Shown in pieces: positions 1 through 64,000 of a stretch of DNA of 64,000 bases. A program made the translations under genes and the position numbers. The notes below the pieces were generated by a model. It made no database searches and was not told the DNA's origin. It saw only the letters and a program-made list of their open reading frames with translations. Within the stretch, counting starts at the first letter, position 1. Each line of letters starts with the position of its first letter. Source of the stretch: Sphingobium sp. Z007 (lineage in GTDB: Bacteria > Pseudomonadota > Alphaproteobacteria > Sphingomonadales > Sphingomonadaceae); NCBI RefSeq assembly GCF_900013425.1, contig NZ_FBXK01000001.1, positions 673,501-737,500 on the forward strand, given 5' to 3'.

Positions 1-1979
1 CGGCCCGCTGGTATCCGGGCGGGGGCCTCTATCGCGACATCTACCTCACCACCGCGAACAAGGTGCATGTCGGCCAGTGGGGCGGCACCGTGCGCACGCC
101 GCAGGTCGCGAAGGACCGCGCCACCATCGATCTCAGCCTGACACTCGACAATGACGGCGACAAGGCCGCGCAGGTGGAGGTGACGACCGCACTCTACGCC
201 CTCGACGCCAAGGGCCAGCGTATCGGCCGCCCGGTCGCCAGCATCGCGCGCCAGTCCGCCAGCATCGCGCCGGGCGCCAAGGCGGTTTTGAACGGCAGCA
301 CGATCCTCACCAACCCGCGGCTGTGGGGACCACCGCCCACGCAACAGCCCAACCGCTATGTCGCCATCTCTACCGTGACCCAGCGCGGCAGGACGATCGA
401 TACCTATGAAACCCGCTTCGGCGTCCGCGACATCCAGTTCGATCCCGACAAGGGCGTGATCGTCAATGGCGAACATATCCCGCTGCGCGGCGTCAACAAC
501 CATCATGATCTCGGCGCGATCGGCGCGGCGTTCAACCGCCGCGCGGCGCAGCGCCAGCTGGAAATCCTGCGCGACATGGGCACCAACGCCGTACGCATGA
601 GCCATAATCCGCCCGCGCCCGAATTGCTGGAACTCACCGACCAGATGGGCTTCCTGGTCATGGACGAAATATTCGACAGCTGGGAAAAGAAGAAGACGCC
701 GCACGACTTCCACCTGATCTTCCCCGACTGGCATGAGGCCGACCTGCGCGCGATGCTGCGGCGCGACCGCAACCATCCCTCCATCATCATGTGGAGCGTC
801 GGCAATGAGGTCGGCGAACAATATGACGGCGAAGCGGGCGCGAAGATCGGCCGCGAACTGGTCGCCATCGCGCATGAGGAAGACCCGACGCGCCTGGCCA
901 CGGGTGCCATGAATTTCGCCAAGGCGGACATGCTGTTGCCCACCACGGTCGATGCCATCAGCCTCAACTATCAGGGCGCGGGCATACGCGGCATCATCGG
1001 CCAATATCCCGCTTTCCGCGCCAAATTCCCCGACAAGGTCATCCTGTCCACCGAAAGCGCGTCGGCGCTGTCAAGCCGCGGCGAATATATGTTCCCGGTC
1101 GCCGGCGCGATCAGCGGGCCGGTGCGCCCCTGGTCGGGTGGCAATCCCGACACGCATCAGGTGTCGGCCTATGAACTGCACGCGGCCGACTTCGGCTCCT
1201 CCCCCGACCGCGTCTGGGCGGCTGACGACCAGAACCCTTATGTCGCGGGCGAATTTGTCTGGACCGGCTTCGACTATCTGGGCGAACCCACACCTTATTA
1301 TACGTCGCGCAGCAGCTACTCGGGCATTCTTGATCTGGCCGGTTTCCCCAAGGATCGCTTCTGGCTCTATCAGGCGCGCTGGCGGCCCGACCTGCAATTC
1401 GCGCATATCCTGCCGCACTGGACCTGGCCCGATCGCGTCGGCCAGATCACGCCGGTCCATGTCTTTTGCTCGGCCGATGAGGCGGAACTGTTCGTCAACG
1501 GGAAGTCGCAGGGCAAGATCAAGAAGCGCGACTATGAATATCGTTTCCGCTGGGACTATGTCGTCTATGAACCGGGCGAGGTGAAGGTCGTCACCTGGAA
1601 AGCCGGCAAGCCCTGGGCGACCGAGACGATCCGCACCGTGGGCGAGGCGGCGAAATTGTCGCTGACCGCCGACCGCTCGACCATCGCGGACGATGGCCGC
1701 GACCTCAGCTTCGTGACGCTCAAGGTCTTAGACAAGGACGGCAACATCGTCCCCGCCGCCAAGCAGGCGATCCGCTTCACGATCGAGGGACCGGGCCAGA
1801 TCGTCGCCACTGACAATGGCGACCCGACCGACCTGACCGCCTTCCCCTCGAAGAACCGCAACGCCTTCAACGGGCTGGCGCTGGCGATCGTGAAGGCGGA
1901 TCGGCAGGGCAAGATCATTCTGCGCGCCCGCGCCGAAGGACTGGGCGAAACGCAGGTGGAGATCGGCGCGACTCGCTAG
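1..1979 (+). CDS. GH2 beta-galactosidase (5' truncated by window edge)
   Basis: The reading frame is open from base 3 and the gene begins upstream of the window. The visible N-terminal WYPGGGLYRDIYL is the typical end of a GH2 sugar-binding domain, followed by an Ig-like sandwich domain and the TIM barrel. The acid/base Glu lies in SVGNEV (codon 807-809) and the likely nucleophile Glu in LSTESAS (codon 1053-1055); FVWTGFDYLGEPTPY is a further GH2 hallmark. The C-terminal 170 residues look like the DUF4982 and invasin/Ig-like domains common in beta-galactosidases. It probably removes beta-galactose from side chains of plant polysaccharide. It converges on the GH1-GH31-GH29 operon, with a shared hairpin between them. 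GH2 members can also be beta-glucuronidases or mannosidases, so substrate is inferred mainly from context. Confidence 0.85.
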   Translation, partial: ARWYPGGGLYRDIYLTTANKVHVGQWGGTVRTPQVAKDRATIDLSLTLDNDGDKAAQVEVTTALYALDAKGQRIGRPVASIARQSASIAPGAKAVLNGSTILTNPRLWGPPPTQQPNRYVAISTVTQRGRTIDTYETRFGVRDIQFDPDKGVIVNGEHIPLRGVNNHHDLGAIGAAFNRRAAQRQLEILRDMGTNAVRMSHNPPAPELLELTDQMGFLVMDEIFDSWEKKKTPHDFHLIFPDWHEADLRAMLRRDRNHPSIIMWSVGNEVGEQYDGEAGAKIGRELVAIAHEEDPTRLATGAMNFAKADMLLPTTVDAISLNYQGAGIRGIIGQYPAFRAKFPDKVILSTESASALSSRGEYMFPVAGAISGPVRPWSGGNPDTHQVSAYELHAADFGSSPDRVWAADDQNPYVAGEFVWTGFDYLGEPTPYYTSRSSYSGILDLAGFPKDRFWLYQARWRPDLQFAHILPHWTWPDRVGQITPVHVFCSADEAELFVNGKSQGKIKKRDYEYRFRWDYVVYEPGEVKVVTWKAGKPWATETIRTVGEAAKLSLTADRSTIADDGRDLSFVTLKVLDKDGNIVPAAKQAIRFTIEGPGQIVATDNGDPTDLTAFPSKNRNAFNGLALAIVKADRQGKIILRARAEGLGETQVEIGATR

Positions 1980-1982
1980 AGC

Positions 1983-2013
1983 AAGGGGGGGCGGATCATA
2001 CCGCCCCCCCCTT
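1983..2013. terminator. bidirectional terminator hairpin between convergent GH2 and GH1 genes
   Basis: Arms AAGGGGGGGCGG (1983-1994) and CCGCCCCCCCCTT (2001-2013) pair with one extra C and a 6-nt loop. It begins 4 bases after the GH2 stop codon and ends 5 bases before the GH1 stop codon on the other strand. A-rich and T-rich ends flank the stem on both sides, so it can serve both transcripts. Confidence 0.75.
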
Positions 2014-2018
2014 GTCGC

Positions 2019-3473
2019 TCACACCAACTTGTTGGTACGCACCAGTTCGCGATACCAGTCGGCGCTCAATTTGGGCGTCCGCTTCTGGGTCTTGAAGTCG
2101 ACATGGTGGATGCCGAATAGCTTGGTATAGCCATCCTCCCACTCGAAATTGTCCATCAGGCTCCACACGAAATAGCCCTTCACCGGAATCCCCTCACGCG
2201 TGGCGCGCTGCAAGTGGGTCAGGTAATTGCGCAGATACATGACGCGGTCGGTGTCATAGACCTTGCCATCCTCGGCGACCTTGTCATCGGCCGAGCAGCC
2301 ATTTTCGGAGATATACAGCCCCTTGGGTTTCCAATTCTCAGCTATTGCGCGCATCCCCCAATAAATGACCTCCGGCGTCACATAGAGCCAGGGGGAGGGC
2401 ATGCGCGGCGCCTGTCCCGGATGCGGCAGGATTTTGTAGCCCGACGGCGCGGTCTCGTCGGCGCGCACGGTGTTGCCGGTATAGACATTGACCGACAGGA
2501 AATCGAGCGGCGCGCCGATCAGCGTCATGTCGCCCTCTCTGACCTTGGGCGCGTCCTTGCCCTGCGCGGTCAGATAGCTGTCGATATAGCGGCCCTCCAG
2601 AATCGCGGTCATGAACATGCCGTTCTCCACGCGCACCGCTTTCTTCACGGCCTCGATATGCTCAGACGTCTCGATCGCGGGCACATAGATGCTGGGGTTG
2701 TCGGCGATGCCGACCTGCGTCCGCCCCTTCGTCGCGGCGCGGATCGCCTGCACGCCCAGGCCATGGGCCAGCACGCCATGATGGCGGATCTGGTTCACCT
2801 CGCCCATCGGCAGTTTCAGACCCGGCGCCTTGCTCCCGGTCATATAGCTCAGGTCCGTGAAGCAGCGCAGTTCGTTGACCGTCATGAAATGCTGGACGCG
2901 ATCACCGAGCTTGCCGGCGGTGTAACCGGCATAATCGGCAAAGGCGTAAGCCGTGTCGCGATTCCGCCAGCCGCCCGGCAGGGCCTGGGGCAGATCCCAG
3001 TGGAACATCGTGACATGCGGCGTGATACCCGCGGCAAGCAGCCCATCGACTAGCCGGTTATAATAATCCAGCCCCTTGGCATTGGGCTTGCCCTTGCCAT
3101 CGGGGAAGATGCGCGACCAGGCGATCGAGAAGCGATAGGCCTTGACGCCCAATGCCTTGAGCAACGCGATATCGTCGCCATAGCGGTGATAGCTGTCGCA
3201 GGCGACGTCGCCCGTATCGCCATTGGCGACCTTCCCCGGCGTATGGGAAAAAACGTCCCAATTGGTCTGGCCGCGGCCGTCTTCGTTCGCCGCGCCTTCA
3301 ATCTGATAGGCAGCGGTGGCGCAGCCCCAGAGGAAGTCGGCGGGGAAGGCGCGGTCGCCCTGCGGCATAGCGCGCGGCGCAGTCTGCGCAACCGCGCTCC
3401 CGCCCGCCAGGCTTGCGCCCAGAGCGGCCGCGCCCAATCCCATGCCCAGTTCGCGGCGATTGATACTCGTCAT
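2019..3473 (-). CDS. GH1 beta-glucosidase with Tat-type signal
   Basis: 484 aa. The N-terminus has NRRELG followed by an Ala/Gly-rich hydrophobic stretch and AVAQ, which fits a twin-arginine signal, so the enzyme is probably periplasmic. The GH1 barrel runs from about residue 42 (FLWGCATAAYQIEG, WSRIFPDG) to the end. The acid/base Glu is E201 in TVNEL and the nucleophile E390 in ISENG. Family members usually read NEP at the first motif; here Pro is Leu, but both catalytic Glu are present. NFEWEDGY near the C-terminus is the usual aglycone-side motif. The AAGGAG ribosome-binding site overlaps the stop of the upstream GH31 gene, so the two are one operon. Likely role: hydrolysis of cello-oligosaccharide backbone after debranching. 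Confidence 0.88.
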   Translation of the reverse strand: MTSINRRELGMGLGAAALGASLAGGSAVAQTAPRAMPQGDRAFPADFLWGCATAAYQIEGAANEDGRGQTNWDVFSHTPGKVANGDTGDVACDSYHRYGDDIALLKALGVKAYRFSIAWSRIFPDGKGKPNAKGLDYYNRLVDGLLAAGITPHVTMFHWDLPQALPGGWRNRDTAYAFADYAGYTAGKLGDRVQHFMTVNELRCFTDLSYMTGSKAPGLKLPMGEVNQIRHHGVLAHGLGVQAIRAATKGRTQVGIADNPSIYVPAIETSEHIEAVKKAVRVENGMFMTAILEGRYIDSYLTAQGKDAPKVREGDMTLIGAPLDFLSVNVYTGNTVRADETAPSGYKILPHPGQAPRMPSPWLYVTPEVIYWGMRAIAENWKPKGLYISENGCSADDKVAEDGKVYDTDRVMYLRNYLTHLQRATREGIPVKGYFVWSLMDNFEWEDGYTKLFGIHHVDFKTQKRTPKLSADWYRELVRTNKLV

Positions 3474-3486
3474 ATTGCAAAACTCC

Positions 3487-5805
3487 TTATTGACCGACGA
3501 CCTGCACCAGCCCGGCGATCGCCTGGCCAGAGGGCAGCTTCGTCTTGCTCGTCAACGATTTGGCGGCGTCGTTCCAAACGAGGTTCGCCTTCATGCCGCC
3601 CTTGCGATAGGCGTTGGTCGTGCCGTCATCGTCATAGAGGGTGAAGCGAGCGTCCGCGCCGGGATAGACGCGGATGCTTTCCAGCGCCTGTTTCTCCGCC
3701 GTACTTTTTACCTGCACACCCATCGGCACGATGGAGCCAGCCTTCACGAACAGGGGGATGCGGTTGATCGGCGTGTCGACCTCGATCGTCTGGCCGCCTT
3801 CGAACCGCTGGTTGCTCCAATAATCATACCAGGCTGTCCCGGCGGGCAGATAGACCGGCCGCTTCGTCTGGCCCTGCACCGTCACCGGGGCGACCAGGAA
3901 AGCGGGCCCGAACATATATTGGTCGCCGATGTCCGAAACCTTGGGGTCGTTCGGGAAGTCCATGAACAACCCGCGCATGAACGGCGCGCCGGTATCATAA
4001 GTGTGCCGCCCCAGCGCATAGATATAGGGCATCAGCGTATAACGCAGCCGCAGCCAGTCGGCCAGGATCGGCTCGGCCGCCTTGCCATATTCCCATAGCG
4101 CCGTGCCGGGCCGCTGGCCATGGATGCGCAGCGTCGGCGTGAAGACGCTATATTGGAACCAGCGCACGAACAGTTCGGGATAGTCGGGATAATCCGCGCC
4201 CATCGCGGTTGCGCCGGCCGGATCGACCAGGATCGGGTTTTCCGCCTTCGGCCCCTTTGGCCATTGCCATCCGCCAATGTCGCTGCCCCAATAGGCCAGG
4301 CCCGACGCGGTGAAGTTGAGGCCGGCGGGGATTTGCCGATGCAACGCTTCCCAGGTCGACTTGACGTCCGACGACCAGAACAGCCCGCCATTGCGCTGAG
4401 AGCCCAGATAAGCGGCGCGGGCCAGGATCATGTTGCGGAAACCGGGCCGGTCGCGCTCGGAGCCTTCCGCGACGCCCGTCGTGTGCACCAGCGGGAAGAG
4501 GTTGTGATAGCGGTCGCCCGACCCTTTGGCGTAGAAATAGCCGTCGGGCACCAGATCCGGTTCGGTCTCGTCCAGCCAGAACCAGTCGAAGCCTTGGCTC
4601 GCGATATTGTCGCGGATCTTGCCCCAGAACCATTCGCGCGCTTCCGGGTTGGTGCTGTCGATCAGCGCACCTGCCCGGTCGAACCGCATCGGCAAGCCAT
4701 CTACGGGCAAGCCGTCCTTGTCGTGCAGGAACCAGCCCTTGGCCTTCAAATATTCGAAATAGCGCGATTCCCGCTCGAACCGCGGCCAGACGCTGATGAT
4801 GGATCGCATCCCCATGGCGTTCAGCTGGTCGTTCATGCCCTTGGGATCGGGAAAATAGCTGCGGTCGATGTCCATCTGCCCCATGCGGGTCCAGTAGAAC
4901 CAGTCGAGCACCATCACGTCGATTGGCAGGTTACGCTGACGATAGCCATTGGCGATATCGAGCAGTTCCTGCTGGCTTTCGTAACGCGCCTTGCTCTGGA
5001 TGAGGCCGAAACCCGCCTTGGGCGGCAGTGGCGTCGCGCCGGTCAGCTTGGCGTAGCCAGCGTAGAGGTCATCGGTCGTCTTGCCGGTGATGACGAAGAA
5101 GGAGACGCGCTCGCCCACCTGGCTCTGCCAATGGGTGCTGCTGTGCAGGCCGGGCTGGATCAGCGTGCGGGCGGGATTGTCCCACACGATGCCATAGCCT
5201 TTGTTCGTGACCATGAAGGGGACGCAGACTGTCTCGCCCGCTGGCGCGTCGTAGAAATGCTGGCAGTCGATCTGCTTGCCGCGCAGATCCATATAACCTT
5301 CCTGGTTCTGGCCCAGACCATAATAATGTTCGTCCGCCGGCGAATCGAAGCTGGCGCCGACCTTGAACGTCTTTTCGCCATTGACCGTCACGGGCGCCAT
5401 TTCCCAGCCGGTCATCTTGGTGAGGACATTGCCGCTGGCGTCCTGCACCGACAGGCTGACCGGCGGCAGCGACGGCGCGAAATAGCGCTCCATTTGCGTG
5501 GGCGCCTTGGGCCATGGCTGGGCGTCGACCGTCAGCGTCAGGGCCGAAGAAGAGAATATGTCGCCGCTCGCATCGCTGCGATGCGTCCATCCGGTCGCGT
5601 CCGCCTTCGCATTCGGCCCTTCACCGGGCGCGGCCGACGCGAGGTCAGGATCGAGCGCGATCGTCACCCGCACGATGTTGGGCGCATAGGGTTCGATCGC
5701 CACCCGGCTGCCATGGCGATCCAGCAGCGCCATTGGTTCGGCCAGCGCTGGGGCGGTGAGGCAGGATGCGCCCAATGCGATCCATTTGAAGCTCTTTGCG
5801 ATCAT
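3487..5805 (-). CDS. GH31 glycosidase, probable alpha-xylosidase
   Basis: 772 aa with a Sec-type signal (MIAKSF...LTAPALA). A beta-sandwich N-domain to about residue 260 is followed by the GH31 barrel. The nucleophile is D412 in WFWLDETEPD and the acid/base D480 in FWSSDVKSTW. DWFYWTRMGQMD around residue 301 is typical of the alpha-xylosidase/alpha-glucosidase branch. The C-terminal beta domain (INRIPLFVKAGSIVPMG) is complete. The gene sits between GH29 and GH1 with gaps of 18 and 13 bases on one strand. Together with galactosidases and a fucosidase this argues for action on the alpha-1,6-xylose of xyloglucan oligosaccharides. Alpha-glucosidase activity cannot be excluded from sequence alone. 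Confidence 0.85.
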   Translation of the reverse strand: MIAKSFKWIALGASCLTAPALAEPMALLDRHGSRVAIEPYAPNIVRVTIALDPDLASAAPGEGPNAKADATGWTHRSDASGDIFSSSALTLTVDAQPWPKAPTQMERYFAPSLPPVSLSVQDASGNVLTKMTGWEMAPVTVNGEKTFKVGASFDSPADEHYYGLGQNQEGYMDLRGKQIDCQHFYDAPAGETVCVPFMVTNKGYGIVWDNPARTLIQPGLHSSTHWQSQVGERVSFFVITGKTTDDLYAGYAKLTGATPLPPKAGFGLIQSKARYESQQELLDIANGYRQRNLPIDVMVLDWFYWTRMGQMDIDRSYFPDPKGMNDQLNAMGMRSIISVWPRFERESRYFEYLKAKGWFLHDKDGLPVDGLPMRFDRAGALIDSTNPEAREWFWGKIRDNIASQGFDWFWLDETEPDLVPDGYFYAKGSGDRYHNLFPLVHTTGVAEGSERDRPGFRNMILARAAYLGSQRNGGLFWSSDVKSTWEALHRQIPAGLNFTASGLAYWGSDIGGWQWPKGPKAENPILVDPAGATAMGADYPDYPELFVRWFQYSVFTPTLRIHGQRPGTALWEYGKAAEPILADWLRLRYTLMPYIYALGRHTYDTGAPFMRGLFMDFPNDPKVSDIGDQYMFGPAFLVAPVTVQGQTKRPVYLPAGTAWYDYWSNQRFEGGQTIEVDTPINRIPLFVKAGSIVPMGVQVKSTAEKQALESIRVYPGADARFTLYDDDGTTNAYRKGGMKANLVWNDAAKSLTSKTKLPSGQAIAGLVQVVGQ

Positions 5806-5823
5806 CCCTGTAAATCCCTGTAA

Positions 5824-7449
5824 TTAGACGAGGCCCCGACCGTCGATGCGGACGACCGGAACGAAATCACCGCCATGCGGCATGTCGACATGGAGGCCCG
5901 CGCCATCCTGCCGAAAGGCGATCGGACCGCCGCCCAGCAGCGTCACCCGTTCGATCTGACCGCCCATGCGGCTGCGCGCCAGTGCGCCTATGGTCGTAGG
6001 TCCGCTCGCCCGGCCCAGGAACAGCGCATAGAGCGCGCCCTTGTTGGTGGTGAAACGGATATCCTGCGCGGTGAAGGGCTTGGCCTTCTCTTCATTCTGC
6101 ATCCCTGCGATCAGCTTCGTCGGCCCTTCGCCATAGATGCGCCACGGCCGCGACCCGAAGATCGCCTCACCGCCATGGGTCATCCATCCGGCCATGCCGT
6201 CCAGCACCTTCTCCGTCTCGCTATCGATCGACCCGTCGCCCGGCTGTGGGATCGACAGCAGCAGATTGCCGTTCTTCGACACGACATCGGCCAGCCGCTG
6301 GATCACTTCCTCCGCGCTCTTGTAGCTTTTGTCGTGCAGCCGCGCTGCGTTGTAGAACCAGTCGCCGATACAGGTGTCGGTCTGCCACGGTTCGTCCCAC
6401 AGCCGATCGGTAAAGCCGCGCTCGACATCCTCCACCATGCCGAAACGGGCGTGGGGTTGCAGCTTCTTGCCGGTCAGCACCACGTCGATCTGGCCGTGCC
6501 AGTCGATCGAGCGGTTATAATAGTCCGCCGCCGCTTCCAGCCCGACCGGGCCGAAGGGCAGTTCGTGATCGTCCATATAGACCAGGTCGGGTTTATATTT
6601 GGCGACCAGGTCGGTCTGGCGCAGCAGCCAGCGGGTGACATAGGCCGGGTCGTCTTTCGGCCCCGTCTCGATCCACTGGCCGTTATTCGCGTCATGCCAC
6701 TTGTCCATCGCCTCGATCGTGTCGATGCCGTCGGGCAGCACGGCATGGCCGCCGGTATAAAGCTCCTGCGGGTCGAGGCCCTCCCACCATTGGCCCTTGC
6801 CGTCCGCCTTGCGCAGGCGGAACGCATCGTAGCGCTTGCCCTTTTTCGGCCCCGTCGGATCATAGCCATAAGCCGGCTGATACCAGTGCCAGGCATGGGC
6901 GGCATGGTTGGACACGCCGAACTTCATCCCCGCGCCGCGCGCCGCCTTTTCCCAGATGCCGACCACATCCTTCTTCGGCCCGACGCGCAGGCTGTTCCAG
7001 GCGTGATAGCGGCTATCATAGCAATCCAGATTGTCGTGATGGCAGGCGAGCGCCATGAAATATTTGGCCCCCGCCTTCTGGTAGCGGGCGATCAGCGCGT
7101 CCGGCTCCCACTGGTCGCCGGTCCACAGATTCTGGATGTCCTTCATCCCCGAAACCGACGGATGACCGTAGGTTTTCACATGATGCTCGTACATCGGGTG
7201 GCCCTGCATATACATAAACCGGCCATACCAATCGCCTTGCGCCGGCACCGATTGCGGCCCCCAGTGCGACCAGAGGCCCAGCTTCGCGTCGCGAAACCAG
7301 TCGGGATAGCGGTAATGGGCGACCAGCGAGGACCAACTGGCCTCTACCGGGCCGCGCATCGTGCCCATGGGGCTGGCGGCGCGCGCAGCGCGGGCCAGAC
7401 CCAGCGCGGCGGTGCCCGCCAGGAAGGATCGGCGGCCCAGCATCGTCAC
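5824..7449 (-). CDS. GH29 alpha-L-fucosidase with Tat signal
   Basis: 541 aa. LGRRSFLAG is a textbook twin-arginine motif followed by a hydrophobic stretch and ARAAS, so export is expected. The GH29 barrel begins at WFRDAKLGLWSHWGP; the nucleophile Asp lies in DLVYMDD, and VVSKNGNLLLSIP is the conserved strand at the barrel end. The C-terminal 100 residues form a beta-sandwich. The chosen GTG start (7447-7449) overlaps the stop of the upstream esterase in GTGA and has GAGGG seven bases upstream; an ATG two codons in (7443) is an alternative. It likely releases L-fucose, which the fucP and L-fucose oxidation genes on the other strand would consume. Confidence 0.88.
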   Translation of the reverse strand: MTMLGRRSFLAGTAALGLARAARAASPMGTMRGPVEASWSSLVAHYRYPDWFRDAKLGLWSHWGPQSVPAQGDWYGRFMYMQGHPMYEHHVKTYGHPSVSGMKDIQNLWTGDQWEPDALIARYQKAGAKYFMALACHHDNLDCYDSRYHAWNSLRVGPKKDVVGIWEKAARGAGMKFGVSNHAAHAWHWYQPAYGYDPTGPKKGKRYDAFRLRKADGKGQWWEGLDPQELYTGGHAVLPDGIDTIEAMDKWHDANNGQWIETGPKDDPAYVTRWLLRQTDLVAKYKPDLVYMDDHELPFGPVGLEAAADYYNRSIDWHGQIDVVLTGKKLQPHARFGMVEDVERGFTDRLWDEPWQTDTCIGDWFYNAARLHDKSYKSAEEVIQRLADVVSKNGNLLLSIPQPGDGSIDSETEKVLDGMAGWMTHGGEAIFGSRPWRIYGEGPTKLIAGMQNEEKAKPFTAQDIRFTTNKGALYALFLGRASGPTTIGALARSRMGGQIERVTLLGGGPIAFRQDGAGLHVDMPHGGDFVPVVRIDGRGLV

Positions 7450-8255
7450 TGGATTTCCCTCAACGCCTTGTCGATCGCCTGCCGCGCCAGCGGGCGCATG
7501 ATGGCATAGCCCTCCGCGGTGGGATGGACGCCGTCGGTGGACAGACCCGGCTTCATCGCGCCATCCGCCTGCGCCATGGCGCTATGATAATCGACATAGG
7601 TGAAGCCGCGGCTGCGCGCATAGTCGGCCAGCCACCTATTGATCGCCGCGATCTGTGGGGCGGGTCGCAGGCCCGGACTCCAGGGAAAGGCGCCCGCGGG
7701 CGGCACGGAGGCGAGGACGACCTTGATCCCATGCGCTTCGGCCAGTTCGGCCATGGTCTGGATGTTGCCCAGCACCGTGTCCATCGTCGCGGCACCCGTG
7801 TTGCCGGCGATGTCGTTGGTCATCGCCATGATGTGGACGACCTGCGGCTTCAGCGCGATCACGTCGCTGCGGAAACGCACCAGCATCTGCGCCGTGGTCT
7901 GGCCGCTAATGCCGCGATCGACCAGCCCGTCGGTGAACATCGACGGATCGGCGTTGATCCAGTTATCCGTGATGGAATCGCCCATGAAGACCGCGCGAAC
8001 CTTCTTGCCTTCCAGCGCCTTGTTGTCGGCGGCGTAACGACACAGTTGCCCGAAATCGCGGTTCAGCATGTGGAGGTTTCCCATCTGCCATTCCGCCTCG
8101 TTGCTGGGCTTGGGATGGGTGCGGCAGGGATCGGCCACGATGCCGACCGGATCACCGACATGGGGATCGCCCGGCACTTTGGTGACGGCGAAAGCCGGGG
8201 TGGCAAGCGTCAGCGCGCACGCCGTTGCGATCAGGGGAGCGGTAAGACGCGGCAT
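7446..8255 (-). CDS. SGNH/GDSL-type esterase, secreted
   Basis: About 269 aa with a Sec signal (MPRLTAPLIATACALTLATPAFA). SGNH blocks are visible: GDSITDNW (nucleophile Ser), GISGQTT (Gly), MTNDIAG (Asn) and STDGVHPT (Asp and His). Upstream ATG codons in frame exist at 8267 and 8291, but GAGGAAAAGG sits right before 8255, so that start is preferred. It is coupled to the GH29 gene by a 4-base overlap. Probable role: removing O-acetyl groups from hemicellulose side chains so that the fucosidase and galactosidase can act. Acetyl-esterase specificity is inferred from context. Confidence 0.78.
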   Translation of the reverse strand: MPRLTAPLIATACALTLATPAFAVTKVPGDPHVGDPVGIVADPCRTHPKPSNEAEWQMGNLHMLNRDFGQLCRYAADNKALEGKKVRAVFMGDSITDNWINADPSMFTDGLVDRGISGQTTAQMLVRFRSDVIALKPQVVHIMAMTNDIAGNTGAATMDTVLGNIQTMAELAEAHGIKVVLASVPPAGAFPWSPGLRPAPQIAAINRWLADYARSRGFTYVDYHSAMAQADGAMKPGLSTDGVHPTAEGYAIMRPLARQAIDKALREIQ

Positions 8256-8304
8256 CCTTTTCCTCATGTCTTCTGGGTCTTCATCTTCCAATTGGCGCGT
8301 GTCT

Positions 8305-9273
8305 TCATGCCGGGATCAGCCCATGCTTTGCGGCGAAGGTCGCGAACAGATCGGGCCAGGCTGCCGCTTGCATCGTCCGGGGCAGGCGCACGCCAAAGCC
8401 GTGGCCGCCATCTTCGAAGATATGGAGCGCAACCGGTCGCTTCGCCGCCTCCATCGCCTGGAACAGGGCGATGCTGTTGGCGGGTGGGACCAGTCCGTCG
8501 TCGGTCGCATGGACCAGGAAAATCGGCGGGGTGGCGCCATCGACGCGGCGCTCCACCGATCGGGCGCGGCGCATGTCGGCCGATGCGTCCCGCCCCAACA
8601 GCATGTCTCGCGATCCGCCATGCGTGAACGGTGCGTCCAGGCTGACGACGGGATAGACTAGCCCTGCAATATCGGGCCGGGCGTCCTGCCGGTCGGCGGC
8701 GTCGACAGGATCATAAACCACCTCGCCATGGCGCGTCGCCAGCGACCCGGCCAGATGCCCGCCGGCCGAGAAGCCGAGCACGCCGATCCGGTCCTTTGCG
8801 ACACCGAGTGGGACAGCATTGGCGCGGATCAGCCGCATGGCCCGCTGCGCATCCTGCAACGGCACATCCTGACGCCGCGCCCAGCCTTCGCCGGGCAGGC
8901 GGTAGAGCAGGATGAAGACGGTGACGCCGCGCGCGTTCAGCCAGGCGGCCTGGCTGGTCCCTTCATTGTCATAAGACAGGAAGGCATAGCCGCCGCCCGG
9001 CACCACCAGCATCGCCGCGCCGTTGGGACGGGCAGGGCGGCGCACCACCAGCACCGGCCGGTCGATACCTGTCACCCAACGATCGGGCGTCGCTGCGTCT
9101 TTGGACTGGTCGGCGATCTGGCGGACGATCCGCGCATTTGTGCCGCCCGGCGGGGCACCGGGCCACAGGTCGATCAGTTCGTCGGTTGCAATGGTCTGTG
9201 CGCCGGCCAGGCCAGGCAGCGCGGCCAGACCGGCGGCGGTCATAAGGGCCGTGCGGCGATTCAGCCCGCTCAT
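8305..9273 (-). CDS. alpha/beta-hydrolase, acetyl-xylan-esterase-like, exported
   Basis: 322 aa. The N-terminus MSGLNRRTALMTAAGLAALPGLAGAQ is a signal peptide with paired Arg, possibly Tat. The alpha/beta-hydrolase fold shows an oxyanion HGGG-like VVPGGGYAFLS, nucleophile GFSAGGH, the Asp in HATDDGLVP and the His in DGGHGFG. Its ATG overlaps the stop of iclR by four bases (ATGA). A second esterase in the same operon as the SGNH enzyme suggests two different acetyl or acyl positions on the substrate. Members of this group also act as general carboxylesterases. Confidence 0.78.
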   Translation of the reverse strand: MSGLNRRTALMTAAGLAALPGLAGAQTIATDELIDLWPGAPPGGTNARIVRQIADQSKDAATPDRWVTGIDRPVLVVRRPARPNGAAMLVVPGGGYAFLSYDNEGTSQAAWLNARGVTVFILLYRLPGEGWARRQDVPLQDAQRAMRLIRANAVPLGVAKDRIGVLGFSAGGHLAGSLATRHGEVVYDPVDAADRQDARPDIAGLVYPVVSLDAPFTHGGSRDMLLGRDASADMRRARSVERRVDGATPPIFLVHATDDGLVPPANSIALFQAMEAAKRPVALHIFEDGGHGFGVRLPRTMQAAAWPDLFATFAAKHGLIPA

Positions 9274-10055
9274 TGTCCGCCCTCCGCGTCGCGCGGGGGC
9301 ACCAGCATCATCGGCGACATCGCGCTGCCGATCGCCTGCGCCGCGTCGCGCACCAGCTGGCTGCACGTCTCCACCGTCGCCCGGTTAGCTGCGCCATCGA
9401 CGAAGGGCATGGTCAGCGCCGCGCGCGCGGCTCCGCCGGACAGGATCGGCGCGGACAGGTCAGTGATGCCGGTCAGCATCGGGCTGGGCGCAATCGCGCC
9501 GCCATGCGCAACCGCCGCATCCAGCCGTTCGTTCAGTTCGGCCTCGTCCAGCGTCTCGCCAGTGGCGCGGATGGCGCTCAGCATCGCTGCCCGCGCGTCG
9601 GGCGGCTGAAAGGCAAGCAGGATGCGCCCCGAATTGGAGCGGTGCAGCGGCCGACGATAGCCCACGCGCACGGCAAAGCCAGATAGGCCGGGCGCCTCGA
9701 TCGCGATGATGACGACCATTTCCGCGCCCGACGCGACCGCCAGATGGCAGCTTTGGCCCGCCTTGCGCGCCAGATCCTGCATCACCGGCAGAGCGGTGGA
9801 GGCGAGGTCGCGGATCGGCGGCTGGCTCATGCCCAGTGCGAACAGCCGGTTGGTCAGGCGATAGCCTTCCTCGGCGCGGGCAATATAGCCATGCGCCTCC
9901 AGCACCTGGAGCATACGGAAAATCTCGCTGACAGACCGGCCCAGCGCGATCGATATGTCTGACATGATGAGGGGATCGCTAGCTGCGGCCAGCAACTCCA
10001 ATATCTCCAGCCCCTTCGTGAGCGCGGGCGCTTGATAGCGCGATTTGCCTGCCAT
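9270..10055 (-). CDS. IclR-family transcriptional regulator
   Basis: 261 aa. An N-terminal winged helix (KGLEILELLAAASDPLIMSDIS...SVSEIFRMLQVLEAHGYI) is followed by an IclR effector domain from about residue 85. The start at 10055 has GGGGAGAGGAG upstream. It is first in the esterase-GH29-GH31-GH1 operon, with a four-base overlap to the next gene, and divergent from the TonB receptor gene. It probably senses a sugar or sugar acid from the polysaccharide and controls both directions. Two palindromes in the intergenic region are candidate binding sites. Confidence 0.85.
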   Translation of the reverse strand: MAGKSRYQAPALTKGLEILELLAAASDPLIMSDISIALGRSVSEIFRMLQVLEAHGYIARAEEGYRLTNRLFALGMSQPPIRDLASTALPVMQDLARKAGQSCHLAVASGAEMVVIIAIEAPGLSGFAVRVGYRRPLHRSNSGRILLAFQPPDARAAMLSAIRATGETLDEAELNERLDAAVAHGGAIAPSPMLTGITDLSAPILSGGAARAALTMPFVDGAANRATVETCSQLVRDAAQAIGSAMSPMMLVPPRDAEGGQ

Positions 10056-10078
10056 GCAGCTCCTCTCCCCAAATCTAT

Positions 10079-10162
10079 GATGTTTCCGTCTATAGAAGCA
10101 TCTGCGCCGGTTCACACCTCCTACACATTATCCACATATGAAATCAATTTTTATATTTCATA
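10079..10162. promoter_or_regulatory. two palindromes in the iclR/TonB-receptor divergent region
   Basis: Inverted repeat 1: GATGTTTC (10079-10086) and GAAGCATC (10095-10102), 7 of 8 pairs. Inverted repeat 2: TATGAAAT (10137-10144) and ATTTCATA (10155-10162), 8 of 8 pairs, in an unusually AT-rich patch that probably holds the promoters. The whole divergent gap is 10056-10302 (247 bp). These are candidate IclR operators; the assignment is inference from position. Confidence 0.5.
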
Positions 10163-10302
10163 ATCCAAAATGTGCGAGTAATGGGATGTCGTCTTGTTAC
10201 CGCTCCCAAAGCGGCGCGAGACGAAAAGGGAAGGTTTTCGGCGGCCCGAAGCGGTCGCGAATCGAACGCTCCGATCGGGGCGTCAGGGAGAGGAAGGGTT
10301 TC

Positions 10303-12999
10303 ATGACCAAGATCACGCCTATGCCGCGTCGCGCCGCTTTGCTGGCCGGCATCTCGATCGCCAGCATAGCGCTGGCGGCCAATGCCCATGCGCAGGATAG
10401 CGCCCCGCCACAGGCCGCCGCCTCGGAAGAAGGCGACATCGTCGTCACCGGGGTCCGCGCCAGCCTGTCGAGCGCCCAGGCGATCAAGCGCAACAGCGAC
10501 GTCATCGTCGATTCGATCGTCGCCGAAGACATCGGCAAGCTGCCCGACCGCAATGTCGCCGAAGCGTTGCAGCGCATTCCCGGTATCCAGGTCCAGCGCC
10601 GCTATGGCGAAGGCAGTTCGGTCGCGATCCGTGGCTTGACGCAGGTCCGAACCGAATTGAACGGCCGCGACATTTTTACCGCCAGCGGCGCCAACCAACT
10701 GAGCCTGGAGGATATTCCGTCCGAGCTGCTGGCCGGGATCGACGTGTACAAGAACCCGTCGGCCGACCTGATCGAAGACCAACTGTCCGGCACGATTAAT
10801 TTCCGCACCCGCAAGGCGTTCGACTTTGACGGCTTCAAGGCGGCGGCGTCGCTGACGCAAAGCCATTTCGACCTGGTCGACAGATATCGGCCGTCGGCCT
10901 CGCTGATGCTTAGCAACCGCTGGGACACAAGCATCGGTGAGATCGGCATCCTGGCGAGCGTTTCCTATCAGAAGACCGCCTTCCGTCAGGATACGATCTC
11001 GACCGAGCCTTTCTACACGCTCGACCCCAGCGTCCCCGCCGACGCTGCCGTGCTCGCCACCCTGGGCCGCACCGGCCAGGTGACCACGCTGCCCCACGGC
11101 ACCGGCATTGGCGAAGTCTATGGCGACCGTCGCCGCCTGGGCACTGACCTGTCGGTCCAGTGGCGCCCCAGCGACACGCTGGAATTGACCGCCGAAGTCT
11201 TCCGGTCGGACTATAAGTTCCGCTACGACGACTATAGCTTCTTCGCCTACACCTCCACCAGCGCGATCCAGCCGCAACCCGGCGCGCCGTTCACCTATGC
11301 CGACAATGGCGATTTCCAGAGCGGCACCTTCATCAACCTGCCGGTCGGCAACAACACCAGCGCGGAAACGCGCCAGTCCAAGACGACCGACTATTCGCTG
11401 AACCTGAAATGGAAGCCCAGCGCGAACCTCACCGTCACCGCCGATGGCCAATATGTCGACGCCAAGACGAAGAATCTGCGGTCGATCTTCGGCCTGAACG
11501 GCACTGCCGATACGCTGTATCAGGATATTTCGGGATCGGTGCCGGTCGTGAATATCGGTTCGGCTACCGGCCTTGCCAACCCGGCGACCTACAACAGCGC
11601 CTTTTATCTCGACAACCTGAACGAATCCAAGGCGTCGGATAAAACGGCGCGCCTGGACGCCGAATATCGGTTCGACGCGGGGATCCTCTCGTCGATCAAG
11701 GCAGGTATCCGCTTTGCCGATCGCAAGAACCGGACGATCGACACCGGCTATCGCTACACCGGCCTGGCCGGTATCCCCAGCCAGCTGGAAAATGTCGACC
11801 TCAGCAACTTCTTCCGCGGCGACGCCGACCTGTTCGGCAACATCATCGCCTTTAACCGCGGCATCATCCGCAACTATCAGGATACGCTCGACACGCTGGG
11901 TATCGCCGGCCCGCCGGCCTATGTCCAGAGCGGCACCAACGCCCAGCGGCAGAAGACCTGGACCGGTTACGCCACCGCCTTCTTCAAGACCGATCCGGTC
12001 GACGGCAATATCGGCGTCCGTGTGGTCCGCACCGATCTCGACGTATCCGGCTTCTACCAGCAGATCGCGATCATCCAGAATCCCGACGGCACCGAAAGCA
12101 ACGGCCCGGCCGAGTTTAATCCGATCAATGCGTCGCGCAGCTATACCTCGGTGCTGCCCAGCCTGAACCTGCGCGTCCACCTGGCCGACGACCTGCAATT
12201 GCGCCTGGCGGCGGCGAAGAATATTGCGCGGCCCAGCTTCAGCCAGTTGAACCCCAGCCTCAACATCACCGAACCCGGCCGGGCGCAGCAGGACCAGTTG
12301 CACCTGACCAGCGGTGGCAACCCCTATCTCAAGCCAATGAAGTCGGACAATCTCGACCTGTCGCTGGAGTGGTATTTCTCGCGCACCGGCTCGCTGACGG
12401 CGGCCGGCTTCTACAAGAATATCAAAGACTATATCCAGACCGCCGTTACGCCCCGCGACGTGACCTTCAACAACGGCAACACCTATGAATATCAGGTCAC
12501 CTCGTTCAACAATGTCGCCAAGGGCAAGGTGAAGGGCTTCGAACTGGCCTATCAGCAGTTTTTCGACTTCCTGCCCGGCCCGCTCAGTGGCCTCGGCATG
12601 CAGGCGAACTTCACTTATGTGGATTCAAAGGCCCCGTCTCCGGCAACCACCGGCCCGGTCGTCAACGTGCCGCTGGAACTGCTGTCGAAATATAATTATA
12701 ACATCGTCGGCATCTACGAACTGGGCGGCTTGTCGGCCCGCGTTGCCTATAACTGGCGCAGCAAATATGTTGTCACCACGGCGGGCAACGGCACCGGCAA
12801 CCTGCCGATCTTCAACAAGCCGTTCGGACAGCTGGATGCATCGGTCAGCTATAATGTGACCCCGCAATTCGCCCTGGCGGTGGATGGCGTGAACCTGACC
12901 AATACGCGCCGATCCACCTATTTCGGGATCGACAGCCGTCCGCGCGACGTCGTCGTCAATGATCGCCGCATCAGTCTGACCGCCCGCATCACCTATTGA
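10303..12999 (+). CDS. TonB-dependent receptor (Xanthomonas/Caulobacter carbohydrate type)
   Basis: 898 aa. Signal peptide MPRRAALLAGISIASIALAANAHAQ, then the TonB-box-like DIVVTG and a plug domain (EDIGKLPDRNVAEALQRIPGIQVQR) of the kind seen in sugar-uptake TonB receptors of Caulobacter and Xanthomonas. The beta-barrel ends with the aromatic residue Tyr (LTARITY). ATG at 10303 has GGGAGAGGAAGGG upstream; in-frame codons further upstream lack this. The divergent IclR regulator and nearby GH genes suggest it imports the oligosaccharide into the periplasm. A rho-independent terminator follows. Confidence 0.9.
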   Translation: MTKITPMPRRAALLAGISIASIALAANAHAQDSAPPQAAASEEGDIVVTGVRASLSSAQAIKRNSDVIVDSIVAEDIGKLPDRNVAEALQRIPGIQVQRRYGEGSSVAIRGLTQVRTELNGRDIFTASGANQLSLEDIPSELLAGIDVYKNPSADLIEDQLSGTINFRTRKAFDFDGFKAAASLTQSHFDLVDRYRPSASLMLSNRWDTSIGEIGILASVSYQKTAFRQDTISTEPFYTLDPSVPADAAVLATLGRTGQVTTLPHGTGIGEVYGDRRRLGTDLSVQWRPSDTLELTAEVFRSDYKFRYDDYSFFAYTSTSAIQPQPGAPFTYADNGDFQSGTFINLPVGNNTSAETRQSKTTDYSLNLKWKPSANLTVTADGQYVDAKTKNLRSIFGLNGTADTLYQDISGSVPVVNIGSATGLANPATYNSAFYLDNLNESKASDKTARLDAEYRFDAGILSSIKAGIRFADRKNRTIDTGYRYTGLAGIPSQLENVDLSNFFRGDADLFGNIIAFNRGIIRNYQDTLDTLGIAGPPAYVQSGTNAQRQKTWTGYATAFFKTDPVDGNIGVRVVRTDLDVSGFYQQIAIIQNPDGTESNGPAEFNPINASRSYTSVLPSLNLRVHLADDLQLRLAAAKNIARPSFSQLNPSLNITEPGRAQQDQLHLTSGGNPYLKPMKSDNLDLSLEWYFSRTGSLTAAGFYKNIKDYIQTAVTPRDVTFNNGNTYEYQVTSFNNVAKGKVKGFELAYQQFFDFLPGPLSGLGMQANFTYVDSKAPSPATTGPVVNVPLELLSKYNYNIVGIYELGGLSARVAYNWRSKYVVTTAGNGTGNLPIFNKPFGQLDASVSYNVTPQFALAVDGVNLTNTRRSTYFGIDSRPRDVVVNDRRISLTARITY

Positions 13000-13033
13000 T
13001 CCGCCGCGCGGGCGTTTCTAGCGTCCCCCCCTC

Positions 13034-13072
13034 GGCAGACCGGACCGCGATGCGGCCGGTCTGCCATTTTTT
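13034..13072 (+). terminator. rho-independent terminator after the TonB receptor gene
   Basis: Perfect 10-bp stem GGCAGACCGG (13034-13043) with CCGGTCTGCC (13056-13065), then ATTTTTT. It lies between the receptor stop and the fucP-type gene, whose ATG is only 18 bases beyond the T-run. Confidence 0.85.
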
Positions 13073-13090
13073 GCAAGAGAGGATGGTCGG

Positions 13091-14329
13091 ATGGACAGGC
13101 AGGAAGCGGGCGTCGAAGGGCGCAGGACCGAACGCAGCAGCCGCACGGCGATGGTCCTGACCACGGGCCTCTTCTTCCTGTGGGGGGTGGCGAACAATCT
13201 CAACGATGTGCTGATCGCCCATTTTCGGCATGTCTTTACGCTGTCCGACTTCCAGTCGGGACTGGTCCAGTCGGCCTTTTACCTAGGCTATTTCTGCTTC
13301 GCCATTCCCGCCGCGCTGGCGGCGGAGCGGCTGGGCTATAAGGCGACGGTCATCATCGGGCTGCTGTTATTTGGCGGCGGCGCGCTGCTGTTCCTGCCAG
13401 CCTCGATGCAACTGAGCTACGGCTTCTTTCTCTTTGCGCTGTTCGTGATCGCCAGCGGCCTGGCGTTCCTGGAGACGGCGGCCAATCCGATGGTCGCGGT
13501 GATGGGACCGGGGGACGGTTCCGCGCAGCGGCTCAACCTGGCGCAGGCGTTCAACCCGCTGGGGTCGATCGCGGGCGTGGCGCTGGGCGCGACGCTGATC
13601 CTGTCCGATGCACCGCAACGGGGCACGGCGGGCGCAGCGGCGGTGCAACTCCCTTATCTTGGCATCGCGCTGGTTGTGCTGGGCTGGGCGACGGTTCTGG
13701 CCTTCACGCGCTTTCCGCATGCGGCCACGCAGGCGGACGGCGGCGGCGGGGCGGCGCTCGCTGGTTATGGCGCGCTGCTGCGTCGGCCCCGCTATATGGC
13801 AGGGGTGGCCGCGCAATTTTTCTACGTCGGCGCGCAGGTCGGCATCTGGAGCTATCTGATCCGTTACGCAGAAAGCGTCGTCCCCGGCATAGGCGCGCAA
13901 AAGGCGGCCTGGCTGCTCACCCTGTCGCTGGCGCTGTTCATGGTCGGCCGCTTCATCGGCGCGGCCTTGCTGTCGCGCTTTGATGGCGCGCGGCTCATGG
14001 CGCTGTTCGCGATCATCAACATCGTCTTGTCGCTGGTGGCGGTGAGGGGCGGGATAGTCGGCCTTGCCGCTTTAGTGGCGACCAGCTTTTTCATGTCGAT
14101 CCTGTATCCCACGATTTTCGTCCTGTCGCTCCGCGGCTTGGGACCACTGACCAAGGCGGGCGCATCGATGATCGTGATGGCGATCATCGGCGGCGCGGTG
14201 CTGACCATGGCGATGGGGCTGCTGTCCGATCTGGCCGGCACGATCCGCGCGGCGATGATCGTGCCAGCACTCTGCTTCGCGGTCGTGGCGCTCTATGCCC
14301 GCGCCGCGCGGCGGGAGGGGGCGGCATGA
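13091..14329 (+). CDS. fucP: FucP-type L-fucose:H+ symporter (MFS)
   Basis: 412 aa with about 12 hydrophobic helices. FFLWGVANNLNDVLIAHF near the N-terminus and ASGLAFLETAANPMV are hallmarks of the FHS/FucP family (fucose, galactose, glucose importers). It begins 18 bases after a strong terminator, with GAGAGG before the ATG, so a separate promoter or read-through is needed. It overlaps the next gene by four bases (ATGA) and heads a five-gene L-fucose operon. L-fucose is the most likely substrate because of the co-transcribed catabolic genes. Confidence 0.85.
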   Translation: MDRQEAGVEGRRTERSSRTAMVLTTGLFFLWGVANNLNDVLIAHFRHVFTLSDFQSGLVQSAFYLGYFCFAIPAALAAERLGYKATVIIGLLLFGGGALLFLPASMQLSYGFFLFALFVIASGLAFLETAANPMVAVMGPGDGSAQRLNLAQAFNPLGSIAGVALGATLILSDAPQRGTAGAAAVQLPYLGIALVVLGWATVLAFTRFPHAATQADGGGGAALAGYGALLRRPRYMAGVAAQFFYVGAQVGIWSYLIRYAESVVPGIGAQKAAWLLTLSLALFMVGRFIGAALLSRFDGARLMALFAIINIVLSLVAVRGGIVGLAALVATSFFMSILYPTIFVLSLRGLGPLTKAGASMIVMAIIGGAVLTMAMGLLSDLAGTIRAAMIVPALCFAVVALYARAARREGAA

Positions 14330-15585
14330 TCCCCAGTTTGGGTATGGGCACCGCGCCCATCGGTAACCTCTATCGCGCCGTCAGTGACGCGGAGGCGCGC
14401 GTTACGCTGGACGCCGCCTGGGACGCGGGCATCCGCTATTATGACACCGCGCCCCATTATGGCTTCGGCCTTGCCGAACGGCGGCTGGGCGCGATGCTGG
14501 CGGCGCGCGATCCGGCGGGCGAAGCTGTGCTATCGACCAAGGCCGGTCGCCTGCTCGTACCGACCGATGCCACGGGCGAACGCCATGGTTTCGTCAATGC
14601 CGATCCCTATGAGCCGGTCTTCGACTATGGCCATGACGCGGTGGTACGATCTTTCGAGGGCAGTTGCGCGCGGTTGGGGCGCGACTGGATCGACCTGCTG
14701 CTCGCCCATGATCTGGGCCAGGCGACCCATGGCGACGATCATGAGCGCCACCTGCGCGCCTTCCTGAACGGCGGCTACCGCGCAATGTGCGACCTGCGCG
14801 ACGCAGGCGCGATCGGCGCGATCGGCATCGGCGTCAACGAAGTCGCAATCTGCGATGAGATACTCGACCATGTCGCCCTGGACATGATCCTGCTCGCCGG
14901 GCGCTATACGCTGCTCGATCGCAGCGCAGAGCGACTGTTGGCGCGGTGCGCGGCATTGGGCGTTCAGGTCATCGTCGGCGGTCCCTATAATAGCGGCATA
15001 TTGGCGCGCGACCTAACCGGCCCGCTGCATTTCGACTATGCCGCCCCCAGCGCCGACATTCTGGACAAAGCGCAGCGCTTGTCGGACGCCTGCGCCGCCC
15101 TCGATATCCCGCTGCCCGCCGCGGCTCTGCAATTCCCGCTCCGCCATCCCGCGGTCGTCAGCGTCATTCCCGGCCTGGTCGGTGCCGATCAGGTCGCCGA
15201 CACCATGACCCGCCTCTCGACGCCCTTGCCCGATCCACTCTGGCCCGCGCTGGACGCCTCACTGAAAGACACGGCCATGGTGCAGGACGATGCCCGCCTG
15301 ATCCTGCTGCACCCGGACGATAATGTCCTGATCTGCGTTCGCTCGATCGAGGCGGGCGATATTCTCCCTGTCTCCGGCGGCACGATCCCGGCGCGCGAAG
15401 GCATCGCCATCGGCCACAAGATCGCCCGCGCGTCATTGAGCGCCGGGGACAAGGTCATCAAATATGGCGCACCAATCGGGTCGATGACCGCCGACGCCAC
15501 CGCCGGCGATTGGGTCCATATGCACAATATGAAAAGCGACTATATCAGCAGCCATACGCGCACCGCGCTGGAGGAGGGGACATGA
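14326..15585 (+). CDS. fusion of aldo/keto reductase (L-fucose 1-dehydrogenase type) and UxaA N-terminal SAF domain
   Basis: 419 aa. Residues 1-310 are an aldo/keto reductase of the L-fucose/D-threo-aldose dehydrogenase group: TAPHYGFGLAE, with catalytic D40, Y45, K72 and H128. Residues about 324-407 match the small SAF domain of altronate/fuconate dehydratases: GHKIA (363-367), KYGAPIG (380-386) and WVHMHN (396-401), the same motifs as the N-terminus of the full-length uxaA later in the window. The large dehydratase domain is the next gene and overlaps by four bases. Step 1 (fucose to fuconolactone) and half of the fuconate dehydratase are thus on one polypeptide. The frame is continuous, so this is not an annotation accident within the given sequence. 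Fusion function is inferred. Confidence 0.85.
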   Translation: MIPSLGMGTAPIGNLYRAVSDAEARVTLDAAWDAGIRYYDTAPHYGFGLAERRLGAMLAARDPAGEAVLSTKAGRLLVPTDATGERHGFVNADPYEPVFDYGHDAVVRSFEGSCARLGRDWIDLLLAHDLGQATHGDDHERHLRAFLNGGYRAMCDLRDAGAIGAIGIGVNEVAICDEILDHVALDMILLAGRYTLLDRSAERLLARCAALGVQVIVGGPYNSGILARDLTGPLHFDYAAPSADILDKAQRLSDACAALDIPLPAAALQFPLRHPAVVSVIPGLVGADQVADTMTRLSTPLPDPLWPALDASLKDTAMVQDDARLILLHPDDNVLICVRSIEAGDILPVSGGTIPAREGIAIGHKIARASLSAGDKVIKYGAPIGSMTADATAGDWVHMHNMKSDYISSHTRTALEEGT

Positions 15586-16796
15586 TCCAGGCCTGGCTCC
15601 GGCAGGATGGGCGCAAGGGCATCCGCAACGTCGTTGCGGTCGCCTATCTGGTCGAATGCGCGCATCATGTCGCGCGCCGGATCGTGGACAAGGCGGACGA
15701 TCCCGATGTCCAACTGATCGGCTTTCCCGGCTGCTTCCCCAATGCCTATGCCGCCAAGGTGATGGACGCGATCGCCACCCATCCCAATGTGGGTGGCCTC
15801 GTCATCGTGTCGCTGGGGTGCGAGAGCTTCAACCGCGAGCGGCTGCTGGCGGTGGCGCGGGCGAGCGGGCGGCCGGCCGAACTGCTGGTGATCCAGGAAA
15901 CCGGCGGCACCGCCGCGACGATCGCGGCAGGCGTGGAAGCGGTAGCGCGGGTGCGCGCCACCATCGCGGACGTGCCGCGCGGGCCGATGACCGTGGACGA
16001 ACTGATCGTCGGCACCATCTGCGGCGGGTCGGACGGGACCAGCGGCATCACCGCCAATCCGGCGGTCGGCCGCGCTTTCGACCGGCTGGTCGCGGACGGG
16101 GCGGCCTGCATCTTCGAGGAGACGGGCGAACTGGTCGGGTGCGAGACGATCATGGCAACACGCGCCCGCACCCCCGAACTCGCCGTCGCGATCGAACAAT
16201 GCGTGCAGAAGGCGGAACGCTATTACACGATCATGGGCTTTGGCAGCTTTGCGCCCGGCAATGCCGAAGGCGGCCTGACGACGCAGGAAGAAAAGTCGAT
16301 GGGCGCTTATAGCAAGTCCGGCTCATCGACCATCGACGGCATATTGAAGCCTGGAGACCTGCCCCCGACCGGCGGGCTGTATCTGCTCGACGTCGTGCCA
16401 GATGGCGAACCGCGCTTCGGCTTCCCCAATATCTCCGACAATGCGGAGATCGTGGAACTGATCGCCTGCGGCGCGCACCTCACCCTCTTTACCACCGGCC
16501 GGGGATCGGTGGTCGGATCGGCCATTTCGCCGGTCATCAAGATCTGCGCCAATCCCGACACCGGCCGTCGCCTGGCCGCGGACATGGACATCAATGCGGG
16601 CCGCATCCTGGAGGGCGAAGCGACGCTCGAACAGGTCGGCGCGGAAATCTACGACAAGGTGCTGGCCGTCGCGGCGGGCGAACGGAGTATATCCGAACAA
16701 TTGGGCCATCAGGAGTTTATTTTGACCTACAAGGCGTTCGACCCCATCGGTCCCGACTGTCTGCCCACGAAGACCGGACTGGGCGCGCGCGCATGA
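15582..16796 (+). CDS. UxaA-family sugar acid dehydratase, large domain (probable L-fuconate dehydratase)
   Basis: 404 aa. It lacks the SAF domain of full-length UxaA and starts directly at RQDGRKGIRN, the beginning of the large domain. Motifs GCFPNAYA, GTICGGSDGTSGITANP, GAYSKSG and TTGRGS are characteristic. It needs a small SAF partner, which is fused to the reductase encoded just upstream (ATGA overlap, GGAGGGG ribosome-binding site). Likely reaction: L-fuconate to 2-keto-3-deoxy-L-fuconate plus water, assigned by operon context; altronate or galactarate are alternatives. Confidence 0.8.
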   Translation: MIQAWLRQDGRKGIRNVVAVAYLVECAHHVARRIVDKADDPDVQLIGFPGCFPNAYAAKVMDAIATHPNVGGLVIVSLGCESFNRERLLAVARASGRPAELLVIQETGGTAATIAAGVEAVARVRATIADVPRGPMTVDELIVGTICGGSDGTSGITANPAVGRAFDRLVADGAACIFEETGELVGCETIMATRARTPELAVAIEQCVQKAERYYTIMGFGSFAPGNAEGGLTTQEEKSMGAYSKSGSSTIDGILKPGDLPPTGGLYLLDVVPDGEPRFGFPNISDNAEIVELIACGAHLTLFTTGRGSVVGSAISPVIKICANPDTGRRLAADMDINAGRILEGEATLEQVGAEIYDKVLAVAAGERSISEQLGHQEFILTYKAFDPIGPDCLPTKTGLGARA

Positions 16797-17524
16797 GCGG
16801 CCGGCTGTCAGGCAAGGTCGCGCTGGTGACCGCGGCGGCACGCGGCATCGGCCGGGCGACGGCGGAGCGCTTCGTGGCGGAAGGGGCGCATGTGATCGCG
16901 ACTGACAGGGACCGCGACGCGCTCGAAGGGTTGGAGGGCTGCGACCTGCGCGCGCTCGACGTGACCGACGGCGCGGCGGTGCGGGCGCTGGCGGCGCAGG
17001 TCGGCGCGGTCGACATCCTCGCCAATATCGCGGGCGTGGTCCATGCCGGCAGCATCCTCGACTGTCCGCAGGAGGATTGGGATTTCGCCCTGTCGCTCAA
17101 CATGACGGCCATGTATCACACGATCCGCGCCTGTCTGCCGGGGATGGTGGAAAAGGGCGCGGGCGCGATCGTCAACATGTCCTCCATCGCCAGTTCGGTG
17201 AAGGGCATCCCCAACCGCTTCGCCTATGGCGCCAGCAAGGCCGGCGTCATCGGCCTGACCAAGGCGGTTGCCGCCGATTTCGTCGGGCAGGGGATACGCT
17301 GCAACTGCATCTGCCCCGGCACGATCGACACGCCTTCGCTCCAACAGCGCTTGCATGACACCGGCGATTATGCGGCGGCACAGGCGGCGTTCGCCGCGCG
17401 CCAGCCGATGGGGCGTTTGGGCCGGGCGGAGGAGATTGCCGCGCTGGTGCTGTATCTCGCCAGCGACGAAGCGTCCTTCACCACCGGCGCGGTCCATGTG
17501 ATCGACGGCGGGTGGGTCAACTGA
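16793..17524 (+). CDS. SDR, probable 2-keto-3-deoxy-L-fuconate dehydrogenase
   Basis: 243 aa classical short-chain dehydrogenase: TAAARGIGRA cofactor motif, NIAG, Ser in NMSSIAS and YGASK catalytic Tyr/Lys, and an ending typical of FabG-like enzymes (VIDGGWVN). The spacing to both neighbours is an overlap. In the non-phosphorylating fucose pathway this step yields 2,4-diketo-3-deoxy-L-fuconate. The hydrolase that would split that product is not in this window. Confidence 0.75.
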   Translation: MSGRLSGKVALVTAAARGIGRATAERFVAEGAHVIATDRDRDALEGLEGCDLRALDVTDGAAVRALAAQVGAVDILANIAGVVHAGSILDCPQEDWDFALSLNMTAMYHTIRACLPGMVEKGAGAIVNMSSIASSVKGIPNRFAYGASKAGVIGLTKAVAADFVGQGIRCNCICPGTIDTPSLQQRLHDTGDYAAAQAAFAARQPMGRLGRAEEIAALVLYLASDEASFTTGAVHVIDGGWVN

Positions 17525-17868
17525 TGCGGCACGTCCTGCTGATCGACCTGGCCGACGAGGCCGACGCCATCGCCCAATATGAGGCGTGGCATGCATCCGG
17601 CGCGCTGCCGCCCGCAATCGGCGCCAGCATCCGCGCGGCCGACATCACTGCCATGGACATCTACCGCAGCGGCAATCGCCTCGTCATGCTGATGGAAACC
17701 GGCCCCGGTTTCGACCCTTTGGCCAAGGCCGCCGCCGACGCGGCCGATCCGGCGGTGCAGGCGTGGGAAGCGCAGATGAGCGCTGTGCAGCGCCCGCTCC
17801 CCTGGGCGCTGCCCGACGCTAAATGGACCCCGACGACCCGCATCTTCTCCCTCGACGAACAACCCTGA
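17524..17868 (+). CDS. L-rhamnose/L-fucose mutarotase family (DUF718)
   Basis: 114 aa. ATG shares one base with the stop of the SDR (TGATG). The fold-typical pattern DLADEADAIAQYEAWH...DIYRSGNRLVMLMET...PLPWA matches the RhaM-type mutarotases, ferredoxin-like dimers that interconvert pyranose anomers. In this operon the substrate is presumably L-fucose, preparing the anomer used by the dehydrogenase. Length fits the family (100-115 aa). Confidence 0.8.
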   Translation: MRHVLLIDLADEADAIAQYEAWHASGALPPAIGASIRAADITAMDIYRSGNRLVMLMETGPGFDPLAKAAADAADPAVQAWEAQMSAVQRPLPWALPDAKWTPTTRIFSLDEQP

Positions 17869-17879
17869 AAGGCCCCTCG

Positions 17880-19487
17880 ATGACCTTCACCCGGACCCTG
17901 GTCGCCGCCTCCCTACTGCTCGCCACCCCCGCGCTGGCGCAGGGCGACACGCCCCATATCGCAACCAAAGCCGGCCGCCACGCGCTGATCGTGGACGGCG
18001 CGCCCTTCCTGATCTTGGGTGGGCAGGTGAACAATAGCAGCAATTATGCCGCGCCGCTGGCAAAGGTTTGGCCGGTGCTGGACCGGATCGGCGCGAACAC
18101 GGTCGAAGCGCCGATCGCCTGGGAGCAGGTCGAGCCGCAGGAGGGTAGGTTCGATTTCAGCTTCGTCCAGACGTTGCTGGACGAAGCGCGCAAGCATGAC
18201 AAGCGCATCGTCCTGTTGTGGTTCGGCGCGTGGAAGAATACCGGCCTGTCCTATACGCCCGCCTGGGTGAAGCTCGACAATCGCCGTTTCCCGCGGATGA
18301 AGACTAAGGACGGGCAGGATCATGGCGTCCTCTCGCCCCATGGCGCGGCGACGCTGGCGGCGGACAAGCGCGCCTTCATGGCGCTGATGACCCATATTCG
18401 CGACCATGACGCCCAGAATACGATCATTCTGGTCCAGCCGGAAAATGAGGTCGGCAGCTACAAGAACCCCCGCGACTATAGCGCGGCGGCGCAGACATTG
18501 TTCGATGGTCCGGTGCCCGCGGCGCTGACCAGGGCGTTGAAGAAGTCGGCCGGCACCTGGGCGAGCGTATTCGGCGACGCGGCCGATCGCGCCTTCAACA
18601 CCTGGCATACCGCCCGCTATATCGAAGCGCTGGCCAGCGCGGGCAAGGCGATCAAGCCGCTGCCCATGTATGTGAACGCGGCGCTGGGCGACCCCTTCGC
18701 CAAGCCCGACCCGCAAGCGCTGTCTAGCGGCGGACCGCAGGGCGATGTGATCGACATCTGGAAGGCCGCGGCTCCCTCGGTCGATTTTGCCGCGCCCGAT
18801 ATTTACGATCGGGCCAGCCGCAACGTCTTCAAGCATCTCGATCTCTACACCCGGCCCGACAATGCGCTGATGGTCCCGGAAATCGGCAATGCGGCGGAAT
18901 ATGCCCGCTATTTCTGGGCGGCGCTGGGGCGCGGCGCGATCGGTTTTTCGCCGTTCGGCATGGATGACACGGATTATTATAATTATCCGCTGGGCGCCAA
19001 ACGGCTGGACGAAGCCACGCTGGACGCCTTCGCGCAGAAATATCGGGCCTTGGCGTCGGCCCCTTGGGCCAAAATCGCCTTCGATCATCCGGTCTGGGGC
19101 GCGGCCAAGCCCGACGACGGCGCGCCGGTCAGCACGCAAATGGGCGACTGGACCATCACCGCCAGCTTTGGCCAATGGCAATTCGGCCAGCGCGAATGGT
19201 TCCCCAAGGCAGACCTGCCGGCCTGGGCGACCGAGCAGACCGGCGGCGCGGTGGTCGCGCAATTGTCGGCCAACGAATTTCTCTTCACCGGCGACCATGT
19301 CCGCCTGCACTTCGCGTCCAAGGCTGGCAGCGCGCCGGGCGGGATGATCGTCAAGGTGGAGGAGGGGCATTTCGACAAGGGCGCATGGGTCATGGACCGC
19401 GTGTGGAACGGCGACCAGACCGATTATGGCGTGAATCTCGTCGACAAACCGGTATGGATCAAAGTGACGATGGGCCGCTATCGCTAA
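17880..19487 (+). CDS. GH35-like beta-galactosidase with DUF5597-type C-terminus, secreted
   Basis: 535 aa with Sec signal (TLVAASLLLATPALAQG). The TIM barrel contains acid/base E190 in QPENEVGSY and probable nucleophile E334 in LMVPEIGN. GANTVEAPIAWEQVEPQEG is the typical GH35/GH42 strand. The C-terminal 130 residues form a beta domain seen in bacterial GH35-like proteins. It is last in the fucose operon, 11 bases after the mutarotase. It may remove the galactose uncovered once fucose is gone. Its 3' end overlaps the convergent lacI by 29 bases. Confidence 0.78.
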   Translation: MTFTRTLVAASLLLATPALAQGDTPHIATKAGRHALIVDGAPFLILGGQVNNSSNYAAPLAKVWPVLDRIGANTVEAPIAWEQVEPQEGRFDFSFVQTLLDEARKHDKRIVLLWFGAWKNTGLSYTPAWVKLDNRRFPRMKTKDGQDHGVLSPHGAATLAADKRAFMALMTHIRDHDAQNTIILVQPENEVGSYKNPRDYSAAAQTLFDGPVPAALTRALKKSAGTWASVFGDAADRAFNTWHTARYIEALASAGKAIKPLPMYVNAALGDPFAKPDPQALSSGGPQGDVIDIWKAAAPSVDFAAPDIYDRASRNVFKHLDLYTRPDNALMVPEIGNAAEYARYFWAALGRGAIGFSPFGMDDTDYYNYPLGAKRLDEATLDAFAQKYRALASAPWAKIAFDHPVWGAAKPDDGAPVSTQMGDWTITASFGQWQFGQREWFPKADLPAWATEQTGGAVVAQLSANEFLFTGDHVRLHFASKAGSAPGGMIVKVEEGHFDKGAWVMDRVWNGDQTDYGVNLVDKPVWIKVTMGRYR

Positions 19488-20520
19488 TATCGGCGGGCGG
19501 GGCGCTAGACTGGGCAGGCACCAGCGACAGGGCAGGGCTGTCCAGCTCGCAGGGCGCCTGTCCTTCGATCAGGTCGATCAGGTGGCGAGTCGCCATTTCC
19601 GCCATGTCGCCGAACGGCCGTGCGACGGTGGTGAGCGAAGGGGTCAGCATCTCCGCCACGATGCTGCCATCGAAGCCCACCACCGACAGCGCGCCGGGCA
19701 CCGCGATGCCATGTTCAGCCGCGACCTTCAGCACGCCCGCCGCCATGATGTCATTGGCCGCGAAGATGGCGGTGGGCGCAGGTGACGCGGCAAGCAGCCG
19801 ACTGGCCGCCGCCATCCCCGCGGCCAGGCTATAGTCGCCCTCCACCTCCACCGGCGGCGCAACGCCCGCCTGCGCCAGCGCCTCGACAAAGCCCGCGCGC
19901 CGCTCGATCGCCGAAATCATATCCTGCGGCCCGGTAATCATCGCGATCCGCCGGTGCCCCAGCGCCAGCAGGTGGCGCCCCACATCCCCCGCCGCCTGCC
20001 GCTCGCGCGACAGCAACACCGCGCCATAGCCCTCGATCGGCACCGCCGAAATCGCGACCGCCGGGATATGGTCGCCCTGTAGCGCCGCCGGCAGCCCCGC
20101 CATGTCGGACACCGGCGGCATCACCACCAGCCCGTCCACCCGCGCGCGCCGGCAAAAGCCCAGCACATCGCGCGCTGCGCCAGGATCGCCGACCGGCACG
20201 CTATGGCAGATCACCTCATAGCCGCCCCGCGTCGCTGCGCGCCCCACGCCGCGCTGCACGCTGTCCAGAACCAGCGCGTTGCGATCATTATGCACCATGC
20301 CGATCAGGAAGGACCGCCCCTTGGCCAACGCACGGGCGCGCAGGCTAGGCCGGAAATTAAGCGCGTCGATCGCGCTTTGAATGCGTGCGCGCGTCTCCTT
20401 GTTGACGTTGGGCGACTGGTTGAGCACCCGCGACACGGTGCGGATCGACACGCCTGCCAGCGCCGCCACATCGACGATCGTGGGTTCATTGCCGCCAGTG
20501 CTGGGTCCATGATCGGGCAT
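19459..20520 (-). CDS. LacI-family transcriptional regulator of the hexuronate genes
   Basis: 353 aa. N-terminal LacI helix-turn-helix (TIVDVAALAGVSIRTVSRVLNQ) at about residues 14-36, then a periplasmic-binding-protein-like effector domain (FLIGMVHNDR, GHRRIAMITG, IFAANDIMAAGVL, VVGFDGS). Start chosen at ATG 20520; the 63 bases up to the uxaC stop hold no other gene, so it is probably transcribed with uxaC. A LacI-type operator lies in the uxaC/uxaA divergent promoter. Its 3' end overlaps the GH35-like gene tail-to-tail by 29 bp. Confidence 0.85.
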   Translation of the reverse strand: MPDHGPSTGGNEPTIVDVAALAGVSIRTVSRVLNQSPNVNKETRARIQSAIDALNFRPSLRARALAKGRSFLIGMVHNDRNALVLDSVQRGVGRAATRGGYEVICHSVPVGDPGAARDVLGFCRRARVDGLVVMPPVSDMAGLPAALQGDHIPAVAISAVPIEGYGAVLLSRERQAAGDVGRHLLALGHRRIAMITGPQDMISAIERRAGFVEALAQAGVAPPVEVEGDYSLAAGMAAASRLLAASPAPTAIFAANDIMAAGVLKVAAEHGIAVPGALSVVGFDGSIVAEMLTPSLTTVARPFGDMAEMATRHLIDLIEGQAPCELDSPALSLVPAQSSAPPADISDSGPSSL

Positions 20521-20583
20521 GACGGCTTTCCTGGGCAATGTCGGGACGCCGCCTGCTCTATGCGAGCGCGAGCGTCCTGACAA

Positions 20584-22029
20584 TCACGCCGCGCTGGCCA
20601 GCGACCGCGCCGGCGCGTCAGGCAGGCGGTACGCCTTGCGCACCAGATTAAAGGTCAGGTCCACCGCCAACTCCTGCGCCTCCCATTCCCGCAGCCGCCC
20701 CTCCGCCACCAGTCGCGCCAGGAAGGCGCAATCGACCCGCCGGGCGACATCATGCCGCGCCGGGATCGACAGGAAAGCGCGGGTATCGTCGTTGAACCCG
20801 ACCGTGTTGTAGAATCCCGCCGTCTCCGTCGTCATCTCGCGAAACCGCATCATGCCTTCGGGGCTGTCATGGAACCACCAGGCCGGCCCCAGCTTCAGGC
20901 AGGGATAATGGCCCGCCAGCGGCGCGAGTTCGCGGGCATAGCTGCTTTCATCCAGCGTGAAGAGAATGATCGACAGCGCCGCTTCATTGCCGAACCGGTC
21001 CAGCAGCGGCTTCAATCCCCCGACATAATCGGTGCGCGAGGGGATGTCGGCGCCCTTGTCGCGGCCATAGGCGCGGTGCAGCCACGCATTATGGTTGCGG
21101 CAGGCGCCGGGGTGAATCTGCATCACCAGCCCGTCGTCCAAGCTGAGCCGCGCCATTTCGGTCAGCATCTGCGCGCGGAACAACTCTGCGTCCTGCGCCG
21201 TCCACGCTTTGCCGATGATGCGGTCGAAAAGGGCGGCGGCGTCCGCATCGGACAGGTTCGCCGTCCGCGCGCTTTGATGGCCGTGGTCGGTGGAGGTCGC
21301 GCCCATGGCGATGAAATCTTGCCGCCGCTTGGCATGGGCGCGCAGATAGCCCCGCCATGTCAGCACATCCTCCCCGGTCAGGTCCGCGAAGGCGGCCAGG
21401 CTGGGGTGAAAATCCTCATGCTCTGGGTCGACCACGGCGTCGGGGCGATAGGCGGTCACGACCTGCCCGCCCCAGCCCGACGCGCGGATCGCCTGATGAT
21501 GGTCCAGCCGCTCATGCGCGCCTTCGGTCGTGGCGATCAGTTCGATATTGAAGCGGTCGAACAGCGCCCGCGGGTGAAAGGCCGGGGTCGCAAGTAGTTC
21601 GCCGATTCGGTCATAATAATGGTCGGCGCTCGCTTCGGACAGGATGACATCGAACCCGAAAACCTCGGCAAAGACGTGGTCCAGCCACAGGCGGGACGGG
21701 GTGCCGCGGAACAGATGCTGGTTGCACGCGAAGATGCGCCAGGCCGTGCGCGGATCGGCGTCGCCCGGCACGCCATGGGCGGGCACGCCCAGATCCTCCA
21801 GCTTCACCCCCTGGCTGTAGAGCATCCTGTAGAGATAATGATCCGGCGCCAGCAACAGCGCGGTCGCATTGTCCCACGCATCATTGGTTGCAAACCAGGC
21901 AGGGTCGGTATGGCCATGCGGGCTGACGATCGGCAGCGCGGCGATGCTGTCGTACAGCGAACGGGCGATCGCGCGCGTGCCGGGGTCCGCCGGAAAAAGC
22001 CGGTTCGGGTCGAGCGCAAGATGGGTCAT
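20584..22029 (-). CDS. uxaC: glucuronate/uronate isomerase UxaC
   Basis: 481 aa, the expected length. SPHGHTDPAWF carries the metal-binding HxH motif of this amidohydrolase-superfamily isomerase; further family motifs are GWGGQVVTAYRPD, MQIHPGACRNHN and KLGPAWWFHDSPEGM. It converts D-glucuronate to D-fructuronate and D-galacturonate to D-tagaturonate in the cytoplasm. ATG 22029 has AAGGAG eight bases upstream. Divergent from uxaA across a 55-bp gap containing the LacI operator. Confidence 0.92.
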   Translation of the reverse strand: MTHLALDPNRLFPADPGTRAIARSLYDSIAALPIVSPHGHTDPAWFATNDAWDNATALLLAPDHYLYRMLYSQGVKLEDLGVPAHGVPGDADPRTAWRIFACNQHLFRGTPSRLWLDHVFAEVFGFDVILSEASADHYYDRIGELLATPAFHPRALFDRFNIELIATTEGAHERLDHHQAIRASGWGGQVVTAYRPDAVVDPEHEDFHPSLAAFADLTGEDVLTWRGYLRAHAKRRQDFIAMGATSTDHGHQSARTANLSDADAAALFDRIIGKAWTAQDAELFRAQMLTEMARLSLDDGLVMQIHPGACRNHNAWLHRAYGRDKGADIPSRTDYVGGLKPLLDRFGNEAALSIILFTLDESSYARELAPLAGHYPCLKLGPAWWFHDSPEGMMRFREMTTETAGFYNTVGFNDDTRAFLSIPARHDVARRVDCAFLARLVAEGRLREWEAQELAVDLTFNLVRKAYRLPDAPARSLASAA

Positions 22030-22048
22030 GACATCATCTCCTTGGGAC

Positions 22049-22068
22049 TTGTGCCAGCGTTGGCACAA
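22049..22068. promoter_or_regulatory. LacI-family operator between uxaC and uxaA
   Basis: TTGTGCCAGCGTTGGCACAA is a 20-bp palindrome centred on CG with 9 of 10 pairs matching, the classic LacI-family layout. It lies 19 bases upstream of uxaC and 16 bases upstream of uxaA, so one repressor can block both directions. The adjacent lacI gene is the obvious binder. Confidence 0.8.
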
Positions 22069-22084
22069 ATGCTATCACCGCGCA

Positions 22085-23611
22085 ATGGAGACGATGACAG
22101 CCCCCCCGAAACCGACCCTGGAAACCCTGCCCGATGCGGTCCAGATCGCGCCGGACGACGATGTCGCCATGGCGTTGCGCGCCTTGGAGGCAGGCGAAAC
22201 CATTCATGTCGCCGGACACCCGATCGACGTCACTGAGCCGATCGGCAGCGGCCACAAGGTCGCCCTGCGCCCGATCGCGGTGGGCGAACCCATCCGCCGC
22301 TATGGCTGGCCGATCGGCAGCGCGACTCGGGCGATCGGGGCGGGCAGCCATGTCCACAGCCACAACCTCCACACCAATTTGAAGGCGGAAGAGCCGTACA
22401 GCTTCGTGCCCCTGCCTCCTGGCGATCCAGCGCCCGCCGACACGCGCTGGCGGTTCGACGGCTATCGCCGCGCCGACGGCAGCGTCGGCACGCGTAACGA
22501 GATATGGGTCATCCCCACCGTTGGCTGCGTCGCCCGCACCGCGGAACGGATCGCCAAGCAGGCCGCGGACCGCCATGCCGGGCGGATCGATGCCGTGCTG
22601 GCCTTTCCGCATCCGCTGGGCTGTTCGCAGCTGGGCGACGATCTCGACGCCACAGCACGGCTGCTGGCGGCGCTGGCCGCCAATCCCAATGCCGGCGGCG
22701 TCTTGCTGATCGGCCTGGGCTGCGAAGAGAACCAGCTCGCCGCGCTGCTGGCGCGCATCCCCGCCGAACGGCGCGACCGCGTCCGCAGCGTCGGGGCGCA
22801 GATCAGCGCCGACGAATATGCAGCGGCGGAAAGCGCGATAGACGAACTGGTCGCCATCGCCGCGCAGGATCAGCGCACATCGGTCGATATCGGTGCGCTG
22901 CGCCTCGGCCTCAAATGCGGCGGCTCCGACGGACTGAGCGGCATCACCGCCAACCCGCTGATCGGTCGCGTCGCCGATGTCGTGACGGCCGCGGGTGGGC
23001 AGGCGATCCTGACCGAAATCCCGGAGATTTTCGGCGCGGAACGCCTGCTGATGCAGCGTGCGGCGGACGAACCGGTGTTTGATGCGCTCGTCGCGCTGGT
23101 CAACCGCTTCAAACGCTATTTCATCGACCATGGCGAACCGATTTCCGAAAATCCCAGCCCCGGCAATGTCGCGGGCGGCATCACTACGCTGGAAGAAAAA
23201 TCGCTGGGCGCAGTGCAGAAGGGCGGCCATGCGACGCTCACCGACGTCCTCGCCTATGGCGAAACTTTGCGTCGTCCGGGCCTGACCCTGCTGGAGGCGC
23301 CGGGCAATGACGCGGTATCGACCACCGCGCTGGCGGCGGCCGGGGCAACGATGACGCTTTTTTCCACCGGGCGCGGCACGCCGCTCGGCAGTCCGGTCCC
23401 GACGCTCAAACTCGCCACCAACCACGACTTGGCCCGGCGCAAGCCCGGCTGGATCGATTTCGACGCCGCCCAAGTGTTGGATGACGGCCTGGACGTTACC
23501 ACCGACGCCCTCATGGCGCGCATCTGCGCCATCGCGTCGGGCGAACCCGCGCGCAACGAGCAGAATGACGAACGCGACATCGCCATCTGGAAGCGCGGCG
23601 TCACCCTCTGA
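22085..23611 (+). CDS. uxaA: altronate dehydratase UxaA (full length)
   Basis: 508 aa. N-terminal SAF domain (GSGHKVALRPI, RRYGWPIGSA, HVHSHNLHTNL) and C-terminal large domain (GYRRADGSVGTRNEIWVIPTVGC, LKCGGSDGLSGITANP, TLEEKSLGAVQKGG, FSTGRGTPLG). It dehydrates D-altronate to 2-keto-3-deoxygluconate. The start is either ATG 22085 or 22094; neither has a well-spaced ribosome-binding site, and the operator ends only 16 bases before 22085, so the mRNA leader must be very short. Divergent from uxaC and followed by the oxidoreductase after 20 bases. Confidence 0.88.
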   Translation: METMTAPPKPTLETLPDAVQIAPDDDVAMALRALEAGETIHVAGHPIDVTEPIGSGHKVALRPIAVGEPIRRYGWPIGSATRAIGAGSHVHSHNLHTNLKAEEPYSFVPLPPGDPAPADTRWRFDGYRRADGSVGTRNEIWVIPTVGCVARTAERIAKQAADRHAGRIDAVLAFPHPLGCSQLGDDLDATARLLAALAANPNAGGVLLIGLGCEENQLAALLARIPAERRDRVRSVGAQISADEYAAAESAIDELVAIAAQDQRTSVDIGALRLGLKCGGSDGLSGITANPLIGRVADVVTAAGGQAILTEIPEIFGAERLLMQRAADEPVFDALVALVNRFKRYFIDHGEPISENPSPGNVAGGITTLEEKSLGAVQKGGHATLTDVLAYGETLRRPGLTLLEAPGNDAVSTTALAAAGATMTLFSTGRGTPLGSPVPTLKLATNHDLARRKPGWIDFDAAQVLDDGLDVTTDALMARICAIASGEPARNEQNDERDIAIWKRGVTL

Positions 23612-23631
23612 CCTTCTTGCAGGATCATGCC

Positions 23632-25107
23632 ATGACCCGATTGTCGCCCGACACTTTAGGCGTGCTGCCCGCCGCCGTCGCCCGCCCCTCCTACGACCGC
23701 TCGCAGGTGAAAGCCGGCGTCGTGCATCTGGGCATCGGCGCGTTCCATCGGGCGCATCAGGCGGTGATGGTCGACGATGTGCTGGGCGCGGGCGAGCTGC
23801 GCTGGGGCATCCGCGCGGTATCGCTGCGTTCGCCCGCCGTGCGCGACCAGATGGTGCCGCAGGACGGCCTCTACCATCTGCTGGTGCGCGACGGCGCTGA
23901 TGTCGCGACCCGCCTGATCGGCGCAGTGCTGGATGTCACCGTCGCGCGCGAAGACCCCGCCGCCGTGGTCGCGATGCTGGCTGACGCCGACACCCATATC
24001 GTCACCCTGACCGTGACGGAGAAGGGCTATAAGCTCGATCCCGCGACCGGCGCGCTGCTGGCGGACGATGCCGATCTGGCCGCCGATCTCGCCAGCCTCG
24101 CCGCGCCGCTTACCGCACCCGGCTTTCTGGTGGCGGCGCTGGCGCAGCGGCGGGCCAAGCGATTGCCGCCTTTCACTGCCATCTCGTGCGACAATCTGCC
24201 GCGTAACGGCCACAGGCTGCGCGGCGCAGTGATCGCGCTCGCCCAGCGGCACGATCCGGCGCTGGCGGACTGGATCGCGGAGGAAGGCGCTTTTCCCGAA
24301 ACCATGGTCGACCGCATCGTCCCCGCCACGACTGCGGAGGATATCGCCGCCTTCGCCCGCGAGTATGGCCTTGTCGATCAGGCGCTGGTCAAGAGCGAAC
24401 CCTTCACCCAATGGGTGATCGAGGATCGTTTCTGCGGCCCGCGCCCCGATTTCGGCCCCGGCGTTCAAATCACCGCGGCGGTCGCGCCATGGGAGGAAGC
24501 CAAGCTGCGCCTGCTCAACGGCGCGCATAGCGCCATCGCCTATCTGGGCGGCCTGGCGGGCATCGCGCATGTCCATGAAGCGCTCGAACAACCGGCGATG
24601 CGCGCCTATGTCGAACGACTATGGGATGAAGCGGAAACGACGCTGTCGCCGCCCGCCGAACTGGACATCGCCGCCTACCGCCGCGCCCTGATGGCGCGGT
24701 TCGACAATAGCGCGCTGATGCACCGCACCCAACAGATCGCGATGGACGGATCGCAGAAACTGCCGCAGCGGCTGCTGGCGACGATCGCGGATCGCCGCGC
24801 GGCGGGGCAGGAAATCAGCGCCCTGACCCTGGGCGTCGCCGCGTGGATCAGATGGCAGGCCGGGGTGAATGATCTGGGTCAGTCCCATATCGTGGATGAT
24901 CCCCTCGCTACCCGGATGGCGGCGCTTCTGGCCGGGCAGGACGACGCGGCCGGCCGGGTGCGCGCGATCTTGACGCTTGAGGCTGTCGTACCCCCGGCGC
25001 TGGCGCAGGACACTGCGTTCGCCGCCCTGCTGACCGCGCATCTCTCCAGCCTCGAAGACAAAGGCGCCATGGCCACGCTCATGGCTATGACGCCCCAGCC
25101 GGCCTGA
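23632..25107 (+). CDS. uxuB: mannitol dehydrogenase family oxidoreductase, UxuB-type fructuronate reductase
   Basis: 491 aa long-chain polyol dehydrogenase: GVVHLGIGAFHRAHQA dinucleotide-binding motif, TVTEKGY, SCDNLPRNG and the catalytic-region pattern KLRLLNGAHSAIAYLG. This sequence type is UxuB/mannitol dehydrogenase rather than the UxaB tagaturonate reductase branch. Expected reaction: D-fructuronate to D-mannonate with NADH. No UxuA mannonate dehydratase is in the window, whereas UxaA is next door, so it may also serve the tagaturonate/altronate branch. ATG 23632 is preferred over an upstream TTG. Three bases separate its stop from that of convergent pirin. Confidence 0.8.
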   Translation: MTRLSPDTLGVLPAAVARPSYDRSQVKAGVVHLGIGAFHRAHQAVMVDDVLGAGELRWGIRAVSLRSPAVRDQMVPQDGLYHLLVRDGADVATRLIGAVLDVTVAREDPAAVVAMLADADTHIVTLTVTEKGYKLDPATGALLADDADLAADLASLAAPLTAPGFLVAALAQRRAKRLPPFTAISCDNLPRNGHRLRGAVIALAQRHDPALADWIAEEGAFPETMVDRIVPATTAEDIAAFAREYGLVDQALVKSEPFTQWVIEDRFCGPRPDFGPGVQITAAVAPWEEAKLRLLNGAHSAIAYLGGLAGIAHVHEALEQPAMRAYVERLWDEAETTLSPPAELDIAAYRRALMARFDNSALMHRTQQIAMDGSQKLPQRLLATIADRRAAGQEISALTLGVAAWIRWQAGVNDLGQSHIVDDPLATRMAALLAGQDDAAGRVRAILTLEAVVPPALAQDTAFAALLTAHLSSLEDKGAMATLMAMTPQPA

Positions 25108-25110
25108 CGA

Positions 25111-25809
25111 TCAGGCGGCGTCGACCAGCACGATCTCGCTATCCTCGATCGCGGTCACGCGGATGACGGCCATGTCCTTGATCGCCGCACCGTCGCGGGC
25201 GTTGATCCGCTGCCCGTCAATCTCGATCGCGCCGGTTGCCGGGACCAGATAGGCCTTGCGGTCGGCCCCAATCGGATAGTCGGCGCTCTCGCCAGCCTTC
25301 AGCGTCGCGGCGACCACCCGCGCATCGGTGCGGATCGGCAACGAGTCGTCATCATCGTCGTACCCCGACGCCAGCGTCACGAACTGCCCGGACCGTTCGC
25401 CCTTGGGGAAGGGGCGAGCGCCCCAACTTGGCGCGTCGCCCTGGCGGGTGGGGACGATCCAGATCTGGAAGATTTTAGTCGTCACGTCTTCGCGATTATA
25501 TTCCGAATGGCGGATGCCGGTGCCCGCGCTCATCACCTGAACGTCGCCAGCCTCGGTGCGGCCCTTGTTGCCCAGACTGTCCTCATGGGTGATCGCGCCT
25601 TCGCGGACATAGGTGATGATCTCCATGTCGCGATGCGGATGCGGCGGAAAGCCGGTATGCGGCTGGATCGTATCGTCGTTCCACACGCGCAGATTGCCCC
25701 AGTGCATCCGGGCGGGATCGTGATAGCCGGCAAAGGAAAAATGATGCTTGGCGTTCAGCCAGCCATGATTGTCGCCGCCAAGGCTGTCGAAGGGACGCAG
25801 TTCGATCAT
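25111..25809 (-). CDS. pirin family protein
   Basis: 232 aa bicupin. N-terminal cupin with metal ligands in FPPHPHRDMEIITYV and GIRHSEYN; EGAITHEDSLGNKG is the usual pirin signature. Bacterial pirins include YhhW-type quercetin 2,3-dioxygenases and redox regulators; the actual activity here is not predictable. Monocistronic, with its own ribosome-binding site (AGGAGACA), located downstream of katG on the same strand but separated from it by a strong hairpin. Confidence 0.82.
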   Translation of the reverse strand: MIELRPFDSLGGDNHGWLNAKHHFSFAGYHDPARMHWGNLRVWNDDTIQPHTGFPPHPHRDMEIITYVREGAITHEDSLGNKGRTEAGDVQVMSAGTGIRHSEYNREDVTTKIFQIWIVPTRQGDAPSWGARPFPKGERSGQFVTLASGYDDDDDSLPIRTDARVVAATLKAGESADYPIGADRKAYLVPATGAIEIDGQRINARDGAAIKDMAVIRVTAIEDSEIVLVDAA

Positions 25810-25931
25810 TGTCTGTCTCCTGTCGGGCGGAAGGTCGCCGGGATGGCGTCGCCCTGTTGAAGACCTGTTTAGTGCCTGTCCGCTTTCTCGCGCAGACGGA
25901 TAAAATCAATCGAAATGTTCAATAAAATGGA

Positions 25932-25966
25932 ACAGTTCGCAGCGCTGGAAAAGCGCTGCGAACTGT
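25932..25966 (-). terminator. katG terminator hairpin
   Basis: Perfect 15-bp arms ACAGTTCGCAGCGCT (25932-25946) and AGCGCTGCGAACTGT (25952-25966) around a 5-nt loop, 17 bases after the katG stop. On the minus strand the stem is followed by TTCCATTTTATT. It insulates pirin from katG. Confidence 0.8.
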
Positions 25967-25983
25967 CCAACTCCCTGTCTTGA

Positions 25984-28203
<2,220 letters not shown>

Positions 28204-28410
28204 TCATATCCCTGCCCTATTTGTAGAAGGGGGTCGGCGCGGAACCAAGCCGGGAATATCGCTTTGTCTGATCGATTATATTGGTCGAAATCAGGGTGGC
28301 GAGGCCAATATCTGCTGGATCGCTATCCGTGCGCTAACGGGATGGCGAAGCGATTCTCGTCATCGCGGCAGCTTCAGTACGGACCGCCCAATGACGTTCC
28401 ATGCGCGTAA

Positions 28411-28435
28411 GGAACTTTGGCCCTTGCCGGGCGCT
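28411..28435 (+). promoter_or_regulatory. candidate EcfG general-stress promoter of ku-ligD
   Basis: GGAAC (28411-28415), a 16-bp spacer and CGCT (28432-28435) resemble the alphaproteobacterial EcfG consensus GGAAC-N16/17-CGTT with one mismatch in the -10. It lies 21 bases before the ku start codon. A second, weaker GGAAC-N16-CTTT is at 28241-28265. The katG/ku gap (28189-28456) shows no other clear element. Confidence 0.45.
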
Positions 28436-28456
28436 ACAGCCAGCGGAGGTGGTCAC

Positions 28457-29332
28457 ATGGCAGCACGCGCATATTGGCAGGGGCAGATCAGGCTGGCCCT
28501 GGTTTCCATTCCTGTGGAAATCTATCCTGCAACCCGCTCCGGCGCGGCGATCTCCTTCCGCCAGATACATGAGCCGACCGGCAAGCCGATCAGCTATGAA
28601 AAGGTTGTGCAAGGCGTCGGCCCTATCGATCGGGACGAAATCCTCAAGGGCTTCGAAATCTCCAAGGGCAATTATGTTCTGCTGGAGGAGGAAGAGATAG
28701 AAGCGGTCAAGATCGAAAGCCGCAAGACGCTGGAACTGGTCCAATTCGTCGAATCCGATGCGATCGATGTCCTCTATTATGAAAAGCCCTATTTCGTGGT
28801 CCCGGCCGACGATCTGGCGGAGGAAGCCTATGCGGTGCTGCGCGATGCGCTGCGTCAGACCAAAAAGGTGGGCCTTGGCCAATTGTCGGTGCGCGGCCGC
28901 GAGCAGCTTGTGTCCTTGAAGCCTTGCGGTCGCGGGCTGGTGCTCGAAGTGCTGCGCTATGCCGATGAGGTGACGCGCGCCCAGACCTATTTCCGCAACC
29001 TGCCAGACGACAAGGCCGACGCCGACCTGCTGGACCTTGCGACCACGATCATCGAGAAGAAGACCGCGCCGTTCAAACCGGAAGAATTTCACGACCGCTA
29101 TGTCGACGCGCTCCAGCGGCTGATCGAGAAAAAGAAAAAGGCCAAGGGCAAGCGCATCATCGAGGATGTCGAGGAGCCTACGAGCGCCAAGGGCGGCAAT
29201 GTGATCGACCTGATGGCCGCGCTCAAGAAATCGGTCGGCGATGGCGGCAAGGCTGCGTCCGCGAAAAAGTCCGCCGCAAAATCGACCGCCGCGTCGAAAC
29301 CCCGCACGCCGGCCAAGCGCAAAAGCGCCTGA
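28457..29332 (+). CDS. ku: non-homologous end-joining protein Ku
   Basis: 291 aa. The Ku core starts at AARAYWQGQIRLALVSIPVEIYPAT and includes GKPISYEKV, DYVLLEEEEIEAVKIES-like and RGREQLVSLKPCGRGLVLEVLRY motifs typical of bacterial Ku. The C-terminus is a Lys/Ala-rich tail used for DNA threading. ATG 28457 follows CGGAGG; the frame is open further upstream but lacks Ku sequence there. ligD starts three bases after the stop. Confidence 0.93.
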   Translation: MAARAYWQGQIRLALVSIPVEIYPATRSGAAISFRQIHEPTGKPISYEKVVQGVGPIDRDEILKGFEISKGNYVLLEEEEIEAVKIESRKTLELVQFVESDAIDVLYYEKPYFVVPADDLAEEAYAVLRDALRQTKKVGLGQLSVRGREQLVSLKPCGRGLVLEVLRYADEVTRAQTYFRNLPDDKADADLLDLATTIIEKKTAPFKPEEFHDRYVDALQRLIEKKKKAKGKRIIEDVEEPTSAKGGNVIDLMAALKKSVGDGGKAASAKKSAAKSTAASKPRTPAKRKSA

Positions 29333-29335
29333 GCC

Positions 29336-31837
29336 ATGGCCCGCGATCCGCTCGCCGCCTATAATCAGAAGCGCGACTTCGAGCGCACCCGCGAGCCGAA
29401 GGGTGAGGTGGCCGGGACGGGCGGCAACAGCTTCGTCGTGCAGAAGCATGACGCCACCCGGCTGCATTGGGATTTCCGGCTGGAGATCGACGGCGTCCTC
29501 AAAAGCTGGGCCGTGACCAAGGGGCCGAGCATCGATCCCACAGACAAACGCTTGGCGGTGCGGACCGAGGATCATCCGTTAAGCTATGGCGATTTCGAGG
29601 GATTGATACCCGAAGGCGAATATGGCGGTGGCACGGTGATGCTGTGGGATCGCGGCACCTGGCAACCTGTCGCAGGCAAGAGCGCCAAGGATCTGGACAA
29701 GGGCCATTTGCACTTCACCCTGGATGGCGAACGGATGAAGGGCGAATGGCTGCTCGTCCGCTTGAAGGGGCGACCGAAGGAGAAGCGCGAAAACTGGCTG
29801 CTGCGCAAGATCGAGGATGCGGATGCGGGCGAAGGCGACCAGCTGGTCGAACAGGCGCTTACCAGCGTCCTGACCGGACGTTCGATGGCGGACATTGCGG
29901 CCGACAAGGCCGGTGCCCAGTCGCTCGCCGGGGTGAAGGGCAAGGCGTTCGCCGGCAAGATGCAGGCGGCGCGCGACCATAATGCCAGGATCACAGCCAA
30001 GCCGCGCAAGGCCAAGACCAAGCCGCCCGCCTTTGCCAAGCCTCAACTCGCGACACTGGTGGACGATGTGCCCGTCGGCAATGACTGGCTGCACGAAATC
30101 AAGTTCGATGGCTATCGCGCGCTCGCTGCGGTGGCGGGGGAGCAGGTGCGCATCTTCACCCGCAGCGGGCTGGACTGGACCGATAAGTTTCAGCCGCTCG
30201 CCGCCGCGATCGCGGCCCTCGACCTGCCGCCTGCCCTGATCGACGGCGAGATCGTGGCCTTCGGCGCGGACGGCAATCCCAGCTTTTCCGCGCTCCAGTC
30301 TGTCCTGAAACGCGGCCATGGCGCGCAGCGCGAGGATACGCCCTTTCATTTCTTCGCTTTCGATCTGCTGTCGCTGGAGGGGCAGGACATGAGGGCGCTG
30401 CCGCAGATCGAGCGGAAGGAGCGGCTGGAAGCCCTGCTGAAAGCCGCAACGCCGCCGGTCCAGGTCGCCGACCATGTCATCGGCGCGGGCGAGGCGCTGT
30501 ATCGTTCACTGTGTGAAGCGGGGCAGGAGGGAATCATCTCCAAGCGCATCGACGCGCCCTATCGCGGCGATCGCACCCGCAACTGGGTCAAGGTCAAATG
30601 CACTCGGCGGCAGGAGTTCGTCATCATCGGCCGCAGCGCCAGCAATGCGCGCGGTCGCCCCTTCGCCTCGCTGCTGCTGGCTCAAAATGAGGGCAAGACG
30701 CTGGTCTATAAAGGCAAGGTCGGCACCGGCTTCGACGCGGACGTGATGGCGATGCTCGACAAGGCGATGGTCCCGCTCGAAACGGACAAAGCGCCCGCCG
30801 ATGTACCCAAGACCGAAGCGCGCGGCGCGACTTGGCTGAAACCCAAGCTGGTCGCCGAAATCGCATTCGCCGAATTTACCGCCGACGAGCGGGTGCGCCA
30901 TGCCAGCTTCCTGGGCCTGCGCACCGACAAGAAAGCCAAGGCGGTCGCGCCGGAAAAACCTGCCCCCACGCCGAAGTCTGCCCCAACCGTGACGATCAGC
31001 AACCGCGACCGCGTCATCTTCCCCGAAAGCGACCAGACCAAGGGCGAACTGGCCGACTATTATGCCGCCATCGCCCCCCTCATGCTGCCCTTCGCCGCGC
31101 GCCGCCCGATCAGCCTGGTCCGTTGCCCCCAGGGCCGGGCCAAGAAATGCTTCTTCCAGAAACATGATAGCGGCGCTTTCGGCAAGGCGGTGCATCAGGT
31201 CGCGATCCGCGAGAAGGACGGGGGCAGCGAGGATTATATCTATGTCGAGGATGCCGAGGGACTGCTCGCCTGCGTCCAGATGGGCACGATCGAATTTCAT
31301 GGCTGGGCCAGCCGCACGGACGCGGTGGAACGGCCCGACCGCATGATCTTCGACCTTGATCCCGACGAAGGCATGGATTTCGACCGAGTGAAAGCGGCGG
31401 CGCAGGACATCCGCGCGCGCCTGTCCGATATCGGCCTCGTCTCCTTCGCCATGCTGTCGGGCGGGAAGGGCGTGCATGTCGTCGTGCCGCTAACGCCAGG
31501 CCATGATTGGGACACGCACAAGGATTTCGCGTCCCGCTTCGCCCAGGCGCTGAGCGCGGCCGAGCCCGACCGCTTCGTCGCGACTATGAGCAAGACCAAG
31601 CGCAAGGACAAGATCTTCATCGACTGGCTGCGCAACCAGCGCGGCAGCACCGCCGTCCTGCCCTATTCCGCGCGCGCCCGCGCCGGCGCTCCGGTGGCGA
31701 TCCCGATCGACTGGGACGAACTGGGCGGGATCAAGGACGCGCATCCCTTCTCGATCGGCGATGCGGACAAGCTGCGCGACCGCGCCGCCAGCCTCAAAGG
31801 CTGGGGCTTCGCCGCGCAGGCCCTGCCCGACATCTAA
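29336..31837 (+). CDS. ligD: multifunctional DNA ligase D (PE-ligase-polymerase)
   Basis: 833 aa with the three classical domains in the order PE, LIG, POL. The 3'-phosphoesterase domain (residues about 1-170) has HDATRLHWDFRLE and EYGGGTVMLWD. The ATP-dependent ligase has adenylation Lys K256 in HEIKFDGYR and continues to about 540. The primase-polymerase domain starts near TVTISNRDRVIFPES (about 560), with FDLDPDEGMDFD metal ligands and SGGKGVHVVVPL. It partners Ku in double-strand break repair. Three-base gap from ku, so translationally coupled. Confidence 0.95.
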   Translation: MARDPLAAYNQKRDFERTREPKGEVAGTGGNSFVVQKHDATRLHWDFRLEIDGVLKSWAVTKGPSIDPTDKRLAVRTEDHPLSYGDFEGLIPEGEYGGGTVMLWDRGTWQPVAGKSAKDLDKGHLHFTLDGERMKGEWLLVRLKGRPKEKRENWLLRKIEDADAGEGDQLVEQALTSVLTGRSMADIAADKAGAQSLAGVKGKAFAGKMQAARDHNARITAKPRKAKTKPPAFAKPQLATLVDDVPVGNDWLHEIKFDGYRALAAVAGEQVRIFTRSGLDWTDKFQPLAAAIAALDLPPALIDGEIVAFGADGNPSFSALQSVLKRGHGAQREDTPFHFFAFDLLSLEGQDMRALPQIERKERLEALLKAATPPVQVADHVIGAGEALYRSLCEAGQEGIISKRIDAPYRGDRTRNWVKVKCTRRQEFVIIGRSASNARGRPFASLLLAQNEGKTLVYKGKVGTGFDADVMAMLDKAMVPLETDKAPADVPKTEARGATWLKPKLVAEIAFAEFTADERVRHASFLGLRTDKKAKAVAPEKPAPTPKSAPTVTISNRDRVIFPESDQTKGELADYYAAIAPLMLPFAARRPISLVRCPQGRAKKCFFQKHDSGAFGKAVHQVAIREKDGGSEDYIYVEDAEGLLACVQMGTIEFHGWASRTDAVERPDRMIFDLDPDEGMDFDRVKAAAQDIRARLSDIGLVSFAMLSGGKGVHVVVPLTPGHDWDTHKDFASRFAQALSAAEPDRFVATMSKTKRKDKIFIDWLRNQRGSTAVLPYSARARAGAPVAIPIDWDELGGIKDAHPFSIGDADKLRDRAASLKGWGFAAQALPDI

Positions 31838-31855
31838 GTGGGGCATCAACCCGGC

Positions 31856-31929
31856 CCGTTCGCTTCGAGCGAAGTCGAGAAGCAGATAGCGCAATGCCCG
31901 CGTTTCTCGACTACGCTCGAAACGAACGG
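31856..31929. repeat. REP-like inverted repeat between ligD and tetR
   Basis: Arms at 31856-31883 and 31900-31929 are imperfect reverse complements built on CCGTTCGYTTCGAGCGWAGTCGAGAA. This motif type is a common dispersed palindrome in sphingomonad genomes. It sits between convergent ligD and tetR and could also fold as a bidirectional terminator. A related fragment is at 35835-35862. Confidence 0.65.
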
Positions 31930-31947
31930 ATGGCGACTGATCCCCGT

Positions 31948-32598
31948 TCAACCCCGTGGCGTAAGACCGCCCAGCGCAATATCGACCAGCTTTTCCGCCA
32001 CCTCTTCGGGGCTGAGCGGGCCATCGGGATCATGCCAACGCGCCGGCCAATTGAGCGCGCCCGCCAGCGTGAAGGAGGCGAAACGGATATCCACCGGCGC
32101 AATCGATCCGTCGGCCATCCCCTCCGCGATCATCCCGCGCACCGCGTCGTCAATTTCCCGCTTGCGCGCGCGGAACCTGGTGGCGCTATCCAGCGACAGC
32201 ACCTCTTCATTGGTGCGGATCACGCAGCGGCCGAAATCGTCCATGTTGATACAGGCATAGCGCAGCAGGAAGGCGCGCAATCGGTCATGACCGCTTCCCG
32301 GCGCATCGGCCGCCTTATCGGCAGCCTCCCGCAGCATCGACAGGCCGCGATTCACACATTCGACCAGCACCTGCTCCTTGTTACCCAAATAATGGTAGAT
32401 GGTCGGCTTGCTCACGCCCAGGCTGGCCGCGACATCGTCCAGCGAGGCGGCATGATAGCCGCGTGCGTTGAACATCCGCACCGCCGCCAGCAGCACGGCT
32501 TCGCGCTTGTCCGCCCGGTCCTGTTCCCGTTCCGCCTTGTTGCGGAAGGGGGAGGGAGCGGCGGTGGCGGAAACGGGGACGGCGGATTTGGGCAACAT
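31948..32598 (-). CDS. TetR-family regulator of the acyl-CoA operon
   Basis: 216 aa. Helix-turn-helix SLDDVAASLGVSKPTIYHYLGNKEQVL at about residues 50-76, after an N-terminal extension; C-terminal ligand-binding helical domain. ATG 32598 has AAGGAGACA upstream. Divergent from the acyl-CoA dehydrogenase gene with 83 bp between, including a palindrome overlapping the promoter. It probably senses an acyl-CoA, as regulators in such positions often do. Confidence 0.85.
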   Translation of the reverse strand: MLPKSAVPVSATAAPSPFRNKAEREQDRADKREAVLLAAVRMFNARGYHAASLDDVAASLGVSKPTIYHYLGNKEQVLVECVNRGLSMLREAADKAADAPGSGHDRLRAFLLRYACINMDDFGRCVIRTNEEVLSLDSATRFRARKREIDDAVRGMIAEGMADGSIAPVDIRFASFTLAGALNWPARWHDPDGPLSPEEVAEKLVDIALGGLTPRG

Positions 32599-32621
32599 TG
32601 TCTCCTTGGGCGTTCTAAGTA

Positions 32622-32663
32622 TTGACAAGAAACCGCCGGACAATCAATATACCGGTGAGTATA
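32622..32663 (+). promoter_or_regulatory. promoter with overlapping TetR-type palindrome
   Basis: TTGACA (32622-32627), a 17-bp spacer and CAATAT (32645-32650) form a plausible sigma70-type promoter for the acyl-CoA dehydrogenase operon. Overlapping the -10 is TATAC-CGGTGA-GTATA (32648-32663), a perfect 5-bp-arm palindrome that is a candidate operator for the adjacent TetR protein. Confidence 0.55.
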
Positions 32664-32681
32664 AAAAATACGGGTGCGTTT

Positions 32682-33806
32682 ATGCTAACCGAGATTCAGG
32701 CGGCCATCCGCGATACCGTGCGCGACTTCGCGCAGGACCATATTCGGCCGCACAGCGCCCGCTTCGAAGCGGAAGGCGGCTATCCGCCCGCATTGTTCCA
32801 GGAGATGGCAGGGCTTGGCCTGTGGGGCATGACCGCACCCGAAGCCTTTGGCGGCGCGGAAACCGACGCTGTATCCTATGCGCTGGCGCTGATGGAGATC
32901 GCGGCCGCCGACGGAGCGCTCTCCACCATCGTCTCGATCCAGAACTCCATCCTCGTCTCCGGCTTGCTCAAGGACGGCAGCGACGCGCAGAAGGCGCGCT
33001 TCCTGCCCGACCTGATCGGCGGGCGGACGATTGGCGCCTTTGCGCTGACCGAGGCCGACGCCGGGTCCGACGCCTCGGCAGTGCGCACCCGCGCCGTAAA
33101 AGTCGACGGCGGCTGGCGCATCACCGGGTCCAAACAGTTCATCACGTCGGGCAAGATCGCTGGCCTTACGATGATCGTCGCCGTTACAGATGCTGATGCT
33201 GGCAAGAAGGGCCTGTCCGTCTTCATCGTCCCAACCGACCGGCCCGGCTATGACGTGGACAAGGTCGAACATAAGATGGGGCAGGGGGCGTCGGACACCT
33301 GCGCGCTGCGCTTCGACCACATGTTCGTGGAGGACGACCTGCTGATCGGCCAACCCGGCCAAGGCTACCGCATTGCGCTCGCCAATCTGGAGACGGGTCG
33401 CATCGGCATCGCTGCCCAATGTGTCGGCATGGCGCAGGCCGCGCTCGACATCGCGGTCGCCTATGCCAAGGATCGCAAGAGTTTCGGCAAGGCGATCATG
33501 GAGCATCAGGCGGTGGGCTTCCGCCTCGCCGACCTCGCGACCCGGCTGGAGGCGGCGCGGCAGCTCGTCCTGCATGCCGCACGGATCAAGGATGCGGGCC
33601 TGCCCTGCCTCGCCGAAGCGTCGATGGCCAAATTGTTCGCGTCCGAAGCGGCCGAGGCGATCGTGTCCGGCGCGCTCCAGACGCTGGGCGGCTATGGCTA
33701 TCTGGAGGAATATGGCGTCGCCAAAATCTATCGCGACGTGCGCGTGTGCCAGATTTACGAAGGCACATCGGATATCCAGCGCATGGTCATCGCGCGCAGT
33801 CTTTAA
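32682..33806 (+). CDS. acyl-CoA dehydrogenase
   Basis: 374 aa. Acyl-CoA dehydrogenase N, middle (FALTEADAGSDASAVRT, FITSGKIAG) and C-terminal domains complete; the catalytic base is E360 in QIYEGTSDIQRM, the position used by short/medium-chain enzymes. FAD- and ETF-dependent oxidation of an acyl-CoA to the enoyl-CoA is expected. First gene of an operon with thiolase and an HSD10-type dehydrogenase (gaps 14 and 13 bases). There is no enoyl-CoA hydratase in the operon, so that step must come from elsewhere. Confidence 0.9.
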   Translation: MLTEIQAAIRDTVRDFAQDHIRPHSARFEAEGGYPPALFQEMAGLGLWGMTAPEAFGGAETDAVSYALALMEIAAADGALSTIVSIQNSILVSGLLKDGSDAQKARFLPDLIGGRTIGAFALTEADAGSDASAVRTRAVKVDGGWRITGSKQFITSGKIAGLTMIVAVTDADAGKKGLSVFIVPTDRPGYDVDKVEHKMGQGASDTCALRFDHMFVEDDLLIGQPGQGYRIALANLETGRIGIAAQCVGMAQAALDIAVAYAKDRKSFGKAIMEHQAVGFRLADLATRLEAARQLVLHAARIKDAGLPCLAEASMAKLFASEAAEAIVSGALQTLGGYGYLEEYGVAKIYRDVRVCQIYEGTSDIQRMVIARSL

Positions 33807-33820
33807 GCAGGAGTCATAAG

Positions 33821-35005
33821 ATGCAGGACGATCCCATTGTAATCGCAGGCTATGCGCGCACCCCGATGGGCGGGTTCCAAGGTGCCTTGTCGTCGGTCAA
33901 GGCCACCGATCTGGGCGCCGCCGCGGTCAAGGCCGCGGTCGAGCGCGCGGGCGTGGCGATTGATGCCATCGACCGCATCTATATGGGCTGTGTCCTGCCC
34001 GCTGGCCTGGGGCAAGCGCCTGCGCGACAGGCGGCACTGGGTGCCGGTCTTGGCCTCAATACAGAGGCTACTACGGTCAACAAGATGTGCGGCTCCGGTA
34101 TGCAGGCCGCGATCATGGCGCATGAGGCCCTTGCCAGCGGCGCGGCCGATATCGTGATCGCGGGCGGCATGGAAAGCATGAGCAACGCGCCCTACGCCCT
34201 GCCCAAGCATCGCGGGGGCGCTCGCATCGGCCATGATCGCATCGTCGACACGATGATGATGGATGGCCTGGAAGACGCCTATGAACCGGGCAAGGCGATG
34301 GGCGTGTTCGCCGAAGAAGCGGTGCGCGACTATCAGTTCACGCGGGAGGATCAGGACGCCTACGCCATCCGTTCGCTCGACCGCGCCAATGCCGCGATCG
34401 GCAGCGGCGCGTTCGTGCGCGAAATCACGCCTGTCACGGTCAAGGCGCGCGGCGGCGACACCGTCGTCGATACCGACGAGCAGCCCGGCAAAGCCAAGCC
34501 GGAGAAGATTCCCTCGCTTAAGCCCGCCTTCGCCAAGGATGGCACCATCACGGCTGCCAACGCTTCGTCCATCTCGGACGGCGCGGCCGCGCTGGTCATG
34601 ACCCGCGCCAGCGTGGCGGCGAAGCTGGGCCTCAAGACGGTGGCGACGGTCGTCGCGACCGCTGCGCACGCCCACGAACCGTCCAAATTCACTACCGCGC
34701 CGGTGCCGGCCATGCGCAAAGTGCTGGAGAAGGCCGGCTGGTCGGTCGCCGATGTCGACCTGTTCGAGGTCAACGAAGCCTTTGCCGTGGTCGCCATGAT
34801 CGCCGTGAAGGAACTGGGCATCCCGGACGACCGGATCAACGTCAATGGCGGCGCGACCGCGCTCGGCCATCCGATCGGCGCGTCGGGCGCGCGCATCCTG
34901 GCGACGCTGATCGCGGCCCTGGAAACGCGCGGCCTGAAGCGCGGGGTCGCCAGCCTGTGCATTGGCGGCGGCGAAGCCACCGCCATGGCGATCGAACTGA
35001 TCTGA
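33821..35005 (+). CDS. acetyl-CoA C-acyltransferase (thiolase)
   Basis: 394 aa. Catalytic Cys C90 in NKMCGSGMQA, GGMESMSNAPY, the His of NGGATALGHPIGASGAR and the second Cys of CIGGGEA are all present. ATG 33821 follows GCAGGAG; the frame is open upstream within the preceding gene but is out of family there. It could cleave 3-ketoacyl-CoA to acetyl-CoA, or split acetoacetyl-CoA, which would connect to the acetoacetate expected from the nearby DUF849 enzyme. Confidence 0.92.
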   Translation: MQDDPIVIAGYARTPMGGFQGALSSVKATDLGAAAVKAAVERAGVAIDAIDRIYMGCVLPAGLGQAPARQAALGAGLGLNTEATTVNKMCGSGMQAAIMAHEALASGAADIVIAGGMESMSNAPYALPKHRGGARIGHDRIVDTMMMDGLEDAYEPGKAMGVFAEEAVRDYQFTREDQDAYAIRSLDRANAAIGSGAFVREITPVTVKARGGDTVVDTDEQPGKAKPEKIPSLKPAFAKDGTITAANASSISDGAAALVMTRASVAAKLGLKTVATVVATAAHAHEPSKFTTAPVPAMRKVLEKAGWSVADVDLFEVNEAFAVVAMIAVKELGIPDDRINVNGGATALGHPIGASGARILATLIAALETRGLKRGVASLCIGGGEATAMAIELI

Positions 35006-35018
35006 AGGAGACAGGGAA

Positions 35019-35780
35019 ATGGACATCAACGGCGTAGCAGCGATCGTTACCGGCGGCGCATCGGGCCTGGGCAGGGCGACGGCGACGATGCTGGCGCAGC
35101 AGGGCGCTAGAGTCGCGATCTTCGACCTGAATGAAGAGGCCGGGCAGGCGACCGCGCAAGCGCTGGGAGGTGTCTATGTCGCTGTCGATGTCGCGAACGA
35201 CGTCAGCGTTTCCGCGGGTCTGGACGCGGCGGAGGCGGCGCATGGCGTCGCCCGCATCCTGGTCAATTGCGCGGGGATCGCCCCGGCGATCAAGACGGTG
35301 GGCAAGGAGAATGCGCCCCATCCGCTTGATGCCTTCGCCAAGACGGTGACGGTCAACCTGATCGGCAGCTTCAATATGATCGCCAAATTTTCCGCCCGGC
35401 TCGCCGCGGCGGAGGAGATAGACGGCGAACGCGGCGTCATCGTCAACACCGCCTCGGTCGCGGCCTATGACGGGCAGATCGGCCAAGCGGCCTATAGCGC
35501 ATCCAAGGGTGGCGTGGTCGGCATGACCCTGCCGATCGCCCGCGACCTGGCCCAGCACAAGATCCGCGTGATGACGATCGCGCCCGGCATCTTCCTGACA
35601 CCCATGCTGGAAGCCTTCCCGCAAAATGTGCAGGACGCCTTGGGCGCGCAGGTGCCGCACCCCAGCCGCCTTGGCAAACCATCCGAATATGCGCAACTGG
35701 TGGAAAGCATCGTCCGCAATCCGATGCTCAACGGCGAGGTCATCCGCCTGGACGGCGCGATCCGCATGGCGCCGCGCTAG
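35019..35780 (+). CDS. SDR, 3-hydroxyacyl-CoA dehydrogenase type II (HSD17B10-like)
   Basis: 253 aa. TGGASGLG cofactor motif, long insertion EENAPHPLDAF-like typical of HSD10, Ser in NTASVAAYDGQIGQ and catalytic YSASK. APGIFLTPMLEAFPQ is a family hallmark. Operon position after acyl-CoA dehydrogenase and thiolase supports oxidation of a 3-hydroxyacyl-CoA, for example 2-methyl-3-hydroxybutyryl-CoA. Confidence 0.88.
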   Translation: MDINGVAAIVTGGASGLGRATATMLAQQGARVAIFDLNEEAGQATAQALGGVYVAVDVANDVSVSAGLDAAEAAHGVARILVNCAGIAPAIKTVGKENAPHPLDAFAKTVTVNLIGSFNMIAKFSARLAAAEEIDGERGVIVNTASVAAYDGQIGQAAYSASKGGVVGMTLPIARDLAQHKIRVMTIAPGIFLTPMLEAFPQNVQDALGAQVPHPSRLGKPSEYAQLVESIVRNPMLNGEVIRLDGAIRMAPR

Positions 35781-35834
35781 GGGTAAGACGATTGTGGTTG
35801 AAACCAAATCCGTTGGTGTTGAGTAGGGGCAGCG

Positions 35835-35862
35835 CCCTTCGACTGCTGGCTAAGTCGAAGGG
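35835..35862. repeat. hairpin related to the REP-like repeat
   Basis: Perfect 10-bp arms CCCTTCGACT (35835-35844) and AGTCGAAGGG (35853-35862) with an 8-nt loop, followed by CAGGACGAACGG. It shares the TTCGA/GTCGA core with the repeat at 31856-31929. It lies between convergent genes and may terminate both. Confidence 0.6.
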
Positions 35863-35892
35863 GCTATTCAGGACGAACGGTTTGTTCCAAAT

Positions 35893-36729
35893 TCACGCCA
35901 GCGCCTCGACCTCCGTATCGGCCACCAGCTTGGCCAGCCGCGCCGCGCTCACATCGTCCAGTGGCGCGAACAGCAATAGCCGCTGCCCCGGTGCTTCCTC
36001 TATCGCATAGCTGGTGTGGCGGAACATGATTTCGCCAACGCCCGGCATGTCGGCGATATTGGTGTCCTCGAAATGGGCCATGATCTCCGACTCCTGCCAA
36101 TAGCGGCGGAAAAATTCGGACTGGTCCATCATGTCGGCGATGATGCCTTCGAACACCTCCGGCTGGGCGGTGCGGCTATAATCCCATTTGAAACGGGCGA
36201 TCAGGCGGCGGCACATATCCTGGAACTTGTCCGGGTCGGCGCGATAGCGCGGGTTCAGCATCAGGATGCGGAACAGGTTGCGTTCCTCGCGCGGCATGGC
36301 GCTATAATCGCGAAAGGCGCGCGCGACGAGCCGGTTCCAGCCGATCACCGTCCAATCCTCCACGATCACCAGCGCAGGGATAGACAGCGCGTCCATCAGA
36401 TGCTGGGTGCCGGCATGGATCGTCTCGTCCGGGCGACACGCCAGCGGCGGCGGCCGATGCTGGGCCAGGGCGAAGAGAAATTCGCGCTCATTGGGGCTGA
36501 GGCGCAGCGTGCGGCTCAATCGCTCCAGCATCGGCGCGGATAGCTGCACCTCCCGGCCCTGCTCGAACCAGGTGTACCAGGTGACGCTCATCCCCGCGAG
36601 CGTCGCCACCTCTTCGCGCCGAAGCCCACGCGTGCGGCGGCGTTCGCCGGGCGGCAGTCCGACTTCAGACGGGGCCAGCTTCGCCCGCGCGGCTTTCAGG
36701 AACCGCGACAATTCTTCCCGTTGTGCCAT
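35893..36729 (-). CDS. XRE-type regulator with MmyB-like ligand-binding domain
   Basis: 278 aa. N-terminal helix-turn-helix (RTRGLRREEVATLAGMSVTWYTWFEQGR) typical of the MmyB group, then a PAS-like domain (ALVIVEDWTVIGWNRLVARAF) that binds fatty acids or similar ligands in characterised members. Divergent from the DUF849 gene across 119 bp, in which I see no clear palindrome. It may regulate the DUF849-SDR-SDR operon. Confidence 0.82.
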   Translation of the reverse strand: MAQREELSRFLKAARAKLAPSEVGLPPGERRRTRGLRREEVATLAGMSVTWYTWFEQGREVQLSAPMLERLSRTLRLSPNEREFLFALAQHRPPPLACRPDETIHAGTQHLMDALSIPALVIVEDWTVIGWNRLVARAFRDYSAMPREERNLFRILMLNPRYRADPDKFQDMCRRLIARFKWDYSRTAQPEVFEGIIADMMDQSEFFRRYWQESEIMAHFEDTNIADMPGVGEIMFRHTSYAIEEAPGQRLLLFAPLDDVSAARLAKLVADTEVEALA

Positions 36730-36848
36730 GCCTTATCCAGTTACTCGTAATGATGGGACATCCTACGGCCTTCTTGCGGGCCGTTTCCTCTGCAAGACCT
36801 TCGATCCTGCGATCGGCAGCATAGCCGAGACTACACAGGAGAGTAAGA

Positions 36849-37724
36849 TTGGCTGGCAAGCTATTTGTGACATGCGCGGTGACGGGAAGTTCGCCGATGC
36901 CCACGCACCCCAATTTCCCCTTCCGCCCCGATCATGTCGCCGCCGAAGCGCTGGCGGCGGCCGAAGCGGGCGCGGCGATCATCCACCTGCATGTGCGCGA
37001 CCGCGAAACCGGCGTCCCGTCGCAGGCGCTGGACGATTATCGGGAGGTCGTGGGCCTGATCCGGGCGAAGAATAACGAAGTCATCCTGAACGTCACGACC
37101 GGGCCGGGCTGCACCTGGATGCAGGGCGATGAAGACCCCGCCGTCTGCGGCCCCGGCACATTGATGTTCACGGCCGAACGGCGGCTGGAGCATATTCTCG
37201 ACCTCAAGCCCGACATGTGTACGCTCGACATTTGCACGATGCAGCTATGGGGCGGAGTGGCGATCAATCTCGACCCCATGATCACCAAGATGGGGCATAT
37301 GATCCAGGACGCCGGCGTGCTGCCGGAGATCGAATGTTTCGAGGCGGGTGATTTCGTCTTTGCCGACGACCTGATGGCCAAGGGCGCCATTCCCAAGGGG
37401 GTGCCCTTCACCTTCGTCCTGGGCACCAAATATGGCCTGCCCGCGACGCCCGAAGCCATGCTCTATGCCAAGAACCAAATTCCGCGCGGCGCGCAGTTCA
37501 CCGGCTTTGGCGTCAGCCGCCACAGCTTCCCGATGGCGGCGCAGTCGGCGCTGCTGGGCGGCAACATCCGCGTGGGGTTCGAGGATACGATCTACCTGCG
37601 GCGGGGCAGGCAGGCGGCGGACAATGCCGATCTGGTGCGCTGGGGTGTCGAAATGATCGAGCGGATCGGCGGCGACATCGCCAGCGCGGGTGAAGCGCGT
37701 GCGATGCTCGGCTTGAAACAATAA
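36849..37724 (+). CDS. beta-keto acid cleavage enzyme (BKACE, DUF849)
   Basis: 291 aa. Zn ligands H46 and H48 in IIHLHVRDRETG, LNVTTGPG, PEIECFEAGD and the C-terminal RVGFEDTIYL are BKACE signatures. The family condenses a beta-keto acid with acetyl-CoA, giving acetoacetate and a new acyl-CoA. Start is TTG, after AGGAGAGTAAGA. It opens an operon with two LigD-like SDRs. In the setting of beta-aryl ether catabolism an aroylacetate such as vanilloylacetate is an attractive substrate: the product would be vanilloyl-CoA plus acetoacetate. That substrate is my inference, not visible in the sequence. Confidence 0.85.
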   Translation: MAGKLFVTCAVTGSSPMPTHPNFPFRPDHVAAEALAAAEAGAAIIHLHVRDRETGVPSQALDDYREVVGLIRAKNNEVILNVTTGPGCTWMQGDEDPAVCGPGTLMFTAERRLEHILDLKPDMCTLDICTMQLWGGVAINLDPMITKMGHMIQDAGVLPEIECFEAGDFVFADDLMAKGAIPKGVPFTFVLGTKYGLPATPEAMLYAKNQIPRGAQFTGFGVSRHSFPMAAQSALLGGNIRVGFEDTIYLRRGRQAADNADLVRWGVEMIERIGGDIASAGEARAMLGLKQ

Positions 37725-37738
37725 GGGAGAGGATGGAT

Positions 37739-38674
37739 ATGACGCAGGCAACTCAGGCGCCCATGGGCGACGTAAGCGGCAAGACCGCCTTCATCACCGG
37801 TGGGGCGGACGGCATCGGTCTTGGCATCGCGCGCGCGCTGTTGCGGGCAGGGGCCAATGTGGTGATCGCCGACATTCGCAAGGATGCACTGGCGCGGGCG
37901 AAGGCGGACCTGGCCGCCGATGCGCAGGTGGAAACGGTGCAGTTGGACGTCACCGACCGGGCCGGATTCGTCCGCGCGGCCGACGCGGCGGAGGCGCGCT
38001 TTGACAAGATCCATATGCTGATCGGCAATGCCGGGGTTGGCGTGCTGGGCCCGGTGCTGGAGGCGCGGTTCGATGACTGGGACTGGGGGCTTGGCGTCAA
38101 TCTGGGCGGGGTCATCAACGGTCTGGTCACTATCCTGCCCCGGATCAGGGCGCATGGCGAAGGCGGGCAGATCGTCACCACCTCCTCGCAATCGGCGCTG
38201 ATCCCGATCAACGGATCAGCCATCTATACCGCGGCTAAGGCGGCGGTGCTGGGCCTGTCCGAAGCGATCCGGGGGGAGCTGGCCGCGGTCAATATCGGCG
38301 TATCGGCGTTCATGCCGGGACCGGTGCAAAGCAATATCGGCCATAGCAGCCAGTTGCGCCCGGACGCCTTCCGCGAAAATAGCGGTTATCGCCAGCATGA
38401 GGCAGCGATGGAGCAGCGGCCAGTCTCGCCGCTGTGGATGAGCGCCGATGAAGTGGGCGAACGGGTGCTGGCCGGCATCCGCGCCAACGACCTGTATATC
38501 CTGACCCACCCTGAATTTGCGGACGGTATGCGCACGCGGTTCGACGCGATCCTGGCGTCTATGCCGGACGAACGCATCAACCAGGAACGGGCGGGCGCCA
38601 TCGGCTTCCTGCTGTCCAATCCGGTGTTCGACGATCAATTGGCCCGGCGGACCGCGCAGGAACCAGTCGCATGA
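37739..38674 (+). CDS. SDR of the LigD/LigO C-alpha-dehydrogenase type
   Basis: 311 aa. TGGADGIGLGIA cofactor motif, VVIADIRKDAL, FDDWDWGLGVNLGGVINGLVT and catalytic IYTAAK. The (Y/F)DDWDW...VNLxGVING stretch and the ending LYILTHPEF recur in the C-alpha-dehydrogenases of Sphingobium beta-aryl ether pathways as I know them. An ATG six bases earlier (37733) abuts the AAGGGAGAGG ribosome-binding site, so 37739 is preferred. ATGA overlap with the next SDR. Confidence 0.8.
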   Translation: MTQATQAPMGDVSGKTAFITGGADGIGLGIARALLRAGANVVIADIRKDALARAKADLAADAQVETVQLDVTDRAGFVRAADAAEARFDKIHMLIGNAGVGVLGPVLEARFDDWDWGLGVNLGGVINGLVTILPRIRAHGEGGQIVTTSSQSALIPINGSAIYTAAKAAVLGLSEAIRGELAAVNIGVSAFMPGPVQSNIGHSSQLRPDAFRENSGYRQHEAAMEQRPVSPLWMSADEVGERVLAGIRANDLYILTHPEFADGMRTRFDAILASMPDERINQERAGAIGFLLSNPVFDDQLARRTAQEPVA

Positions 38675-39564
38675 CGCACGTCGCGGGGCGCACCGCCTTC
38701 ATCACCGGCGGCGGATCGGGCGTGGCGCTGGGGCAGGCGAAGGTCTTTGCGCAGGCCGGGTGCAGGGTCGCGATCGCCGACATCAGGCAGGACCATCTCG
38801 ATGAGGCCATGGCCTGGTTCGACGGGCGCGGGCATGAGGTGATGGCGGTGAAGCTGGATATCACCGACCGTGATGCCTATGCCCGCGCCGCCGACGAGGT
38901 GGAGGCCCGGCTGGGGCCGGTGGAACTGCTGTTCAACACGGCGGGCGTGTCGATCTTCGGGCCTTTGCAGAACGCGACCTATGATGATTGGGACTGGCAG
39001 CTGGACGTCAATCTGCGCGGTGTCATCAACGGTATCCAGACCTTCGTGCCGCGGATGATCAAACGGGGCAATGGCGGGCATATCGTCAATACCGCGTCGA
39101 TGTCCGCCTTCGTCGCGCTCAAGGGGACGGGCATTTACTGTACGTCGAAGATGGCGATCCGGGGCCTCACCGAATGTCTGGCGCTGGACCTGGCCGATCA
39201 TGGCATCGGCGTGTCGATGCTCTGCCCCGGCGCGGTCAACAGCAACATCCACGAAGCGGTGCTGACCCGGCCGGCACATCAGCAGAATACCGGCTATTAT
39301 GGCGCGGACCCTGGCGTGATGGCCCATCTTAAGCAGGTGATCGCGGTCGGCATGGAGCCGGAAGTGCTGGCGCAATATGTGTTGAAGGGCGTCGAGGACG
39401 ACCAGCTTTATATCCTGCCCTATCCCGAATTTCGCGGGACGCTGGAGGACATCCACGCACGCGTCATGGCGGCGGTGGCGCGGCCGGAGGACGATCCCGA
39501 TTACGAGAAGCGCGTCGCCCATGGCGTGCCTGGCGGCGAGAAGCGGGAGACGGTCGAGAATTAG
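38671..39564 (+). CDS. SDR of the LigD/LigO C-alpha-dehydrogenase type (second copy)
   Basis: 297 aa. TGGGSGVALGQAKVFAQAG, YDDWDWQLDVNLRGVINGIQTFVPRM, NTASMSAF and catalytic IYCTSK; C-terminus with LYILPYPEFRGTLEDIHA. It resembles LigD of Sphingobium SYK-6 more closely than its neighbour does. Two tandem enzymes could handle opposite stereoisomers of an arylglycerol ether or diol, as known for LigD and LigL/LigN. Followed by a terminator hairpin. Confidence 0.8.
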   Translation: MTHVAGRTAFITGGGSGVALGQAKVFAQAGCRVAIADIRQDHLDEAMAWFDGRGHEVMAVKLDITDRDAYARAADEVEARLGPVELLFNTAGVSIFGPLQNATYDDWDWQLDVNLRGVINGIQTFVPRMIKRGNGGHIVNTASMSAFVALKGTGIYCTSKMAIRGLTECLALDLADHGIGVSMLCPGAVNSNIHEAVLTRPAHQQNTGYYGADPGVMAHLKQVIAVGMEPEVLAQYVLKGVEDDQLYILPYPEFRGTLEDIHARVMAAVARPEDDPDYEKRVAHGVPGGEKRETVEN

Positions 39565-39578
39565 ATATGCCTCTGGCC

Positions 39579-39612
39579 GGGCGGATGAAGGGGTCCGCCC
39601 CGCCAGCTTTTT
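39579..39612 (+). terminator. terminator after the BKACE-SDR-SDR operon
   Basis: Perfect 7-bp stem GGGCGGA (39579-39585) and TCCGCCC (39594-39600) with an 8-nt loop, then CGCCAGCTTTTT. It lies in the 67-bp gap between the convergent SDR and amidohydrolase genes. Confidence 0.65.
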
Positions 39613-39631
39613 ACATCGACAAAACTCTGAT

Positions 39632-40504
39632 TCAGCCCAATCCCAACAATTTCACCGCATTATCCTTCATGATGAGCGGCAGCACTTCGTCCCGGAAGCC
39701 CGCTTCCCGCGCGGCGTCGATCCATTTTTCCGGGCGAATGAGAGGCCAGTCGGACCCAAACAGCATCTTATGTTTAAGCTGCGTATTGGCGTATTGGATC
39801 ACCTGTTTCGGAAAATATTTGGGCGACCAGCCTGACAGGTCCATGAAGACATTGTCCTTGTGCAGCGCCATAGACAGGCTTTCGTCGGTCCAAGGCCAGC
39901 TGGGATGGGCCAGGATGATCTTCATGTCGGGAAAATCGACCGCGACATCGTCCACCAGGATCGGCTGGCCATATTTCAGCCGCACCCCGCCGCCGCCGCG
40001 CATCCCGGTGCCCATGCCCGAATGGCCGGTGTGGAAGATGGCGGGCAGCTTATATTCGGCGATGACTTCATAGATGGGATAGGCGACCCGGTCGGCCGGA
40101 TGGCAATCCTGCATGATACCGTGGAATTTGAAGCCCTTCACCCCGTAATTTTCGACCAGGTCGCGGGCCTCGCGCGCGCCATACTTGCCCTTGCGCGGGT
40201 CGATCGAGGCGAAGGGAATGACGATGTCGCTGTCGTTCGCGGCCAGTTCCGCCACCTCGTAATTGCTGATCCGCTTGGCGCCGATGCCGCTCTCGCAATC
40301 GACGGTGAACAGGCAGAAGGCGATATTCTGCGCGCGATAATAAGCGATGGTTTCGGGAATGGTCGGCCGCTTGCGATCCGCCTTGAAATAGGCGGATGCG
40401 GCGTCGAAATATTTCGCCATCACCGGGTCTTCGGGATCGTGGCACGACACTTCGGCATGAACATGCACGTCGATGGCGATGACTTTCGTGGGATCAACGG
40501 GCAT
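39632..40504 (-). CDS. amidohydrolase-2 family protein
   Basis: 290 aa TIM-barrel metal enzyme: HxH at H14/H16 in DVHVHAE, IFHTGHSG, LAHPSWPW and FGSDWP, which are ACMSD/decarboxylase-like amidohydrolase-2 motifs. It overlaps the 3' end of the PQQ dehydrogenase gene by 11 bases and is last in the TonB-GST-GST-ligase-PQQ operon. It may be a decarboxylase or hydrolase of a ring-derived acid. It differs clearly from the LigW-like protein at 52249-53304, and no specific substrate can be assigned. Confidence 0.75.
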   Translation of the reverse strand: MPVDPTKVIAIDVHVHAEVSCHDPEDPVMAKYFDAASAYFKADRKRPTIPETIAYYRAQNIAFCLFTVDCESGIGAKRISNYEVAELAANDSDIVIPFASIDPRKGKYGAREARDLVENYGVKGFKFHGIMQDCHPADRVAYPIYEVIAEYKLPAIFHTGHSGMGTGMRGGGGVRLKYGQPILVDDVAVDFPDMKIILAHPSWPWTDESLSMALHKDNVFMDLSGWSPKYFPKQVIQYANTQLKHKMLFGSDWPLIRPEKWIDAAREAGFRDEVLPLIMKDNAVKLLGLG

Positions 40505-42623
40505 TGGGCTTGCTTTCCAGTGTCTTGTCCTCATTGGCGCGGTGGATGACGTAAGCACGGATATCCTCAATCTCCTTGGCGGAAAAGATCGAGGCGAAGC
40601 TGACCATGCCATTATCCTTCAATGCGCCATCATGCACGATCATCTGCCAGGTGGCTTTGTCGTTAAGCGCGGCGCTGTGGCGCAGGTCGGGGACGATGCT
40701 GCCGCCGACCGCGGAATCGCCATGGCAGGTGCTGCAATAGCGGCCGAAGCGTGCGCCGCCCGCTGCAATCTCCGCCGCGCTGGCGGTGGAGGGCGGCGGG
40801 TCGAGCGGCATGGCGGTAAGCGGCGGCACGGGCGGCAGGGGGGCCTTGCCGTCCAGCTTGAACACCAGCAGGCGGCTGATGTTGCGGCTGGGTCCGCTCT
40901 TGTCGGAGAGGATGCCGGGGGCCAGCGCCCAGACGCCGCCCCAGCCGGCCATCACCGCCACATATTGCGCGCCGTCCAGTTCATAGCTGATCGGCGCGGC
41001 GACGATGCCGGTTTGGGCCGGGAAGGACCAGAGCTTGCGGCCATCCTTGGTCGCATAGGCATTGAAATCCCCGGTCGCCGTGCCCTGAAACACCAGATCG
41101 CCGCCAGTCGCCAGCAGCCCGCCATTCCATGGTCCCTTATAGGAGACGCGCCATTTTTCCTTCTGTGCGACCGGGTCCCAGGCGATGAGCGCGCCGGTGG
41201 TCGCCTTCATCGCGGCCTCGCGCACCGCCTTGTCGGCGGGCATGGCGGCCGCTGCGATATCGACGCCGACGTTGAAGCCTAGCTTGTTCGCCTTCCACCC
41301 CTTTTCCGGGATATAAGGGAAGGCGGCGAGGTTGGCGGGGATGAAGACGGTCCGGCTCTTGGGATCAAAAGCCATAGGGTGCCAGCTATGCGCGCCGGTC
41401 GCGCCGGGGGAGCCGATGAAGGGCTTGCCGGTTTTGTAATAGCGCGCCGCCGGATTCTCGATCGGGCGTCCGGTCTTCATGTCGATGCCGCTGGCCCAGT
41501 TGACCGGCACAAAATTCTTCGCCGACAGCAGCTTTCCGTTGGTGCGGTCGAGAACGTAGAAAAAGCCGTTCTTGGGCGCCTGCATCAGCACTTTCTTCTT
41601 CTGGCCGCCCATCTCCATGTCCGCGAGCATGATATGCTGGGTGGCGGTGAAGTCCCAGCTATCGCCGGGCGTCGTCTGATAATGCCAGGCATAGGCGCCC
41701 GTCTTGGCGTGGACTGCAACGATCGATGAGAGATAGAGATTGTCGCCCTTGCCTTCGGAGCGATAAGTCTGGTTCCAGGGCGAACCATTGCCGACGCCGA
41801 TATAGAGCAGGTCAAGCTCCGGGTCATAGGCCATGGCGTCCCATACGGTGCCGCCGCCGCCCTGTTTCCACCACTCCCCATACCAGGTGGCGGCCGCTTT
41901 CTTGAGGTAATCCGGTTCTTGTTCCGTGCCGGGCTGGGCCGGGACGGTGTAGAATTTCCAGCGCTCCTTGCCCGTATCGGCATCATAGGCCGCGACATAG
42001 CCGCGCGCGCCGAACTCCGCCCCGCCATTGCCGATGACGACCAACCCGTTCACCACGCGCGGTGCGCCGGTGATGGTGTAATTCTTGGTCTGGTCGAGCG
42101 TCACGACGCTCCAGACCGGCTTGCCGCTCTTGCGGTCGATCGCGATCAGGCGGCCGTCCAATGTGCCGACGAACAATTTGTCGCCCCATGCCGCCACGCC
42201 GCGATTGACTGCGTCGCAACAGGCCTTGACCAAGGTTTCGCGCGGCACCTGCGGGTCATAAGACCAGAGCAGCTTGCCGCTGCGCGCATCATAGGCCTTC
42301 ACCATGCTCCAGGCGGTGGAGGTGTAGAGCACGCCGTCGATGAAGAGAGGCGTGCCCTCCTGCCCACGATTGGTGTCCAAGTCAGCGAACCAGGCGAGGC
42401 CCAGCTTCCCGATGGTGTCCTGGTTGATCGCGGTCAACGGGCTGAACCGCTGCTCGTCATAGGTGCGGCCGGTGGACAGCCACTCGGCCGGTTTGGCCGC
42501 GATGATGCGTGCGGCATCCACGCCGCCGGTCACGGCCGGGGCGGTCGCTTCCTGGCTGGTCCCCGTGCCGCAAGCTGACAGGGCCAGACTCGTTCCCACC
42601 AGCAGCGCTATCGCGATCCGCAT
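40494..42623 (-). CDS. PQQ-dependent quinohaemoprotein alcohol dehydrogenase, predicted lipoprotein
   Basis: 709 aa. Signal with lipobox L15-S-A-C18, so lipid anchoring is likely. The PQQ beta-propeller has the vicinal disulphide C135-C136 (VKACCDAVNRG), TPGDSWDF near the catalytic Asp and tryptophan-docking repeats (DARSGKLLWSYDP, DADTGKERWKFYT, WGGVWAL). A C-terminal cytochrome c domain has the haem motif CSTCH and a Met ligand candidate. This is the type II layout. ATG 42623 is preferred because GGAGAGG lies just upstream, inside an alternative start at 42638. Likely oxidises a phenolic side-chain alcohol in the periplasm. Confidence 0.88.
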   Translation of the reverse strand: MRIAIALLVGTSLALSACGTGTSQEATAPAVTGGVDAARIIAAKPAEWLSTGRTYDEQRFSPLTAINQDTIGKLGLAWFADLDTNRGQEGTPLFIDGVLYTSTAWSMVKAYDARSGKLLWSYDPQVPRETLVKACCDAVNRGVAAWGDKLFVGTLDGRLIAIDRKSGKPVWSVVTLDQTKNYTITGAPRVVNGLVVIGNGGAEFGARGYVAAYDADTGKERWKFYTVPAQPGTEQEPDYLKKAAATWYGEWWKQGGGGTVWDAMAYDPELDLLYIGVGNGSPWNQTYRSEGKGDNLYLSSIVAVHAKTGAYAWHYQTTPGDSWDFTATQHIMLADMEMGGQKKKVLMQAPKNGFFYVLDRTNGKLLSAKNFVPVNWASGIDMKTGRPIENPAARYYKTGKPFIGSPGATGAHSWHPMAFDPKSRTVFIPANLAAFPYIPEKGWKANKLGFNVGVDIAAAAMPADKAVREAAMKATTGALIAWDPVAQKEKWRVSYKGPWNGGLLATGGDLVFQGTATGDFNAYATKDGRKLWSFPAQTGIVAAPISYELDGAQYVAVMAGWGGVWALAPGILSDKSGPSRNISRLLVFKLDGKAPLPPVPPLTAMPLDPPPSTASAAEIAAGGARFGRYCSTCHGDSAVGGSIVPDLRHSAALNDKATWQMIVHDGALKDNGMVSFASIFSAKEIEDIRAYVIHRANEDKTLESKPNAR

Positions 42624-42667
42624 CCTATTCCTCTCCATGCCTGGCGCGGATGTTTGTCACCCATCGC

Positions 42668-44230
42668 TCAATTGACCATCCGTGCGCCGGTCCAATAGGC
42701 GGCGCGCAGGGCTTTCTTGTCCATCTTGCCCGCCGCGGTCCGGGGAATGGCGGGGACGAAGGCGACGCTTTTGGGCGCCTTCACCCCGCCCAGCCGGGCC
42801 TTGGCATGGGCGATGATATCCGTTTCCCCGATATTGTCTGCAACGACAATTGCGTGGACCGCTTCGCCCCATTTTGCATGGGGGATGCCGATGACGGCGC
42901 ATTCGCGCACGGCCGCCAGTTCGGTGACGGCGGCTTCCACTTCGGCGGAAAAGACGTTGAAGCCGCCGGACACGACCATGTCCTTCTTGCGGTCCACGAT
43001 ATAGAGATATCCGTCCGCATCGCGCCGGGCGATGTCGCCTGTATGGTGCCACCCATGGGTGCGCATTTCGGCGGTCGCGTCTGGCATTTCGTAATATTCG
43101 CGTGACACCAGCACGCCGCGGACGACCAGTTCGCCTGCTTCGCCATCGGGGAGGAGATTGCCGTCATCGTCCATGATGGCGACCCGGACGGACCGGGTAG
43201 GCTGGCCGCAACTGGCGAGCCGTTCGGGCCGGTCGCCCGCCGCCGCCGCCGCCACGTCTTCGGGAGACAGCCAGGTGACGATCATCGGCGATTCCACCTG
43301 ACCATAGGCCTGGCAGAGGCAGGGGCCGAAGATGTCGACCGCCTGCCGCAGCTTTTCCGGCGATACGGGCGATCCGACCAGCAGGAAGATCTTGAGCGAG
43401 GACGTGTCGCTGTCTGCCAGTTCCGGCGCGTCGAGCAGGCTGTAGAGCGCGGTCGGCGGCATATAGACATGGGTGACGCGGTGCTGCGCGATCGTGTCCA
43501 GCACGGCGGCGGCGTCGAAGCCGGGCAGGATCACTTGGCTCGCGCCCAGCGACAGCGTGGCCAGCGCCACCGGGCCGGCCGCATGGGTGATCGGTGCGAC
43601 GACGAGTGAGACAGGTGTATCGGTTCTGCCGTCGACCGCCTGCGCCAGCGTTTCGATCATCGTGCCCCAGCCCAGATTGGTGACAACCACCCCCTTGGAC
43701 GGTCCCGTCGTGCCGCCGGTGGGGAAGAGGCCGACAATGTCGTCGGGCTTGCCGAACGGATCGGAAAAGTCCGGCAAGCTGTCCAACTCGCTGTTCGCGA
43801 TGAACTGGTCGAGCGAGGGATCGCCATCATAAGCGCGGTCGAGGCAGACGAAATGGGTGAGGCTCGTCACGCGCGCTTTGAGCGCCGCGACATCCGCCGC
43901 CTGGCTGCTATGGTAGAAGAGCCAGCCGCAGCGGACATAGTCGAGATAGGCGGCATTGGCGTCGATCGCGTTGCGGCTGTTGACCGGCACCCACTGGCCA
44001 TTGGCGCGCCAGATGGCGAGCAAGGCGATCATCATCGTCGCGCTGTTGGGACCATAGAGCGCGATCGGCTGCTGGTCGCGGAAGCCGCCCGCATGGAGCG
44101 CGCAGGCGATCCGTTCCGTCAGCGCCTTGACTGCGGCAAAACTCAGCGTTTCGCCGCTCGTCCCGTCGATCAGGCAGGGGCGTTGTGGCCCAAGGTCGTG
44201 GCCCCGGTCGAAATAGTCGATCGCGCGCAT
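42668..44230 (-). CDS. AMP-forming acyl-CoA ligase
   Basis: 520 aa ANL-superfamily enzyme: ATP-binding PTGGTTGPSKG, A5-like YGQVESP, TGDIARRDADGYLYIVDRKKDM and the C-terminal catalytic Lys in PRTAAGKMDKKALR. Complete N and C domains. The ATG starts four bases after the GST stop, so it belongs to the GST operon. Probable substrate: an aromatic acid from side-chain oxidation (ferulate, 4-coumarate or arylacetate type). Fatty-acid ligase activity is possible but less likely in this setting. Confidence 0.85.
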   Translation of the reverse strand: MRAIDYFDRGHDLGPQRPCLIDGTSGETLSFAAVKALTERIACALHAGGFRDQQPIALYGPNSATMMIALLAIWRANGQWVPVNSRNAIDANAAYLDYVRCGWLFYHSSQAADVAALKARVTSLTHFVCLDRAYDGDPSLDQFIANSELDSLPDFSDPFGKPDDIVGLFPTGGTTGPSKGVVVTNLGWGTMIETLAQAVDGRTDTPVSLVVAPITHAAGPVALATLSLGASQVILPGFDAAAVLDTIAQHRVTHVYMPPTALYSLLDAPELADSDTSSLKIFLLVGSPVSPEKLRQAVDIFGPCLCQAYGQVESPMIVTWLSPEDVAAAAAGDRPERLASCGQPTRSVRVAIMDDDGNLLPDGEAGELVVRGVLVSREYYEMPDATAEMRTHGWHHTGDIARRDADGYLYIVDRKKDMVVSGGFNVFSAEVEAAVTELAAVRECAVIGIPHAKWGEAVHAIVVADNIGETDIIAHAKARLGGVKAPKSVAFVPAIPRTAAGKMDKKALRAAYWTGARMVN

Positions 44231-44234
44231 TCCA

Positions 44235-44984
44235 TCAGCCCCAGCGGTTGATCTCCGGGCCGGGCGCCCAGACGGTTTCGGGGTTAGGCACGGTGGTATG
44301 GGCCAGCGCCCGCGCCACGGCGGGGCGAGCGCGCAACCGCGCTTTCCAGGCGTCGGTCAGCGGCGCGGCGGCAAAGGCGTCCGGCAGGATGGCGCGCATC
44401 CCGGCCAGCCAGGCGAAACTTTCGAGGTCGGCGATGGAGAAGTCGCCCATCAGCCAGTCGCGCCCGTCGGCCAGTTGCGCCTCCAGCTTCTCGACCGCTT
44501 GGACGATCTTGGTGCGGCTGTCGGTCAGCTTGCCTTCATCGATGCGGCCACCGACGGCGTCCTGCCAGCGGGCGGCAAGGTCGGCGCTGGCGATGGTGGC
44601 GGGGACGGCGGGCGGCGGTGCAGCGGCGGTGCCCAGCGCGGCGGCGGCGGGCGCGACGCGCTCAATCACATAGCGGCACCAGGCCATCATCTGCCAGCGG
44701 GCATAGGGATCGGCCGGGCGCAACGCGGGGCCGGTGCCGACTTCGTCCAGATAGCAGGCCAGAAACACGCTGTCGGTCATGGCGACACCATCGACCACCA
44801 GAACCGGTCCTTCACCCTCGATCGACTGATCGACTTCCAACGGGTGGGGCAGGGCGGTCGAGTGGCGTTCGCCCGCGACCAGATCGATGGCGTGCAGATC
44901 CAGATCGACGCCCTTTTCAAACGCCGCGGCGAGGACGGTGAAGGACGGGCCATTGGGCTGGCCATGATAGAGGATGCCGGTCAT
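44235..44984 (-). CDS. divergent glutathione S-transferase family protein
   Basis: 249 aa. Thioredoxin-like N-domain with GILYHGQPNGPSFTVLAAAFEKG and ACYLDE, all-helical C-domain with DWLMGDFSIADLESFAWL. It keeps the FEKG and GDFSIADL landmarks of the LigF group but has NGPS instead of the ANS motif at the glutathione site. Its ATG overlaps the stop of the LigF-like gene. The arrangement suggests a heterodimeric beta-etherase with the neighbour, as reported for BaeA/BaeB of Novosphingobium. That is inference. Confidence 0.78.
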   Translation of the reverse strand: MTGILYHGQPNGPSFTVLAAAFEKGVDLDLHAIDLVAGERHSTALPHPLEVDQSIEGEGPVLVVDGVAMTDSVFLACYLDEVGTGPALRPADPYARWQMMAWCRYVIERVAPAAAALGTAAAPPPAVPATIASADLAARWQDAVGGRIDEGKLTDSRTKIVQAVEKLEAQLADGRDWLMGDFSIADLESFAWLAGMRAILPDAFAAAPLTDAWKARLRARPAVARALAHTTVPNPETVWAPGPEINRWG

Positions 44985-45748
44985 GCAGGTTCGCTTTCGA
45001 GCAGGGAGATGCGGCGGGCGAGGTCGGTACGGCCGAGCGCCCAGCAGGCGCGGGTCGCCGGGCGCGCATAGATGGCGCGCAGCCAGCGCATGATGTTGGG
45101 GGTCAGTTCGTCATTGCACAGATGCGGCTGCGACAAGGGCATGGCATAGGCGAGGTTGAAGCCGTTTATGTCGGCCAGGCCATAGCTGTCCGATGCCAGC
45201 CATTCGCGCTGCCCCAGCGCCTCCTCCAGATAACCGATGCCCAGGCCGACGCGGCGTTTCGATTCGGTCATCTCTTCGTCCGAAAAGGCGCCGTTGATCG
45301 CCTTGCGCCAGGCGACGCGCCGTTCGGGCATGGGAATACGGTCGATCGCCGCGTCCAGCTCGGCCGGATCTTTCTGGCGCACGGAAGGGCCAACGAAGAT
45401 GCTCCAGCCGATCATCGAAAAGCTGGGGGCGAGCCATTGGTCCATGAACTTCATCCACCAGCGCGTGCGCCACTGGTCCACCGGGTCGGCCGGCATCAGG
45501 CGCGGGCCGTCGAACGCTTCGTCCACATATTCCATGATCGCGGTGGATTCGGTCAGCACCTTGTCTCCATGCGTCATCGCTGGGATGGTGCCGAGCGGAT
45601 TGACCGCCAGATAATCGGGCTTGTGCTGGTCGAAATTCAGCAGGTCGAGATAATGGCTGTCGAACGCGACGCCCTTTTCGAACAGCGCCAGCATGGGCTT
45701 GCCCGAATTGGCGTTGGGTTCCCAATGATAGAGGGTGACGTTGGTCAT
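44981..45748 (-). CDS. LigF-like glutathione S-transferase (probable beta-etherase)
   Basis: 255 aa. The start TLYHWEPNANSGKPMLALFEKG, LTESTAIMEYVDEAF, GWSIF, PMPERRVAWRKAINGAF and SKRRVGLGIGYLEEAL align by eye with LigF of Sphingobium SYK-6 (ANSLKP, VVTESTVICEYLEDVF, PIPEQQLKWRRARNG). LigF enzymes cleave the beta-aryl ether bond of alpha-keto dimers with glutathione. The A-N-S motif is at residues 13-15. ATG 45748 has CGGAGA upstream. It follows the TonB receptor after 62 bases on the same strand. Confidence 0.83.
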   Translation of the reverse strand: MTNVTLYHWEPNANSGKPMLALFEKGVAFDSHYLDLLNFDQHKPDYLAVNPLGTIPAMTHGDKVLTESTAIMEYVDEAFDGPRLMPADPVDQWRTRWWMKFMDQWLAPSFSMIGWSIFVGPSVRQKDPAELDAAIDRIPMPERRVAWRKAINGAFSDEEMTESKRRVGLGIGYLEEALGQREWLASDSYGLADINGFNLAYAMPLSQPHLCNDELTPNIMRWLRAIYARPATRACWALGRTDLARRISLLESEPA

Positions 45749-45810
45749 GCCGGATCGATCTCCGAAAAGAGTCCGGCCAGGCGGTAAGGCCCGGCCGGTC
45801 AGGGGGAGGC

Positions 45811-48333
45811 TTAGAATTTCTTCTTCACGGTCACCGCCCATTCGCGCGGATTGCCGGGGCGGCCCTTGCGGACCCCGCCACCTGCGCCGCGCAGGTCGAG
45901 GACGGAGAGGAGATAATATTTGTCGAACAGGTTGGTGACTTCGAACGACACGTCGAGATCCTCGTCCGCATTCTGCCAGGTGATCCGGGCATTGGCGAGC
46001 GTATAGGCGGGCACGAAGTTGAGGATGCGTTCGCCGTTCACGACTGACGGGCCGCCATATTTCTTGTCTTCATAGGTGACGTCGAAGCGCGGTGTCAGGC
46101 TGCCTGCCTTGTCGAGGTCGATCTTATACTGGGCACCGACGCTGAACTTCCAGGGTGGCGAGGCGGGCGGGTCGGAGGGCGACACGCCGCCGGGGTTGGT
46201 GCCGCCCGGAACGGTCGGGGACGTCGCCGCTGGATCAAGGCTGCTGGCGATATATTTGAAGTCGAGATAGCTAATCGACGCATCAATCGCCAGGCCGTCG
46301 ATCGGATAGGCGGACAGTTCCGCCTCGAAGCCCTTGACCCGCGCGTCGCCTGCATTGAGCCGCGCGGCGCAGGGCGCGCCAGGACAGGTCAGCACCGGGA
46401 TCTGGATATCGACATAGTCGTTGATGAAGGCGGACGCGTTCAACCGAACCCGGCGGTTGAAAAAGTCGCTCTTAAAGCCGATTTCATAGGCGGTCAGCTT
46501 TTCGGGACGGAAGGCGATGACCTGCTGCGTATTGAAGGGGCGCGGGTTGGAACCGCCACCCTTGAACCCGGTCGATACCGATCCATAGACCATCAGGCTG
46601 TCGGTCAGCCGATAATCGGCTGCCACGCGATAGTCCCAGCGCTTGGCGCTATAATGGGCGGTCAGGCCGGACAGAGCGGTGACCGTTTCGGTGGTGTTGC
46701 CGTTGCCGTTGTAATCGAGCGTGTCGGCGCCCGAATAGCCGATCCCATAGGCGACGCCAACGGGGTCAAGGAAGCGGTTGACCGACCCGTCATAGTTCAG
46801 GCGAAAATAGGTCTGGTCCTTGGTTTCGGCGGTGTAGCGCAAGCCGCCGCTGAGCGTCAGCCGATCGATCGGCTTCCACGACAGGTGCGCAAACGCTGCC
46901 TTGGCTTCTGCCTTGGTGGGGTCGGGCTGGCGGAATTGCAGCGGATATACCGCGACATAGCGAATGTCCTGGAACGAGTCATAGGTCGATTTCTGCTTGA
47001 AATAATAGCCGCCGACCGTGCCATTCAGGCTATCGCTCAGGTCCATGTTCAACCGGACTTCCTGGCTGAAGCTCCAATTTTCCAGCGAGTTGCGGCCGAA
47101 ATTGGTATTGGCAGGCGACAGATCATCGTCTGAATCGAACTGCGTGTCGAAGCTGCGATAGCCGGTGATCGACGTCAGCTTGAAGGCGTCGGACAGCGCA
47201 TAGTTAATCTGGCCGGACACGCCCCAACCCTTGTAGAGGCTGCGGTCGGTGCCCTGGGTCGCGGCAAGCGGGGTGCCGGCCGCGCCAAACGGATCGACCG
47301 GGATCGGCGGCGTCCAGACGCCCGCGGGCTGGCCGGTTCCGATATAATTGCAATAGCGGCCGCAGATGAAGCGGTTGTCATAGGGGATGCCGGGTGCGGG
47401 ATTGGTGTTGGGCGAATTGATGGCGGCCGTGTCGAGCAACACTTCGCCCGCGATCGTATGTTCGTCGCGGGTATAGTCGCCGATCAGCGTGACATCCAGC
47501 TTGTCGGTCGGCTCCCAAGCCAGGATAGCGCGGATCGCCTGGTATCCCACGCCGCCCAGCTTGCTGATGGTGCAATCGCCGGCGGGCCGTGTGGACGGGA
47601 TGCCGCTGCCCGGATTAGCGCAGCCATAATCGATGCGATCGACAAAGCCTTCCTGCTGCTTGGCGACGCCGGAGATGCGGACGGCCAACGTGTCGGTGAT
47701 GCCAAAATCGGCAGCGGCGCGGATGCCGATGCGGTTACGGATGCCGTAATTGACCTCGACAAAGCCGCCGCCATCACCCGATGGGCGCTTGGAGTAGAGT
47801 TTGATCGCGCCGCCCTCGGCATTGCGGCCAGCGAGCGTGCCTTGCGGTCCACGCAATATTTCGACGCGATCGAGGTCGAGCAGTTCGAACACCGCGCCGG
47901 TGAGCTGCGGATAATAGACATCGTCGATATAGATGCCGACGCCCGGCTCATAGGCGGGGTTGAAGTCGTTCTGGCCGATGCCGCGGATGGAGGCGGTGAT
48001 GGACGGGCCGAAGGACGCGCCCTGCGGCTTCAACGACACGTTGGGCGCGGCGTCGGCCATCTGCGCCAGGTTGGTCTGACTCTTGGCCTCCAGCTCGGCC
48101 GCGCCGACGGCGGTGATGGAGATGGGTGTGTCCTGCAACCGCTGTGCGCGGAACTGGGCGGTGACGACGATGTCGGCCACCGAACTTTGCGACATGGCTT
48201 CCTGCTCGGCGGCTTGTGGCGCAGCGGCGGGTGGCGGGGCCGATGTCTGCGCGGACGCTGGTGTGGTGATGGCGAGGACGGAGGCTGACGCCAACAGGGC
48301 GCGCGACATCATTGCACGAAGATCGTGTTGCAT
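45811..48333 (-). CDS. TonB-dependent receptor (aromatic/lignin-dimer type)
   Basis: 840 aa. Signal peptide ending ASAQ, TonB-box-like DIVVTAQ, plug domain (DTPISITAVGAAELEAKSQTNLAQMADAAPNV, DRVEILRGPQGTLAGRNAEGGAI) and a barrel ending in Phe (VTVKKKF). This plug type is the abundant sphingomonad receptor class linked to aromatic and siderophore uptake rather than the sugar type at 10303. Good ribosome-binding site AGGAGAGG. It heads an operon with the two GSTs, ligase, PQQ dehydrogenase and amidohydrolase, which points to dimer uptake through the outer membrane. Confidence 0.88.
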   Translation of the reverse strand: MQHDLRAMMSRALLASASVLAITTPASAQTSAPPPAAAPQAAEQEAMSQSSVADIVVTAQFRAQRLQDTPISITAVGAAELEAKSQTNLAQMADAAPNVSLKPQGASFGPSITASIRGIGQNDFNPAYEPGVGIYIDDVYYPQLTGAVFELLDLDRVEILRGPQGTLAGRNAEGGAIKLYSKRPSGDGGGFVEVNYGIRNRIGIRAAADFGITDTLAVRISGVAKQQEGFVDRIDYGCANPGSGIPSTRPAGDCTISKLGGVGYQAIRAILAWEPTDKLDVTLIGDYTRDEHTIAGEVLLDTAAINSPNTNPAPGIPYDNRFICGRYCNYIGTGQPAGVWTPPIPVDPFGAAGTPLAATQGTDRSLYKGWGVSGQINYALSDAFKLTSITGYRSFDTQFDSDDDLSPANTNFGRNSLENWSFSQEVRLNMDLSDSLNGTVGGYYFKQKSTYDSFQDIRYVAVYPLQFRQPDPTKAEAKAAFAHLSWKPIDRLTLSGGLRYTAETKDQTYFRLNYDGSVNRFLDPVGVAYGIGYSGADTLDYNGNGNTTETVTALSGLTAHYSAKRWDYRVAADYRLTDSLMVYGSVSTGFKGGGSNPRPFNTQQVIAFRPEKLTAYEIGFKSDFFNRRVRLNASAFINDYVDIQIPVLTCPGAPCAARLNAGDARVKGFEAELSAYPIDGLAIDASISYLDFKYIASSLDPAATSPTVPGGTNPGGVSPSDPPASPPWKFSVGAQYKIDLDKAGSLTPRFDVTYEDKKYGGPSVVNGERILNFVPAYTLANARITWQNADEDLDVSFEVTNLFDKYYLLSVLDLRGAGGGVRKGRPGNPREWAVTVKKKF

Positions 48334-48413
48334 GGGTAATCCCCTCTCCTAATTCCGGCTTGAGATCCGCCCTGCCCGGACGTGACCCGCCTCATGACGT
48401 TGCTGTGCGTCGA

Positions 48414-48432
48414 TTGTTAGTAAGACATACAA
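48414..48432. promoter_or_regulatory. candidate MarR operator, site A (TonB-receptor operon)
   Basis: TTGTTAGT-AAG-ACATACAA: 14 of 16 positions match the palindrome TTGTATGT-N3-ACATACAA shared with three other sites. It lies 80 bases upstream of the receptor start. Further upstream, TATTTGCC (48483-48490) and GGCAAATA (48504-48511) make a perfect 8-bp inverted repeat of unknown role. The gap 48334-48606 holds no gene that I can support. Confidence 0.6.
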
Positions 48433-48606
48433 TTTTATCGGATGCAAGAGCCGGATCGACCTCACAACGAACATTGTCGCACTATTTGCCAATATTGCGA
48501 GAGGGCAAATAATGCTGTTGTCTCTATTGGTGGTATTGGCAATAACAGGATGATCGGGGGTGGAGAGGGTACGCGCCGAAAACCCTTTATTTCGCGATGT
48601 CTGCGT

Positions 48607-49071
48607 TCAGACGTAGACGCGCCGCAGCAACTCTACGAGCATTGCGGTTTCGGCCGGACTGAACCGCGCCTTGAGCCAATTTTCATGCTCGGCGATGCAG
48701 GCGCGCGCCTTTGCCAGCGAGTCGCGGCCGCCATCGGTCAGGCTCAACGTCTGGCGGCGGCGATCCTGCGCGGAGGCGCCGCGGGTCAGGAAACCGCGGT
48801 CCTGCATGCGATTGACGATAGCCATCACGCTCGCCCGGTCCATTTTCAGCCGGCGGCCAATGTCCGCCTGCGCGATGCCGGGCTGATCCTCGATCAGCCA
48901 GAGGACGGCAACCTGCTTTTGCGTGAGGCCCAAGTCGCTGAAGGTTTCGGTGAAGTGCTGATAGACCGCCGCGCTGGCCAGCCGGATATGAAAACCGACC
49001 AGTCCATCGATGCCGCTGAGGCGGGGATCGGGGAAGATGTCGAGCGGTTCAATGTCATTCATGGTATTCAT
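48607..49071 (-). CDS. MarR-family regulator of the lignin-dimer genes
   Basis: 154 aa winged-helix protein: [51 protein letters not shown] then [16 protein letters not shown], the standard MarR wing. Start is ATG 49071 or 49062; neither has a strong ribosome-binding site. Divergent from the stilbene dioxygenase, with operator site B between. MarR repressors commonly release DNA on binding a phenolic acid or its CoA ester, so a pathway intermediate is a likely inducer. Confidence 0.87.
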
Positions 49072-49115
49072 AGTAACAGTGTGCGGAGTAAGTGCTGATA
49101 CGTCAATCCGGGCAC

Positions 49116-49143
49116 TTGAAAAAATGTCTGTGTCACATACAAT
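49116..49143 (+). promoter_or_regulatory. stilbene-dioxygenase promoter with MarR operator site B
   Basis: TTGAAA (49116-49121), 16-bp spacer, TACAAT (49138-49143). The palindrome ATGTCTGT-GTC-ACATACAA (49124-49142) covers the spacer and -10, an ideal position for repression. It matches the shared consensus at 14 of 16 positions. Confidence 0.65.
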
Positions 49144-49174
49144 ATCTTCAACCATAAAAGGGAGAGGATCAGCC

Positions 49175-50644
49175 ATGGCGCATTTTCCAGACACGCCGTC
49201 CTTCACAGGTTTCAATACGCCCACGCGGATCGAGGCGGACATTGCCGACCTGGACATAAAGGGGACGGTGCCTCCCGAACTGGATGGCGCTTTTTACCGG
49301 GTGCAACCCGACCCCCAATTTCCACCGCGGCTGGGCGACGACATCGCTTTCAACGGCGACGGCATGATTACCATGTTTCGCTTTCATGACGGTCAGGTCG
49401 ATTTCCGCCAGCGCTGGGCGAAGACCGACAAGTGGAAGCTGGAGCATGAAGCGGGCAAAGCCTTGTTCGGCGCCTATCGCAATCCGCTGACCGACGACGA
49501 GGTGGTGAAGGGCAAAATACGCGGCACCGCCAACACCACCGCCTTCATCCATGGCGGGAAACTCTATGCGCTCAAAGAAGACAGCCCTGCGCTGGTGATG
49601 GACCCGGCGACGTTGGAGACGGACGGCTATACGCGGTTCGACGGCGCGATGACCGGGCAGACCTTCACCGCCCATCCCAAGATCGATCCGGCGACCGGCG
49701 ACATGATCGCCTTCGGCTACGCGGCCAAGGGGGTGCTGACGCGCGATATGACCTATTATGTCGTGTCGCCGGACGGCGCGCTGAAGCAGGAATTATGGTT
49801 CGAAACGCCTTATTATGCCATGATGCATGACTTTGCGATCACCCCCGACTACGCGCTGTTCCATGTGGTGCCCAGCACGTCCAATTGGGAACGGCTGGAG
49901 CAAGGGCTGCCGCATTTCGGTTTCGACACGACGCTGCCGGTCTATCTGGGCGTGCTGCCGCGCCGGGCCGATGCGAGCGCCGCCGACATACGCTGGTTCA
50001 AGCGCGACAATTGTTTCGCTAGCCACGTCATGAACGCGTTTCAGGAGGGCACGAAAATCCATTTCGATACGCCCGAAGCGAAGAACAACATGTTCCCCTT
50101 CTTCCCCGACATCCATGGCGCGCCGTTCAACGGACCGGAATCGGCGAGTTTCCTGACGCGCTGGACGGTGGACATGGCGTCCAATGGCGACGATTTGGCC
50201 AGCGTGCGGCGGTTGACCACCATGATGGGGGAATTTCCCCGGATCGACGATCGCTACACCGGCCTGCCCTATCGCTATGGCTGGCTGCTGGTGATCGACC
50301 CGACCAAGCCGGTGGAACTGAAGGGCGGCAGTCCGTCGGGGATGTTGATGAACACGCTGGGCCTGATCGACCACCAGACAGGCGAAGAGCAGAAATGGTG
50401 GTGCGGGCCGGTTTCGTCATTGCAGGAACCCTGCTTCATCCCGCGCAGTCCCGACGCGGCCGAAGGCGATGGCTGGATCGTGCAGGTATGCAACCGGTTG
50501 GAGGCGCATCGCAGCGACCTGCTGCTGTTCGACGCGACCGATATCGCCAAGGGACCGATCGCGGAGGTGCGGATACCCATCCGCCTGCGGTTCGGCCTGC
50601 ACGGCAATTGGGCGACCGCCGTGCAGATCGGGCTGGCGGCGTAG
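49175..50644 (+). CDS. lignostilbene alpha,beta-dioxygenase (NOV1-like, carotenoid oxygenase family)
   Basis: 489 aa. Four Fe(II)-binding His fall at residues 167 (TAHPK), 218 (MMHDF), 284 (ASHVM) and 476 (LHGNW), the same numbers as in the NOV1 stilbene oxygenase of Novosphingobium aromaticivorans. F59, Y101 and K134, which form the 4-hydroxyphenyl pocket there, are also present. It should cleave the central double bond of 4-hydroxystilbenes, for lignostilbene giving two vanillin. Start ATG 49175 follows GGGAGAGG. Its stop is only three bases from that of the convergent MFS gene. Confidence 0.92.
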
Positions 50645-50647
50645 CCG

Positions 50648-52252
50648 TTACACCTGCTCCCCCGCCGCCCGCGCGCGGGGGAGAAGGCTGGCATGGTCGC
50701 GTTCGACGCGCCACAACAGCACCAGCAATATCAGCACCAGCGGTGGCGCGACCCAGTTGATCGACAGGATCGCCCCGCCCAGGTCGCCGCCGCGCGCATC
50801 GCTTATCATGCCCACGGCATAGGGACCGATGCCGAGGCCGAAGATGGTCGATACAACGATATAGAGGCTGACGGTCAGCCCGCGCATCCGCGGCAGCACC
50901 TGTTCGAACAACACGGCGTAAAGCGGCGGCATCCACATGGTCAGGATCAGGCTGTAGAGCGTGAAGCGGAGGTAGAAGCCGCCCGCATCCGGCGCATGAT
51001 AGACCCAGAACGCCAGGCATGGCGACAGGCTCATGGCGAACAGCGCGACCCACACCCGGCGCGACAGGCGGTGCGCGCCGATCCGGTCGGACAAAGGCCC
51101 GGCGATCAGCGGCCCGACCACACCCAGCGCGGCGGACAGTAGTCCGAATTGCAGCCCGGTGTCGGCGGGCGACAGGCCATAGCCTTTCATCAGGAAGGAC
51201 GGCGTAAAGCCCATCACGCCATAGTTGATGACGCTTTGCAGAGCCCCCGCTGCGATGCAGAGCAGCAGCGAGGGATTGCGGGTGATGAGCGCGAAAGCGA
51301 CCGGATCGCGCCCTTTGAGATTTTGCAGCAGGTTGGCGATAACGAACGCGCCAAAGCCGATCACGCTCCATTGCACGACATGCGGGCTGATCGCCATGCC
51401 AGCCAGCAGCAGCGGTGGACGCGGCGAGAAAGCCTCCGCCCAGCCGATCGCCAGCAGCATCGCAACGACGATCAGCACCAACAGGCCGATGTTGAGCGCC
51501 CACTCTCGCGTCGTCGCCCGCGTGCGCGCCAGGCTCATCCAATGAAAGCCGGGCGTCACCGCGCCCAGCACGTTCAGGCTGGCGCGGAAAGGGTGCGGAT
51601 CAGGCGCGGTCGTGATGCCGTCCATTGCGCCCCGTTCCGGTTCGGGCAGGCGGCTCATCAGGAAGGCGATGAGGAAGCCGGGCGTCGCGGCCACCGCGAA
51701 GGCAAATTGCCAGCCCTTCAGGCCCAGCGGCGCCGTGCCTGCGGCGTAGCGCGCATCCCACCATTGCGCGGCCATGCCGCCGATGATGAGCGATCCGCCA
51801 AGGCCTATGGCGATCGCGGCGGCCATCACCGCCATCACCATGCCGCGCTTTTCGCGGGGAAAATAATCATAGGTCAGGCTGGTGCCGGCTGGTTGCGACG
51901 CCGCTTCGCCGATGCCGACGCACAGGCGCGAGAGCATCAGCGTGAAGAAGCCGGTCGCCAAAGCCGCGCCGCCGGTGGCGAGCGACCAGAAGCCGATCGT
52001 GATGGCCAGCAGTTTCGTTCTGATCCACCCGTCCGCCAGCCGCCCCAGCGGGAGCGAAAACAGTGCGTAGAAGAGCGCGAAGACGGTGCCGTAGAGCAGC
52101 CCCATCTCCGCGTCGCCGATCTTCAGGTCCGCCTTGATCGCGGGGGCTAGGATGGCGAGGATATTGCGGTCGAGCAGGCTGACCAGATTGGTGCCTGCCA
52201 CCAGCGCCAGCGCATAATAGGCCGTGGCGCGCGAAGGGTTCGCTATCGTCAC
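50648..52252 (-). CDS. MFS transporter (spinster-like / aromatic acid type)
   Basis: 534 aa with about 12 transmembrane segments. MFS motif A variant GRLADGWIRTKLLA, SLLDRNILAILAPAIKADLKIGDAEMGLLYG at the N-terminus as in the spinster-like group, and a long loop of about 50 residues after helix 6. GTG start overlaps the ligW-like stop (GTGA), so it is the last gene of the NTF2-ALDH-ligW-MFS operon. It probably moves an aromatic acid or dimer across the inner membrane; direction and substrate are not deducible. Confidence 0.8.
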   Translation of the reverse strand: MTIANPSRATAYYALALVAGTNLVSLLDRNILAILAPAIKADLKIGDAEMGLLYGTVFALFYALFSLPLGRLADGWIRTKLLAITIGFWSLATGGAALATGFFTLMLSRLCVGIGEAASQPAGTSLTYDYFPREKRGMVMAVMAAAIAIGLGGSLIIGGMAAQWWDARYAAGTAPLGLKGWQFAFAVAATPGFLIAFLMSRLPEPERGAMDGITTAPDPHPFRASLNVLGAVTPGFHWMSLARTRATTREWALNIGLLVLIVVAMLLAIGWAEAFSPRPPLLLAGMAISPHVVQWSVIGFGAFVIANLLQNLKGRDPVAFALITRNPSLLLCIAAGALQSVINYGVMGFTPSFLMKGYGLSPADTGLQFGLLSAALGVVGPLIAGPLSDRIGAHRLSRRVWVALFAMSLSPCLAFWVYHAPDAGGFYLRFTLYSLILTMWMPPLYAVLFEQVLPRMRGLTVSLYIVVSTIFGLGIGPYAVGMISDARGGDLGGAILSINWVAPPLVLILLVLLWRVERDHASLLPRARAAGEQV

Positions 52253-53304
52253 AGGGCGAACACGCGCTCGGCATTGGTCTGCATCAACTTGCGCTTCGCC
52301 TCGTCCGAAATGTCCAGCAGGTCGTGCGTCCGCACCTCATCCGCCACATATTGATAGGGATAGTCCATCGCATACATGACCCGATCCTCTCCCAGTACGG
52401 ATTGTGCGAACTTGATCGCCGGCTCCCATGCCATGCCGCTGGTGGTGACACAGATGTTCGACCGCATATAGTCGTGGATCGATTTGTTGAGCGGCTTCAT
52501 CCGCGCATAACGCTGCGACCGCACGCCCGCCTGGTGCATATAGTCGAGCCGGTAGAGCCAATAGGGCAGCGCCTCCCCCATATGGCCAACGATGATCTGC
52601 AAATCGGGATAGCGGTCGAAAATGCCGATGGTGATGAGCCGCAGTAGGTGCATCCCCGTCTCCACGCCAAAGCCGAAGATCGCGCCGTCCAGCCCCGCGT
52701 CCAGCATTGGCCCGATCATCGCGTCGGGCGGCGTCGAGGGATGGATATAGAGCGGCTGGCCGGTATCGGCGAGCGCGCGGAAGATCGGGTCGAACTTGGC
52801 GTCGTCCAGATATTCGCCCTGCGTATGGCTGTTGACCATCACCCCCTTGAAGCCAAGATCGCCCGCCCCGCGCCGGATTTCGGCGGCGGACCAGTCCGGG
52901 TCTTGCGGCGCGATCGACGTCATGCCGACGAAACGGGTCGGATGGGCGGCGCAGCGATCGGCGAGATGATCGTTGGCGCGGGCGACCATCGCCTTGGCCT
53001 CTTCCACTTCGAGCAGGGGCTGCACGCCGGGCGAGGTCAGCGACAGGATTGCGACGTCGATCCCCGTCGCATCCATGTCGGCCAGCCTTCGTTCGCCAAG
53101 GTCCAGTAACCGGTCGATGATCTGGGTCGCGCGTTCCGATGGCGATTGCGCGTAAAAGCCCCAGAGCGACACCATGCCCCGGTCCGCCGTCCCGTCGCGC
53201 ACCATGCGCAGATAGGCGTCGATCTGCTCGCGGGTGGCGAAGGCTTCTTCGGTGGCGATGCGCAGATAGCCGCGGTCGTCGCCCGTGTTCAATGCATGGC
53301 TCAT
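52249..53304 (-). CDS. ligW: LigW-like 5-carboxyvanillate decarboxylase
   Basis: 351 aa amidohydrolase-2 enzyme. It carries E19, R58, H188, H241 and D314, the metal-binding and catalytic residues described for LigW (Glu19, His188, Asp314; Arg58 and His241) at identical numbers. GYLRIATEEAFATREQIDAYL, LWGFYAQSPSERATQI and YAMDYPYQYVADEVR match LigW as I recall it. It would convert 5-carboxyvanillate to vanillate. 5-Carboxyvanillate can arise from biphenyl or phenylcoumaran dimers, so its presence beside a stilbene dioxygenase favours beta-5 substrates. Coupled to ALDH (gap 3) and MFS (overlap 4). Confidence 0.88.
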   Translation of the reverse strand: MSHALNTGDDRGYLRIATEEAFATREQIDAYLRMVRDGTADRGMVSLWGFYAQSPSERATQIIDRLLDLGERRLADMDATGIDVAILSLTSPGVQPLLEVEEAKAMVARANDHLADRCAAHPTRFVGMTSIAPQDPDWSAAEIRRGAGDLGFKGVMVNSHTQGEYLDDAKFDPIFRALADTGQPLYIHPSTPPDAMIGPMLDAGLDGAIFGFGVETGMHLLRLITIGIFDRYPDLQIIVGHMGEALPYWLYRLDYMHQAGVRSQRYARMKPLNKSIHDYMRSNICVTTSGMAWEPAIKFAQSVLGEDRVMYAMDYPYQYVADEVRTHDLLDISDEAKRKLMQTNAERVFAL

Positions 53305-53307
53305 CGC

Positions 53308-54735
53308 TTATCCTTCGTGAATGGCTTTGGTGACGAGGCAGGCGTCGATCCCTTCGGGACCGTCCTCTGCGCCATGGCCAGACCATTTGACCCCGCCGAA
53401 CGGGGAATCCGACCCGCCGATCATCGCGGTGTTGATGCCGACCATCCCGGCCTCGACCGCCCGCGCGACCCGGCGCTGGCGCGCGGCGTCGCTGGTCCAG
53501 GCATAAGCGGCGAGGCCATAGGGGAGCCGATTGGCCTCCGCGATCATGGCGGCCTCGTCGGGATAGGCGTTGATGAGGGCGACGGGGCCGAACGGCTCCT
53601 CGTTCATAATGGCGGCGTCCAGCGGCGCGCCCGACAGCACGGTGGGGGCGAAGAAATAGCCCGCATTGCCGATCCGTTCGCCGCCGGTTTCGAGGCGTGC
53701 GCCCTTCGCGACCGCGTCGCCGATCAACCGGTCCATCGCATCGAGCCGCCGGGCATTGGCCATCGGCCCCATGACGCTGCCGGGGTCCGATCCATCGCCG
53801 ACCGTCACTCTCTTTGCGCGTTCGACAAAGCCGGCAAGGAAGCGATCATGCACGCCCGCTTCCACGATGAAGCGGGTGGGCGACACGCACACCTGCCCGG
53901 CATTGCGATATTTGCCCGCCACCACCGTATCGAGCGCCCGCTCGATATCGGCGTCGGCGAAGACCAGCACCGGGCCATGGCCGCCCAATTCCATCGTCGT
54001 GCGCTTGCAATCCTCCGCCGCCAATTTGGCCAGGTGCTTGCCCACGAGCGTGGAGCCGGTGAAGCTCATCTTGCGGATGATGGGGGAGCCGAGCAGGTGG
54101 CGCGACACCTCGTCGGGCACGCCGAACACCGCCTGCGCGACATCGCCCGGCAGGCCAGCGTCGAGCAGGCATTGCAGCACGCCCAGCGCTGACGCGGGCG
54201 TTTCCTCCGCCGCCTTCAGGATCACCGAACATCCCGCCGCGATCGGCGCGCCCAGCTTGCGGCCGGGATTGCCGAGCGGGAAATTCCACGGGGCGAAGGC
54301 CGCGACCGGGCCGACCGGCTCCTTCGTCACCGTCGATCGCTGCCCGGCCGGACGCACCAGCGCCCGGCCGTAGAGGCGGAAGACCTCCCCGGCGTAGAAA
54401 TTGAACAGGCCGACATTCATCATCACTTCGATGCGCGCTTCGGCCAGCGTCTTGCCCTGTTCCAGTGTGGCGATGCGGGCGAGATCCTCCTGCCGCTCGA
54501 CCATCAACCGCGCCGCGCCCTGCAACACCGCCGCCCGTTCCTGCGGCGTGGAATCGCGCCAGCGGCGGAACCCCCGCTCCGCCGCCGCCAGCGCGGCGTC
54601 CAGGTCCGCCGCATCGGCCAGCGGCAGGTCCGCGATCGCTTCGCCGGTGGCGGGGTTGACGACCTTGTGGGTGCGTCGCCCGCCGCCCGACAACCGCTGG
54701 CCGTCGATCATCAGATACAGGTCGGGATAGGCCAT
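53308..54735 (-). CDS. NAD(P)-dependent aldehyde dehydrogenase (probable aromatic aldehyde oxidation)
   Basis: 475 aa. AFAPWNFPLGNPGRK, FTGSTLVGK, catalytic Glu in TMELGGHGPVLVF and catalytic Cys in NAGQVCVSPTRF; EEPFGPVALI completes the family pattern. The sequence type is close to succinate-semialdehyde/vanillin dehydrogenases. Between the NTF2-like lyase and ligW, its natural substrates are probably vanillin or 5-formyl phenolic aldehydes released by the stilbene dioxygenase. Confidence 0.88.
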   Translation of the reverse strand: MAYPDLYLMIDGQRLSGGGRRTHKVVNPATGEAIADLPLADAADLDAALAAAERGFRRWRDSTPQERAAVLQGAARLMVERQEDLARIATLEQGKTLAEARIEVMMNVGLFNFYAGEVFRLYGRALVRPAGQRSTVTKEPVGPVAAFAPWNFPLGNPGRKLGAPIAAGCSVILKAAEETPASALGVLQCLLDAGLPGDVAQAVFGVPDEVSRHLLGSPIIRKMSFTGSTLVGKHLAKLAAEDCKRTTMELGGHGPVLVFADADIERALDTVVAGKYRNAGQVCVSPTRFIVEAGVHDRFLAGFVERAKRVTVGDGSDPGSVMGPMANARRLDAMDRLIGDAVAKGARLETGGERIGNAGYFFAPTVLSGAPLDAAIMNEEPFGPVALINAYPDEAAMIAEANRLPYGLAAYAWTSDAARQRRVARAVEAGMVGINTAMIGGSDSPFGGVKWSGHGAEDGPEGIDACLVTKAIHEG

Positions 54736-54739
54736 GGGT

Positions 54740-55498
54740 TCAGACGCTCACGGCTGCGCGCGCGGCCCGCTCCCGGTCGATATCGCCCTGCCAGCGTTCG
54801 GCGACAATCGCCTTGCCCGTCACCGGATGCACCATATGGAACGGCACCATCTTGTGCGTCGGCCACAACCAATGATCCTCGATCAGTGCGTCCGGGCCGG
54901 TCGGGTCTTCGGGATAGGTGATCTTGGGGAAGGGCACATATTCGGCCGGGGTATTGGCCCAGCCCTGATCGAAATCGGCGTGCCATTGCGGCATGTAATT
55001 CAGGATCTGGATGCGCCAGATGCCGTCCACCTTCTTATAGGTATTCTCATAAATGCCGCCTTCCCACCATTGGCGCGCGCCGAGAGCCGGATTGGACGGG
55101 TCGGTATAATCCTTGTGCCGGCCCGCCTGCATCATCGACCGGGCGCGGGCATAAGCGGTGACGCCGTCGGCGTCGATATCGACAATATCCTGCAATTGCG
55201 GATGGTCGAGCAGGAAGCCGTCGATCGGCCCGTTGGTGCCATGGGTGAAACGCTTCTGGAAGCGTTCGACATAGAGGCGGCGGATGCCCGCCTGGCCGCG
55301 CCACACGCCGCCGAAGAAACGCACTTCGCCATCTTCGGTGAACAGGTCGGCGGTTTCGTTATAGAGGCATTTATCGATCAGATAGCCGTAGAGATGCTGC
55401 AATTTGCGCACGTCCAGCTCATCTTCGCGCCGTTGCAGGCGGGTGCTGAGGTCGGCGACGCTCTGTTCCAGGCGGGCGATACGGTCGGTCTCGGACAT
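54740..55498 (-). CDS. NTF2/SnoaL-like protein, candidate gamma-formaldehyde lyase (LdpA/LsdE type)
   Basis: 252 aa. N-terminal helical coil (RIARLEQSVADLSTRLQRRE) then an SnoaL-like cone fold: DVRKLQHLYGYLIDKCLYNETADLFTEDGEVRFFGGVWRG and WWEGGIYENTYKKVDGIWRIQILNYMPQWHADF. The C-terminal 70 residues extend beyond a simple NTF2 domain. Cofactor-free NTF2-like enzymes next to stilbene dioxygenases in sphingomonads (LdpA, LsdE) deformylate diarylpropane diols to lignostilbene. That identity is inferred from fold and neighbours. ATG 55498 follows AGGAGAG; operator site C lies just upstream, so the operon has its own promoter. Confidence 0.72.
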   Translation of the reverse strand: MSETDRIARLEQSVADLSTRLQRREDELDVRKLQHLYGYLIDKCLYNETADLFTEDGEVRFFGGVWRGQAGIRRLYVERFQKRFTHGTNGPIDGFLLDHPQLQDIVDIDADGVTAYARARSMMQAGRHKDYTDPSNPALGARQWWEGGIYENTYKKVDGIWRIQILNYMPQWHADFDQGWANTPAEYVPFPKITYPEDPTGPDALIEDHWLWPTHKMVPFHMVHPVTGKAIVAERWQGDIDRERAARAAVSV

Positions 55499-55515
55499 GA
55501 TTGGCTCTCCTATCA

Positions 55516-55534
55516 TTGTATGTAATACTTACAG
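55516..55534. promoter_or_regulatory. candidate MarR operator, site C (lyase-ALDH-ligW operon)
   Basis: TTGTATGT-AAT-ACTTACAG, 14 of 16 matches to the shared palindrome, in the 37-bp gap between the upstream MFS stop and the lyase start. On the minus strand it contains TACAAT (55515-55520), the same -10-like element as at site B. Confidence 0.65.
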
Positions 55535-55535
55535 A

Positions 55536-56960
55536 TTAGATGGCTTGTGCGGCCAATCGCTCCACTTCCTCGCGATAAGGGCGGATGGCGCGGACCATGC
55601 AGAGCGTAGCGATCGGCAGCAGCACGGCCGCGGTCATCACCAGCGACTTCCAAAGCTGGCTGGGATCGCCGACGATATAGTCCTGCACCAAGCCGACCAG
55701 GAAGCTGCCCATCGCGCCGAAGAAGGTGAACATGAACAGGTAGATCGCCGTCACCTGCCCCCGCATCGCATTGGGCGCGACGCGCTGGATAGCGGCGTTC
55801 TGGGGCACGGCGCCGGCGATGCCGAACATCGCGCCGATGCTGGCGACGCCCAGCGAAGCGTAGCCGTTGGGCATCAGCGGGGCGAGGATGGCGCAGACCG
55901 TCACGCAGCCGAAGAATATCGCGGCGGCGCGGACATTGGCGTCGGCATGGCGCTTGGCCAGCCATTCGACGAAGATGCCGCCCAGCAGCAGGCCCGTCAG
56001 TGAGGCGACCAATGTCATCGATCCCATCACCGCGCCGATCTGCGCCTCGTTCCAGCCATAGGTGCGGATCATAAAGGGCACGCGCCAGAATTGCAGGCCG
56101 AACACTTCGATCGCGCTCAAAGCCAGCCCGGCAAACAGCGGATAATAGACGCGGCGCTTGGCATGGATTGCCTTGGCGGCGTCCAGCCCGGTGAACGTCA
56201 GGATACGGCGGCCCAGCGACGCGTCAGCGGGGGGCATGATCGAGCCGGCGGGCGGCGCCTGGCGCGGCGGTTCCTTGACCGTCAGGAACAGCAGGCCGAC
56301 CAACAAGGCGGGCAGGCCCAGCCAGATCATCAGCCATTGCCAGCCCAAAATAGTAAGGCCCCCATGCTGGGTCGGCGCCCATCCGGCCGCGGTCGCGATC
56401 AGCATGCCGCCGATTGCCGGCCCCAGCGTGGTGCCGCCGATAAAGCCGAATTGCAGCAGGGCGAAGGCGCGGGTCAGGATGCGCGGCGGGAAGGCGTCCG
56501 CCAGCAGCGAATAGGACGACGGCGCATGGGCCGATCCCCCCGCGGCCAGGAAAACGCGACTGCCGACGAACTGGCCGAACGTCTGCGCGATGCCGCCCAT
56601 GGAGGTGATGACGCCCAGCGCCGCGCAACCGCCCGCCAGCACATATTTGCGCGGAAAGATGTCGGCCAGCCGCGCCAGCGGGATGCCGACGAACAGATAG
56701 CAGATGATGCTGGCGGGACCGGCCAGGAAGCCGAGTTGCGAATCGGACAGGCCGAAATCCGCCTTGATCCGCTCCGCCAGCATGGCGAACACCACCTGTT
56801 CGAAAAAGGTGACGAAGGTCGCCAGGATGATGACAAACAGCGCCCAATAGGCAGCGCCCATCGAGTAAGGCGGGCGCGCCGTCGCGGCGGCATCCAGCGA
56901 TGCGGTCGCATCTACATCCCATAATGTCTCGGTCGCAATCGGCGCGGGTGCCAGGGCCAT
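55536..56960 (-). CDS. MFS transporter
   Basis: 474 aa with about 12 transmembrane segments. After a 40-residue cytoplasmic N-terminus comes WALFVIILATFVTFFEQVVFAMLAERIKADFGLSDSQLGFLAGPAS, then motif A variant GIPLARLADIFPRKYVLA. Same broad group as the transporter at 50648-52252 but clearly a different protein. ATG 56960 is preferred: the upstream GTG at 56978 lies in the GGAGAGGAGAAGG ribosome-binding site. Divergent from the SDR at 57094. Probably a second importer for lignin-derived aromatics. Confidence 0.8.
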   Translation of the reverse strand: MALAPAPIATETLWDVDATASLDAAATARPPYSMGAAYWALFVIILATFVTFFEQVVFAMLAERIKADFGLSDSQLGFLAGPASIICYLFVGIPLARLADIFPRKYVLAGGCAALGVITSMGGIAQTFGQFVGSRVFLAAGGSAHAPSSYSLLADAFPPRILTRAFALLQFGFIGGTTLGPAIGGMLIATAAGWAPTQHGGLTILGWQWLMIWLGLPALLVGLLFLTVKEPPRQAPPAGSIMPPADASLGRRILTFTGLDAAKAIHAKRRVYYPLFAGLALSAIEVFGLQFWRVPFMIRTYGWNEAQIGAVMGSMTLVASLTGLLLGGIFVEWLAKRHADANVRAAAIFFGCVTVCAILAPLMPNGYASLGVASIGAMFGIAGAVPQNAAIQRVAPNAMRGQVTAIYLFMFTFFGAMGSFLVGLVQDYIVGDPSQLWKSLVMTAAVLLPIATLCMVRAIRPYREEVERLAAQAI

Positions 56961-57020
56961 GGGCCTTCTCCTCTCCACTTCTCCCTTTGTTCACAGGGAT
57001 GAAATTTCGGCTTGGCGAAT

Positions 57021-57039
57021 TTGTAAGTGAACTATACGA
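57021..57039. promoter_or_regulatory. candidate MarR operator, site D (MFS/SDR divergent region)
   Basis: TTGTAAGT-GAA-CTATACGA matches the shared palindrome at 12 of 16 positions, the weakest of the four. It lies in the 133-bp divergent gap 56961-57093. A perfect TATAAT (57068-57073) inside ACGGT-N10-ACCGT is also present, without a convincing -35. Confidence 0.45.
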
Positions 57040-57093
57040 TTATGGCGAGAGAAAAATGCACGGTCGTTATAATCACCGTCATGGGAGAATAGG

Positions 57094-57996
57094 ATGCTCG
57101 AATTTGCAGGACGCACTGCCTTCGTCACTGGTGGCGCCAACGGCATCGGCCTGGGCCTGGTCCGCGCCTTGCTGGCGCAGGGGTGCAAGGTGGCGATCGC
57201 CGACATTCGCGAGGATGCGCTGGCCGCGGCCGTCAAGACGCTCGACAATCAAAGCGTTATAGCTGTCCAACTCGATGTCGCATCGCGCACCGGCTTCGCC
57301 GAGGCAGCCGACCGGGCCGAGGCGGCTTTGGGACCGGTCAGCCTGGTTTTCAACAATGCGGGCATCAACCTGTTCCAGACCATCGACGAGTCCAGCTATG
57401 ACGATTGGGACTGGGTGATGGGGGTCAATCTGCACGGCGTCATCAACGGCGTGATGACCTTCGCGCCGCGAATGAAGGCGCTGGGGCGGGGCGGTCATAT
57501 CGTTAACACCGCGTCGATGGCGAGCTTCCTGTGCGGCGGCGCGCCCGGCATCTACAATACCACCAAATTCGCGGTGCGCGGCATGAGCGAATCCCTGCGC
57601 TACAGCTTGGCGCCGCATGGCATCGGCGTGTCGCTGCTCTGCCCCGGTCTGGTGAAGAGCCATATCTACGCCAGCGACGAAATCCGTCCGGCGGCGCTCA
57701 GCGGCGGCGCGAAGCCGGTGGACAGCGCGGCGGTCGGGCGGCTGGAGCAGTTGCACCAGTTCGGCATGGAGCCGGACGTCATCGCCGCCCGCACATTGGA
57801 AGCCATGCAGGAGAACCGCTTCCACATCTTCCCCCATCCCGAATTTCGCGATGAACTGGCGACGGTGTTCGACGAGATACTCGCCGATTTCCGCGACTAT
57901 CCGCAGGATGCCGGATTTGAGCAGCGCACCGGCTTCGAAAAGATGCGCCGCGAGGGCTATGCCAAGGCCCGGCGCGCCGCGCGCGAACGCGCTTAA
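57094..57996 (+). CDS. SDR of the LigD/LigO C-alpha-dehydrogenase type (third copy)
   Basis: 300 aa. TGGANGIGLGLVRALLAQG, YDDWDWVMGVNLHGVINGVMTFAPRM, NTASMASF and catalytic IYNTTK; ending FHIFPHPEFRDELATVFDEI. The same family as the two SDRs at 37739-39564 but in a separate transcription unit. It may oxidise the alpha-hydroxyl or gamma-alcohol of a dimer. Its stop overlaps that of the convergent winged-helix gene by four bases. Confidence 0.8.
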   Translation: MLEFAGRTAFVTGGANGIGLGLVRALLAQGCKVAIADIREDALAAAVKTLDNQSVIAVQLDVASRTGFAEAADRAEAALGPVSLVFNNAGINLFQTIDESSYDDWDWVMGVNLHGVINGVMTFAPRMKALGRGGHIVNTASMASFLCGGAPGIYNTTKFAVRGMSESLRYSLAPHGIGVSLLCPGLVKSHIYASDEIRPAALSGGAKPVDSAAVGRLEQLHQFGMEPDVIAARTLEAMQENRFHIFPHPEFRDELATVFDEILADFRDYPQDAGFEQRTGFEKMRREGYAKARRAARERA

Positions 57997-58568
57997 TGCG
58001 CGAACAGGTCGCCCTGCCGGGGTGGGGCGGCCGGTCGCCGTGGCGCGGCGGGCGTGCCGATCAGCACGCGGGCGCGGCCAGTGAGCGTATAGACCGCCTG
58101 CCGCTGTGCCCCGCGATTGAGATGGTCGACGCGATAGCCCTGATAATGGCGCTTGAGCAGGCCGGCCTTGACCAGCTCGGACGCGGCCCGGCTGAGATTG
58201 GTTTTGCCTGAGGCGCGCACCCGATTGCGCACTTCCTCCTGCACCAGCGCATCGTCGGCGGCCGCGTCGCCCGAAAGCCTGGCATCCTTGCGCAGTTCGT
58301 CACGCACCCGCTCCACCAGCGCCAGGCGGCGCGGATCGCGATGGCCCATTGGGGTCAGCGCATCGCATAGCCAGTCGCGCAGCGGCACCAGCCCGTCGCC
58401 GACCCGCACTTCCGGCCCGGCGCTGCCATCCGGTCGCGCCACGTCCGCGATCAGCGTCAGCAGCATGAAGGCGTATCGCGGTCGTGAGCAGCAATGGGAC
58501 AATTGGTCGAGCAACAGCGAAAGATCGCTACCGCCAGGAATGCGGGAGAGGGCGGGCGCGTGAAACAT
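57993..58568 (-). CDS. winged-helix DNA-binding protein of unknown role
   Basis: 191 aa from ATG 58568, which has no clear ribosome-binding site; the frame is open further upstream to 58667. The C-terminal half has a helix-turn-helix/wing pattern (VRASGKTNLSRAASELVKAGLLKRHYQGYRVDH then AVYTLTGRARVLI). The N-terminal half (SLLLDQLSHCCSRPRYAFMLLTLIADVARP) is unfamiliar. I do not recognise a named family. Two overlapping hairpins lie 68-118 bases upstream of the start and are candidate autoregulatory sites. Confidence 0.6.
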   Translation of the reverse strand: MFHAPALSRIPGGSDLSLLLDQLSHCCSRPRYAFMLLTLIADVARPDGSAGPEVRVGDGLVPLRDWLCDALTPMGHRDPRRLALVERVRDELRKDARLSGDAAADDALVQEEVRNRVRASGKTNLSRAASELVKAGLLKRHYQGYRVDHLNRGAQRQAVYTLTGRARVLIGTPAAPRRPAAPPRQGDLFAH

Positions 58569-58635
58569 ATCGTGAATCAAGCACAGAGCGAGTCGCTTGT
58601 GAATCCCGTTTTTTCCGCGAGTCGCATTTTGTCGC

Positions 58636-58686
58636 CCGTGACACTTTGCCCTCCGGTAAAGTGTCACGGCGGAAACTTTACCGGAG
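58636..58686. repeat. two overlapping, mutually exclusive perfect 12-bp hairpins
   Basis: Stem 1: CCGTGACACTTT (58636-58647) with AAAGTGTCACGG (58658-58669). Stem 2: CTCCGGTAAAGT (58651-58662) with ACTTTACCGGAG (58675-58686). Both are perfect 12-bp pairs and they share 58658-58662, so only one can form at a time. Seen as DNA, they contain three copies of a GGYAAAGTKTC-type half-site. The block lies between the winged-helix start and the histidine kinase stop. Confidence 0.85.
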
Positions 58687-58729
58687 TGCGGGAGCGTCCC
58701 CGGCTGACGCCACCCAGATTGACGGCCTT

Positions 58730-60103
58730 TCAGGATGGATCATGCTCGGCGGGCAGGGTCAGGGTCACGCGCAACCCTGGTCCCGCATCGCTCAAGGTCA
58801 GCGTGCCGCCATGAAGATGGGCAACCGCCGCCGCCAGCGACAGGCCCAGGCCAGCGCCCGTGATATGGCGCGATGCATCCAGTCGGGCGAACCGGCGCAG
58901 CGCCTCGATCCGCCGTTCCTGCGCGATGCCGGGGCCGTTATCGGTCACGGCGACACAGATTGATGCGCCATCGCGCCAGGCGGACAGAAGGATGCGATCG
59001 CCGCCATATTTCAGCGCATTGTCGATCAGGTTCGACAAGACCTGGCCGAATATCTCGCGATGCGACCGGATATGCAGGCCGGGCGGCGCATCGACGGTGA
59101 TGGTCACGCCCTTGTCCTCTGCCAGGACTTCGTACATTTCCTGAAAATCCTGCAACAGCGCCGCGACATCGACGGCGGAGAAATTGTCGCGGCCGATGCC
59201 GGCTTCCGCCCGACTGATCAGCAGGGCGGCATCCAGCATCCGCAGCAGCGTGTCGCCTTCGTCCAGCGCCTTTTCCAGCGCGGCGATCGATTGCTCGTCC
59301 CGGCTCTGGCGCAGGGCGCTGTCCAGCACGGCGCGCAACCGGGTCAAGGGGGATCGCAGGTCGTGGGCCAGGCCGTCGGTCACCAGCCGCATCTCGTCCA
59401 TCAGGCCGGTGATGCGGTCCAGCATCGCGTTGATTTCATAGCCCAGCGCATCGAACATGTCGCCGCTGCCGCTCAAGGGGATGCGGCTTTGGATGTCGCC
59501 GGTGCCGACCGCCGCCGCGGTATCGATGATCGATCGCAGCCGACCCCGGATAATGGCGGCCGACAAAAAGGCGGCGCCGGCCGCCAGCGGCATGGCGAGC
59601 AGGACCGCGCCGATCAGCGCCGCTTCCAGATAACCGCCAAAGCGCACGTCATTTTCGACGACATGGCCGGTCAGCAGCCGCGTACCATCTGGAAATCGCG
59701 TGCTGACGACGCCGATGCTTTGGGGTTCCCGGTCCTTCTGGCCGATGCGCCGCAGGTCGAGCTTGCGCCAGCTCTCCGATGGTTCGATATCGGCCGGCCA
59801 GCCTGGAATGTTGCCGGCGACGCGCTGGCCGTTCGGCCCGATCAGCAGCATGATGGAGCTGCCGTCCGGGTCGGCCGTCATGCGGCTATGCACCGTGGCG
59901 CCCGCCGCTTGCAGCCCGGCTGCCGCATAAGTGGCGGCGATATCGTCGCGCAGGTTCACTGCAACTGCGCGGCTGGCTTCGTCCACCGACCGGCTGGTGA
60001 ATTGATGGACAGCCCATAGCGCAACGAGCACGCAGGCGATCTGCATCAGGAAGACGAGCGCCGCGAACCGCCAGATGACGCTGTGGCGCCAGCGCATCGT
60101 CAC
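58730..60103 (-). CDS. sensor histidine kinase (OmpR-partner type)
   Basis: 457 aa. Membrane segments at about 12-33 and 160-185 flank a periplasmic sensor of about 125 residues. A HAMP region follows, then HisKA with phospho-acceptor H247 in GLAHDLRSPL, N box NLIDNALKYGG, G1 VTDNGPGI and G2 GAGLGLSLA. Start overlaps the response regulator stop by four bases (ATGA). Signal unknown; the downstream envelope genes might be targets. Confidence 0.9.
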   Translation of the reverse strand: MTMRWRHSVIWRFAALVFLMQIACVLVALWAVHQFTSRSVDEASRAVAVNLRDDIAATYAAAGLQAAGATVHSRMTADPDGSSIMLLIGPNGQRVAGNIPGWPADIEPSESWRKLDLRRIGQKDREPQSIGVVSTRFPDGTRLLTGHVVENDVRFGGYLEAALIGAVLLAMPLAAGAAFLSAAIIRGRLRSIIDTAAAVGTGDIQSRIPLSGSGDMFDALGYEINAMLDRITGLMDEMRLVTDGLAHDLRSPLTRLRAVLDSALRQSRDEQSIAALEKALDEGDTLLRMLDAALLISRAEAGIGRDNFSAVDVAALLQDFQEMYEVLAEDKGVTITVDAPPGLHIRSHREIFGQVLSNLIDNALKYGGDRILLSAWRDGASICVAVTDNGPGIAQERRIEALRRFARLDASRHITGAGLGLSLAAAVAHLHGGTLTLSDAGPGLRVTLTLPAEHDPS

Positions 60104-60786
60104 CCTCGTTCGCTCAACCGATAGCCCGCGCCTCGAACCGTGTGGATCAGCGGCGGTTCGCCATCTTCGTCGATCTTGCGGCGCAGGCGGCTGATATGCA
60201 CGTCAATGACGTTGGTGCCGGGATCAAAATGATAATCCCACACGCCCTCCAGCAACATGGTGCGGGTGACGACTTCGCCCTGATGCCGCAACAGATAATC
60301 GAGCAGGCGGAACTCGCGCGGTTGCAGGTCGATGGTGCGCGCGCCGCGCTTCACCTTGCGGGAGAGCAGGTCGACGTCCAGATCGCCGCAGGACAGCCGC
60401 GTTTCGGGCGCCTGGCCGCCCCCGCCGCGGCGTAGGATGATCCGCAACCGCGCCAGCAGTTCGGCAAAGGCGAAGGGCTTGGCCAGATAATCGTCCGATC
60501 CGCCGGTCAGCCCCTTGATCCGTTCATCGGCGGTCGCCAGCGCCGACAGGATGATGACCGGCGTGTCGATTCCCGCCGCGCGCAGGGCGGCGAGCACCGC
60601 CATCCCGTCCATCCCCGGCAGCATCCGATCCAAAATGATGGCGTCATGCGCGGCCTCGGTCGCCAGGAACAGGCCGTCGCGGCCATTGTCCGCCCGGTCG
60701 ACGGTAAAGCCTTCCTCGACCAACCCCTTGGCGATGTAATCGGCGGTGGTGGCGTCATCTTCGACCAGCAGCACCTTATAGCTCAT
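60100..60786 (-). CDS. OmpR/PhoB-type response regulator
   Basis: 228 aa. Receiver domain with phospho-acceptor D53 in IILDRMLPGMDG and KPFAFAELLAR, then a winged-helix output domain (IDLQPREFRLLDYLLRHQGEVVTRTMLLEGVWDYHFDPGTNVIDVHISRLRRKI). ATG 60786 has GAGGA upstream; two in-frame ATGs further up are less well placed. First gene of the two-component operon. Confidence 0.92.
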   Translation of the reverse strand: MSYKVLLVEDDATTADYIAKGLVEEGFTVDRADNGRDGLFLATEAAHDAIILDRMLPGMDGMAVLAALRAAGIDTPVIILSALATADERIKGLTGGSDDYLAKPFAFAELLARLRIILRRGGGGQAPETRLSCGDLDVDLLSRKVKRGARTIDLQPREFRLLDYLLRHQGEVVTRTMLLEGVWDYHFDPGTNVIDVHISRLRRKIDEDGEPPLIHTVRGAGYRLSERG

Positions 60787-60873
60787 GACCGTCCTCATGT
60801 TACGCCCCGATCGATGCGATCGCCGCTTTATAGGCGCGCGCACGATCAAAGCCATAGAAGGCGTCGCTCCTGG

Positions 60874-61605
60874 TCATCGTCTTGCGTCCCGCCAGCCAAG
60901 TGATCGTCCGATCGCTTGTAATAGGGCGGCGCTGACCGCATCGGCGTCATGATGCAGGGGATCGCCGCCGGGCAGTTGCAGTCGGGACACATTGGCCTGT
61001 CGCAACAGCGGGCATAGGCTGGCGACCTCTTTGACACCATGGATGCACAGCAACGGCGCCCAGCTCAGCCGCCCGGCGGCGGTGGCGGCGTCTTCCTTCG
61101 GCTCGTTGAAGGAGAAAATTGCGAATGGCGACGCGCGCCATTGGCGGGTAGCGCCGGGCGCGATCAGACCGATGAAGGCGATCCGTCGGCGCAGCGCGGT
61201 CGGTACATAGGGGAGCGACGGCGCGATGATATCCGCGCCGAAAGACTGACCCAGCAGCAGCACAGGGGCGTTCGGATCGAGCGCGATCGTGCAGCGCAGG
61301 CCTTGCGCGATCATAGCGCCCGCCTCTTCGGGGGTGCGGCGCGTTCGAAAGAAGCGCAGGCTGTTTTCGGTTACGACAGCTATGCCATGGCGCGTCAGCC
61401 GCTCTGCGACCTGCCGCGCCAGCCCTGCGCGAAATCCCATGTCCCCCGACAAATAGAGCGCCACGGCGCGGGGGTGGTGTGGGTCTGCCGCAGCTTCTGC
61501 GGGGCGCAGGTCGAACAGCGCGCCGTTGCCGATATAGCCGATAGACCAGAGCGCCAGCAGGAGGATGCAGGCGAGTCCTGCAAGCGCGACAACACACCGG
61601 CTCAT
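60874..61605 (-). CDS. VirJ/AcvB-like serine hydrolase, exported
   Basis: 243 aa. N-terminal hydrophobic segment (VVALAGLACILLLALWSIGYIG) as signal or anchor, then an alpha/beta-hydrolase-like domain: VALYLSGDMGFRAG, nucleophile S121 in LLGQSFGAD, PLLCIHGVKE and a late His in GDPLHHDADA. This pattern fits the VirJ domain; AcvB proteins of agrobacteria hydrolyse lysyl-phosphatidylglycerol. Its ATG overlaps the stop of the glycosyltransferase gene (ATGA), so the two proteins probably work together at the cell envelope. Confidence 0.75.
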   Translation of the reverse strand: MSRCVVALAGLACILLLALWSIGYIGNGALFDLRPAEAAADPHHPRAVALYLSGDMGFRAGLARQVAERLTRHGIAVVTENSLRFFRTRRTPEEAGAMIAQGLRCTIALDPNAPVLLLGQSFGADIIAPSLPYVPTALRRRIAFIGLIAPGATRQWRASPFAIFSFNEPKEDAATAAGRLSWAPLLCIHGVKEVASLCPLLRQANVSRLQLPGGDPLHHDADAVSAALLQAIGRSLGWRDARR

Positions 61606-64000
61606 GCCGCCTGGTTCCATGCGGCGTCGGCATGGGGCAGGGGATGGTCCCTCGACTGGACCCGTCCGCTGCGCTCCAGCTTGCCCCAGCCGACCCATGG
61701 ACCCAATATGGCGGTGGCGACGGCGCGGATGACGACGCTGTACATGATCTGCCGATAGATGACGCGTTGCGCGACCAGCAGAAGCGCGGGATAATGTTTC
61801 TCGCGCGGCTCCAGCCGGTAGGCGACCGCCCCGCAGGCAACGTCGATCGCGTTGAAGGCGATCCAGTAGAGCGCCATGCGCAGCACGTCGCTTTGCGTCT
61901 GCGCCCAGCCATGTTGGTGGACGCGCAGCGCGGTATCGAGCGCGCTGACCACCAGGGCCAGGTCGATGATCGGTGACACGAGCGCAAAGCCGATCTGGAA
62001 AAGCCAAGCCTGGGGCAGGCCGACCCAGGCGAGACCCGCCGGCTTGCGCGTGCGCCAGATGCTGCGATACTTCCACAGGCATTGCAGCGTGCCATAGGCC
62101 CAGCGGAACCGCTGTTTGGACAGGGCGCGGAAGCTTTCGGGCGCCTCCGTCCAGGCGACGGCTTGCGTATCATAGGCGATATGCCAGCCAGCCCGCTGCA
62201 CGGCGATGGTCAGATCCTGATCCTCCGCCAGCGTGTCCAGCGGATAGCCGCCCACGGCGTCCAGCGCCGATCGCCGCCACGCGCCGACCGCGCCCGGAAC
62301 CACCGTGATCGCGCCGAACCGGGCAAGTGCGCGCCGTTCCAGATTCTGCGCCGTCACATATTCGACCGCCTGCCAGCGAGTGACGAGGTTGACGCGGTTG
62401 CCGACCATCGCGTTACCCGCCACCGCACCGACCGCGGGATCGGCGAACCAGCGGGCGAGGCAGGCGATGGTCAGCGGTTCGAACTGGGTGTCGGCATCCA
62501 GCGCGACGATGATCGGCGCGGTGGCGATCTCCAGCGCATGGTTCAGCGCGGCGGCCTTACCACCATTGGCCAGCGTCAGCAGGCGGACGCGCGCGTCGTC
62601 GGCAAAGGCGTCGGCGACGATGCGGCTGGTCGCGTCCGTCGATCCATCATCGACCACGATGACTTCCAGCCTTACCTGTTGGCTGGCCAAGACCCGGCGC
62701 ACCGATGTTTCGATCACCTTGGCCTCGTTGAAGGCGGGGATGGTGACCGACACGAAGATATCAGGTTGGATAGCTGGCGGTGCGATCCGGTTACGCGGCG
62801 ACCGGCTGCCCAGCGCAAGCCCCGCGAGCATCAGCGCGCGGCCGATGCCGAATAGGATGACGGCGAAGAACAGCCATTTGAGCGTCACCGCGATGCCCGC
62901 TAGCAGCAGGAATATGGCGACATCGACCCGCACCGCGGCCAGATCGGCTCCACGGATGGTCGGCATCACTTGCGCAGGCGTCAGCCCGGCCAGCGCGGAC
63001 ACCGGCACGAAGCGATAGCCGCGCGCCGACAGCGCCTTGATGATGCGCGGCAGCGCGGCAACCGTCTGCGCCCGGTCGCCGCCGCTATCGTGCAGCAGGA
63101 TGATCTGGGCCGATCGGCCGGCGCTGCCATCCTCAACCTGGGCGATGGTGCGCGCGACGATGGCGTCTGCGCCCGGCCGCGTCCAGTCGCCCGGATCGAC
63201 ATGCAGGCCGACATTGAGATAGCCCGCCTTCTGCGCCTCCAGCGCCGGGCCGATCTCGTCCGCCGTGGTCGGCTCCGCATCGCCGAAATAGGGCGCGCGG
63301 AACAGGCGCATTGCCCGACCGGTATAGGCTTCGACCAGCCGCTGCGTGCTGTTGAGTTCCAGCGATACGCCCCGGTCCCACACCTGCGCCAGATTGGGGT
63401 GGGTATAGCTGTGATTGCCGATTTCGCTGCCCTGCGCGACGATCTGCCGCAACAGTCCGGGATGCATCATCGCATTTTCGCCGATGACGAAGAAGGTCGC
63501 AGGCACATGCGCCCTGCGCAATATGGCCAGGATCGGCGGCGTCCAGACCGGATCGGGGCCATCGTCGAAGGTCAACGCCACGTCGTGCGGCTTGTAGCCG
63601 GTGCGGCGGATGACATAGGGCGTGGGCAGGCTGGCGAAATGCTCGTCGGTGATGAGTCCGACGGTGTGGCCTGATCCCATGGTGATCGTGCGGCGGCCGA
63701 TGGTCGGCACATCGTCGATCCGCAACAACTCGCCATTGCCTTCCACATCGACCGAGTTGAAGCTGGTTAGCCGACCGATCGCGGCGGGCGGCATCGCATC
63801 GCGTTGTTTGAGCGCGGCCCAGAAGCCGGGATCTTCCGATCCCAGCCGCCACAGCGCTATGCCGCCGGTTCCCGCCAGCCGCGCCGCGCGGATCTGATTC
63901 CAGCCGCTCGCCGCGTCCAGCATCCAGACATGGTGGACCTGCCCGTCCTGCCGATAATCGAAGCTGGCATTGCCCGACGCCGGATCGAAACGGATCGGCG
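61602..64000 (-). CDS. multidomain GH18-like / polysaccharide deacetylase / GT2 glycosyltransferase (N-terminus beyond window)
   Basis: About 799 codons are visible; the frame is open to the window edge. The first 60 residues (SFDYRQDGQVHHVWMLDAASGWNQIRAA, IALWRLGSEDP) are the end of a GH18-like domain. A NodB deacetylase follows, with VALTFDDGPDP and IGNHSYTHPNL. After membrane segments comes a GT2 domain: VTIPAFNEAKVI, ALDADT, LAEDQDL and QRFRW, as in processive hyaluronan/cellulose/PNAG-type synthases. C-terminal membrane helices complete it. Such three-part proteins may make, modify and trim a beta-linked amino-sugar polymer. The substrate is unknown. Confidence 0.87.
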   Translation of the reverse strand, partial: PIRFDPASGNASFDYRQDGQVHHVWMLDAASGWNQIRAARLAGTGGIALWRLGSEDPGFWAALKQRDAMPPAAIGRLTSFNSVDVEGNGELLRIDDVPTIGRRTITMGSGHTVGLITDEHFASLPTPYVIRRTGYKPHDVALTFDDGPDPVWTPPILAILRRAHVPATFFVIGENAMMHPGLLRQIVAQGSEIGNHSYTHPNLAQVWDRGVSLELNSTQRLVEAYTGRAMRLFRAPYFGDAEPTTADEIGPALEAQKAGYLNVGLHVDPGDWTRPGADAIVARTIAQVEDGSAGRSAQIILLHDSGGDRAQTVAALPRIIKALSARGYRFVPVSALAGLTPAQVMPTIRGADLAAVRVDVAIFLLLAGIAVTLKWLFFAVILFGIGRALMLAGLALGSRSPRNRIAPPAIQPDIFVSVTIPAFNEAKVIETSVRRVLASQQVRLEVIVVDDGSTDATSRIVADAFADDARVRLLTLANGGKAAALNHALEIATAPIIVALDADTQFEPLTIACLARWFADPAVGAVAGNAMVGNRVNLVTRWQAVEYVTAQNLERRALARFGAITVVPGAVGAWRRSALDAVGGYPLDTLAEDQDLTIAVQRAGWHIAYDTQAVAWTEAPESFRALSKQRFRWAYGTLQCLWKYRSIWRTRKPAGLAWVGLPQAWLFQIGFALVSPIIDLALVVSALDTALRVHQHGWAQTQSDVLRMALYWIAFNAIDVACGAVAYRLEPREKHYPALLLVAQRVIYRQIMYSVVIRAVATAILGPWVGWGKLERSGRVQSRDHPLPHADAAWNQAA

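Follow-up and report, generated by a model that had tools for sequence, protein, structure and literature searches.

An island of Sphingobium sp. Z007 with predicted beta-5 and beta-O-4 lignin-dimer pathways side by side

Between positions 35,893 and 57,996 of the window, the 64,000-nucleotide stretch of Sphingobium sp. Z007 DNA analyzed here, lie 17 genes that a first-pass annotation had read as a possible single funnel from a lignin dimer (beta-5 or beta-1, plus beta-O-4) to vanillate. The locus raises the question of which linkages it serves, whether its genes act together, and which of them could complete the route to vanillate. We find it very probable that this is a two-arm lignin-dimer island with beta-5 and beta-O-4 pathways side by side. 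Most of its genes are versions of known enzymes; what is new is the CoA-ligase context of the relatives of AH1, an amidohydrolase encoded at the end of one operon.

Layout of the island

Most island genes are held in two tight operons flanking an 841-bp divergent gap. The features are as follows, with the strand in brackets.

35893-36729 (-): HTH regulator of the MmyB/MLTR type, transcribed away from BKACE (Pfam MLTR_LBD and HTH_31)
36849-37724 (+): BKACE, beta-keto acid cleavage enzyme (PF05853; PDB 9zsc, E 3e-82)
37733-38674 (+): SDRa, C-alpha-dehydrogenase-like SDR (40% to LigD, 42% to 3ioy)
38671-39564 (+): SDRb, LigD-type C-alpha-dehydrogenase (58% identity to SYK-6 LigD, 4ya6)
39632-40504 (-): AH1, amidohydrolase_2, last gene of the bae operon; predicted aryl-beta-ketoacyl-CoA hydrolase (CouO/HpeF-type)
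40494-42638 (-): PQQ-dependent alcohol dehydrogenase with a cytochrome c domain (TIGR03075 above cut-off; Cytochrome_CBB3)
42668-44230 (-): AMP-forming acyl-CoA ligase, between baeB and the PQQ gene (AMP-binding domains)
44235-44984 (-): BaeB, putative second subunit of the beta(R)-etherase (P13-S14, no Asn; adjoins BaeA)
44981-45748 (-): BaeA, putative catalytic subunit of the beta(R)-etherase (N14/S15; start MTNV, ORF reaching 45841)
45811-48333 (-): TonB-dependent receptor, at the head of the bae operon (62-bp gap to baeA)
48334-49174 (no strand): intergenic region separating the divergent TonB receptor and LsdD genes (841 bp)
49175-50644 (+): LsdD/NOV1-type lignostilbene alpha,beta-dioxygenase (NCBIfam LigStilDioxAlpha; 6xm6, E 1e-259; 5j53, E 1e-256)
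50648-52252 (-): MFS transporter 1
52249-53304 (-): LigW, putative 5-carboxyvanillate/5-carboxyferulate decarboxylase (4inf match; key residues)
53308-54735 (-): FerD-type aldehyde dehydrogenase (Aldedh; 80% to the N. subterraneum gene in the same position)
54740-55516 (-): NTF2/SnoaL protein, PcfL-type phenylcoumaran gamma-formaldehyde lyase (76% to its N. subterraneum orthologue)
55536-56978 (-): MFS transporter 2, at the head of the pcfL operon
57094-57996 (+): SDRc, SDR in the LigN/LigO place (66% to 3ioy; position shared with the pcfL cluster of N. subterraneum)

The left operon runs TonB receptor-BaeA-BaeB-CoA ligase-PQQ dehydrogenase-AH1, with gaps of 62, -4, 4, 29 and -11 bp, and the right one MFS-PcfL-FerD-LigW-MFS, with gaps of 19, 4, 3 and -4 bp from MFS2 to MFS1, together with LsdD and the LigN-type SDR. 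Because LsdD has the TonB receptor of the baeAB operon as its divergent neighbor, the beta-5 and baeAB modules are joined in the window. Two promoter-like sites (0.5 expected), which are consensus matches only, lie in the intergenic region at 48486-48513 and 49116-49143 (+). GC content gave no sign of recent import (0.639 in the island, 0.651-0.664 around it), and an ORF at 57993-58667 had no match in Pfam, NCBIfam or PADLOC. The three LigD-type SDRs (SDRa, SDRb and SDRc), the ALDH, the SnoaL/NTF2 protein, the PQQ dehydrogenase, the CoA ligase, the TonB receptor and the two MFS transporters named in the first-pass annotation were all confirmed. BaeB, AH1, BKACE and the MmyB-type regulator had no name in it.

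The beta-5 arm

Orthology, key residues and gene order indicate that LsdD, LigW, FerD and PcfL, like BaeA and BaeB in the other arm, are probably the enzymes after which we name them. The dioxygenase previously called NOV1-like scores 897 bits against a curated NCBIfam cut-off of 800 and carries H167, H218, H284 and H476 along with Y101 and K134, which we take, in NOV1 numbering, to be the four iron-ligand histidines and the pocket residues. Its start is at 49175, not 49010, the alignment to 6xm6 and 5j53 beginning at M56. The LigW-like call also stood, as the top match is the 5-carboxyvanillate decarboxylase PDB 4inf (Saro_0799; E 1.9e-185) and six catalytic or metal residues are present (E19, R58, H188, H241, R252 and D314), presumably the key positions in LigW numbering.

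The lyase is 71-76% identical to proteins in the PcfL position, with 76% to that of N. subterraneum, but only 43% to LdpA (8abv), to which an LdpA-type protein taken for comparison (L036) is 62% identical; the window lyase keeps the His at which PDB 8abu differs. It sits in the cluster SDR-MFS-pcfL-ferD-ligW-MFS-lsdD, its orthology to PcfL being judged via the N. subterraneum gene, and its identity to LdpA is near the 44% published for PcfL in the accessible part of PMC11323797. A beta-1 (diarylpropane) or plant-stilbene pathway, in which the lyase would be LdpA and the dioxygenase would act on DGPD or resveratrol-like stilbenes, is consistent with the presence of both an NTF2 lyase and a NOV1-type dioxygenase, and in vitro cleavage of resveratrol is reported for NOV1 (PMC11323797, same part), but we regard it as very improbable given these identities; moreover, no second member of the lyase family was found in this genome (E up to 0.001), and the reviewed DGPD pathway has no step for FerD or LigW. 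Of the dimer types first put forward, beta-5 and beta-O-4 are upheld, and beta-1 is unsupported because the lyase is PcfL-type and no LdpA was found.

Gene order in N. subterraneum (L148) is SDRc-(SDRa)-MFS2-PcfL-FerD-LigW-MFS1-LsdD, in agreement with the published Saro_0793-0802, and the same order is found in five further loci among the eight compared; of the remaining two, L149 lacks LsdD within the stretch covered and L154 lacks MFS2. Compared with the cluster of N. aromaticivorans DSM 12444 (PcfL Saro_0796, FerD Saro_0797, LigW Saro_0799, LsdD Saro_0802; accessible part of PMC11323797), the window has the same genes and, judged via N. subterraneum, the same order, with one far-end SDR instead of two. 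The right operon matches this Novosphingobium phenylcoumaran cluster; a clustered set of beta-5 genes had thus been published before, contrary to the earlier statement that known pathways usually spread such steps over the genome.

We propose that the arm would start with oxidation of the side-chain alcohol of dehydrodiconiferyl alcohol, after which PcfL would open the phenylcoumaran ring, releasing formaldehyde, and LsdD would cleave the stilbene into vanillin and 5-formylferulate; FerD would oxidize 5-formylferulate, and LigW would then decarboxylate the product to ferulate. By analogy with the characterized cluster, where FerD and LigW convert 5-formylferulate to ferulate and LsdD yields vanillin (PMC11323797, in the part accessible), the products of the beta-5 arm should be vanillin and ferulate, and not vanillate as first supposed.

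The beta-O-4 arm and its linkage to the beta-5 genes

The GST of the window had been described as LigF-like, an identity that we rejected: it is only 37% identical to SYK-6 LigF (4xt0), and it has the residues of BaeA and a BaeB partner instead, while LigF proper (65% to SYK-6 LigF) is encoded on the same contig about 0.35 Mb away. N14/S15 in BaeA, S14 without Asn in BaeB and the adjacent genes, with baeA overlapping the downstream baeB by 4 bp, match the published BaeAB (Saro_2873/2872 and SxeBaeAB; PMC6369299), whereas the neighbors differ, being beta-5 genes in the window and, by N. aromaticivorans locus numbers, desCD and pin genes (PMC12997858). BaeB adjoins BaeA in all 78 testable loci among the best 80 of 143 relatives, two loci whose contigs end at once being left out.

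The BaeAB heterodimer of S. xenophagum NBRC 107872 cleaves beta(R)-MPHPV (PMC6369299). Window BaeA is 93% identical to its counterpart there over 255 aa (87% over 286 aa) and BaeB 81%; that locus carries the island genes within reach of its flanks, SDRb excepted, and the characterized BaeAB lies in an island orthologous to the window's. The reaction known in print from relatives is thus predicted for the BaeAB of the window as well. The arm would begin with C-alpha oxidation by LigD/LigN-type SDRs and proceed through glutathione-dependent beta(R)-ether cleavage by BaeA/BaeB, and a GST encoded elsewhere in the genome would remove the glutathione to give HPV. The same genome encodes LigA and a GST of family NF008731, the description under which LigQ is given; this GST is weak evidence for a dedicated lyase because the family also occurs in E. 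coli and other control genomes.

Of 61 congeneric genomes, the 11 that encode a BaeA of at least 87% identity are also the 11 that encode an LsdD at this level, and the two genes lie 0.7-3.2 kb apart (Fisher p 2e-12, kinship ignored). Nine of these 11 were mapped in detail, one more (G026) being counted but unmapped; the Sphingobium loci among the BaeA relatives (L003-L013) are largely the same genomes and not an independent set. The core AH1-PQQ-CoA ligase-BaeB-BaeA-LsdD is kept in 8/8 relatives with the whole stretch, the TonB receptor being absent in one. The outer blocks are less constant: the right block is kept in 6/9 mapped relatives, with none beside LsdD in G014, G035 and G046, and the left edge beside AH1 in 4/8, being absent in G035, G039, G046 and G051. 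At lower identity the linkage weakens: LsdD (69-73%) is found in eight congeneric genomes and BaeA (68-70%) in only four of these. The distance between them is 28-38 kb in G056 and G028, and in G033 and G040 they are on separate contigs.

Both arms may act jointly. Two independent, individually known operons could instead be merely adjacent, with no joint funnel and no selection for linkage, a reading that we consider unlikely. In many Novosphingobium loci one module has no copy of the other close by (about 140 kb separate them in N. subterraneum), one block is missing in several congeners, and on a plasmid of Sphingobium sp. V4 the BKACE gene lies about 230 kb from the central island part. 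The shared occurrence and close spacing of BaeA and LsdD argue against mere adjacency, as does the reunion of the modules in other arrangements: outside the Sphingobium block, a beta-5 gene lies within 10 kb in 9/69 BaeA loci (from the best 80 of 143 relatives, 25 of the 69 having shorter flanks), including loci of Marinicaulis, a Parvularcula bin and gammaproteobacterial bins, which may be mis-assigned. The island is plasmid-borne in one strain. No paper joining the pcfL cluster to baeAB was found in a literature search that reached few subscription papers. As a natural cassette for two common lignin linkages, the island should be useful for transferring whole dimer pathways into production strains.

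Candidates for the vanilloylacetate step

The conversion of vanilloylacetate to vanillate is published as undiscovered in N. aromaticivorans, and the baeAB operon offers two genes, for the CoA ligase and AH1, as candidates with a chemical precedent. From HPV, the PQQ enzyme, which may oxidize this or a similar gamma-alcohol, and an ALDH may lead through vanilloylacetaldehyde to vanilloylacetate; the CoA ligase, a predicted vanilloylacetate-CoA ligase, would form vanilloylacetyl-CoA, and AH1 would release vanillate and acetyl-CoA. In N. aromaticivorans, HPV is oxidized by HpvY, encoded elsewhere, and the PQQ enzyme's likely orthologue there, Saro_2870 (judged by position), is absent from the enzymes reported active on DC-A. 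AH1 with its adjacent ligase is a good candidate for the last step. The broader proposal, at somewhat short of an even chance, is that the pair is an HpeE/HpeF-like solution to this step in sphingomonads without VceA/VceB, so that one TonB-led operon would cover both the uptake of beta(R)-aryl ethers and their conversion to vanillate and, linked with the beta-5 operon, would make up one dimer funnel.

The precedent lies in Rhodococcus HpeE/HpeF and CouL/CouO (accessible part of PMC9618137), to which the window is likened by a CoA ligase encoded near an amidohydrolase that has close homologues in operons of the acetophenone-carboxylase and hydroxycinnamate types. Unlike the Hpe pathway, the window has no kinase or carboxylase, and its substrate would derive from HPV, not acetovanillone. 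The VceA/VceB route of SYK-6 would achieve the same predicted net step, vanilloylacetate to vanillate, with proteins non-homologous to HpeE/HpeF (PMC9618137, same part).

For the context of AH1 homologues, 17 of 104 matching records, picked non-randomly for annotation and spread among the matches listed, were compared with six annotated dioxygenase matches as controls (H6, H7, H8, H11, H14 and H15, one poorly annotated). A CoA ligase was present in 12/15 annotated AH1 stretches and 0/6 controls (p 0.0015), the unannotated H41 and H23 being left out. Flanks were 6 kb in part of the stretches and 5 kb in the remainder and the controls; with a uniform 5 kb the count is 11/15 (p 0.004) because the P. 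putida ligase falls outside. Homologues without a ligase were those of Alloyangia (60% identity, next to a feruloyl esterase gene), Thermomicrobium (41%) and Haloferax (39%). Two homologues on plasmids belong to operons of the acetophenone-carboxylase type that also encode an acetoacetate-CoA ligase, the same composition as the Hpe operon. For the ligase of the window the resemblance is to fatty-acid-CoA ligases and not to acetoacetate-CoA ligase, and three annotated plasmid relatives of it (44-48%) lie in thiolase/beta-oxidation-type operons without AH1.

AH1 had no NCBIfam match, and its fold, which is widely shared, resembles aromatic decarboxylases equally well. It could thus be a metal-dependent decarboxylase like its structural neighbors, converting for example vanilloylacetate to acetovanillone, but a common fold proves no function, the closest annotated relatives among the matches listed are mostly in CoA-ligase operons, and one 56% relative among them is annotated as 4-hydroxyphenyl-beta-ketoacyl-CoA hydrolase, so we hold this to be quite improbable. 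The alignment of AH1 covered 27 of 46 listed orthologues, with the window as the first row in place of one.

Somewhat unlikely, but the strongest of the alternatives, is that BKACE performs the vanilloylacetate step in the manner of VceA, which we take to be of a BKACE-like family, while AH1 and the CoA ligase serve another substrate, such as a hydroxycinnamate through CoA-dependent beta-oxidation. S. yanoikuyae pSYA3-2 encodes a BKACE and a thioesterase within an acetophenone-carboxylase-type operon, which would suit a VceA/VceB-type function, and AH1 homologues are also found beside feruloyl-CoA synthase and enoyl-CoA hydratase. However, the pSYA3-2 protein and the BKACE of the window share only 31% identity, the bae operon has no enoyl-CoA hydratase gene, and BKACE occurs in 13/30 BaeA genomes against 30/30 for AH1 (both at E up to 1e-60). 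The alternatives weighed here and above address different parts of the scheme and are not mutually exclusive.

Returning to the AH1-ligase pair, AH1 is present in 14/15 BaeA-positive and 4/46 BaeA-negative congeneric genomes. The CoA ligase had no match at E 1e-150 in five of the 30 BaeA genomes carrying AH1, and fell below 60% identity in five more. A mutual exclusion of BKACE and CoA ligase, suggested by the locus map, was dropped after a count in the 30 BaeA genomes (both in 8, BKACE only in 5, ligase of at least 66% only in 12, neither in 5; p 0.71). The MmyB-type protein, whose gene adjoins that of BKACE in several relatives, is a candidate regulator of the left edge.

Layout of the island and its beta-5 genes

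Codon-position composition together with Pfam and NCBIfam matches gave 17 genes within 35,893-57,996 of the window, which lies at 673,501-737,500 of a 1.17-Mb contig in a 4.94-Mb genome. The compact island described by the first-pass annotation stands in part, with corrections; its "LigF-like GST" is BaeA, located beside BaeB. The genes are arranged as follows:

Left-end block: MmyB regulator opposed to BKACE (a PF05853 protein), SDRa and SDRb
Left operon, minus strand: TonB receptor, BaeA, BaeB, CoA ligase, PQQ dehydrogenase with cytochrome c, and the amidohydrolase_2 gene AH1 (39632..40504)
Right operon: MFS2, PcfL, FerD, LigW, MFS1
Right end of the island: SDR in the place of LigN/LigO

In gene order, gaps are 62, -4, 4, 29 and -11 bp in the left operon and 19, 4, 3 and -4 bp in the right, and 841 bp separate the divergent LsdD and TonB receptor genes. 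The first-pass interpretation was borne out in part: orthology, residues and gene order support a beta-5 and a beta-O-4 gene set, and a reading with these two lignin-dimer arms is highly probable; the arms may act as one funnel. Both pathways are known, and it is their arrangement here that is new.

The left end of the island adjoins a set of TetR, acyl-CoA dehydrogenase, thiolase and SDR genes (31948-35780), which also occurs 6-7 kb from the regulator in the congeneric genomes G057 and G009 and may be ordinary beta-oxidation genes. At the right edge, a 224-aa ORF (57993-58667, minus strand) had no Pfam, NCBIfam or PADLOC match; five of nine mapped relatives have 84-92% matches to it at the same edge.

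The residues checked in the dioxygenase (iron ligands and pocket) and in the LigW-like decarboxylase, which we take to be the catalytic ones, are present in both, as the first-pass annotation had claimed. In Novosphingobium subterraneum, a close relative of N. aromaticivorans, the order is SDRc-SDRa-MFS2-PcfL-FerD-LigW-MFS1-LsdD (locus L148), with identities to the window proteins of 76% for PcfL, 80% for FerD, 76% for LigW and 71% for LsdD. The N. aromaticivorans beta-5 cluster has the same gene set as the window (PMC11323797). The window lyase is 43% identical to LdpA (8abv), to which an LdpA-type protein of locus L036 is 62% identical; the value reported for PcfL and LdpA is 44% (PMC11323797). 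PDB 8abu carries Q in place of a histidine that is kept here, and a search of the genome at E values up to 0.001 gave no second member of the lyase family.

The genome encodes a second dioxygenase (L142, G000:C1:36000-53000), ~40% identical to the window's; close to it are a TonB receptor, an ALDH and a match to a PQQ dehydrogenase. On a plasmid of Roseinatronobacter sp. S2 (L186, 490379-501830), a lignostilbene dioxygenase 61% identical to the window's is flanked by two DUF3237 proteins, presumably of the Phc decarboxylase family, and the stretch also holds a GMC oxidoreductase and two ALDHs; it looks like a compact SYK-6-type (PhcCD/PhcFG) beta-5 operon on a Rhodobacterales plasmid.

BaeAB and the beta-O-4 arm

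BaeAB is a heterodimer with Asn14/Ser15 in BaeA and a Ser14 in BaeB that is dispensable for catalysis, and BaeA is described as always immediately upstream of BaeB (PMC6369299). The described residues were found at the same numbers in the window pair, which is BaeAB by residues and gene order. LigF proper (65% to SYK-6 LigF) sits ~0.35 Mb away with other GSTs and an ALDH alongside; its locus (L140, G000:C1:1070000-1089999) holds the LigF orthologue, two further GSTs and an ALDH at 11367-15282.

BaeAB activity was demonstrated for S. xenophagum NBRC 107872 (PMC6369299). In that strain (locus L012), tblastn gave 87% identity for BaeA and 81% for BaeB, and the flanks hold the TonB receptor, LsdD, MFS1, LigW, FerD, PcfL, CoA ligase, PQQ enzyme, AH1, SDRa, BKACE and regulator in the window's order, save for a porin-type gene in place of SDRb (16298-17716, phosphate-selective porin domain, PF07396, between AH1 and SDRa). 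As this is the strain of the assayed enzyme and the gene order is the same, the characterised BaeAB comes from an orthologous island.

In the genomes G014 and G015, the island's MmyB regulator has a GST (38-39% to BaeA, as LigF is) and an ALDH within a few kb; counting them in would make a still larger cluster, with that GST as a candidate LigF. NF008731 is the description given to LigQ and its homologue in N. aromaticivorans F199 (PMC12997858); one GST of the genome scores above the cut-off of this family, which also matches in 4/14 control genomes. The genome encodes LigA of the protocatechuate 4,5-pathway as well.

Linkage across genomes

LsdD at 87% identity or more occurs in 11 of 61 congeneric genomes (own included), and these 11 are also the ones with BaeA at this level; the two genes always share a contig and lie 0.7-3.2 kb apart (co-occurrence p 2e-12, a value that overstates independence because the 11 genomes are related). 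Eight further congeneric genomes have LsdD of 69-73%, and four of these have BaeA of 68-70%, located tens of kb from LsdD or on another contig; this looser link at lower identity counts against the island being more than chance.

Nine relatives were mapped in detail. Eight of them hold the whole stretch between AH1 and LsdD, and all eight have this core, G046 being without the TonB receptor. The right block is found in 6/9 (missing from G014, G035 and G046), and the left edge stands beside AH1 in 4/8 (G014, G015, G057 and G009, the last two without SDRb). Among the best 80 of 143 BaeA relatives, the 11 closest loci are all Sphingobium (87-95%), and outside this block a beta-5 gene lies within 10 kb in 9 of 69 loci, which have other arrangements and include Marinicaulis, a Parvularcula bin and gammaproteobacterial bins. 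In Sphingobium sp. V4, the stretch from SDRc to AH1 (L193, NZ_CP081002.1 295000-344000; 83-99% identity) is carried on a 1.25-Mb plasmid typed as conjugative; the left edge is absent there, and BKACE lies ~230 kb away.

AH1 as a candidate for the vanilloylacetate step

AH1, missing from the first-pass gene list, has a mean column identity of 85% (alignment of 27) and was found in all 30 genomes chosen for BaeA (76-99% identity), and in 14/15 BaeA-positive versus 4/46 BaeA-negative congeneric genomes. Modelled, it forms an amidohydrolase TIM barrel whose closest structures are 3irs and 3cjp, both uncharacterised, followed by aromatic decarboxylases; gene context says more about the function than this fold does. 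Of 15 annotated plasmid stretches around AH1 homologues, chosen for annotation and spread among the matches listed and not at random, 12 hold a CoA ligase gene, and so do 11 of the 12 whose homologue has at least 44% identity; with 5-kb flanks for all, the counts are 11/15 and 10/12. Control stretches around lignostilbene-dioxygenase homologues had one in 0/6. The AH1 homologues of P. putida YC-AE1 and R. leguminosarum BT01 have genes for biotin carboxylase, HAD hydrolase and acetoacetate-CoA ligase as neighbours, the same composition as in the Hpe operon. The roles proposed there are activation of hydroxyphenyl-beta-ketopropionate for HpeE and acetyl-CoA release for HpeF (PMC9618137). One AH1 homologue is annotated as 4-hydroxyphenyl-beta-ketoacyl-CoA hydrolase.

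PMC11837543 reports that F199 likely forms vanilloylacetate, that VceA and VceB homologues were not found there and that additional enzymes are still to be discovered. The N. subterraneum operon reads baeA-baeB-CoA ligase-PQQ-ALDH-AH1, and a search of the genome at E values up to 1e-60 gave no BKACE. From the context of AH1, the F199 gap and this operon in a genome with no BKACE match, we predict that the CoA ligase and AH1 would supply the vanilloylacetate step of an F199-type pathway, a new, good and testable gap-filling assignment. Only tentatively do we propose that the pair is the missing step from vanilloylacetate to vanillate, joining the bae operon to the beta-5 operon as a single funnel. 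The island BKACE could do this step by another chemistry, but it shares just 31% identity with the BKACE from a Sphingobium operon of the acetophenone-carboxylase type.

Several observations count against the ligase and AH1 proposal. At E 1e-150, 5 of the 30 BaeA genomes with AH1 gave no match to the ligase, and in five more the identity is less than 60%; three annotated plasmid relatives of the ligase are in beta-oxidation-type operons; and among the congeneric genomes, four have AH1 but no BaeA and one has BaeA but no AH1. Table 1 and the text examined of review PMC12997858 assign these genes no function, and a literature search for six expected locus tags met only Saro_2870, assayed in PMC11323797.

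On S. yanoikuyae pSYA3-2 (L192, 52000-68000), a row beginning with dioxygenase, ALDH, NTF2 protein and thioesterase genes also contains BKACE, a Tm-1-like protein, biotin carboxylase and HAD hydrolase, with BKACE and the thioesterase where P. putida YC-AE1 has acetoacetate-CoA ligase and the AH1-like amidohydrolase.
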